Source: [Clostridium] symbiosum (GTDB lineage: Bacteria; Bacillota; Clostridia; Lachnospirales; Lachnospiraceae). Taken from it: a stretch of DNA of 32,493 nt. The DNA lies in contig JAETSN010000049.1 in NCBI GenBank assembly GCA_021769625.1, forward strand, positions 1 to 32,493, read 5' to 3'. Every line of letters starts with the position of its first letter. The first letter of the stretch is position 1. A program made the position numbers and the translations under genes. Below are positions 1-32,493 of the stretch, one piece after another. The notes under the pieces were generated by a model. It searched no databases. It worked only from the letters and a program-made list of their open reading frames with translations, and was not told the DNA's origin.

Positions 1-6
1 GCACAT
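1..6 (-). CDS. Possible first codons of a divergent gene leaving the window
   Basis: On the minus strand an ATG begins at position 6 and is preceded, 9 bases upstream, by AAGGAGG (complement of 16-22). This is a very good ribosome binding site for a gene that would run left out of the window. Only two codons are visible, so the product cannot be named. The same stretch contains an 8-bp inverted repeat (1-8 with 37-44), which may be chance or an operator over the leader. Confidence 0.35.
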
Positions 7-133
7 AGAGTCAAACCTCCTTGTTGGTTTTTAGCCTATGTGCATTGTAGCACAGTCAACAGAGTTTTGGCTCTATTTTATTTTTGGTTGCGGCCGGAGG
101 TCCGCGTTATGAAATATCATATGGGAGGCGTTT

Positions 134-2224
134 ATGGACAGTTTAATGTACAGCCTTATTTTCCTGCCGATGGCGGGAGCGGCAGTATCCTATATTGTCG
201 GAAAAAAGTATAAAAAATACAGGGATTATCTGGTCGGAGCCCTTTCGGTTCTGGAATTTGCACTGGCGGTTTTTCTGCTGTATCAGTATATAAAAGGCGG
301 ATCTGCCGGCGGCATGGCTGGCCTTCCCGGTGTGTGCGGCATGGGGCTTGGCTTTACGGTGGATGGATTCAGGGCTGTCTATGCCTGCATCGCGGCTTTT
401 ATGTGGATGTGCACTTCGCTGTTTTCCATTGAATATTTTGCGCATTACAGGAACAGAAACCGCTATTATATGTTCCAGCTGATCACACTGGGGGCGACCG
501 AGGCGATCTTTTTGTCGGCGGATCTGTATACGACCTTTGTGTTTTTTGAGATCATGTCATTTACATCCTATGTCTGGGTGGCGCAGGATGAGAGAAAGGA
601 GTCTCTGCGGGCGGCAGGCACATATCTGGCAGTGGCCCTGATCGGCGGGCTGGTGATGCTGATGGGACTGTTTCTTCTGTACTGTCAGGCCGGAACATTG
701 GAGATCGACAGGCTTTATGAGGCATGCCGGGGGAAAAATGTCTATGCGGCGGCGCTCTGTCTGCTGTTTGGCTTTGGCGCAAAGGCGGGTGTATTTCCAT
801 TGCATATCTGGCTGCCCAAAGCGCATCCCGTGGCGCCGGCGCCCGCCAGTGCGCTTTTGTCGGGTATTTTGACAAAAACAGGCATTTTCGGCATCCTTGT
901 GATAAGCTGCAAAATACTGCTGCACGATGGGATCTGGGGGACGCTAATCTTGTTGCTGGGCGTACTGACCATGGTGGCCGGCGCAGTGCTGGCGCTGTTT
1001 TCCGTTGATCTCAAGAGGACGCTGGCCTGCTCTTCGGTTTCCCAGATAGGTTTTATCATGGTGGGAATCGGCATGCAGGGGCTCCTCGGTGAAGAAAACA
1101 GGCTGGCGGTGAGGGGGAGTTTTCTCCATATGGTGAATCATTCCCTGTTTAAGCTGGTATTATTTATGGCAGCCGGCGTTGTTTATATGAATCTGCACAA
1201 GCTGGATCTCAACGAGATCAGGGGGTTTGGACGGAAGAAACCGCTGCTCGCTTTTGTTTATCTGATGGGCGCGCTTGGTATCGGCGGCATGCCCCTCTTC
1301 AGCGGTTATATCAGCAAGACGCTGCTGCATGAAAGTATTGTGGAATATACGGAAATACTGGCAGAAAATCCGGGAGAGGCGGTTCTTTTTTCCGCAGGGG
1401 ATATGAAAGCGATAGAGTGGACGTTTCTGGCCAGCGGAGGACTGACTGTTGCCTATATGATCAAACTGTTCATTGCGGTCTTTGTGGAAAAAAATAAAGA
1501 CGCGGCACTGCAGGAAAAATATGACGCGCGGACAGATTATATGAACGGCCTGAGCGGAGCGGTCTTACTGGCAGCAAGCCTGCTGTTCCCGATCATGGGC
1601 ATATTTTCGGGAATGACGATGGATAAGCTGGCGGATCTGGGACAGGGCTTTATGGGATTTGAAGCGGCAGGAGAAAAAACCGCGTACTTCAGTTTCGGAA
1701 ATTTAAAAGGCGGCCTGATTTCCCTTGTCATCGGCGTACTTCTTTACATTGTGATCTGTCGGCTCTGGATGATGAAAAAACAAAAGGATGGCAGCAGGGT
1801 TTATCTGAACAGATGGCCGAAGATGCTGGACCTGGAAGAGTATCTTTACAGGCCTGTTCTGCGGGTCCTGATAAAAGTGTGTGCTGCGGCAGCGGGGCTT
1901 CTTGATGTTCTGGTGGATGCTGTTGTGGTAGTTTTGCGGAAAACGATCTACAGGGACCATACGAAGATGGGAGAGCTGAAAGAGGGAAATGCCCTGACTT
2001 ATATCCTGGGGAGTGCGGCGAATGCGGTATGCAGGATCCTGAACCGTACTTTGTGGAGGAAGCAGCCGAGAGAAACGGATTATAAGCATAAAATGGCGCT
2101 TGATTACTGGAGAATGAGGGAGACTGTCTATATGATCACAAGAAGTCTCTCCTATGGTTTGATCATATTCTCGATCGGGCTTTGCGCGACATTGATCTAT
2201 CTGTTGGTGGGGGCGGTAAAATGA
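134..2224 (+). CDS. NuoL/MrpA/HyfB-like proton-conducting membrane subunit
   Basis: This is a polytopic membrane protein of 696 aa from the family of antiporter-like subunits of complex I, Mrp antiporters and membrane-bound hydrogenases. These subunits move H+ or Na+ across the cytoplasmic membrane. About 14 hydrophobic segments fill residues 1-500. The family hallmarks are present: the FFEIMSF segment with Glu139, FGFGAKAGVFPLHIWLPKAH around 212-231 with Lys217, and a downstream PAPASALLSG / SSVSQIGFIMVG pair. A C-terminal extension of about 170 aa carries a cytoplasmic part and a last membrane helix at about 670-692. The start is set by GGGAGG just upstream of ATG 134. No other complex I, Mrp or hydrogenase subunits lie in the window. 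They may lie to the left, but the gene there appears to diverge. The exact subfamily (Mrp, Ech/Hyf or stand-alone) is not resolved. Confidence 0.85.
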   Translation: MDSLMYSLIFLPMAGAAVSYIVGKKYKKYRDYLVGALSVLEFALAVFLLYQYIKGGSAGGMAGLPGVCGMGLGFTVDGFRAVYACIAAFMWMCTSLFSIEYFAHYRNRNRYYMFQLITLGATEAIFLSADLYTTFVFFEIMSFTSYVWVAQDERKESLRAAGTYLAVALIGGLVMLMGLFLLYCQAGTLEIDRLYEACRGKNVYAAALCLLFGFGAKAGVFPLHIWLPKAHPVAPAPASALLSGILTKTGIFGILVISCKILLHDGIWGTLILLLGVLTMVAGAVLALFSVDLKRTLACSSVSQIGFIMVGIGMQGLLGEENRLAVRGSFLHMVNHSLFKLVLFMAAGVVYMNLHKLDLNEIRGFGRKKPLLAFVYLMGALGIGGMPLFSGYISKTLLHESIVEYTEILAENPGEAVLFSAGDMKAIEWTFLASGGLTVAYMIKLFIAVFVEKNKDAALQEKYDARTDYMNGLSGAVLLAASLLFPIMGIFSGMTMDKLADLGQGFMGFEAAGEKTAYFSFGNLKGGLISLVIGVLLYIVICRLWMMKKQKDGSRVYLNRWPKMLDLEEYLYRPVLRVLIKVCAAAAGLLDVLVDAVVVVLRKTIYRDHTKMGELKEGNALTYILGSAANAVCRILNRTLWRKQPRETDYKHKMALDYWRMRETVYMITRSLSYGLIIFSIGLCATLIYLLVGAVK

Positions 2225-2314
2225 CCGACCATATGAAATCGGAAAGCAGAATTGCCGATACAAACAGTAGAATAAAGAAAGATTATGTGATATAGAACAG
2301 AGGTGTGGTATAGA

Positions 2315-2641
2315 ATGGCATCTATGGGAGATTTCTGGCCGTATATCGTTTATCGCTACCTGCCGGAAACAGATAAGTATCAGCAAATTTTCATGGTAGA
2401 CGCCTGGGAAAAGGAATGCAGGGAAAAGGATTATGACGGAAATCCCTATCCGGAGGATATCGATCAGGAAAAGAGCGGTATTGTATACTTTGTGACGGAG
2501 GGAGAAGGCTACGATTCTTCCAAAACGAAAACGATCAGCAAAAGCGAGTATGAAAAATGGCGGAAAGAACAGGGGCTGGAAGGCGCAAAGATAGAGATTT
2601 TATATCAGGCGCTGACGGAGGAGAATATAGAGAAGATCTGA
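2315..2641 (+). CDS. Small uncharacterised protein
   Basis: A soluble, acidic and charged protein of 108 aa with no signal peptide or membrane segment. The family is not recognised. The N-terminus is aromatic (FWPYIVYRYLP), and the middle is rich in Asp, Glu and Lys with several Tyr. A GTG at 2303 is also in frame, but AGAGGTG at 2299-2305 is well spaced for ATG 2315, so that start is preferred. It lies 90 bases after the ion-pump subunit in the same direction and may be co-transcribed with it. The lipid kinase downstream has its own promoter. Confidence 0.6.
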   Translation: MASMGDFWPYIVYRYLPETDKYQQIFMVDAWEKECREKDYDGNPYPEDIDQEKSGIVYFVTEGEGYDSSKTKTISKSEYEKWRKEQGLEGAKIEILYQALTEENIEKI

Positions 2642-2689
2642 GTGTGTAAGAGGAAGCAGTAATGAGGCTGGGGCAAAAAAGAAAAACAC

Positions 2690-2718
2690 TTGTCCCGGAC
2701 AACAGGTTTGGATATAAT
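2690..2718 (+). promoter_or_regulatory. Promoter of the lipid kinase gene, -35 inside a palindrome
   Basis: TTGTCC (2690-2695), a 17-base spacer and a perfect TATAAT (2713-2718) form a sigma-A-type promoter. The -35 is one arm of the 13-base perfect palindrome TTGTCC-C-GGACAA (2690-2702), which may be a repressor operator. Confidence 0.65.
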
Positions 2719-2760
2719 AATGAAATATAAAGCTATCATGGAATGAAGGAAGAGGTAGGT

Positions 2761-3642
2761 ATGAAAAAACTTCTGCTGATCTACAATCCCGTGTCCGGCA
2801 TGACTAAAACCAGGCTCAGCCTGCAGAAGGCCGTGGAATATTATGACAGCCGGGACTATCTTGTCACGGTATGTCTGATAAACCGGCTGGAGGATTATGC
2901 GAAAGATATCGATTTTAAATCCTACGATTTGATCGTATGCAGCGGCGGGGACGGGACATTGAATATAACGGCTTCTTTCCTGATCCGGAAGAATCTGCCT
3001 GCGCAGATCGCCTATATCCCGTCCGGTTCTACCAATGATTTTGCCTACAGTCTCGGGCTCTCCGGCGATGCAGATGCGCTTTTGCAAAATACCATAGAGG
3101 GGCAGCCGAGGCAGATTGATGCGGGGCGGTTTAATGCTTCCAGATATTTTCTCTATGTGGCAGCCTTCGGGATCTTTACGAAAGTTTCCTATACCACATC
3201 CCAGAAGGCAAAAAATCTGCTGGGGCACGCAGCCTATATTCTGGAGGGGATAAAGAGTATTGCAGATTTAAAGAGTTACCATATCAAAGCGGAACTGGAT
3301 GAGGAGACGATAGAAGATGATTTTATTCTCGGCATGGTGACAAATTCCCTGTCCATCGGCGGTTTCCGGAACATTCTGCCGTCGGATACCGCGCTGGATG
3401 ACGGGTTGTTCGAGGTGGTGTTCGTAAAGATGCCGAAAAATCTCACGGCGCTGAATGAGATCATCCTGTCGCTGGTGGGTGAGAAACCGGAGGACAATCA
3501 GCATATCTTTTACGGCAAAACCTCCAAAGTGATCATGCGCTCGGAAGAAAAGATTTCCTGGGCGCTGGACGGAGAATTCGGCGGGGAGGAAGATATGGTG
3601 CGGATCGAGAACAGAAGAAAGCTGCTGTCCATTATATGTTAG
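2761..3642 (+). CDS. Diacylglycerol kinase family lipid kinase (YegS/DgkB type)
   Basis: A cytosolic or membrane-associated kinase of 293 aa in the DAGK catalytic-domain family. Family members phosphorylate diacylglycerol or related lipids, recycling them to phosphatidic acid. Visible motifs are the N-terminal LLLIYNPVSG, the nucleotide-binding SGGDGTLN at residues 61-68, and PSGSTNDFA at about 87-95. The C-terminal half is beta-rich (SWALDGE near the end), as in YegS and DgkB. An ATG at 2743 is in frame, but AGGAAGAGGTAGGT directly before ATG 2761 selects the later start, and that protein begins right at the conserved first strand. The gene is monocistronic: it has its own promoter (2690-2718) and a strong terminator (3650-3713). 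Substrate and exact orthology are not shown by the sequence. Confidence 0.88.
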   Translation: MKKLLLIYNPVSGMTKTRLSLQKAVEYYDSRDYLVTVCLINRLEDYAKDIDFKSYDLIVCSGGDGTLNITASFLIRKNLPAQIAYIPSGSTNDFAYSLGLSGDADALLQNTIEGQPRQIDAGRFNASRYFLYVAAFGIFTKVSYTTSQKAKNLLGHAAYILEGIKSIADLKSYHIKAELDEETIEDDFILGMVTNSLSIGGFRNILPSDTALDDGLFEVVFVKMPKNLTALNEIILSLVGEKPEDNQHIFYGKTSKVIMRSEEKISWALDGEFGGEEDMVRIENRRKLLSIIC

Positions 3643-3649
3643 AAAAAGG

Positions 3650-3713
3650 AACATGCCGTAAAGCGATGACCGGATTTATCCTGTTACTGTTATTGCTTTA
3701 CGGCATGTTTTTT
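3650..3713. terminator. Rho-independent terminator, probably bidirectional
   Basis: Perfect 15-bp arms at 3650-3664 and 3695-3709 enclose a 30-base loop. A run of six T (3708-3713) follows on the plus strand. On the minus strand CCTTTTTC follows the stem, so it can also stop the converging L,D-transpeptidase transcript. Confidence 0.85.
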
Positions 3714-3730
3714 ATTCCTGCGGGCAACGA

Positions 3731-3758
3731 GCCAAGTGACTGCTTGCAGGCATTTGGC
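3731..3758. other. Intergenic hairpin in a GC-rich non-coding block
   Basis: In the gap between the converging genes (3714-3821) lies a strong hairpin. Arms 3731-3738 and 3751-3758 pair over 8 bp with one G-T, and inside them CTGC pairs with GCAG around a TT loop. The following bases to 3821 also look non-random and repeat CCTGCGG, but contain no ORF. Confidence 0.5.
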
Positions 3759-3821
3759 GACTGCCGCGCTTAAAGTCAACCGAGAGCTGGCTTAGGCATA
3801 TTGGCTACCTGCGGAAACTAT

Positions 3822-5531
3822 TTACGGGGAAATGGTTCCGTTCTCCGGCGGAAGCTGCATATCGGGAGCGGGAATTGTGCCCTCCGGCGGAACCTGCGCA
3901 TCGGGAGCGGGAATTGTACCCTCCGGCGGAAGCTGTGTATCGGGAGCAGGAAGTCCGTTATCCAAAGGCGGCTGTACTTCAGGCGGCAGTATGGGATTTT
4001 CCGGCAGCAGGGGTATTTCCGGTTCCGGCGCGACCGTATGGCTCGAGACTTTATCACCGGAAAGATTCGTGGCATAGGCCTGTTCCGTTCCGCTTAAGTG
4101 GTAACATAAAACAGGGATCCCCTGTTCGATATTTTCAAAAATTGTCTCCGCAACTTTAGGCGGAAGGTTGATGCAGCCGTGGGATCCATTTGTCTTGTAA
4201 ATGGAACCGCCAAAGGTAGAGCGCCAGGAACTGTCGTGCATGCCGATATTCCCGTTAAACGGCATCCAGTAGGAGACGGGAGTCCGGTAATTCTGGCCTT
4301 TTAAGGTGGCATTCCGTTCTTTGTATGTAATCGAATAAGCGCCGCCCGGCGTATCGTTTCCTCTGGAGGGATTCCCCGATACAAAATCGGATTCTATGAC
4401 CAGCTCCCCGTCTTTATAATAAAATAAATGCTGTGCGGTGAGGTTGATCTCCACATAAGTATCACCGTAGTCGGGACCGTCATGGCTTGCGGCTTCCATT
4501 GTGTAAGCGGGTTCTCTGGTGATGCTCTTACCTTCCCGAAGTATCTTCATCAGCTCGTCAACTTCCGCTTCTTTATCGATCATCCAGCCGTAAAAGCCGT
4601 TTTTGATCGTGACGGTTTCTCCGTAGGAGGTCTCAAGCGTTTTCGGGGAGTAAGCCGTATTGTATTTTTTAGCGAGCTCTTTTACATAAGCGGTCACGGC
4701 TTCTTTGTCGATGGTCCTTCTGCCGCTTTTGCTCACGGAAATCCACTCGGAGATCGTATCGCTGTCCAGAACTTCGGTCTGACTGCCAAACTGATATGTG
4801 ACAGTCATGTCAGAATAGGACTGGAGCAGGGAGAGCTGCTCCTGCAGTGAGGGGTCTTCGGAAGATATCTTCGGGAGCCTGTAAATGCCCGCATCCGCAA
4901 GAGAAAGGCGCTCATCCAGATTGCGGACGGCTCTCGAGACGGCTTCGAACAGGGCATCCGCCATAATTTCATTGCCTCTGGTCTCCGGCATGATATGATA
5001 ACCGGCATTTTTTTCATAGGTGATATAAGCGCTTTCCGGAGAGACCCATTTACTTTGATCCATGCAGGACAAAGAATCCACTGCTGCATGAAGTTTATCT
5101 TCATCATAGTCGATGTCCAGTGAATAATTTTTATCGTGAAAACTTTCCAGACCCCATGCCAGTATATTCTGGCTGTCGAGTATCGCCTGCAGGGCGCTGT
5201 CATCTGTCATGCAAAGGCCGATGCTGCTGCCGGAAACGGATTCCGTATGTTCCCCTTCCTCCGCCAGGATCAGTATGTACTCCCCGGCGGCCGTATTTAC
5301 GGCTTCGAGTGCTTTGGAGGGATCCAATCCCGATACGTTGATGCCGTTTATGATGGTGCCCGGAAAAAAGACGTTCTGATAGGAGGATCCGATCAGAAAA
5401 TACAGAATGATCGCGGTACAGAAAATGACACCGGAAATGATGTACAGTCTGGTGCGCTTCGCTTTTGGCCTGCCGTTTTTTTTCTTTTTTTTATTGTGCT
5501 GTGTATCCTGGGTTTCTTTTTCCTGCTGCAT
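3822..5531 (-). CDS. L,D-transpeptidase (YkuD) with N-terminal anchor and repeat tail
   Basis: A cell-wall enzyme of 569 aa predicted to make 3-3 peptidoglycan cross-links or attach proteins to the wall. The order is a short basic cytoplasmic tail (KKKKKNGRPKAKR), one membrane anchor at about 28-48, a VanW/PG_binding_4-like extracellular region beginning with GTIINGINVSGLD, and a YkuD domain with the catalytic motif SHGCINL (Cys453). The last 70 residues are Pro-rich and hold three copies of a 13-residue repeat (APD-x-Q-x-PPEGTIP). In-frame codons run up to 5621, but nothing resembling a ribosome site precedes that codon. GAAGG lies about 10 bases before ATG 5531, so the shorter start is chosen. 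A minus-strand TATAAT at 5569-5574 may be its -10 box. The -35 is weak. It stands alone between two convergent or tandem units. Confidence 0.9.
   Translation of the reverse strand: MQQEKETQDTQHNKKKKKNGRPKAKRTRLYIISGVIFCTAIILYFLIGSSYQNVFFPGTIINGINVSGLDPSKALEAVNTAAGEYILILAEEGEHTESVSGSSIGLCMTDDSALQAILDSQNILAWGLESFHDKNYSLDIDYDEDKLHAAVDSLSCMDQSKWVSPESAYITYEKNAGYHIMPETRGNEIMADALFEAVSRAVRNLDERLSLADAGIYRLPKISSEDPSLQEQLSLLQSYSDMTVTYQFGSQTEVLDSDTISEWISVSKSGRRTIDKEAVTAYVKELAKKYNTAYSPKTLETSYGETVTIKNGFYGWMIDKEAEVDELMKILREGKSITREPAYTMEAASHDGPDYGDTYVEINLTAQHLFYYKDGELVIESDFVSGNPSRGNDTPGGAYSITYKERNATLKGQNYRTPVSYWMPFNGNIGMHDSSWRSTFGGSIYKTNGSHGCINLPPKVAETIFENIEQGIPVLCYHLSGTEQAYATNLSGDKVSSHTVAPEPEIPLLPENPILPPEVQPPLDNGLPAPDTQLPPEGTIPAPDAQVPPEGTIPAPDMQLPPENGTISP
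3843..3959 (-). repeat. 39-bp tandem repeat, three copies, within the L,D-transpeptidase tail
   Basis: Units at 3843-3881, 3882-3920 and 3921-3959 begin with CTCCGGCGGAA. Each encodes a 13-residue Pro-rich unit. The copy nearest the YkuD domain (3921-3959) diverges in its last bases. The number of copies could vary between strains by slippage. Confidence 0.85.
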
Positions 5532-5651
5532 ATGTAAAACTGCCTTCTTTCCCAATATGTCTTTTTCTATTATATGATGATATCGACAGTAAAAGGTTTT
5601 GCCTTTACAGAAATTCTTCATGGAAAATCAAGGAAAGGGATAGAGATAGAA

Positions 5652-5683
5652 ATGGCAGCAGAAATAAGGTCTCCTGCTGCCAT
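5652..5683 (-). terminator. Terminator hairpin downstream of rubredoxin
   Basis: Perfect 10-bp arms at 5652-5661 and 5674-5683 enclose a 12-base loop. Reading on the minus strand, TTTCTAT follows the stem, a modest T-rich tail, 65 bases after the rubredoxin stop. Confidence 0.55.
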
Positions 5684-5748
5684 AATTTTATCTGTTTCCT
5701 TCAGATAACTCTGATTTTGGAAAGCCTGTAAAGCGTGATCTTTGTCGT

Positions 5749-5919
5749 TTAGGGTGTCTCAACAACCTTTTTGAACATGGATTTGTCGATACCGCATACA
5801 GGGCATACCCAATCATCCGGAAGATCTGTAAAAGCTGTGCCGGGAGCTATACCGTGCTCAGGATCACCTTTCGCAGGATCGTAGGTGTAACCACAGGGAT
5901 TGCAAAAATATTTGTCCAT
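5749..5919 (-). CDS. Rubredoxin
   Basis: A small cytosolic electron carrier of 56 aa with one iron held by four cysteines. The two knuckles are C6-N-P-C9-G and C39-P-V-C42-G. The rest ([28 protein letters not shown]) matches the canonical rubredoxin fold at full length. The start is fixed by AAGGAGG 7 bases before ATG 5919. Its own promoter lies at 5959-5988. It follows reverse rubrerythrin and perR on the same strand. In anaerobes rubredoxin feeds electrons to such peroxidases, so the three genes form a peroxide/oxygen-defence group. Confidence 0.96.
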
Positions 5920-5958
5920 AACAAAGCCTCCTTATCATGTATGTATAAATTTACGAAT

Positions 5959-5988
5959 ATTGTAGCACTTATAAAGGGAATGCGTCAA
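5959..5988 (-). promoter_or_regulatory. Promoter of rubredoxin
   Basis: On the minus strand TTGACG (complement of 5983-5988), an 18-base spacer and TACAAT (complement of 5959-5964) precede the rubredoxin ribosome site. This indicates transcription separate from rubrerythrin. Confidence 0.65.
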
Positions 5989-5990
5989 GT

Positions 5991-6022
5991 AAGGGAATAA
6001 ACCGGAAATGGTTTATTCCCTT
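5991..6022 (-). terminator. Perfect stem-loop after reverse rubrerythrin
   Basis: Thirteen-bp perfect arms (5991-6003 and 6010-6022) enclose a 6-base loop between the rubrerythrin stop and the rubredoxin promoter. There is no T run after the stem in the minus direction, so it may be a weak terminator, an mRNA 3'-end stabiliser or an operator next to the -35 box. Confidence 0.5.
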
Positions 6023-6056
6023 CATTTTAACAGTTTTTTCGGTACTTAAAAAGATA

Positions 6057-6596
6057 TTAACCGAAGTATCTCTTGAGCAGGCCTTCGAATGCTTTGCCGT
6101 GACGGGCCTCATCCCTTGCCATCTCATGAACGGTGTCATGGATCGCGTCAAGATTGGCAGCTTTTGCCCTCTTGGCAAGATCGAACTTACCTGCGGTAGC
6201 GCCGTTTTCAGCTTCCACTCTCATCTCAAGGTTCTTCTTTGTGGAATCGGTCACAACTTCGCCGAGCAGTTCAGCAAATTTAGCGGCATGTTCAGCCTCT
6301 TCATAAGCTGCTTTCTCCCAGTAAAGGCCGATCTCAGGATAACCTTCCCTGTGGGCAACCCTTGCCATTGCAAGATACATACCAACTTCGGAGCATTCGC
6401 CGTTGAAGTTTGCTCTTAAGTCTTCCAGAATATCTTCAGAAACGCCTTTTGCTACGCCTACAACGTGTTCTGCAGCCCAGGACATTTCGCCGCTCTGTGC
6501 TGCAAATTTCTCAGCAGGTGCATTACACTGAGGGCATTTCTCAGGGGGCTGATCTCCTTCGTGAACATAACCGCATACCTGACATACAAATTTCAT
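6057..6596 (-). CDS. Reverse rubrerythrin (peroxide/oxygen reductase)
   Basis: A cytosolic non-heme iron peroxidase of 179 aa that reduces H2O2, and in some clostridia O2, to water. The rubredoxin-like Fe site comes first (C5, C8, C21, C24 in [10 protein letters not shown] and CPQC). A four-helix diiron domain follows, with Glu67, EEAEH (E100, H103) and DEARH (E163, H166). This order is the reverse of classical rubrerythrin and defines the reverse type known in Clostridium. AGGAG in the leader supports ATG 6596. The gene sits 85 bases downstream of perR. A small GC hairpin at 6636-6654 in that gap may partly separate the two transcripts. PerR control is likely from family knowledge, but no clear operator was identified directly before this gene. 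Confidence 0.94.
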
Positions 6597-6681
6597 TGTT
6601 TTTTCTCCTTTTCTTTTTGCTTTATATTTTATTTAAACCGGAAAGTACCCGGTTATAAATCTTTGGGATGCTGATAAAGAT

Positions 6682-7083
6682 TCAGCTTTCGGAAGTGCCG
6701 GTCTTTTTACAGCAGTTGCCGCAGATACCATAGAAATAAGTGATATGTCCGGCAATCTGCCCGTCAAAATTGACGCCTGCGATATCCTTTATCGTATCAA
6801 TATTTTTCATCTGCAGATCGATCACGCTGCCGCACTCCGTGCAGATAAAATGATAATGCGGAAAAGTTTTCGCATCGAAATGATCCACCCCGTCCCCCAC
6901 ATTCAGTTTCCGGATCTCCCCCAGATCCGTTAAGAGCTGGAGATTCCGGTAAACGGTGCCGAGACTGATATTGGGAAAGGTTTCCCGTACATCCATATAG
7001 ATCATATCCGCGGTGGGATGGTCTTCTCTATTGATAAGGCTTTCCTTGATCACTTCTCTCTGCCTGCTGTATTTCAGTGCCAT
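6682..7083 (-). CDS. perR: PerR-type Fur-family peroxide-sensing repressor
   Basis: A metal-dependent DNA-binding repressor of 133 aa. It has an N-terminal winged helix (GTVYRNLQLL around 42-51) and a C-terminal dimerisation domain. The structural zinc site is complete: C81-T-E-C84 and C121-G-N-C124. The regulatory site residues expected for PerR are present: H22, HFD with Asp70, HYH with H76 and H78, and Asp89. An Asp rather than Glu at position 70 favours PerR over Fur. The start follows AAGGAG upstream of ATG 7083, with an excellent promoter at 7122-7149. Rubrerythrin and rubredoxin follow, the classical targets of clostridial PerR. Peroxide oxidation of a metal-binding His would release repression. 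Confidence 0.9.
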   Translation of the reverse strand: MALKYSRQREVIKESLINREDHPTADMIYMDVRETFPNISLGTVYRNLQLLTDLGEIRKLNVGDGVDHFDAKTFPHYHFICTECGSVIDLQMKNIDTIKDIAGVNFDGQIAGHITYFYGICGNCCKKTGTSES

Positions 7084-7121
7084 AAAGTCTCCTTGTTGAA
7101 AATAGGAATGATTACTATTTT

Positions 7122-7149
7122 ACTATAACATAATTTTTCGACTTGTCAA
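7122..7149 (-). promoter_or_regulatory. perR promoter with AT-rich PerR-box-like region
   Basis: The minus strand reads TTGACA (complement of 7144-7149), a 16-base spacer and TATAGT (complement of 7122-7127). The -10 overlaps the AT-rich stretch 7112-7128, which begins TTA and ends TAA like a PerR box but is only partly palindromic. Autoregulation is plausible, not shown. Confidence 0.7.
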
Positions 7150-7223
7150 CACTCACTGCTTATTTTTATATTTTTTTTAGAAGATTATTCTTCTCTTTTT
7201 ACAAAAGAAAGAGGAGATTGTGG

Positions 7224-7229
7224 TATAAT
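7224..7229 (+). promoter_or_regulatory. Extended -10 promoter of the histidine kinase/regulator pair
   Basis: TGG-TATAAT at 7221-7229 is an extended -10 element. No good -35 is seen 16-18 bases upstream, as often with this class. The palindrome CCCTAGGG lies just downstream (7233-7240) and could be an operator. Confidence 0.55.
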
Positions 7230-7280
7230 ATCCCCTAGGGAAAAACGGGTTCAGACAATTATGAAATACAGGAATAAAAT

Positions 7281-8504
7281 ATGAAATTAAAAACAAGACT
7301 GTTAATTGCATTTCTGATCATGATATTTGTTCCGCTGACATTGACAGCCGTAGCTTTCTGGAGCATCGGAACAGTGGTCAAAAGACAGGGGATACAGTTC
7401 CCGGTGGATAATGAAGCATACATCTACTTCAAAGATCTGATCGAACCGAATTTTTTCCTGTCGATGTCCGTGGCGATCGCGGTCATTCTGGTATTTACTG
7501 CGCTGGTGCTGAGTCTATGGATCTATTCGAGTGTATTCAACCCGGTACAGGAACTGAATATCGCGATGAAAAATATAGCGGAGGGGAATCTGGATTATCA
7601 GGTACCGACGCCGGAGCACAGACAAAAGGGCGAGATGGCGGAGCTGGCGATCAACTATGAAGATATGCGTCTGCGCCTCAAAGAATCTACAGAAGAAAAA
7701 CTGCAGCGTGAGAACCAGAACAAGGAGCTGATCTCCAATATTTCCCACGATCTGAAGACCCCCATTACCGCGATCAAAGGCTATGTGGAAGGCATCATGG
7801 ACGGTATCGCCAACACACCGGAAAAGATGGATAAATATATTCGGACGATCTATAATAAAGCCAACGATATGGACCGCCTGATCAACGAATTATCACTTTA
7901 TTCGGGAATTGATTCCAACCGGATCCCCTATAATTTTCATAGGCTGAACGTAGCGGATTATTTTCAGGATTGTCTGGAGGAAGTGGGGCTTGATCTGGAG
8001 TCGGAGGATATTGAACTGAGTTATTCCAATCTGGTGTCGCCGGAGACGATAGTGATCGCGGACCCGGAACAGCTGAAACGCGTGATCAATAATATCATCA
8101 ACAACAGTGTAAAATATCAGGACAAAAAACCGGGGATGATCGATATCCGCATTCTGGATGAGATAGATTCGATCCGTATTGAGATAGAGGACAACGGAAG
8201 AGGCATCGCGCAGAGAGATCTGCCGAAAATATTTGAACGTTTCTACAGGACGGACGCCTCCCGGAACTCCACAAAGGGCGGCAGCGGCATCGGGCTTTCC
8301 ATTGTGAAAAAGATCGTGGAGGACCACGGTGGGTATATCTGGGCTACCAGCAAAGAGGGCGAAGGAACCTGTATGCATATCGTGCTGAGAAAATACGAAG
8401 AGGTAAAACAGGAGACGAAAGGCTTCGATGTGGACGGAGATGCGCCGGAAAACGGACGAAAAAGGGGACAGATGAAAAAAGAAGAAAACGAAAAGATGAA
8501 GTGA
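7281..8504 (+). CDS. Membrane sensor histidine kinase with HAMP domain
   Basis: A two-component sensor kinase of 407 aa. Two membrane helices (about 7-29 and 58-81) flank a very short extracellular loop of about 30 residues. A HAMP segment follows (about 82-136), then a HisKA domain with ISNISHDLKTPITAI (phospho-acceptor His156), and an HATPase domain with N box NNIINNSVKY, G1 box EDNGRGI, F box KIFERFYR and G2 box GGSGIGLSI. The tail after residue 380 is charged and low in complexity. The small outer loop suggests sensing within or near the membrane. The partner response regulator begins 29 bases downstream. The signal is not evident from sequence. Confidence 0.92.
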   Translation: MKLKTRLLIAFLIMIFVPLTLTAVAFWSIGTVVKRQGIQFPVDNEAYIYFKDLIEPNFFLSMSVAIAVILVFTALVLSLWIYSSVFNPVQELNIAMKNIAEGNLDYQVPTPEHRQKGEMAELAINYEDMRLRLKESTEEKLQRENQNKELISNISHDLKTPITAIKGYVEGIMDGIANTPEKMDKYIRTIYNKANDMDRLINELSLYSGIDSNRIPYNFHRLNVADYFQDCLEEVGLDLESEDIELSYSNLVSPETIVIADPEQLKRVINNIINNSVKYQDKKPGMIDIRILDEIDSIRIEIEDNGRGIAQRDLPKIFERFYRTDASRNSTKGGSGIGLSIVKKIVEDHGGYIWATSKEGEGTCMHIVLRKYEEVKQETKGFDVDGDAPENGRKRGQMKKEENEKMK

Positions 8505-8533
8505 TAAAATTTTTAGAAAGGCGGGGAATTGCT

Positions 8534-9223
8534 ATGAGCAGAATATTGATCATTGAAGATGAAGAAGCGATTGCTGATCTCGAAAAGGATTATCTTGAAC
8601 TGAGTGATTTTCAGGTGCGCATTGAAAACAGCGGCGATACCGGACTGACGGCGGCACTGGCTGAAGACTTTGATCTTGTTATACTTGATCTGATGCTTCC
8701 CGGCATGGATGGTTTTGATGTATGTAAAAAGATTCGCGAGAAGAAAAACATCCCTATTTTAATGGTATCGGCCAAAAAGGATGACATCGACAAGATACGG
8801 GGGCTTGGGTTGGGGGCGGATGATTATATGACAAAACCGTTCAGTCCCAGTGAACTGGTTGCCCGTGTGAAAGCCCATATGGCACGCTATGACAGGCTGG
8901 TGGGTTCCGCGCAGAAGAGCAATGATATCGTGGAGATCCGGGGAATCAAAATAGATAAAACTGCCCGCAGAGTATGGATAGACGGGGAAGAGAAAACGTT
9001 CACCACAAAAGAATTTGACCTGCTCACCTTCCTTGCGGAAAATCCGAACCATGTATATACAAAGGAAGAACTGTTCCGCGAGATCTGGGATATGGACTCC
9101 ATCGGGGATATCGCCACGGTGACGGTGCATATTAAGAAGATCCGGGAGAAGATAGAGTTTGATACCTCAAAACCGCAGTATATCGAGACGATCTGGGGGG
9201 TTGGGTATCGGTTTAAAGTATAA
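8534..9223 (+). CDS. OmpR/PhoB-family response regulator
   Basis: A DNA-binding response regulator of 229 aa. The receiver domain (1-115) has the acidic pocket IIEDEE, phospho-acceptor Asp52 in LVILDLMLPGMDG, the Ser of MVSAKKDD and Lys of MTKPFSP. The C-terminal winged helix (about 130-229) includes TTKEFDLLTFLAENPN, VTVHIKKIREKI and the terminal WGVGYRF. An upstream in-frame GTG at 8501 overlaps the kinase stop, but AAAGGCGGGG precedes ATG 8534 and that start gives a normal N-terminus. It is the partner of the kinase directly upstream. The downstream convergent gap holds a hairpin repeat (9248-9384). Confidence 0.94.
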   Translation: MSRILIIEDEEAIADLEKDYLELSDFQVRIENSGDTGLTAALAEDFDLVILDLMLPGMDGFDVCKKIREKKNIPILMVSAKKDDIDKIRGLGLGADDYMTKPFSPSELVARVKAHMARYDRLVGSAQKSNDIVEIRGIKIDKTARRVWIDGEEKTFTTKEFDLLTFLAENPNHVYTKEELFREIWDMDSIGDIATVTVHIKKIREKIEFDTSKPQYIETIWGVGYRFKV

Positions 9224-9247
9224 AGATATCAGTTAGCACCTTAACCA

Positions 9248-9384
9248 GCCATGAGAATCATAAAATCCTCAAGGAGTGCCCTTGAAAAACGCCGGCACTT
9301 AGCGAGGTTCCTTACGAGCTTAGTACCGTTGCGTTTTTCACGGAGCGCAAGCGTGCCGACGGAGGATTTTATGATTCTTATGGC
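9248..9384 (+). repeat. Intergenic hairpin repeat, copy 1 (20-bp arms around a 97-nt core)
   Basis: Arms 9248-9267 and 9365-9384 are complementary over 20 bp with a single G-T pair. CTC at the start and GAG at the end of the core extend the stem. The core (9268-9364) contains its own hairpin closed by AAAAACGC and GCGTTTTT. The core is about four-fifths identical by eye to the reverse complement of 32171-32268, while the arm sequences of the two copies are unrelated. It lies between two convergent genes, where a long hairpin could act as a two-way transcript end. Confidence 0.8.
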
Positions 9385-9422
9385 GTCCGGCTATAATACA
9401 CCTCATTTATTCACGCCATATT

Positions 9423-10286
9423 TTAATCATTCGGCTTCTGATAGAACCGTCCGGTAAGCTGCTGTGTGTTCATCGTATTGATAAAAGCGCCCGGATCGAT
9501 CTGCCGGATCTTTTTGGTGATCGTCTTGATCTCATCCCTTCCCACGACGGAGTAGAGCATATTGCATTCATGCTTTCTGTAGCATCCGATTCCCTTAAAA
9601 AGCGTGGCATCATGGTTTGTATTTTCCCGGATCTGCTCATAGATCTCATCCGGTTTGGTGGTGATGATGAGCAGCGTCTGCTTCTGGTAACGCTTGTACA
9701 GGGAATGCAGGACCTGTGTGGAAGTAAACTGGAATATGATGGAATACAGCGCCTCATTCCAGCCGAACAGATAACCTGCGATCAAAAGAATAATACAGTT
9801 ACCTACAAAAATGTAATTCCATGTCTCAATACCGTACTTTTCCGAGAAAAAGATGGCGATAAAATCCGTACCGCCGCTGGTGGCGCCTGCATACAGGCAG
9901 AGGGAAATGGCACAGGCGTTTAGTATGCCGCCGAATACACTGACAAGCAGCGTATCATTTGTCACCTGAAAACCGGATAAGATATCGGTAAAAATACCGG
10001 TCAGAACGATCATCAGGCAGGAATATCCGGTAAATTTTTTCCCGATATATTTGAAACTGATCAGAACCGGTACGGCATTTAAAGAAAAATTGATCAGGGA
10101 ATAGGAAATATCGATATCCCAGAATCGTCTCGCGATCTGCTGGATCAGCAGTGTGAGACCGTTAAAACCACCGGGCAGAAGATCGCCTGCCCGCACAAAG
10201 CTTTTAATGTTCATAGCCATCAAAAAGGCGGCGGCAACGATCAGCGCCGTTCTTTTTGCATCATCCAAAACAGTGTTCTTTTTCAT
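9423..10286 (-). CDS. YitT family membrane protein (DUF161 + DUF2179)
   Basis: An integral membrane protein of 287 aa, function unknown in the family. The N-terminal two-thirds carries about five or six helices with the family pattern SFVRAGDLLPGGFNGLTLL and YAGATSGGTDFIAIF. The C-terminal DUF2179 domain (about 205-280) is soluble and includes LLIITTKPDEI and HDATLFKGIGCY. Length and domain order are typical. The start ATG 10286 is preceded by AAAGG. It begins 31 bases after the stop of the mutarotase-like gene and is probably transcribed with it from the promoter at 10990-11018. Confidence 0.92.
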   Translation of the reverse strand: MKKNTVLDDAKRTALIVAAAFLMAMNIKSFVRAGDLLPGGFNGLTLLIQQIARRFWDIDISYSLINFSLNAVPVLISFKYIGKKFTGYSCLMIVLTGIFTDILSGFQVTNDTLLVSVFGGILNACAISLCLYAGATSGGTDFIAIFFSEKYGIETWNYIFVGNCIILLIAGYLFGWNEALYSIIFQFTSTQVLHSLYKRYQKQTLLIITTKPDEIYEQIRENTNHDATLFKGIGCYRKHECNMLYSVVGRDEIKTITKKIRQIDPGAFINTMNTQQLTGRFYQKPND

Positions 10287-10317
10287 AATTGCAGTTTATG
10301 CCTTTCTGATATCTTGC

Positions 10318-10971
10318 CTATCTGCCTGCATGCCATGCCAGACGCACACTGGCGGGATGATAAGTTTCCGTGAGCCAGTCCACATCGTTTGTGATCCAGT
10401 CCATGATCTCAAGCTGTCTGGTCTCCCAGGCAACGGTTGCCATATGGGCCTTCGGTGTCTCTTCTGCTTCCATCGTAGTGTCGATCTCGTCATAGCCGAA
10501 GATGTATCCGCCTGCGCTCCAGATGCTGAAATTACTGTCCGGACCGGGATCGGGAATGCCGCCTCTCTCCGCGACGAGGACATCATGGCGGGCTTTATAT
10601 TCTTCCTCACAGCCGGGTTTTAACTTCGTCATGAACATTCTGTGGCGGATCAGTTCTTTATTCTCCCGCACTATACCGAAATTATGATACATAAGGCGCA
10701 TATTCTGCCCGGGAGTTGAGATCCATGTGATAGTGTGTTCCATCTGTGCGATCAAAGAGCCGATCTGTTCCTGCGCAAGTGTGTACAGATCCATTTCCCC
10801 TTCCGTCTCACAGTAGCCGAAGATCAGGGAAGCGCAGTTCCAGAGACTGAAATTCCGGACTTCGTTTTTGTCCAGAAATGTGGTAAGTTCCGGCCAGATC
10901 TCACCGAGTTTTTTTCGGTAAAGGTTCATCTGTCCTTTTTTTACTTCCATAGCAAAAGCATGACGTTCCAT
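10318..10971 (-). CDS. Tandem-domain L-rhamnose-mutarotase-like protein
   Basis: A cytosolic protein of 217 aa built of two copies of the RhaM/YiiL fold (about 1-103 and 108-217). RhaM interconverts the alpha and beta anomers of L-rhamnose and is normally about 104 aa. Domain 1 matches RhaM through IWPEL at 25-29 but has Leu22 where the E. coli enzyme has catalytic His22, while Tyr18 is kept. Domain 2 keeps both (Tyr125 and His129 in EYKARHD). So only the second half looks catalytically competent, and the first may have become structural or regulatory. GGAGG precedes ATG 10971. No other rhamnose genes are in the window, so the true substrate is open. It heads a two-gene unit with YitT. Confidence 0.75.
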   Translation of the reverse strand: MERHAFAMEVKKGQMNLYRKKLGEIWPELTTFLDKNEVRNFSLWNCASLIFGYCETEGEMDLYTLAQEQIGSLIAQMEHTITWISTPGQNMRLMYHNFGIVRENKELIRHRMFMTKLKPGCEEEYKARHDVLVAERGGIPDPGPDSNFSIWSAGGYIFGYDEIDTTMEAEETPKAHMATVAWETRQLEIMDWITNDVDWLTETYHPASVRLAWHAGR

Positions 10972-10989
10972 AAAGATTCCTCCAATAGT

Positions 10990-11018
10990 ATAATATAGTT
11001 TTGTTTATTGTAACACAA
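10990..11018 (-). promoter_or_regulatory. Promoter of the mutarotase-like/yitT unit
   Basis: Minus strand TTGTGT (complement of 11013-11018), a 17-base spacer and TATTAT (complement of 10990-10995), just upstream of the GGAGG of the 10971 start. Confidence 0.5.
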
Positions 11019-11035
11019 AAGAATTCTGATATAAT
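11008..11035 (+). promoter_or_regulatory. Divergent promoter for rluA-like/O-antigen-ligase-like genes
   Basis: TTGTAA (11008-11013), a 16-base spacer ending in TGA, then TATAAT (11030-11035), giving an extended -10. Its -35 box touches the -35 box of the minus-strand promoter, so the two probably compete. A leader of about 180 nt follows before the first gene. It holds no convincing coding sequence. Confidence 0.6.
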
Positions 11036-11229
11036 AAATAAAATTGAAAAAACTGAAAGAAATATTTTAAATATGATATATGGAAAAAGCTCGCAGTTTT
11101 ACAGGTCTTGTAGAGGAGGATATTTTTTGATAACATGGTATCAAAGCGGAAAGGCTATGTTTTTGACGAAATATTCTGCTCGTGGGAAATAAAGATATAT
11201 AAAATAAATGAAGCTGAAAGGTGAAAAAT

Positions 11230-11910
11230 TTGAGAGAAGATATCACGATTATTTATGAAGATAAAGACATTCTCGTCTGCAGAAAGCCTGCGGGCCTGCC
11301 GACACAGAGCGCGAGAGTATCTGCGCCGGATCTTGTCAGCGAGTTAAAAAACTATCTGGCAGAGAAAAATGAGAACTATCTGGCGGTGATCCACAGGCTG
11401 GATCAGCCCGTGGAGGGATTACTGGTTTTTGCAAAAAACAAGGAGGCGGCAAAAAATCTGAGCGGGCAGTTAAAACAGGGTGAGTTCGGAAAGGTTTATT
11501 ACGCGGTAGCCTTCAATCAGCCCCATGTGCAGGAAGGGATACTGGAAGATTATATGATAAAAGACGGCGCCCGTGCAAAGATCGTTCCGGCAGATACGCC
11601 GGGGGCAAAAAAGGCGGTGCTCCACTATAGGCTGATCGCCGTAAAACAGGGGAGGGTGCTTTATGAGGTTCGGCTGGAGACGGGAAGATTTCACCAGATC
11701 CGGGCGCAGATGGCGCATGCGGGAATGCCGATCCTGGGGGATAAAAAGTATGCGGATCCTTCGATCGTCATTTATTCGGAAGCGCACAGCATTAAGAATG
11801 TGGCGCTCTGCGCTTTTAAGCTGAAGCTGGTGCATCCAGGGACCGGTGAGGAGATGCTCTTTGTGAGTAAACCTGCGGGGGAGATTTTTAAGAGTTTTAA
11901 AAAGGAGTAA
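11230..11910 (+). CDS. RluA-family pseudouridine synthase
   Basis: An RNA-modifying enzyme of 226 aa converting uridine to pseudouridine, probably in 23S rRNA or tRNA. It has the family signature IHRLDQPVEGLLVFAKN with catalytic Asp, preceded by the fold start IIYEDKDILVCRKPAGLPTQ and followed by ETGRFHQIRAQMAHAGMPILGDKKY. It lacks the N-terminal S4 domain of RluC and RluD, like the short RluA/YjbO-type enzymes. GTG 11221 is an alternative start, but AAAGGTGA is correctly spaced for TTG 11230. The next gene begins 6 bases after its stop, so the two are co-transcribed. Confidence 0.9.
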   Translation: MREDITIIYEDKDILVCRKPAGLPTQSARVSAPDLVSELKNYLAEKNENYLAVIHRLDQPVEGLLVFAKNKEAAKNLSGQLKQGEFGKVYYAVAFNQPHVQEGILEDYMIKDGARAKIVPADTPGAKKAVLHYRLIAVKQGRVLYEVRLETGRFHQIRAQMAHAGMPILGDKKYADPSIVIYSEAHSIKNVALCAFKLKLVHPGTGEEMLFVSKPAGEIFKSFKKE

Positions 11911-11916
11911 GAACGA

Positions 11917-13779
11917 ATGGAAGCGGATCTGACGGAAAAGAGGGGAGATGTGACAGGGAAGAAAAGACAGCCGGATGTGAAAAGAGGTGCACGGTTTATC
12001 TGCAGTGCGGGCGTCTATGTGTTTCTTTTTTTCCTTGTCGGCGTCTATTCTTTCTATGCGCCGGAGGGTTATATCCAGATCGCGACAAACAAATATCTGT
12101 TTTTCAGAAAGCTTTGCCTTGCGACGGCGGCGGTCATGACGCCTTTTGTCCTATTGTATTATATATTGCCGTCAAGAGGGAAACGATGGGAAGATACAGC
12201 GGAAAAAGTTTCCATGACGGATCTGTTTATGTTTCTCTATCTGTGCCTCAATGTGATCACTTTCTATTTTACGGAATATCGGGAGGAGGCATTGTGGGGG
12301 ACGGACGGCTGGTATATGGGATTTGCCATGCAGCTCTTTTTCATAGGGATCTATTTTTTTATATCCCGGTTTTATGACGGAAGGTTTGCCGTATTGCCCC
12401 TTTTGCTGGCAGCGTCATTTCTGGTTTTTCTGTGGGGGATCTTGAACCGGTTTTCCATTTATCCGATAGATATGCAGTATGAGCATGAGCAGTTTATTTC
12501 CAGTATGGGAAATATCAACTGGTTCTGCGGCTTCTGGTCGGTATTTTTTGTGACGGGAGTGGTATTGTATGTGATCACAGAGAGGCGGTGGGTGCGTATC
12601 TTATCGGGAATCTACAGCATACTGGCGCTGGGGCTGGCTGCGGTGGAGGGGAGCGATTCCGCCTTTCTTTCGATGGGAGCCGTATTTTTCTTTTTGTTTC
12701 TTTTGGCGTTTCAGAAGACGGTTTATATGGAAAGGCTGCTTGAGCTGGGGATTTTTTACTGTGCGGCGTGTCAGGTGATGCGCGTCATTGTAAAGCTGGA
12801 CCGGGAGAGCCTCACGATGGATACCTCCACGATGTGGATGATGCTGGGGAACCTGACGCTGGCGGTGCTGATCGTATTATGTATTCTGCGGTTCCTTCTT
12901 GAGAAGGCGGATATAAAATTTAAAAAGTATACTTTTTGTAACAAAGAAGAATTACAGAAAAAGGTGTCAAAAGAAAAACCGGAAGAGATAAGACGCTCGG
13001 CCAAAAGACCAGAAGAGACGGGACGTTCAGAAAAAATGTCGAAAGAAACGGGATTATCAGATAAGGGAGCGGAAAAGATAAAGCAGCCGGAAAAAGAATT
13101 GATCCGGGAGTGGATATGGCTGAAATATGCGGTGGTAGGAATGACAGTGGCAGGCGTGGTTGTATTTCTGGCACTCCTTATCATCAACACAAGATCACCG
13201 GGCATTCTGGGGCCTTTATCCAGACATTCCATATTTTTATTTGACGGGCATTGGGGGAGCGCCCGGGGCGCCACATGGCGGGACGGGCTTGCGATCTATC
13301 AGTCCTTTTCCTGGAGGGAGAGGCTTTTCGGCGTCGGGCAGGACTGCTTTGCCGTTTACGGCTACAGCCTGCCGGAACTATCGGCGAGGCTGACGGAGGA
13401 GTGGCCAAACTCGCGGCTGACAAATGCGCACAACGAATGTCTTACGCATCTGGTGAATGTGGGGATTTTCGGGATGCTTGCTTTTATCGGCATTTTCGCG
13501 AGCAGTTTTAAGAGGCTTTTGGAGAAGGCGAAAGCGGAGCCGCTTTGCTATGTGTTTGCGGCAAGCCTGCTGTCCTATTTTATACATAATCAGTTCAGTT
13601 TTGCGCAGGTGCTGAATGTGCCGTATATTTATATGATGCTGGGACTGGGGGAGAGCCTGATGCGGAGGACGGACGCTGTCGGCGGGTCGGAAGGAAAGTC
13701 AAATTATGAGGGGAGCCTGCCTGGCAGAACGTGGAGAAGATATGACATAGGAGGCAGAGACACAAGTGTCGGGTGGTAA
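11917..13779 (+). CDS. O-antigen-ligase-like (Wzy_C) polytopic membrane protein
   Basis: A membrane protein of 620 aa with about 12 predicted helices. It resembles the O-antigen ligase/Wzy superfamily, which transfers or polymerises lipid-linked glycans at the outer face of the membrane. The diagnostic stretch is TNAHNECLTHLVNVGIFGML at about 505-525, as in the large-loop Wzy_C motif with His-Asn-Glu. A charged Lys/Glu-rich linker (about 345-397), with loosely repeated units such as RPEETGRSEK and SKETGLSDKG, interrupts the helices. AAGGAG precedes the start. No other glycan genes are adjacent, so the glycan is unknown. The ligase versus polymerase assignment is open. Confidence 0.8.
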   Translation: MEADLTEKRGDVTGKKRQPDVKRGARFICSAGVYVFLFFLVGVYSFYAPEGYIQIATNKYLFFRKLCLATAAVMTPFVLLYYILPSRGKRWEDTAEKVSMTDLFMFLYLCLNVITFYFTEYREEALWGTDGWYMGFAMQLFFIGIYFFISRFYDGRFAVLPLLLAASFLVFLWGILNRFSIYPIDMQYEHEQFISSMGNINWFCGFWSVFFVTGVVLYVITERRWVRILSGIYSILALGLAAVEGSDSAFLSMGAVFFFLFLLAFQKTVYMERLLELGIFYCAACQVMRVIVKLDRESLTMDTSTMWMMLGNLTLAVLIVLCILRFLLEKADIKFKKYTFCNKEELQKKVSKEKPEEIRRSAKRPEETGRSEKMSKETGLSDKGAEKIKQPEKELIREWIWLKYAVVGMTVAGVVVFLALLIINTRSPGILGPLSRHSIFLFDGHWGSARGATWRDGLAIYQSFSWRERLFGVGQDCFAVYGYSLPELSARLTEEWPNSRLTNAHNECLTHLVNVGIFGMLAFIGIFASSFKRLLEKAKAEPLCYVFAASLLSYFIHNQFSFAQVLNVPYIYMMLGLGESLMRRTDAVGGSEGKSNYEGSLPGRTWRRYDIGGRDTSVGW

Positions 13780-13885
13780 AAGAGTAGAGGAAGTAAAAGA
13801 GTTTTATTTCCGGCTATAAATGTGGTAATAATGCACAAAAAAACGAATAAAAAAATAGTAAAAAGGTAGAATAAGCATAAAAGAC

Positions 13886-13915
13886 TTGACAGTGACATGA
13901 ATAATAGTCTATACT
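13886..13915 (+). promoter_or_regulatory. Promoter of the PTS/dehydrogenase operon leader
   Basis: A perfect TTGACA (13886-13891), an 18-base spacer and TATACT (13910-13915). Transcription would start at about 13922, some 310 bases before the first gene. A second TATACT lies at 13921-13926 without a matched -35. The upstream part of the gap (13780-13885) is A-rich and shows no gene. Confidence 0.75.
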
Positions 13916-13921
13916 TCCACT

Positions 13922-14040
13922 ATACTTAAAAACAGTTAAACTACATACGGTTTGCGCTGACGGACCATTTTGAAAACAAGTATGTTTCGCAAAATGGAGC
14001 CAGTATTCATCAATTATTTGGTAGAATACTGGCTTTTTTT
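13922..14040 (+). ncRNA. Leader attenuator or short terminated RNA
   Basis: Between the promoter and a strong terminator lies about 118 nt of RNA. A hairpin at 13965-13997 pairs CCATTTTG with CAAAATGG, with an inner AAAC/GTTT stem. Upstream CTG (13957-13959) could pair with CAG inside the terminator arm (14001-14003), so an extended form of this hairpin would compete with termination. This fits an attenuator deciding read-through into the PTS genes, or a free-standing small RNA. No known riboswitch class was recognised. Confidence 0.5.
13998..14040 (+). terminator. Rho-independent terminator inside the PTS operon leader
   Basis: Perfect 11-bp arms (13998-14008 and 14024-14034) enclose a 15-base loop and are followed by seven T (14034-14040). 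It sits after the promoter and before the coding genes, the position of a regulated terminator. Confidence 0.88.
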
Positions 14041-14056
14041 ATGCTCGATCGTACTG

Positions 14057-14191
14057 ATCCGTGCAGAGGGAAGTGTGTAAAGAACTTCTAAGCGGTCAAA
14101 GGACACCCGCTAAGAAGTTCTAAGTTACACACTGAAGAATGCCAGGAGCAGGCATTCTTCTCACGGATTGTTTGTGCCGCCGATAGCGGCA
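14057..14191 (+). ncRNA. Structured leader element, three-way-junction-like, before PTS IIA
   Basis: An outer stem of 7 bp (14057-14063 with 14162-14168) closes two hairpins. The first is a long stem: 9 bp 14072-14080/14125-14133, 8 bp 14082-14089/14113-14120, and 5 bp 14091-14095/14107-14111. The second is a perfect 10-bp stem, 14134-14143/14151-14160. The second hairpin begins on the base after the first ends. A further 6-bp hairpin (14175-14180/14186-14191) follows, 44 bases before the IIA start. There is no ORF with a credible ribosome site. It could be a cis-regulatory RNA or a folded repeat element. Confidence 0.6.
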
Positions 14192-14234
14192 TGGCGGGAA
14201 GTTTGTAGTAAAACTGGGAAATGAGGAGAAGGGT

Positions 14235-14642
14235 ATGTTTGATGTGATTGTAGTTTCCCACGGAGACTTATCGAAAGCTATAGTGGAGACGGCACAGATG
14301 ATCGTAGGGGGACAGGAGGCAGTGGAAACTTTCGGATTGTATCCGGGGGACAGCGTGGATTTATTTCGGGAGCGGGTCACCGAGGCCATCAGGGAGCATC
14401 TTGTACACAGTGATGTGATGGTGGTGACGGATATGCAGTCTGGCAGTCCGTTCAATGTGGCAGTGAGCGCTATGGAAGAGCACAGGTTTCGGCATTTTAC
14501 CGGTATGAATCTGCCGATGCTTCTGGAGATTTTTTCAAGCCGCCCCTTCTTGTCACTGGAGGAGGTGAGCGAAGAACTGGTCGGCAAAACGACGGAAACC
14601 ATTTTAGATGTAAATAAATTTTTGGAGGAAATGGAAATTTAA
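14235..14642 (+). CDS. PTS mannose/fructose/sorbose family IIA component
   Basis: A cytosolic phosphocarrier of 135 aa. It accepts phosphate from HPr on His9 in VVSHGDLSKAIVE and passes it to IIB. Full length for a stand-alone mannose-family IIA, with the typical DMQSGSPFNVA segment. The start ATG 14235 follows GGAGAAGGG. It is the first gene after the structured leader, and the IIB gene starts about 20 bases later. This heads a complete IIA-IIB-IIC-IID set. Confidence 0.94.
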   Translation: MFDVIVVSHGDLSKAIVETAQMIVGGQEAVETFGLYPGDSVDLFRERVTEAIREHLVHSDVMVVTDMQSGSPFNVAVSAMEEHRFRHFTGMNLPMLLEIFSSRPFLSLEEVSEELVGKTTETILDVNKFLEEMEI

Positions 14643-14662
14643 TAAGAGAGGGGGTGATGGCG

Positions 14663-15139
14663 ATGAAAAACATGGTTTTGATCCGGATCGACGACCGTCT
14701 GATTCATGGGCAGGTCGTGACGCAGTGGATCAAAGACACCAATGGCAACAGAATACTGATAGTGGATAATGAACTGGTAGGTAACCGGATGATGCAGCGT
14801 ATCCTGAAAGCGGCGGCGCCGCCCGGCATCAAAGTGGAAGTCCTGACGGTGGACGATGCGGTGGCGGAATGTAAGAAAGATGCGGTTCCGGGAGAGAACA
14901 TCGTAATTCTGGTGAAATATCCGGAGGTGCTGGAGAAAATGCTGGATGCCGGTGTTTCGATGAAAAAAATTGTGTTGGGTGGAATGGGACTGACGGCAAA
15001 CCGGAAGAAATTCAACAAAAATGTGGCGGCGTCAGAGGAAGAGGTTGCCTGTATGAAACGGATCGTGTCAAAAGGGGTTACGATGGAATTTCAATTAGTT
15101 CCGGCGGAAAGAGCAGTCAACGTGGAAAAACTATTTTAG
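14663..15139 (+). CDS. PTS mannose/fructose/sorbose family IIB component
   Basis: A cytosolic IIB of 158 aa that transfers phosphate to the incoming sugar. The active-site His15 lies in the family hallmark RIDDRLIHGQVVTQW. Other conserved stretches are ILIVDNELVGNRMMQRILKAAAPPG and a C-terminal EFQLVPAE. In-frame GTG 14654 and ATG 14657 exist, but AGGGGGTG is correctly placed for ATG 14663, which also puts the motif at its usual distance from the N-terminus. It lies between IIA and IIC in the operon. Confidence 0.94.
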   Translation: MKNMVLIRIDDRLIHGQVVTQWIKDTNGNRILIVDNELVGNRMMQRILKAAAPPGIKVEVLTVDDAVAECKKDAVPGENIVILVKYPEVLEKMLDAGVSMKKIVLGGMGLTANRKKFNKNVAASEEEVACMKRIVSKGVTMEFQLVPAERAVNVEKLF

Positions 15140-15159
15140 AAAAACAGGAGGGAAAGATT

Positions 15160-15921
15160 ATGGCTTTATGGCAAGCAATACTATGTGGTATTTTTTATTA
15201 TCTGAATGCCGGACCGTGGGTGTGCGGTATCGGATTTTATACGTTCGGACGTCCGATGGTTCTGGGATTTTTTGTAGGATTGGTGTTGGGGGATCCTGTC
15301 ACGGGTACGATCGTGGGAGCGACGATCCAGATGATCTATCTGGGGCTTATGTCAACAGGCGGTTCCTATCCGGCAGATTCTTCCCTGGCGGGGATCATCG
15401 GAACGGCGGCGGCCATCACAACCGGATTGTCGGCACAGGAAGCGATCGCCATTGCGGTTCCCATCGGCCTGATCGGTACGATCTTCTATCAGCTCCGTAT
15501 GGTGAGCGCGGTGCCCTGTACGCATCTTGCGGATAAATATGCGGCAGAGGGAAAACCGGAAAAAGTCTGGATCGCAAACGTGGCGATCCCGCAGGTGATC
15601 CTGGCGGCGATTTATGTCATTCCGTGTACGCTGGCATGCTATTTCGGAATCGGCGCAGTACAGGGAATCGTGGATGCATGTGAAGGCACAAGGATCCTGA
15701 GCATCTTAAGTGCGATCGGCGGGATCCTCCCTGCGATCGGTATCGCGATGAATATGAAAGCTATCTTCAAAGGGGATGCAAGATATTTCTTCTTCATCGG
15801 ATTTTTGCTGGTTGTTTATTTCAACCTCGATCTGATCGGGATCGGCGCTCTGGCGGCTCTGATGGCGATCATTTATATCCAGCTGAAAAAAAATAACGAT
15901 AAGGAGGCGGAAGAAGCATGA
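15160..15921 (+). CDS. PTS mannose/fructose/sorbose family IIC component
   Basis: A membrane permease subunit of 253 aa that forms the sugar channel with IID. It shows the family pattern of hydrophobic segments and the conserved GLVLGDPVTGTIVGATIQMIYLG at about 40-62, with GGSYPADSSLAGIIGTA following. AGGAGG precedes ATG 15160. The last four bases overlap the IID start (ATGA), which signals translational coupling. Confidence 0.94.
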   Translation: MALWQAILCGIFYYLNAGPWVCGIGFYTFGRPMVLGFFVGLVLGDPVTGTIVGATIQMIYLGLMSTGGSYPADSSLAGIIGTAAAITTGLSAQEAIAIAVPIGLIGTIFYQLRMVSAVPCTHLADKYAAEGKPEKVWIANVAIPQVILAAIYVIPCTLACYFGIGAVQGIVDACEGTRILSILSAIGGILPAIGIAMNMKAIFKGDARYFFFIGFLLVVYFNLDLIGIGALAALMAIIYIQLKKNNDKEAEEA

Positions 15922-16757
15922 GTGAAGAATTGAAAGTAAAAAAAGCGTCAAAAAAAGCAGTGATGAAAAGTTTTCTGAACTGGCTGTTTTTAGCACACAG
16001 CTGCTATAACTATGAGCGTCTCCAGGGCGTCGGTTTTCTACATGCAATGTCTCCGATCATCAATGATGTCTATGATAAGGATGATGTTGAGGGTAAAAAA
16101 GAGGCCATGCAGCGCCATACGGTCTTCTTTAACACAGAGCCCCGTCTGGGAAGTATGATAGTAGGTTTATGTGCGGCAATGGAAGAGCGGATCGCTTCCG
16201 GAGAAAAAGAACTGGCAGGGGATGCGATGACATCCATCAAGAACGGCCTTATGGGGCCGATATCCGGCATAGGCGACACCTTTATCCAGGCTATCCTTTC
16301 CCCGCTTCTTTTATCCATGGCGTTAGGACTGGCAGCAGGCGGCAATGTGCTTGGGCCTGTACTTTATATGATCCTGTTTATTGGTATTATTTTAATACTT
16401 GGTTATGAGTGCTATATGCTGGGATATAAGAAGGGCGATGAGGCAATCCTGAACTTTATTGAGAGCGGTGTGATCAACAAGATCATATCCGGGGCGGGGA
16501 TCATGGGCTGTACCGTTATGGGCGCTCTTGTCGCAAATTTCGTTACGCTTAACACAACGGTATCTTTCGAGATGACCACGGGCGTTTTTGATCTGCAGGC
16601 AAATTTCTTTGACGCATTGATGCCGAAACTGCTTCCGCTGATTGCAACACTTCTTGTTTATGCGGGAATGAAGAAGAAAGAGATTTCTGCATTGAAGATG
16701 ATGCTCATATTGATCGTAGTAGGAGCAGTACTGGGGATATTTGGTATTATCGGATAA
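15918..16757 (+). CDS. PTS mannose/fructose/sorbose family IID component
   Basis: A membrane subunit of 279 aa, partner of IIC and specific to the mannose PTS family. It includes the characteristic NYERLQGVGFLHAMSPII at the N-terminus, HTVFFNTEPRLGSMIVGL, and MTSIKNGLMGPISGIGDTFIQAILSPLL in the middle, then C-terminal membrane helices. It overlaps IIC by 4 bases, and 29 bases separate it from the Fe-type dehydrogenase. In some systems IIC and IID also act as bacteriocin receptors. Nothing here addresses that. Confidence 0.94.
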   Translation: MSEELKVKKASKKAVMKSFLNWLFLAHSCYNYERLQGVGFLHAMSPIINDVYDKDDVEGKKEAMQRHTVFFNTEPRLGSMIVGLCAAMEERIASGEKELAGDAMTSIKNGLMGPISGIGDTFIQAILSPLLLSMALGLAAGGNVLGPVLYMILFIGIILILGYECYMLGYKKGDEAILNFIESGVINKIISGAGIMGCTVMGALVANFVTLNTTVSFEMTTGVFDLQANFFDALMPKLLPLIATLLVYAGMKKKEISALKMMLILIVVGAVLGIFGIIG

Positions 16758-16786
16758 AACAGGACATTGTAAGGAGGAAAATATAA

Positions 16787-17968
16787 ATGGGGCATAAACC
16801 GAATCCATATTTTTTATCGGAGAAAAAGAAACTGACGGCACATGAGAGCACATTGAAAGTTACAATGGGTGACGGGGCGCTGGAACAGCTGAGAAATTAT
16901 GACGAGGGCAGGATCGCGATCGTGCTGGATACTTATCTGCTGGGATCGGATATACTGAAAAAATTAGAGGAAGAGGTACTGGCAGGAAGGGAGTACAAGA
17001 TTATCTGTGATGTAAGGGAAGAACCCTCCTATGAAGCGATCGATCCATTTATTCCGGTGATACAGGAATACGCTCCGCGTTATATTCTGGCTATCGGCGG
17101 CGGTTCGACTATGGATACGGCGAAAGCCCTGTGGTCCTTTTATGAATGCCCGGAACTGACGTGGGAAAAAGCCCTGAAAGGGCTCCCCGCCTTTCCGGGA
17201 AAAGCGGTATTGATCGCAGTGCCCACTACAAGCGGAACAGGGGCGGAGGCAACCGGCGCGGCTGTATATAAAAAATATGACGGAACGAAAGCGCTCTGGA
17301 TCGATAAGGCGATCCGCCCCAAAGAAGCGTTTTTGGATTACTCCCTTTTGGATTCCATTCCGCAGAAAGTGATCGTGAATGCCGGCGTGGATGCGCTGGC
17401 CCATGTAGTAGGCGCATTGTCCTGCGAAGCCTGCAATATCATGGAGCATATGATCAGCACCCAGGTGGCGGTCAGTATTTTGAAGGCTCTGCCGAAGTCC
17501 TGCCGGAAAGATGCGGATGCAAGGGCGGTCATGCATGTCTGTGCGCATCTGGCGGGGGACGAGATCGAAAATGCCGGAGGCGGGCTGGAGCATAAGCTGG
17601 ATATGTTTGCCAAGGCTTATCATCTTCCGCACGGGGAAGTGATCGGGATATTTTTACCGTATACAATGCTGTATCTGATCAGGGAAGACCATTATCTGGA
17701 TATCGCGCAGCAGCTCGGGATGCCGGGGGAAACGCCTTACGAAAAACAGAGGGCGCTGATCGATTTTATATGGAAGATGTATGATGAGATCGGGCTGCCG
17801 AAAACGCTTCGGGAAACTGGGATCCCGGAGGAAGAATTTGTTGCCGCTATCCCGTCCTACATAGAGATGGTAAAGGAAATAGGGCATATTTACTGGATCA
17901 AAGGATTTCAGGGGGATGATACTTTAGAAGGACTTTATAAACAGGCTTACTATGGCTTGACAGAATGA
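16787..17968 (+). CDS. Iron-containing (group III) alcohol dehydrogenase family protein
   Basis: A cytosolic NAD(P)-dependent dehydrogenase of 393 aa. The dinucleotide-binding half shows AIGGGSTMDTAKA at about 104-116 and PTTSGTGAEAT at about 146-156. The metal-binding half shows GVDALAHVV (Asp and first His) and GLEHKLDMFAKAYHLPHGEV (further His ligands). AAGGAGG precedes ATG 16787. The Zn dehydrogenase follows 17 bases after its stop. In this operon it probably oxidises the polyol or sugar phosphate from the PTS, or reduces an aldehyde released by the aldolase. Substrate not determinable. Confidence 0.9.
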   Translation: MGHKPNPYFLSEKKKLTAHESTLKVTMGDGALEQLRNYDEGRIAIVLDTYLLGSDILKKLEEEVLAGREYKIICDVREEPSYEAIDPFIPVIQEYAPRYILAIGGGSTMDTAKALWSFYECPELTWEKALKGLPAFPGKAVLIAVPTTSGTGAEATGAAVYKKYDGTKALWIDKAIRPKEAFLDYSLLDSIPQKVIVNAGVDALAHVVGALSCEACNIMEHMISTQVAVSILKALPKSCRKDADARAVMHVCAHLAGDEIENAGGGLEHKLDMFAKAYHLPHGEVIGIFLPYTMLYLIREDHYLDIAQQLGMPGETPYEKQRALIDFIWKMYDEIGLPKTLRETGIPEEEFVAAIPSYIEMVKEIGHIYWIKGFQGDDTLEGLYKQAYYGLTE

Positions 17969-17985
17969 AGGAGAGGAGCGATAAA

Positions 17986-19020
17986 ATGAAAGTAGTAGCA
18001 ATTGCGGAAGAGAGAAAGACAAAAATTTTTGAGATCCCGAAACCGGAGCCGGGGCCGGGACAGATCCTGATCAGGATACATGCCTGCGCATTGTGCACCT
18101 TTGAGCAGCGGGTATTTACACAGATGACAAAGAAAGCGCTTCCCTATGTGGGAGGACATGAGCTGGCAGGCGTTATCGAGCAGTTGGGAGAGGGAGTTGA
18201 CGCAGAGAGTTTTCCGGTCGGTGCAAAGGCAGCGGCGCGCGTGCTGAAAAACTGCGGAACCTGCTATTACTGCAGGCATGGACAGGAGAATCTGTGCAAA
18301 GGTGCGTACGCGAAATCCGCGGCGGCAGCAGGGACATTGACGCCGAACGGTCTGGGGGAATATATAGCGGTAGATGCAAATCAGGTATTTCTGCTGGCGG
18401 ATGATATTTCTTATGAACAGGCAGTCTTCGTGGAACCCTTTGCCTGTGTGCTGAACAGTATCGAGAGAGGGCAGATCGAACTTGGCGACGATGTAGTTGT
18501 GATCGGCGGCGGTGTGATGGGCATCCTGCATGTGATCGGGGCAAAGATGTCGGGGGCACGCGTTATCTTAAGCGAGCCTGATAAAGCCCGGGCAGAAATG
18601 GCAAAACGTTACGGGGCAGATATTGTTTTAGATCCTATGGAAGTCGATGTAGTAAAAGAAGTGAAAAAGATCACAGGCGGTGAAGGCGCCAATGTGGTAT
18701 TTAATACAACACCGGTTACGGCGCTGACCTCCCAGGCGATCGAGATGACGGCGATGATGGGACGTATGGTTCAGTACAGCTCCATGCATCCGGATAACCC
18801 GATCGAAATAAGTCCCAATTATATACATAATACAGAGATTGTGATCACCGGTTCAAAGAGTCCGAGCATCAGATCGTTTGATGTATCAGCAAGGATCCTG
18901 TCAAAGAAGATCGTTAATCTGGAACCGCTTTTGACAGAAAGTTATCCCATGGAGGAAGCGGATAAAGCGTTCGAGAGGGCTCTCAGTGCTGAGACATACC
19001 GCGTTATGATCAGATTTTAA
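17986..19020 (+). CDS. Zinc-dependent medium-chain dehydrogenase (sorbitol/galactitol-phosphate DH-like)
   Basis: A cytosolic enzyme of 344 aa of the MDR family. Catalytic-zinc region: Cys in HACALCTFEQ and GGHELAG with His-Glu. The structural-zinc cluster is complete, with four Cys in CGTCYYCRHGQENLC. The NAD-binding Rossmann motif is VIGGGVMGILHVIGA, followed by an acidic residue (SEPD) that favours NAD over NADP. An earlier in-frame ATG at 17965 overlaps the previous stop, but AGGAGAGGAG is placed for ATG 17986. With the PTS upstream and a ketose-bisphosphate aldolase downstream, a polyol-phosphate to ketose-phosphate role like GatD is the best guess. Confidence 0.9.
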   Translation: MKVVAIAEERKTKIFEIPKPEPGPGQILIRIHACALCTFEQRVFTQMTKKALPYVGGHELAGVIEQLGEGVDAESFPVGAKAAARVLKNCGTCYYCRHGQENLCKGAYAKSAAAAGTLTPNGLGEYIAVDANQVFLLADDISYEQAVFVEPFACVLNSIERGQIELGDDVVVIGGGVMGILHVIGAKMSGARVILSEPDKARAEMAKRYGADIVLDPMEVDVVKEVKKITGGEGANVVFNTTPVTALTSQAIEMTAMMGRMVQYSSMHPDNPIEISPNYIHNTEIVITGSKSPSIRSFDVSARILSKKIVNLEPLLTESYPMEEADKAFERALSAETYRVMIRF

Positions 19021-19050
19021 TTAGTTATAAACGGCTGCCGGCATCTTTCT

Positions 19051-19079
19051 TTGTATTTTATATGGTAATACTTTACATA
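19051..19079 (+). promoter_or_regulatory. Possible internal promoter before the embedded two-component genes
   Basis: TTGTAT (19051-19056), a 17-base spacer and TACATA (19074-19079) in the 88-base gap before the histidine kinase. This is the longest gap inside the operon. Match to consensus is moderate. Confidence 0.35.
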
Positions 19080-19108
19080 ATGAATCGTATGGGAAGGAGC
19101 AAAGAGGC

Positions 19109-20161
19109 ATGCAGAATGAGCGAAGAAAGAGCCGGAACGATCTGGCGGTTTTCCTGCCATTAGTTGTTTTTATATCGGCGAGTATATTGATATTCTTTTT
19201 TTACGCTCCGGTCTATCAGGAAGCGGAGCTGATGCTGGAAAAACTGCGGCAGGAAGGCAGGCAGTATGAGGTGCTCATATTTCAGAAATATGAATATGTG
19301 GATGCGCTGTGCCTTTCCGCCATCTGCTTTCTGAATTTTCTTCTGGCGGTGACGGCAGTATATCTGGGAATAAAAAACAGGATAGCACAGGAGAGTATCA
19401 TTCAGGAGTATGAGGATATCCTGGCGGGAAAAGATAACGAAATCATGCGTTATGCAACGATAACGGCGACCGGCAGAGTCATGACAGACATTATCCATCA
19501 GTGGAAACAGCCTTTAAACAGTCTGATGCTGATCATATCAAATATTGAAGAGGATATACGGGAAAGTGTAGATTACTCGGAAGAGGTTCTGGAACTTTCA
19601 GGAGAGGCAAAAAACACGATCAGATTATTGTCGGATACGATCTCGGAATTCAGGCGTGCCCTGACTTTTGAAGGAAAAAGAAGCGCTTTCGAAGTCGGTG
19701 AAGTGATCTATTATGTAATCGGAATCTTTGAGAATCGGATTCAGGAAAATGATGTGGATTGCTCTTTTGAGTGTGAAGGGAATTTGAGGGTGTCTGGAAA
19801 AAAGAATATGCTGATCCAAACGCTGATCAATCTTCTGGATAATGCATTGGACGCGGTCGAGTGCAATATAGAAGACGGAGTCTGTGAAAGGGGGGAGATC
19901 CGGATCAGAGGGCAGGAACTGGTGGAGGGTGTGGAAATTTCCGTTCGGGATAACGGCGGAGGGATTTTGCCGGAAGATCTGGAAAAGGTATTTCGCCCAT
20001 ATTATTCAAGCAAAGGCGAAAAAGGCTCAGGGCTGGGACTTGCGATCTGCAGAAATATCATCCAGAAGGATTTCGGGGGAAGCCTGACAGTGGAGAATGC
20101 GGAGCGGGGAGCAGAGTTTAAGATCTTTTTGCCGCGATATGGGGGGAGTGCAGATGAATAA
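19109..20161 (+). CDS. Sensor histidine kinase embedded in the PTS operon
   Basis: A membrane kinase of 350 aa. Two helices (about 12-33 and 66-88) flank about 30 extracellular residues. There is no PAS or HAMP, only a short coiled segment to about 115. The phospho-acceptor His130 lies in DIIHQWKQPLNSL, the HQWRQPL-type box of kinases with a compact dimerisation domain. The ATPase domain shows NLLDNALDAVE, VRDNGGGI, VFRPYYSSK and GSGLGLAICRNI. GGAAGGAG precedes ATG 19109. Its last 8 bases overlap the response regulator start, so the two are translationally coupled. The signal may be linked to the transported sugar or its metabolites. Confidence 0.9.
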   Translation: MQNERRKSRNDLAVFLPLVVFISASILIFFFYAPVYQEAELMLEKLRQEGRQYEVLIFQKYEYVDALCLSAICFLNFLLAVTAVYLGIKNRIAQESIIQEYEDILAGKDNEIMRYATITATGRVMTDIIHQWKQPLNSLMLIISNIEEDIRESVDYSEEVLELSGEAKNTIRLLSDTISEFRRALTFEGKRSAFEVGEVIYYVIGIFENRIQENDVDCSFECEGNLRVSGKKNMLIQTLINLLDNALDAVECNIEDGVCERGEIRIRGQELVEGVEISVRDNGGGILPEDLEKVFRPYYSSKGEKGSGLGLAICRNIIQKDFGGSLTVENAERGAEFKIFLPRYGGSADE

Positions 20162-20930
20162 AGTTAATTTTCTTACAAACCTGACGGTTCTTCTGGTGGA
20201 AGATGACACAAGCGCGTTGCGCCAGATGGAGATCATGCTTCGCAAAAAGTGCGGTAAAGTTTATACGGCTAACAATGGTATGGTGGGACTTAGGGTGTAT
20301 CAGAATGCTGCGCCGGATGTGATCGTGACCGATCTGAAAATGCCTGTTATGGGTGGACTTGAGATGAGTCGTCAGGTGCGGAAGACAGATCCGGATATTC
20401 CTATCATCATTACAACGGCTTTTGACGACAGGGACATCATTCTCAGCGCGATCGATGTGGGAATCAATAAGTATATCATAAAACCGGTGGACGCGGATGC
20501 GCTGCTCGGAGCGCTGGGGGAGGTTTCCGCTTCCGTTTTAAAACTGCGGGACGGCATACTGACCGGGGAAGGTTTTATCGTAGACCGTGAAGAAAAGCTG
20601 AAGAAAGAAGAGGATATGAAACAGGTATTCGCCACGCTTCTGAAAAAAGAGACGGGCAAAGGACCGCAGGTGATATGCGCGTTTGTGCAGGGAAACCGGA
20701 TCAGGATCACACTGCAGTCCGTACTCACGAAGATGGAGCAGAGCCTGATCGCAAATGAAAAGAATTACCGGATGGTCAGCTATGAAAGAGAAGTATTTTA
20801 TCTGGACAGGCAGGAGCGGATGGAGAAGGCGCTGTCAGAAATCTTAAATCTGGAAGTGATGTTTAAGAAGGTAACCTGCAATGCCCAGGAAGACAAGGAT
20901 GAACTGCAATTTGAATTGAAAATGTATTAA
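20154..20930 (+). CDS. Response regulator with DUF2294/MpsC-like output domain
   Basis: A protein of 258 aa. The receiver domain (about 8-125) has LLVEDD, phospho-acceptor Asp60 in VIVTDLKMPVMGG, ITTAFDD and the conserved Lys in YIIKPVD. After a charged linker the C-terminal part (about 155-258) carries KKETGKGPQVICAFVQGN, RITLQSVLTKMEQSL and a late alpha/beta segment. These resemble DUF2294 (Pfam PF10057, also named MpsC), recalled from memory. There is no helix-turn-helix, so control would not be by ordinary promoter binding. A longer in-frame start at 20097 lies inside the kinase gene. GGGGGGAG before ATG 20154 selects the shorter form. The aldolase gene follows after 12 bases. Confidence 0.78.
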   Translation: MNKVNFLTNLTVLLVEDDTSALRQMEIMLRKKCGKVYTANNGMVGLRVYQNAAPDVIVTDLKMPVMGGLEMSRQVRKTDPDIPIIITTAFDDRDIILSAIDVGINKYIIKPVDADALLGALGEVSASVLKLRDGILTGEGFIVDREEKLKKEEDMKQVFATLLKKETGKGPQVICAFVQGNRIRITLQSVLTKMEQSLIANEKNYRMVSYEREVFYLDRQERMEKALSEILNLEVMFKKVTCNAQEDKDELQFELKMY

Positions 20931-20942
20931 AGGAGAAAAATT

Positions 20943-21773
20943 ATGTTGATTTCAATGATAGAACTGATGAAAAGAGCCAGAGAAGGGCATTATTGCGTTC
21001 CGGCGATCGCCGTGGAAAATGAGCATTCTGTGCGCGCGGCGATCAAGGCGGCGGAGGAAAAGCGTTCTCCCCTGATCATGATCTCGCTTTTTAAAGTAAA
21101 TCCGGATATTTGTTATTTCGGAAGGATCGTAGCGGATCTGGCTCTCAGGGCAAGTGTTCCGGTAGCGATGTGTCAGGATCACGGCGGGACCTACGAAGAG
21201 GCGATCTGGGCAATCCGCGCCGGATTTACGGATGTTATGGTGGACCGTTCCACGCTGCCTTTTGAGGAGAACATCGCACAGGTATCCGAGATCGTTAAAG
21301 TTGCCCATGCCGTGGGTGTAGGCGTGGAAGCGGAACTTGGGCATGTGGGAATAGCTACAAACTACGAGGTGGACGGAACCAGCGGGTTTACAGTGCCGGC
21401 AGAGGCGATGGAGTATGTGGAGAGAACAGGAGTGGATGCGCTGGCGGTAGCCATCGGGACAGCCCACGGCGTGTACAAAGGGGTTCCCAAACTTCAGTTT
21501 GAATTATTGCAGGAGCTTCGCGAGAAGGTATCCGTACCGCTGGTACTGCACGGCGGCTCCGGGACAGGTGAAGAAAACCTGAAAAAAGCCTGCCAGATGG
21601 GAATCTGCAAGCTGAATATATCCAATGACTTAAAGCGCGGAGCGATCAGTAATCTGAATGAAAACTGCAAGGACGGAATGGGCGCATATGCGATGTATCC
21701 GCTGCTGTTTGAGGGATATAAGAATGTGGCGGCCGGCTATATGGATCTTTGCGGCTCTGCGGGGAAGGCATAA
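20943..21773 (+). CDS. Class II ketose-bisphosphate aldolase (GatY/KbaY/FbaA family)
   Basis: A zinc-dependent cytosolic aldolase of 276 aa, which cleaves ketose 1,6-bisphosphates (fructose or tagatose type) or related ketose phosphates into dihydroxyacetone phosphate and an aldehyde. The core is conserved: CQDHGGTYEEA with catalytic Asp79 and Zn ligand His80, VEAELGHVG, the ligand His in GTAHGVYKG, and VLHGGSGT plus KLNISNDLK for phosphate binding. Gln replaces the hydrophobic residue usually before Asp-His, a mild divergence. AAAGGAG precedes the start. No sugar-phosphate kinase accompanies it, so either the kinase lies elsewhere or the substrate is not a bisphosphate. Confidence 0.9.
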   Translation: MLISMIELMKRAREGHYCVPAIAVENEHSVRAAIKAAEEKRSPLIMISLFKVNPDICYFGRIVADLALRASVPVAMCQDHGGTYEEAIWAIRAGFTDVMVDRSTLPFEENIAQVSEIVKVAHAVGVGVEAELGHVGIATNYEVDGTSGFTVPAEAMEYVERTGVDALAVAIGTAHGVYKGVPKLQFELLQELREKVSVPLVLHGGSGTGEENLKKACQMGICKLNISNDLKRGAISNLNENCKDGMGAYAMYPLLFEGYKNVAAGYMDLCGSAGKA

Positions 21774-21815
21774 AAGGCGTTTGAACAATCTGAAGACCAC
21801 AGAAAGGCGGATCAT

Positions 21816-22121
21816 ATGAAATTTGCATTTCTTATCATGGGAACCTATGAAAAGCCGGGCAGAGCAGCCATCGGAGACGGGAAGGCGCAGCTTATCGGTG
21901 TAAAAGATATACAGGAGGCCTGCAAGGCGGCAAAACAACTGCAGGAGGAGGGAGTGGATTGCATAGAACTTTGCGGCGCTTTTGGGGAAAAAGGGGCAAA
22001 GCAGATCATAGAAGCGACCGGAAACCGGATGCCAGTCGGCTACGTGACACACCTGCCCGAACAGGATGAGATCTACCGGAGAATGTTTTCCGCTCCGAAA
22101 AAGAAGATGGCGGAAGAATAA
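21816..22121 (+). CDS. DUF6506-like small protein
   Basis: A soluble protein of 101 aa, probably the last gene of the PTS operon. The sequence alternates strand and helix: KFAFLIMGTY, then GVDCIELCGAFGEKGAKQIIEA, then MPVGYVTHLPEQDEIY. It resembles a family I recall as DUF6506, function unknown. AAGGCGG precedes ATG 21816, 42 bases after the aldolase stop. An accessory role in the sugar pathway, such as binding a phosphorylated intermediate, is only a guess. Confidence 0.65.
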   Translation: MKFAFLIMGTYEKPGRAAIGDGKAQLIGVKDIQEACKAAKQLQEEGVDCIELCGAFGEKGAKQIIEATGNRMPVGYVTHLPEQDEIYRRMFSAPKKKMAEE

Positions 22122-22382
22122 AGCTAATAAAGACATTAAGGATAAGAAGAGAGCACCACTTTGCATGAGGATATTGTTTGCGATAAAACAAAATCCGGGC
22201 AGAGAAAGGTGCTTTCTGCGATTAATGGTATCTGATATTTCCATGCAGGTAATTTGCAATATCATTGCAGGAAAAGTTCTTGTCTTACTTCCTGTTTTAA
22301 AGTATAATTTCCCTAAAGCAGTCACAGGCACACAGGGAGATGGAAACTCTGCAAATATCAGGAAAGGGGAATGCGGCAGTAA
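22122..22382 (+). other. Intergenic gap with imperfect hairpin and a promoter
   Basis: No ORF is credible here. AGCACC (22151-22156) can pair with GGTGCT in the region 22208-22213, with partial pairing inside. This is a weak terminator candidate for the PTS operon. A sigma-A-type promoter follows at 22280-22308. Confidence 0.35.
22280..22308 (+). promoter_or_regulatory. Promoter of the AAA/PD-(D/E)XK gene
   Basis: TTGTCT (22280-22285), a 17-base spacer and a perfect TATAAT (22303-22308), 75 bases before the start codon. Confidence 0.65.
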
Positions 22383-23966
22383 ATGGCTAAAATATTTAAT
22401 ACTTACGGTTACTGCGATCCGGAGCTGCACTATATGGTGGACCTGACCAGCCGGTTAGAGCAGATCAAAGCGATGGTAGATGATGAAAAATATTTTACCA
22501 TTAACAGAGGAAGACAGTATGGGAAGACTACGATACTGACAGCGCTTGCAGAGTATCTGCAGGAAGAGTATACTGTTGTGAGTATGGATTTTCAGACCAT
22601 GAGTTTTTCAGCGTTCGAAAGTGAACAATCCTTTGTCGTTGCTTTTTCACTGGAACTGCTGGATCTGGTTCAGGAATTTCCGAAGGGCATCGAAGAAAAA
22701 CTTGAGGAACTTGCGGAGAGGACGGCGAATGTTGTCTCGCTGCAGACGCTCTTCAGGGTTCTGAAGGACTGGTGCGCGGAATCAGAGAAAAAGATCGTTC
22801 TGCTTATTGATGAAGTGGATTCTGCCACAAATAATCAGGTCTTTTTGGATTTTCTGGCGCAGCTCAGGTTTTGCTATTTGAGGAGGCGGAAGGTGCCAAC
22901 ATTTCAGTCGGTGATACTTGCCGGTGTCTACGATGTCCGGAATATCAAACAGAAGATCAGGCCGGATGCCGAACATAAGGTGAACAGTCCGTGGAATATT
23001 GCGGCTGACTTTGATGTGGAAATGAACTTTACCGTAAAAGATATAGCGGGAATGTTGAAAGAATATGAAGCGGATCATCAGACGGGTATGGACATTGATA
23101 AAATGTCAAAATTGCTTTATGAATATACTTCAGGCTATCCGTATTTAGTTTCCCGGCTCTCGCAGATTCTCGATGAGCGAATAGCAGGGCAAAACAACTT
23201 TCCCGACAGAAGCAGCGCATGGACAAAAGAAGGATTTATGGAAGCAGTAAATCTGCTTCTTTTTGAAAAAAGCCCGCTGTTTGAGTCATTGATAGGTAAA
23301 TTGAATGATTATCCGAAGCTGAAGGATATTATTTATCCGTTATTGTTTCAGGGACAGACGATCGCATATAACGCGGACAATGCGGATATAGATATGCTTT
23401 TGATGTTCGGTTTTGTAAAGGCGGAGGATGGGAAGATACAGATTGCAAACCGCATTTTTGAGACCCGTCTGTATAACTATTTTCTCACATTGCCCGAGGT
23501 GCAGAATGGTGATATGTATAGGCTTGCGCTTCTCAATAAAGAACAGTTTATCCGAAACGGCAGGCTGGATATGGAGAGCATTCTGGAAAAATTTGTGGTG
23601 CATTTTGATGATATTTATGGCGACAGGGATGAAAGATTTGTGGAGGAGGACGGGCGGCGGTATTTCATGCTGTATTTGAAACCAATCATCAATGGGACGG
23701 GAAACTGTTATGTGGAAGCCAGGACCAGAAATCAGGAGAGGACCGACCTGATCATCGATTATCTGGGAGAGCAGTTTATCGTGGAACTGAAGATCTGGCG
23801 TGGAAATGCGTACCATGAGAGGGGTGAAGGGCAGCTTATCGATTATCTGGATTATTACCATTTAAAGAAAGGATATATGCTCAGCTTTAATTTTAATAAG
23901 AAGAAAGAGATCGGTGTGAGGGAAATTGCGTTAGGGGATAAGATACTCATAGAGGCTGTGGTATGA
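22383..23966 (+). CDS. AAA-ATPase with C-terminal PD-(D/E)XK nuclease-like domain
   Basis: A protein of 527 aa of a type common in gut anaerobes (AAA-like plus PDDEXK), function unproven. The ATP-binding part has a variant Walker A (NRGRQYGKTT, residues 41-50, first Gly replaced by Arg as usual for this group) and Walker B KIVLLIDEVD at about 134-143. A helical middle region (about 220-400) follows. The C-terminal domain has the nuclease-like arrangement Asp455 in RTDLIIDY, then Glu468 and Lys470 in FIVELKIW, and Gln484. Such proteins are suspected in defence, or derive from mobile elements. It has its own promoter and no partner gene. Codon use does not look foreign by eye. Confidence 0.82.
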   Translation: MAKIFNTYGYCDPELHYMVDLTSRLEQIKAMVDDEKYFTINRGRQYGKTTILTALAEYLQEEYTVVSMDFQTMSFSAFESEQSFVVAFSLELLDLVQEFPKGIEEKLEELAERTANVVSLQTLFRVLKDWCAESEKKIVLLIDEVDSATNNQVFLDFLAQLRFCYLRRRKVPTFQSVILAGVYDVRNIKQKIRPDAEHKVNSPWNIAADFDVEMNFTVKDIAGMLKEYEADHQTGMDIDKMSKLLYEYTSGYPYLVSRLSQILDERIAGQNNFPDRSSAWTKEGFMEAVNLLLFEKSPLFESLIGKLNDYPKLKDIIYPLLFQGQTIAYNADNADIDMLLMFGFVKAEDGKIQIANRIFETRLYNYFLTLPEVQNGDMYRLALLNKEQFIRNGRLDMESILEKFVVHFDDIYGDRDERFVEEDGRRYFMLYLKPIINGTGNCYVEARTRNQERTDLIIDYLGEQFIVELKIWRGNAYHERGEGQLIDYLDYYHLKKGYMLSFNFNKKKEIGVREIALGDKILIEAVV

Positions 23967-24044
23967 TATGGAATTGTAAATGCGAATTTACCGGTTTTGG
24001 TGAATAATAAAATATAAGGAAAGAAAGACAAAGGAGATAAAGAA

Positions 24045-25475
24045 ATGGCAGACAAAAAATTAGTGGAAGCAATCACTTCCATGGAAGAAGACTTTGCGCA
24101 GTGGTACACGGATGTCGTAAAGAAGGCGGAGCTGATCGATTATACGAGTGTCAAGGGATGTATGGTGATCCGTCCGGCGGGCTACGCGATCTGGGAGCTG
24201 ATCCAGAAGCAGCTTGACGATATGTTCAAGGAGACGGGCGTACAGAATGCGTATCTCCCTATGTTTATTCCGGAGAGCCTCCTGCAGAAGGAGAAGGACC
24301 ATGTGGAGGGGTTTGCGCCGGAGGTGGCATGGGTGACCCACGGCGGGCAGCAGGAACTGACAGAGAAACTCTGTGTCCGTCCGACCTCCGAGACGTTGTT
24401 CTGTGATTATTATAAAAATGTGGTGCAGTCCTATCGGGATCTGCCGCAGGTATTGAACCAGTGGTGTTCCGTTGTGCGCTGGGAGAAGGAGACAAGGCCT
24501 TTCCTGAGGAGCCGTGAATTCTTGTGGCAGGAGGGGCATACCGCCCATGCGACCGCCGGGGAAGCGGAGGAGAGAACGCTGCAGATGCTGAATGTCTATG
24601 CGGAATTCCTTGAGAAAGTGCTGGCGATCCCCGTGATCAAGGGGCAGAAGACGGAGAAGGAGCGGTTTGCGGGGGCGATCGCTACCTATACGGTGGAAGC
24701 GTTGATGCATGACGGGAAAGCGCTGCAGTCCGGCACAAGCCATAACTTTGGGGACGGTTTTGCAAAGGCTTTCGGCATTCAGTTTACGGATAAGGACAAT
24801 ACATTAAAATATGTACATCAGACTTCCTGGGGTATGACGACGAGGCTGATCGGCGCGGTGATCATGGTTCACGGCGATAACTCCGGTCTGGTGTTGCCGC
24901 CTAAGATCGCGCCGGTGCAGGTGATGATCATCCCGATCCAGCAGAGAAAAGAAGGCGTGCTGGAAAAGGCGGCCGAGCTGAAGGAAATGCTGAAGGATTT
25001 CCGTGTGAAGGTGGATGACAGTGATAAGAGTCCGGGATGGAAGTTTTCCGAGCAGGAGATGCGCGGGATTCCTCTGCGTGTGGAAGTCGGACCGAAGGAT
25101 ATCGAGGCAGGGAAGTGCGTGATCTGCCGCAGGGATACCAGAGAAAAAACGGAAGTAGGTTTCGGCGAACTGGCGGAGAAAGTGCGGGAACTGCTCACGA
25201 AGATGCAGACGGAAATGCTGGAGCGCGCAAGGGCGCATCGGGATGCGCACACTTATGTCGCAAAAGATTACGAGGAGTTTAAGCGGATCTTTACGGAAAA
25301 AACCGGTTTTGTAAAAGCGATGTGGTGCGGCTGTCAGGACTGTGAAGATAAGATAAAGGAAGAACTGTCCGTGACCAGCCGGTGTATGCCTTTTGAGCAG
25401 GAACAGTTATCGGATGTGTGCGTCTGCTGCGGAAAACCTGCGAAAAAGATGGTTTACTGGGGGAAGGCGTACTAA
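24045..25475 (+). CDS. proS: Prolyl-tRNA synthetase, archaeal/eukaryote-type
   Basis: A class II aminoacyl-tRNA synthetase of 476 aa that charges tRNA-Pro. It lacks the bacterial editing insertion and has the C-terminal zinc-like domain of the archaeal-type enzyme (CGCQDC, then CVCCGKP) ending in a Tyr (VYWGKAY). Motif 2 is visible as [27 protein letters not shown], and motif 3 as [24 protein letters not shown] precedes ATG 24045. Only 78 bases separate it from the previous gene, too short for a T-box leader. The cca gene starts 1 base after its stop. Confidence 0.95.
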
Positions 25476-25476
25476 A

Positions 25477-26829
25477 GTGCAGAAAGAGATACGGATCACT
25501 TTGCCTGAGCAGGTAACATTTATCATTAATACATTGAATCAGGCGGGGTTTGAGGCCTACGCGGTGGGCGGCTGTGTGCGTGATTCCATCATGGAGCGGA
25601 CGCCGGACGACTGGGATATCACTACCTCCGCCGATCCCCAGCAGGTGAAAAAGCTGTTCCGTAGGACGGTGGATACCGGCATTCAGCATGGAACTGTCAC
25701 GGTCATGCTGCAAAAAAACGGTTATGAGGTGACGACTTATCGGATTGACGGGGAATACGAGGACAACAGGCATCCGAAGGAGGTCATTTTTACAAAGTCT
25801 CTGAAGGAGGATTTAAAGCGGCGGGATTTCACGGTAAACGCGATGGCGTATCATCCGAAAGAGGGTTTGGTGGATCTTTTTGACGGCATCGGCGATATGG
25901 AGAGAAAATGTATCCGGTGCGTGGGCTGCGCGGAGGAGAGGTTTTCGGAGGATGCACTGCGGATGATGCGCGGGGTGCGGTTTTCGGCACAGTTCGGCTA
26001 TGAGATAGAGGAAGAGACGAGGAAAGCGATCCGGAAACTGAAGAATAATCTGAGGAGCGTCAGCGCGGAACGGATCCGGGTGGAACTGGTGAAGCTGCTC
26101 TTATCACCTCATCCTGATTATCTGCGGGAGGCGTATGAGCTGGGTATCACAAAAGTTATCCTGCCGGAGTTTGATGTCTGTATGGAAACACCCCAGCACA
26201 ATCCGCACCACTGTTACAGTGTGGGGGAGCACACGCTGGAGGGATTAAAGCTTGTCAGGGCGGATAAAGTGCTGCGGCTCGCCATGCTGCTGCATGATAT
26301 CGGGAAACCCCTGACGAAAACAACGGATGCAAACGGAAAAGACCATTTTAAGAAGCATCCGCGGGAAAGCGCAAGGCTTGCGAATGATATTCTGCGCAGG
26401 TTAAAATTCGACAATGATACATTGAAAAAAGTCTGCCGGCTGGTGGAATATCACGACTGGTCCATCGATCTGGAGGAGGACGTTAAGATATCCACAGTAC
26501 GGCGGCTCATAGCCGGGATCGGGGAGGATGCGTTTCCGGATATGTTTGAGATCAACCGGGCGGACCTTCTATCCCAGAGCGCCTACCTGAGGGAGGAAAA
26601 ACTGGCGAAACAGGAGCGCCTTGAGTCTTTATACCGGGAGATCATGGAAAAACAGGAGTGCCTGTCTCTGAAAGATCTTTCTGTCGGAGGAAAGGATTTA
26701 CTGGCGCAGGGCATGAAACCCGGCAGGGAATTGGGGAATATATTGCAGCGGATGCTGGCGGATGTTCTGGAGGATCCTGCGCATAATAAAAAAGAGTATT
26801 TATTGGAAAATTTAAATCTATATTTATAA
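25477..26829 (+). CDS. cca: CCA tRNA nucleotidyltransferase
   Basis: A cytosolic enzyme of 450 aa of the class II nucleotidyltransferase superfamily that adds or repairs the 3' CCA end of tRNAs. The head domain has AVGGCVRD at 29-36 and the metal-binding DWD (Asp45, Asp47) in DDWDITT. The neck follows with RRDFTVNAMAY and the RMMRGVRFSAQFG stretch. The second half carries an HD phosphohydrolase domain with YSVGEHTLEG and LLHDIGKP, as in HD-bearing CCA enzymes. Codons are open upstream to 25393 inside proS, but GTG 25477, after GGGGGAAGG, gives the normal N-terminus. It is coupled to proS, a tRNA-maturation pairing. Confidence 0.92.
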   Translation: MQKEIRITLPEQVTFIINTLNQAGFEAYAVGGCVRDSIMERTPDDWDITTSADPQQVKKLFRRTVDTGIQHGTVTVMLQKNGYEVTTYRIDGEYEDNRHPKEVIFTKSLKEDLKRRDFTVNAMAYHPKEGLVDLFDGIGDMERKCIRCVGCAEERFSEDALRMMRGVRFSAQFGYEIEEETRKAIRKLKNNLRSVSAERIRVELVKLLLSPHPDYLREAYELGITKVILPEFDVCMETPQHNPHHCYSVGEHTLEGLKLVRADKVLRLAMLLHDIGKPLTKTTDANGKDHFKKHPRESARLANDILRRLKFDNDTLKKVCRLVEYHDWSIDLEEDVKISTVRRLIAGIGEDAFPDMFEINRADLLSQSAYLREEKLAKQERLESLYREIMEKQECLSLKDLSVGGKDLLAQGMKPGRELGNILQRMLADVLEDPAHNKKEYLLENLNLYL

Positions 26830-26888
26830 CATACTTCGCCCTTTTGTTTCATAAGATAGGTTATGAACAATTTCAGGAGGCTTGCATT

Positions 26889-27881
26889 GTGAAACCGAAG
26901 GCAGTAAATGTGTTGGAGAGGTATGACCTGGAAGTGCTTCGTACCTGGAAGGTGCGGGGCGCTATTCTTTGTGAGAGTGATAAAGGGCTTTTTATATTAA
27001 AAGAATTCGGCGGGCGTGAGGAAAAGCTTCTGCTTCAGGACGCATTTTTGACCTTTATCAAACAGCAGGGCTTTTTGCAGGCGGAAGAACTTTTCAGAAA
27101 CAGGGACGGGGAGCTGTTGACCCGGGATGCGGAGGGAACCGGTTATATTGTAAAGACCTATGTGGAAGGCAGGGAGTGCAGTGCGGGAGGCGGCAGGGAA
27201 TCTCTGGCGGATGGTTGTGCCGCGATGCGCACACTGGCGAGGCTGCATAAGATAAGCGGCGATTTTGAGTATTCTTCTGACAGGGGAGGAAAGCGGGAGG
27301 GACTCATCCTTCAGGAATTTGAGAAACATAACCGGGAGCTGAAAAAGGTACGCCGGTTTTTGAAGGAGAAGAGCCAGAAAAACGATTTTGAACATTTTCT
27401 GCAGCAGCATTTTGATCTGTTTCTGGAACAGGCGCTGGCTGTTTCAGAGAAGCTGCGGGGACAGGAAGCTGAAGATGGGAGCATGATCTTATGTCATGGA
27501 GATTTCCAGTATCACAATGTACTGTTTTGTGAAAACGGCATCCGGTTCATGAATTTTGAAAAGTGTATCTGGGATAATAAGAGCAGGGATATTTATCATT
27601 TCAGCCGGAAGATGCTGGAAAAGAATAACTGGGCGGCAGAAACAGGGGAGGCTCTGCTGGGAGCCTATGAAAGGGAACTGCCCCTTACGGCAGCGGACGG
27701 CAGGATACTTTATTATCGTTTCAGTTATCCGGAGAAATTCTGGAAGATTGTAAATTATTATTTTAATAGAGGGAAGGCGTTTATTCCGGATAAAAACAGA
27801 GAAAAACTGGAAGTACTTTTGGAACAGGAACAGAAAAGGACGGATTTCATCAGAAATGTGATAGGAAGAAAGTTCTTGTAG
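26889..27881 (+). CDS. CotS/YsxE-like spore-coat kinase-fold protein
   Basis: A protein of 330 aa with the aminoglycoside-phosphotransferase/choline-kinase fold, resembling spore coat proteins CotS, CotI and YsxE. The catalytic loop is CHGDFQYHNVLF (His203, Asp205, Asn210). The later metal-binding position, usually Asp in a DFD/DFE motif, is Asn222 in FMNFEKC, so activity may be reduced or lost. A TTG at 26844 opens the frame, but CAGGAGG is spaced for GTG 26889. The neighbouring downstream gene is a lipoprotein. A spore-coat role is inferred from family resemblance and suggests an endospore former. Confidence 0.8.
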   Translation: MKPKAVNVLERYDLEVLRTWKVRGAILCESDKGLFILKEFGGREEKLLLQDAFLTFIKQQGFLQAEELFRNRDGELLTRDAEGTGYIVKTYVEGRECSAGGGRESLADGCAAMRTLARLHKISGDFEYSSDRGGKREGLILQEFEKHNRELKKVRRFLKEKSQKNDFEHFLQQHFDLFLEQALAVSEKLRGQEAEDGSMILCHGDFQYHNVLFCENGIRFMNFEKCIWDNKSRDIYHFSRKMLEKNNWAAETGEALLGAYERELPLTAADGRILYYRFSYPEKFWKIVNYYFNRGKAFIPDKNREKLEVLLEQEQKRTDFIRNVIGRKFL

Positions 27882-27962
27882 AAGAACGCGGCCGATATTC
27901 CGGATATGTCAGAAGATCATGCCGGAAGGTATCTGCCGGATCAGAATAAAAGGAGCAGCGCG

Positions 27963-29408
27963 GTGAGAGAACGAAGGAGAAAAAAAAGAGTATGCAGTAT
28001 CATATTTTTACTTGGACTGCTGTGTCTGACAGCCTGTGGAAAACAGGAGACAGAAGAGGAAAAGGATACCGGATTTGTGCCGGCTGCAACAGGCGTTTTT
28101 GATTCGGCGGATACGGCTGTTGTGGCTGAGATCGATATGGACGAAAAGACCATCTCCCTTAAAAATATGGATAAAAAGCGGCAGTATACACTCTCTTATG
28201 ACGGAACGACATTTTTTTATGACAAATATGGTAAAGTGATCTCCATCACGCAGCTGCAAAAAGGGGAGATCGTGGATGTCACGTTCTTCAGAGAGAAAAA
28301 ACGTCTGAATACGCTGCAGATTTCCGGAGATGCATGGACACACAAGTATATTGATGAGTATAAATTAAATGAAGAAAGATTTCAGGCGGAGATCGGTTCC
28401 GCCATATATGCCTATTCGGAAGATACGGTTGTCATATCGGACGGAAAACAGGGGGATCTGATCGATATCAATCCTGTTGATGTATTGACATTCAGGGGAA
28501 TGGGTTCGGACGTTTACAGTATCGTGGTGGAGAGAGGACACGGCTATGTGCGGCTGAAGAACGAAGAATATTTTTACGGCGGCTGGATCGAGATCGGCAA
28601 TAAAACGATCCAGAAGGTATCCGACGGTATGATGCTGACCGTGCCCGAAGGGAGCCATCAGGTCATCATCAGCAACAAGGGGACAAGCGGCGTCAAACAG
28701 ATCGAAGTCCGCAAAGACATGGAACTGGAACTGGATGTGGGGGATCTGAAGGGGGAAGAACCGAAATACGGAACTGTGATATTCACGATCACGCCGGAGG
28801 ATGCGACGCTTTATCTGGATGGAGAGAAAACGGACTATCAAATGCCAGTGCGGCTGGAAGTAGGGATCCATCAGATGATCGTGATGGCGGACGGCTATGA
28901 TACGGTGAGCCAGTATCTGAAGGTGGGAGAGGCGTCTGCCGGTATCGAAGTGGAGATGAAAGCGAAAGAGGATGTTTCCGGCAATGACGTCTCGGGGAAT
29001 GATATCCTTTCGGACAATGAGATACTGGATGAAGTGAACCGGATCCTGAATGAGAAAGGGTACAGCGGGATCACGGCGGATGAGCTGGCGGGAAATTATA
29101 ACAGTACGGAACAGAGCGGAACGGATAACAGCACCGGGACAGATAATACGGCAGGAAACAATCAGACGAATACGCCTGTGACAAGTACGCTTTCCTATTA
29201 TGTGACGATAGAGGCGCCCATCGGCGTGGAGATCTATCTCGACGGAAATTATATCGGGATCACGCCGTGCAGCTTTAAGAAAGATACGGGGTCGCATACG
29301 CTGACGCTGCGGAAGACAGGATATGTGGCGAAATCCTACACGATACAGGTGGATGAGGAGCAGAAGAATGTGAGTTATTCGTTCCTGGATCTGGTGAAGA
29401 TTGAGTAG
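27963..29408 (+). CDS. PEGA-domain surface lipoprotein
   Basis: An exported lipoprotein of 481 aa. A basic N-terminus (RERRRKKR), hydrophobic segment and lipobox LTAC (Cys25) direct lipid attachment outside the membrane. Residues 40-300 are beta-rich and unrecognised. They are followed by a PEGA repeat at about 262-320 (TPEDATLYLDGEKT, VMADGYDTV), a low-complexity Asn/Thr/Gly linker, and a second PEGA domain at about 405-470 (GVEIYLDGNYIGITPC, TLRKTGYVAKSY). ATG 27906 is in frame but lacks a ribosome site. AAAAGGAG sits 7 bases before GTG 27963. PEGA domains are common in surface proteins and cell-envelope sensors. The specific function is unknown. Confidence 0.88.
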   Translation: MRERRRKKRVCSIIFLLGLLCLTACGKQETEEEKDTGFVPAATGVFDSADTAVVAEIDMDEKTISLKNMDKKRQYTLSYDGTTFFYDKYGKVISITQLQKGEIVDVTFFREKKRLNTLQISGDAWTHKYIDEYKLNEERFQAEIGSAIYAYSEDTVVISDGKQGDLIDINPVDVLTFRGMGSDVYSIVVERGHGYVRLKNEEYFYGGWIEIGNKTIQKVSDGMMLTVPEGSHQVIISNKGTSGVKQIEVRKDMELELDVGDLKGEEPKYGTVIFTITPEDATLYLDGEKTDYQMPVRLEVGIHQMIVMADGYDTVSQYLKVGEASAGIEVEMKAKEDVSGNDVSGNDILSDNEILDEVNRILNEKGYSGITADELAGNYNSTEQSGTDNSTGTDNTAGNNQTNTPVTSTLSYYVTIEAPIGVEIYLDGNYIGITPCSFKKDTGSHTLTLRKTGYVAKSYTIQVDEEQKNVSYSFLDLVKIE

Positions 29409-29446
29409 GGGTTGGGAGCGATTAAAGGCGGACGCAGGTAAGAACA

Positions 29447-29520
29447 TAAAATGCTTCGTCGCCACGCTTGCGCGGCTCTGTTCTTCAAGAGCCTGTGAAA
29501 GAGTGCAGCAAATGCGCAGT
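29447..29520 (+). repeat. Possible degenerate copy of the intergenic hairpin repeat
   Basis: Bases from about 29457 (CTTCGTCGCCACGCTTGCG) resemble the plus-strand start of the core at 32171 (CTCCGTCGCCGCGCTCTCG). Similarity then fades, and no complementary 20-bp arms are seen. It lies in the 165-base gap after the PEGA gene. Confidence 0.3.
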
Positions 29521-29573
29521 CCTGATTGAAGGTTGAGACTTTTACAGTAAATATGTTCGGAGGTATAAATAAT

Positions 29574-29846
29574 ATGATGTATCCATATATGACGTTAAAC
29601 GATGATACGGAGATTACCCATTCTGAGATGAAACCGGATGGGAGTGTAAAAGTATATATAGAAACACCCGATGAAAAAGTGTGTTTCCGTCATGCTACAT
29701 GTTGGCTGCCAGAATATAGATGGGAAGATATATATGCGTATTCTAAGGAAGAAATCGGAAGGTTTCAGGAAATTATTGAGTCCAGTGCGCATTTGATTTT
29801 GGAATTTTCGCAGGAAGGGGGATTTGATAATGCCTCAAATCTTTAG
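29574..29846 (+). CDS. Small unknown protein paired with a DUF4160 remnant
   Basis: A soluble acidic protein of 90 aa, family not firmly recognised. The C-terminal half has ATCWLPEYRWEDIYAYS and a helix ending in SSAHLILEFSQEGG. GGAGG lies 9 bases before ATG 29574, which is preferred over TTG 29526. Its end overlaps the start of the DUF4160 remnant by 17 bases. DUF4160 genes often pair with a small DUF2442-type partner in toxin-antitoxin-like loci, so this may be the surviving partner. Confidence 0.6.
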   Translation: MMYPYMTLNDDTEITHSEMKPDGSVKVYIETPDEKVCFRHATCWLPEYRWEDIYAYSKEEIGRFQEIIESSAHLILEFSQEGGFDNASNL

Positions 29847-30013
29847 AATCGGATCTTACTGGATTTATTTTTGGGCAAACGAAAATGAGCCGTTGGAGCC
29901 TGTGCATGTCCATGTATCGGAAGGAAGGCCCAATGCGGATGATAGAAGCCCGCAGTAAAGAAATAATAGATAAATGGTGTGAGTATTTTGGAGAGATAAA
30001 TTATTATTGTTAA
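29830..30013 (+). pseudogene. DUF4160 gene broken by an internal deletion/frameshift
   Basis: The first frame (29830-29958) encodes MPQIFRIGSYWIYFWANENE and then EPVHVHVSEGRPNA, a typical DUF4160 N-terminus with its His motif. It shifts at about 29937 and stops after 42 residues. A second frame (29939-30013) continues with MIEARSKEIIDKWCEYFGEI, which looks like the family's C-terminus. The middle is missing (about 30 residues by comparison with the family as I remember it). The gene is therefore probably inactive. Confidence 0.65.
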
Positions 30014-30052
30014 TATACATAAAATTTGGAATCAGGTAGAGAAAAAAAGAAA

Positions 30053-30772
30053 ATGGGTGAAAAGTATAATTTTGAGGATTTTGTTAAGATAATAGAGAGA
30101 TTGCGGGCGAAGGACGGGTGTCCCTGGGACAGGGAGCAGACCCATGACAGTTTAAGGCCCTGTATGATGGAGGAGGCGGCGGAGTTTGTGAGCTCGGTCC
30201 GGATCTACCATGAGAGCGGCAGCGCGGAGAATATGCGGGAGGAGCTGGGAGATATTCTGCTGCAGGTGGTGATGCACAGCGTGATCGCGGAGGAAGAAGG
30301 GCTCTTTACGCTGGGGGATGTGATAGAGGAAGTGTCGGAGAAGATGATAAGGCGGCATCCCCATATTTTTGGAGCGGCGGAGGTGGATTCCTCGGAGCAG
30401 GTACTGCAGAACTGGGATGAGATCAAGAAGAAGGAGAAGGAAGGGAAAAGCTGGATCGAATCACCGCTTCGGGAGATTCCGAAGGAACTGCCCTCCCTCA
30501 CAAGGGGACCAAAGGTGTTGAAAAAGATAGACAAGCTCTATGAAGCGGCGCCGTCCCGGGAGGAGACGGCAGAAAAATTGTTGGAAACGGTGAGAGAGCT
30601 TTCTGCCTGCAGTGAAGAGACAGAGAAAGAAAAGACGGAGCAGCTGCTGGGGGATGCCCTGCTTGGCATTTGTGAGATCGCGAGGAGGGAGAAGATACCG
30701 GCAGAGCAGGTATTGATGGACAGGATAGAAGAGCTGATAGAACAAAAAGAGGGAAAAAGGGCGGACAGATAA
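30053..30772 (+). CDS. mazG: MazG-type nucleoside triphosphate pyrophosphohydrolase
   Basis: A cytosolic house-cleaning enzyme of 239 aa that hydrolyses NTPs or dNTPs to monophosphates and pyrophosphate. The N-terminal MazG domain has LRAKDGCPWDREQTHDSL, the metal-binding MEEAAEF helix and REELGDILLQVVMHS, followed by KMIRRHPHIFG and WDEIKKKEK. The C-terminal half is a weaker MazG-like helical repeat. TTG 30026 opens the frame, but ATG 30053 gives the normal N-terminus. It follows the DUF4160 remnant by 40 bases. No neighbour suggests a special role. Confidence 0.9.
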   Translation: MGEKYNFEDFVKIIERLRAKDGCPWDREQTHDSLRPCMMEEAAEFVSSVRIYHESGSAENMREELGDILLQVVMHSVIAEEEGLFTLGDVIEEVSEKMIRRHPHIFGAAEVDSSEQVLQNWDEIKKKEKEGKSWIESPLREIPKELPSLTRGPKVLKKIDKLYEAAPSREETAEKLLETVRELSACSEETEKEKTEQLLGDALLGICEIARREKIPAEQVLMDRIEELIEQKEGKRADR

Positions 30773-30814
30773 CATATATAGATAAAATAATGGATAAAAT
30801 AAAAGAATTTTTTA

Positions 30815-30843
30815 TTGTAACATAGTGTGGAAAAAGATAGAAT
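30815..30843 (+). promoter_or_regulatory. Promoter of galK
   Basis: TTGTAA (30815-30820), a 17-base spacer and TAGAAT (30838-30843) in the 186-base AT-rich gap before galK. The leader is about 110 bases. Confidence 0.55.
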
Positions 30844-30958
30844 TAGGGTAGACAGGATGGTAAATGGAATGAAATAGATATATGGAGAGAGTTCCGGCAG
30901 GAGAAGCGGATAATGAGCGGGATTTTTAAAGCAGACAAACAACAGGAGGAGGGTTTAA

Positions 30959-32122
30959 ATGAAAGAAAAACTATTGCGGAAGTTTGAGGAACTATTCGGA
31001 GATGCGGAGGGTGTGAAAGTGTATTTTGCCCCGGGGCGCGTCAACCTGATCGGAGAGCACACGGACTACAACGGCGGCCATGTATTTCCCTGTGCGCTGA
31101 CCATCGGTACATACGGTGCGGCGAGAAAAAGGAACGATAATAAGCTGCATTTTTATTCCATGAATTTTGACAGGGTGGGGGTGCAGGAATCGGCGGTGGA
31201 TGCGCTCGGCGAGGCGAAAGAATCCGACTGGACAAACTATCCCAAGGGGGTGATCTGGGCCTTTGCGAAAAGGGGTTTTGAGATGCCCTGCGGTATGGAT
31301 CTTGTTCTATTCGGCAATATACCGAACGGTTCCGGCTTGTCTTCTTCCGCCTCTCTCGAAGTGCTGACAGGCTTTATTCTGCGTGATTTGTACGGGTTCG
31401 ATGTGACTAATGTGGATCTGGCGCTGATCGGGCAGTACGCCGAGAACAATTATAACGGGATGAACTGCGGTATCATGGATCAGTTTGCCTCCGCCATGGG
31501 GAAAAAGGATCACGCGATTTTCCTTGATACGGCGGATCTGTCCTATGAGTATGCGCCGATCGTTCTGGATGGGGCGAAGATCGTGGTGACCAACAGCAAG
31601 GTGAAGCACAGCCTTGTGAACTCCGCTTATAACCAGAGGAGAAGCGAGTGCGAGACCGCGCTGGCGGAACTGCAGAATGTTGTGGATATCAAAGGGCTCG
31701 GGGATCTGAGCGAGGAGGCGTTTGAGAAGCATAAAGGAGCGATCAGGGATGAGGTGCGGGTGCGCCGTGCAAAACATGCGGTGTACGAGAACCAGAGAAC
31801 GATCCGCGCGGTGGAGGCGCTGAAAAACAATGATATCAAGCTGTTCGGCGAACTTATGAACGCTTCTCATGTCTCCCTGCGGGATGATTATGAGGTGTCC
31901 TGTGAGGAGATCGATATTCTGGTGGATGAGGCATGGAAGATCCCGGGCGTGATCGGCTCCCGTATCACCGGCGGCGGTTTCGGCGGCTGTACCGTGAGCA
32001 TTGTGAAAGATGAGGCGATCGATACCTTTAAGGAGCAGGTTGAAAAGGCTTATGAGGAGAAGACAGGGAAGACGGCTGAGTTTTATATTGTGGAAGTAGG
32101 GGACGGGCCGTACATTTTGTAA
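30959..32122 (+). CDS. galK: Galactokinase
   Basis: A cytosolic GHMP kinase of 387 aa that phosphorylates alpha-D-galactose to galactose 1-phosphate, the first step of the Leloir pathway after mutarotation. The signature APGRVNLIGEHTDYNGG is at about 25-41, the ATP-binding GSGLSSSASLEVL at about 126-138, the catalytic region with GMNCGIMDQFASAMG, and the C-terminal RITGGGFGGCTVSIV. Full length. CAGGAGGAGGG directly precedes ATG 30959. galT follows in the same direction after 228 bases containing a hairpin repeat. Confidence 0.97.
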   Translation: MKEKLLRKFEELFGDAEGVKVYFAPGRVNLIGEHTDYNGGHVFPCALTIGTYGAARKRNDNKLHFYSMNFDRVGVQESAVDALGEAKESDWTNYPKGVIWAFAKRGFEMPCGMDLVLFGNIPNGSGLSSSASLEVLTGFILRDLYGFDVTNVDLALIGQYAENNYNGMNCGIMDQFASAMGKKDHAIFLDTADLSYEYAPIVLDGAKIVVTNSKVKHSLVNSAYNQRRSECETALAELQNVVDIKGLGDLSEEAFEKHKGAIRDEVRVRRAKHAVYENQRTIRAVEALKNNDIKLFGELMNASHVSLRDDYEVSCEEIDILVDEAWKIPGVIGSRITGGGFGGCTVSIVKDEAIDTFKEQVEKAYEEKTGKTAEFYIVEVGDGPYIL

Positions 32123-32150
32123 AATGAGGACTGCGTTTTGACAAGAGTCC

Positions 32151-32288
32151 GCCCGGATGAAAATATAATTCTCCGTCGCCGCGCTCTCGCTCTGCGAAAA
32201 ACGCAGCGGGCACTAAGTTCGTGAGAGACCTCACTAAGTGCTGGCGTTTTTCGAAGGCACTCCTTGAGAATTATATTCCCATCCGGGC
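32151..32288 (-). repeat. Intergenic hairpin repeat, copy 2 (20-bp arms around a 98-nt core)
   Basis: Arms 32151-32170 and 32269-32288 are complementary over 20 bp with two mismatches, both G-U compatible when the minus strand is read. The core (32171-32268) is a diverged inverted copy of 9268-9364. Its inner hairpin is closed by a 10-bp perfect stem, CGAAAAACGC with GCGTTTTTCG. It separates galK from galT. Confidence 0.8.
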
Positions 32289-32350
32289 TGCGGTACTGGC
32301 TGGCAGATAAACAGTAATGTTGATTATATACATTTAGGATGGAGAAGATT

Positions 32351-32493
32351 ATGAGTATTTATGATAATATCAGGGCACTTGTAAAGTATGGTCTGGATAC
32401 GGGGCTGGTGGAGAAAGAGGACGAAATCTTTACGGTAAACAGGTTGCTGGAGTTGTTTAAACTGGATGAAATGGAAGAAACAGGGGAGAATAT
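32351..32493 (+). CDS. galT: UDP-glucose-hexose-1-phosphate uridylyltransferase, class II, N-terminal part
   Basis: The first 47 codons (MSIYDNIRALVKYGLDTGLV, then VNRLLELFKLDE) match the N-terminus of the Firmicutes class II GalT. That enzyme exchanges galactose 1-phosphate with UDP-glucose in the Leloir pathway. GGATGGAGAAG precedes ATG 32351. The gene runs off the window, so catalytic residues are not visible. The assignment rests on the N-terminus and the position after galK. Confidence 0.85.
   Translation, partial: MSIYDNIRALVKYGLDTGLVEKEDEIFTVNRLLELFKLDEMEETGEN

Follow-up and report, generated by a model that had tools for sequence, protein, structure and literature searches.

A REP/BOX-like structured repeat with covarying arms, probably kept as a gene-end hairpin in [Clostridium] symbiosum and related bacteria

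The two intergenic repeats in the window, as we call the whole 32,493-nucleotide stretch of [Clostridium] symbiosum DNA analysed here, belong to a large family of structured repeats. From the sequences we consider the family to be probably a lineage-specific, REP/BOX-like mobile repeat which, we infer, is kept as a gene-end hairpin. Among the roles suggested in the first-pass annotation, that of a REP-like element or mobile hairpin proved the best class. Since many copies sit a short distance downstream of a stop codon, their likeliest job is a gene-end structure. With more than 100 copies in one gut-bacterial genome and matches in 54 of the 150 genera sampled from the same bacterial family, the repeat bears on how genes end there, and it gives these bacteria a REP-like system for testing gene-end function.

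The repeat family and its two copies in the window

The two copies first noticed at 9248-9384 (forward strand, copy A) and 32151-32288 (reverse strand, copy B) are real and intergenic; no ORF of at least 80 amino acids overlaps either of them. The cores had been estimated by eye to be about 80% alike, and the two copies match at 82% over 113 bases. With the R1 covariance model, whose alignment includes both copies, copy A scored 159.3 bits and copy B scored 149.4 bits. Table 1 shows the features of both copies and the neighbouring ORFs.

Table 1. Coordinates of repeat copies A and B and of adjacent ORFs in the window
Feature	Position	Strand	Remark	Basis
Copy A, full model extent	9244..9389	+	left edge ACCA, arms, core, right edge GTCCG	
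Copy A, left arm	9248..9267	+	pairs with 9365-9384	
Copy A, right arm	9365..9384	+		
Copy A, inner stem-loop GAAAAACGC...GCGTTTTTC	9284..9339	+	head CTTAG-CGAG/CGAG-CTTAG	sequence, helix 3 pair counts, T-run counts
Copy A, GNRA-type tetraloop (GCAA)	9347..9350	+	in AGC-GNRA-GCG	sequence and family survey
Copy A, left terminal inverted repeat, degenerate remnant TCAGTTAGCACCTTA	9229..9243	+	subfamily consensus CAATGTCATTTAGTTAACACC	by eye against the consensus
Copy B, full model extent	32146..32292	-		R1 covariance model
Copy B, left arm (element orientation)	32269..32288	-	pairs with 32151-32170	
Copy B, right arm (element orientation)	32151..32170	-		
ORF beside copy A	8501..9223	+	stop 20 nt before copy A	ORF list
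Convergent ORF beside copy A	9423..10286	-	stop 33 nt behind copy A	ORF list
ORF beside copy B	30959..32122	+	stop 23 nt before copy B; copy B antisense to ORF	

Searching the host and its relatives returned many further copies, both in the same genome and in other Lachnospiraceae genera. The own genome has 148 covariance-model matches, including six identical contig-end pieces in three pairs, while eight congeners have very unequal numbers (79 in G006, 29 in G001, 5 in G005, and 11, 7, 5, 3 and 0 in the others). Some contigs of the own assembly end in the repeat, which thus also bears on genome assembly. Most units are hairpins measuring about 140-220 bp, in which long co-varying arms enclose a core that is both conserved and modular; 140 own copies span 98-218 bases by the model. 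At the gathering score, no Rfam 15 covariance model matched the window (the best sub-threshold matches of copy A were two miRNA models), and copies in five other loci had no Rfam match at E <= 1. A literature search of open-access papers found no prior description of the repeat. Carriage by viruses or plasmids was rejected: the exact pattern was absent from viral contigs, and neither phages nor plasmids gave a blastn match at E <= 1e-5.

Arm pairing, core structure and arm change

The complementarity of the arms is far beyond chance. The 20-bp arms pair in 137 of the 140 own copies, with 2681 of 2740 positions Watson-Crick, and these copies have 87 distinct left arms, in agreement with the proposal that the hairpin as such is preserved although its sequence varies. 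Arms of the same copy pair at a mean of 19.5 of 20 positions, and arms taken from different copies at 13.1 of 20. In a 42-copy alignment 98.2% of the cells pair; shuffling gave 85.2% on average, with none of 500 shuffles reaching the observed value, and slid controls never exceeded 53%. Examination of the flanks of further copies, which had been suggested as a check, likewise found complementary and covarying arms, so neither of the two results named beforehand as refuting the idea was obtained.

Other parts of the initial description were revised. The arms are neither unrelated between copies, as 12 of 20 positions in the left arm of copy A still pair with the right arm of copy B, nor locally unique, as the left arm of copy A is letter-identical in 7 of the 140 own copies (A included). 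Arm sequences form subfamilies, and because they recur at unrelated sites, the idea that the element is inserted into, or generates, local palindromes was rejected as an origin for the arms, which are inherited with the element. Pairing said to cover exactly 20 bp does cover these 20 positions, but it runs on to about 22-23, into the core edge, and, if up to two mismatches are tolerated, reaches as many as 69 positions in other genera. The claim that every exception is a G-U pair holds for copy A (19 Watson-Crick and 1 G-U over 20 positions) and copy B (18 and 2), but not family-wide: 241 of 252 copies, the other 11 having fewer than 16 Watson-Crick pairs, contain 66 G-U, 42 A-C and 31 other exceptions. 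G-U is only weakly commoner than A-C (p = 0.026), and congener arms have 12 G-U and 17 A-C. The G-U excess is below that expected of stems selected purely as RNA.

Of 252 copies 185 were parsed, and 173 of these have an in-frame GNNA loop within the core, which in every case is of the GNRA type, an RNA-like sign. The head helix was Watson-Crick at 550 of 555 positions, a count that is partly built in because the survey pattern itself fixes some letters. Both the GNRA and the tandem-GA signs, however, are antisense to the gene that usually neighbours the repeat, a point against the reading that we favour. Two ways to choose the strand were abandoned: the G-U/A-C counts gave a signal that was too weak and differed between data sets, and the mean folding energies (-77.2 kcal/mol for the plus strand and -74.8 for the reverse, with the reverse lower in 41 of 140 copies) were not decisive.

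Orthologous copies serve as replicates for a long-open question, namely whether compensatory stem changes arise via selection through G-U intermediates or by one-step hairpin-templated mutation. In five same-type orthologous comparisons, picked by eye for alike arms and with two sharing one own copy, 11 of 110 arm pairs changed on both sides and 1 on one side. Six of these 11 double changes are of transversion type, as are 20 of 54 in the young subfamily. In ten other copies the arm types differ at the same place (by eye), so a single site is often subject to replacement or repeated insertion. Monttinen and Loytynoja 2022 (PMC8794818) describe compensatory changes, including changes of several bases, that keep stems perfect, as inferred in RNA genes; unlike the template-switch hairpins of that study, those described here belong to a dispersed repeat whose orthologous sites act as replicates, and template switching is their candidate mechanism. 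Arm complementarity would be kept partly by selection and probably also by template switching during replication, in which one arm of the DNA hairpin serves to correct the other. A bolder reading, which we regard as quite improbable, is that nature has run a mutation-accumulation experiment in this family, whose two DNA-hairpin arms change together in single steps by hairpin-templated correction, with pair positions 3 and 6 varying near-freely beside an almost unchanging 5' core, and that the repeat also disperses a lineage-wide RNA module (CUUAG-CGAG / CGAG-CUUAG), used in stable-RNA and other leaders as well, as a portable binding or processing site at gene ends.

Mobility and comparison with known repeats

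By its sequence features, the youngest subfamily is a miniature transposon. Its inverted ends (CAATGTCATTTAGTTA) are placed beyond the arms, which makes the mobile unit longer than core plus arms. The earlier argument that a mobile repeat with fixed ends would carry the same arms was incomplete: the youngest copies do have fixed ends, but outside the arms. The terminal inverted repeats have a consensus in the young subfamily, and both are recognisable in 17 of 139 copies examined; copies A and B keep, at most, a remnant. Perfect 9-10-bp target duplications (score 7 or more) flank 5 of 17 testable copies, the other 12 having none at that score, and 3.5% of mispaired controls reach it. Own copy C80_6758 has an empty orthologous site in G005, the one such site. 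A few copies sit between the halves of a GTAACAGTTCAGCC palindrome, outside the element ends.

The young-subfamily ends have 15 of 16 bases in common with an intact IS4-family element of G005, a 1680-bp unit in which the inverted-end pair surrounds an intact 437-aa IS4 transposase. A protein search for this transposase found none in the own draft assembly, a full copy and a fragment in G005, and a 46% relative in G003. It appears that an IS4-type transposase, found intact only in a congener, mobilised the youngest subfamily in trans, and that after insertion the outer ends would decay while the core and arm pairing stay. In 47 young-subfamily copies the left end is 18% and the right end 32% diverged, as against 0.9% in the first 27 core bases, so the hairpin seems to be selected after insertion. 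This constraint is uneven, as a 15-base 3' core stretch holding part of the variable tetraloop is 8.1% diverged. Mobilisation by RAYT was rejected since Y1 transposase numbers are unrelated to copy number (Y1_Tnp matches: 1 in the own genome with 148 repeats, 0 in G001 with 29, 1 partial in G006 with 79, and 13 in G005 with 5).

Like REP and BIME elements of the GTAG and CGTC families, the repeat forms many intergenic hairpins per genome with copy numbers that vary between relatives. REP elements are 20-40 bp long and have stems of 5-13 bp and a GTAG or CGTC tag that is left unpaired, the GTAG ones being tied to RAYT transposases, and a passage of PMC3733652 places them close to ORF 3' ends, often within less than 20 bp. 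The repeat shares the position close behind genes, but most of its units measure about 140-220 bp, their core is modular and their stems usually reach at least 20 bp. Its copy number is unrelated to that of Y1 transposases, and it lacks the short stems and the unpaired tag: the left tetramer is GTAG in few copies (own genome 3 of 137, congeners 6 of 62, others 3 of 39), and in the right CGTCCG (109 of 137 own copies) the C is paired, in stems of about 20 bp or longer. With BOX, SPRITE and RUP of Streptococcus pneumoniae, likened by description only, it shares a structured, MITE-like nature; a passage of PMC3049150 describes BOX as modular, BOX and RUP as having inverted ends and target duplications, and SPRITE as terminator-like. 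Unlike these, the arms here co-vary extensively, the heads are exchanged hairpin modules and the host group is different. The youngest subfamily resembles IS4-family MITEs in being short and non-coding with terminal inverted repeats and a target duplication of fixed length, but an autonomous partner with the same ends was absent from the own draft assembly, and older subfamilies keep the hairpin with ends largely decayed.

Gene ends and alternative explanations

In 90 of the 140 own copies at least one flank has a gene end at -15..50 nt, and the same holds for 29 of 50 copies in G006, 10 of 15 in G001 and G004 together, and 22 of 47 in other species, with gene context taken from a simple longest-ORF rule instead of a gene caller. 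Among tandem genes in the own genome, 65 copies are in '--' and 16 in '++' orientation; the bias is significant only here (21 vs 16 in G006, 7 vs 2 in G001 and G004, and 15 vs 13 in other species). An alternative ORF rule gave 76 '--', 19 '++', 19 '+-' and 21 '-+' for the 140 own copies. Known REP and terminator-like repeats are thought to end transcription units or to block 3' exonucleases. By the reading we favour, the hairpin would fold at the 3' end of the message and help to end or separate transcription units, block 3' exonucleases, or both.

That the repeat is simply a dispersed two-way intrinsic terminator, in line with one first-pass suggestion, its inner GC-rich hairpin and T-tract ending transcription from both neighbours, is unlikely, although terminator activity is possible. 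The inner stem of copy A is GC-rich and flanked by A5 and T5 tracts, hence terminator-like on either strand. Among the parsed copies, a GC-rich hairpin followed by at least four T was found on both strands in 78 of 131 own ones, 55 of 60 congeneric ones and 11 of 25 from other species; the reverse strand, which reads like the usual right-hand gene, has it in 111 of the 131. Our own scan placed a terminator-like site within 30 of the 85 copies that follow a stop codon, and the site orthologous to copy A, between the same convergent genes, is occupied in G004 by a terminator-like hairpin with T5 and in G006 by a hairpin of 34 bp. However, conservation of the T-run is not significantly higher on strands that face a gene end (p = 0.12 and 1.0), the T-tract is absent from one own subfamily (GCAGC type) and from one or both strands in 14 of 25 parsed other-species copies, and the consensus scan found one weak site in copy A and none in copy B. 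Terminator-like sites within 180 nt downstream are also no rarer (15 of 85) than those behind control genes (63 of 308).

The location at gene ends may merely reflect insertion tolerance there. The repeat could be a purely selfish miniature transposon with no host function, its arms kept by hairpin-templated DNA correction and gene ends being where insertions survive; the inverted ends, target duplications and empty site, the double arm changes with transversion types, and the near balance of G-U and A-C in the arms are all consistent with it, and the convergent-gene enrichment of pneumococcal repeats was read as tolerance in a passage of PMC3049150. Nevertheless, we find this rather improbable, as the ends needed for transposition diverge far more than the first core bases of the same copies, and the loop varies only within GNRA. 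That outer ends decay while core and arm pairing stay argues instead that the hairpin is probably selected in place. Slightly less probable again is that the head, together with the GNRA loop next to it, forms an RNA or single-stranded DNA module that binds a protein or nuclease; the repeat would spread this module and the arms only present it. We know of no binding protein for the head. The head recurs across genera, and in other species it occurs as a small hairpin without long arms near promoter-like boxes and within rRNA/tRNA regions; on the other hand, unrelated hairpin modules replace it in many own copies, the G006 hairpin at the copy A site is without it, and the small armless hairpin occurs in both orientations relative to its neighbours.

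Copies of the repeat and their distribution

The two repeat copies reported for the window by the first-pass annotation were both present in the sequence and were 82% identical over 113 bases in a DNA search. As proposed there, the arms of each copy are complementary, with 19 Watson-Crick pairs and one G-U pair per 20 in copy A, and 18 Watson-Crick and two G-U pairs in copy B. No ORF of at least 80 aa in the window's ORF list overlaps either copy.

Hairpin repeat copies in the window
Feature	Position	Strand	Basis
Repeat copy A	9248-9384	+	sequence
Repeat copy B	32151-32288	-	sequence

DNA searches of the own genome returned 69 rows from 40 scored candidates with copy A, several being the self-complement of one place, and 48 rows with copy B. 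A covariance model built from 42 aligned non-redundant copies returned at least 148 matches there (best 150 candidates scored), which bears out the expectation of further genomic copies of the core. These matches include the 42 model sequences by construction, and because six are contig-end pieces identical in pairs, they represent perhaps 145 places. Assembly breaks fall within copies at the ends of contigs C16, C51, C84, C85, C98 and C126, and near-adjacent copies in opposite orientation occur at C38_110952/111227, C38_35192/35380 and C123_29975/30171.

Congener genomes had 79, 29, 11, 7, 5, 5, 3 and 0 matches (E <= 1e-4). The pattern CTTAGCGAGGTN{4,7}CGAGCTTAG occurred in at least 114 stretches of genome_contigs and had no match in viral_contigs; phages and plasmids likewise gave no match to the repeat. 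Most of the 80 listed pattern loci carry Lachnospiraceae names or genera assigned to this family, and some labels are broader or odd (Clostridia, Eubacteriales, Clostridiaceae and one Bacteroides-labelled bin). The model matched 61 times among these 80 loci, and 47 of these matches (39 loci) form our other-species set after exclusion of 14 cut, partial, weak or reverse-strand ones. Model matches were found in 54 of 150 sampled Lachnospiraceae genera, own genus counted; in the relatives sample, 20 of 61 genomes had matches, and none of these was among the 24 genomes from outside Lachnospiraceae.

Arm pairing and the conserved head

The consensus fold of the 42 copies has 46 pairs; for 28 of these, one or more sequences differ at both paired bases. 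In this alignment 98.2% of the cells pair, compared with 38-53% when partners were slid by 1-3 columns, and none of 500 shuffles of the partners reached the observed pairing. The flanks of further copies are complementary and covarying, as anticipated; the description of the arms as locally unique was not right, because arm sequences group into subfamilies. After removal of eight incomplete or odd copies (contig-end pieces and two broken copies) from the 148 read, 137 of the 140 own copies had at least 16 Watson-Crick pairs of 20. Their arm cells comprise 2681 Watson-Crick, 36 G-U, 16 A-C and 7 other combinations, with 87 different left arms and perfect arm pairing in 89 copies. C92_1588 and C38_21679, removed from the arm count, combine the left arm of one subfamily with the right arm of another and are apparently recombinants.

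The young subfamily contributed 45 copies with 900 pair cells. Of these cells, 54 carry changes in both arms yet remain Watson-Crick (34 of transition and 20 of transversion type), 42 of them at positions 3 and 6, and another 24 carry a change in one arm (18 G-U, 4 A-C and 2 other). In the same subfamily, with copies showing at least 8 differences excluded, 7 of 1242 sites among the first 27 core bases depart from the consensus. We also compared the flanks of 65 congeneric copies (50 in G006, 14 in G001 and one in G004) with those of own copies. Both flanks were colinear for 11 G006 and three G001 copies, and a single flank for one (L388). Five orthologous comparisons, picked by eye for alike arms, cover 110 arm pairs, 11 with changes in both arms and one with a change in a single arm; the other ten orthologous copies have, by eye, differing arm types at the same place.

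The head pattern, CTT(A/G)..GAGG-loop-CGA..(T/C)TAG, could be parsed in 185 of 252 copies from the own genome, congeners and other species. The inner helix is Watson-Crick in 550 of 555 cells, some letters being fixed by the pattern itself. An in-frame GNNA loop occurs in 173 of the 185, every one of them GNRA, and is absent in 12. Read as RNA, the head is a helix that contains a U-U mismatch together with the CGAG/CGAG tandem-GA motif. Heads are exchangeable: some own copies have GGCGCT...AGCGCC hairpins instead, others have long ATGTGAAATTT...AAATTTCACAT hairpins, and some have an additional GGCTCTTGAAAAACAGAGCC hairpin. G-U and A-C are nearly balanced, which argues against selection for RNA pairing alone, and the GNRA-only loops argue against purely DNA-level maintenance. 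Hairpin-templated correction, an idea drawn from PMC8794818, probably contributes to the co-variation of the arms.

Small hairpins that share the CTTAGCGAGG/CGAGCTTAG head, some of them in tandem and in both orientations, occur in rRNA/tRNA regions as well as ahead of a variety of ORFs (L301, L306, L256, L282 and L312; among other ORFs, L283, L305 and L311). Three of the ORFs behind them resemble, by eye, ribosomal proteins L6 and L1. Further listed pattern loci have small hairpins that lack long arms, some of these near TATAAT-like boxes or rRNA/tRNA genes. These small hairpins are possible processing, antitermination or protein-binding sites.

Mobility and uneven divergence

The young subfamily carries inverted ends CAATGTCATTTAGTTAACACC / CATTAACTAAATGACATTG outside the arms. 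Of 139 copies, 17 have two recognisable ends, and five of these 17 are flanked by perfect direct repeats of 9 or 10 bases (score >=7), compared with 3.5% at that score in mispaired controls; none at this score was found in the other 12. For C80_6758, the left flank aligns with G005 as far as query base 576 and the right flank from base 825 onwards, the two alignments adjoining in G005; by this alignment the G005 site is an empty site. G005 also contains inverted ends CAATGTCATTTAGATA, separated by 1680 bp, that enclose an intact IS4-family transposase of 437 aa (NCBIfam NF033592, 2.4e-49; Pfam PF01609, 2e-24). An IS4-type transposase probably mobilised the repeat in trans. The own draft genome yielded no match to the G005 protein, and Y1 transposases did not correspond to repeat copy number across genomes. 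Judged by its sequence, the repeat is shown to be mobile and structured. A solo fusion of the two inverted ends, about 27 bp long, was noted by eye at C119:47941 of the own genome (L218), inside the loop of a terminator-like hairpin (AAAGAGCAGC...GCTGCTCTTT). A GTAACAGTTCAGCC / GGCTGAACTGTTAC palindrome, perhaps another repeat serving as target, flanks several copies (C32_13669, C97_10074 and C141_39889).

In 47 young copies, divergence from the consensus was 18% at the left end and 32% at the right end, compared with 0.9% in the first 27 core bases and 8.1% in a 15-base 3' core stretch into which the variable tetraloop partly falls. The corresponding values for two older subfamilies, of 15 and 26 copies, were 28-35% and 42-52% at the left and right ends, 8-11% in the 5' core and 7% in the 3' stretch; the unrelated-flank control was 61-71%. 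Since the ends needed for transposition decay faster than the hairpin, the divergence points to selection on the hairpin in place after insertion. Gene conversion could alternatively keep the core uniform, but the arms should then have become more uniform as well. The uneven conservation looks selected.

Position at gene ends

With gene context assigned by a longest-ORF rule, the right-hand gene is on the opposite strand in 94 of 140 own copies; the median distance to its stop is 16 nt, and in 85 the stop falls within -15..50 nt. The left-hand gene end faces the repeat in 41 own copies, in 14 within 50 nt. As raw counts, uncorrected for background, copies with a gene end at -15..50 nt on either side number 90 of 140 in the own genome, 29 of 50 in G006, 10 of 15 in G001 and G004, and 22 of 47 in other species. 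Between tandem genes, own copies are antisense in 65 cases vs 16 sense (p = 4e-8); elsewhere the bias was not significant (G006, 21 vs 16; G001 and G004, 7 vs 2; other species, 15 vs 13). By these counts, nearness to stop codons recurs, whereas the orientation bias does not, and copies are shown to lie often at predicted gene ends.

The literature describes the same nearness to 3' ends of genes for REPs of two proteobacteria (PMC3733652) and reports reduced translation for E. coli REPs no more than 15 nt from the stop codon (PMC12306157). Our repeat probably acts at the gene end, in the 3' message. It works like REP/BOX repeats, but unlike REPs it has neither the REP tag nor the RAYT association; it is REP/BOX-like, and outside REP on these two points. 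The repeat copies tested had no matching Rfam model.

Of the 131 own copies that could be parsed (9 could not), 111 have a GC-rich hairpin with a run of four or more T behind it on the reverse strand, and 78 have one on both strands. Both strands carry it in 55 of 60 congeneric copies, with 5 unparsed, and in 11 of 25 copies of other species, with 22 unparsed. Retention of the T-run did not depend significantly on a facing gene end (78/88 vs 33/43, p = 0.12; 22/37 vs 56/94, p = 1.0), and terminator-like sites 3' of the repeat were about as frequent as at control genes (15/85 vs 63/308). A terminator role of the repeat is possible. At the site orthologous to copy A, compared in G001, G004 and G006, the gap is shorter in G001, G004 has a terminator-like hairpin followed by T5, and the hairpin of G006 is 34 bp long, carries a different, short head and likewise ends in GTCCG. 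This G006 hairpin (L476), with the same GTCCG edge, perhaps belongs to a related repeat family.
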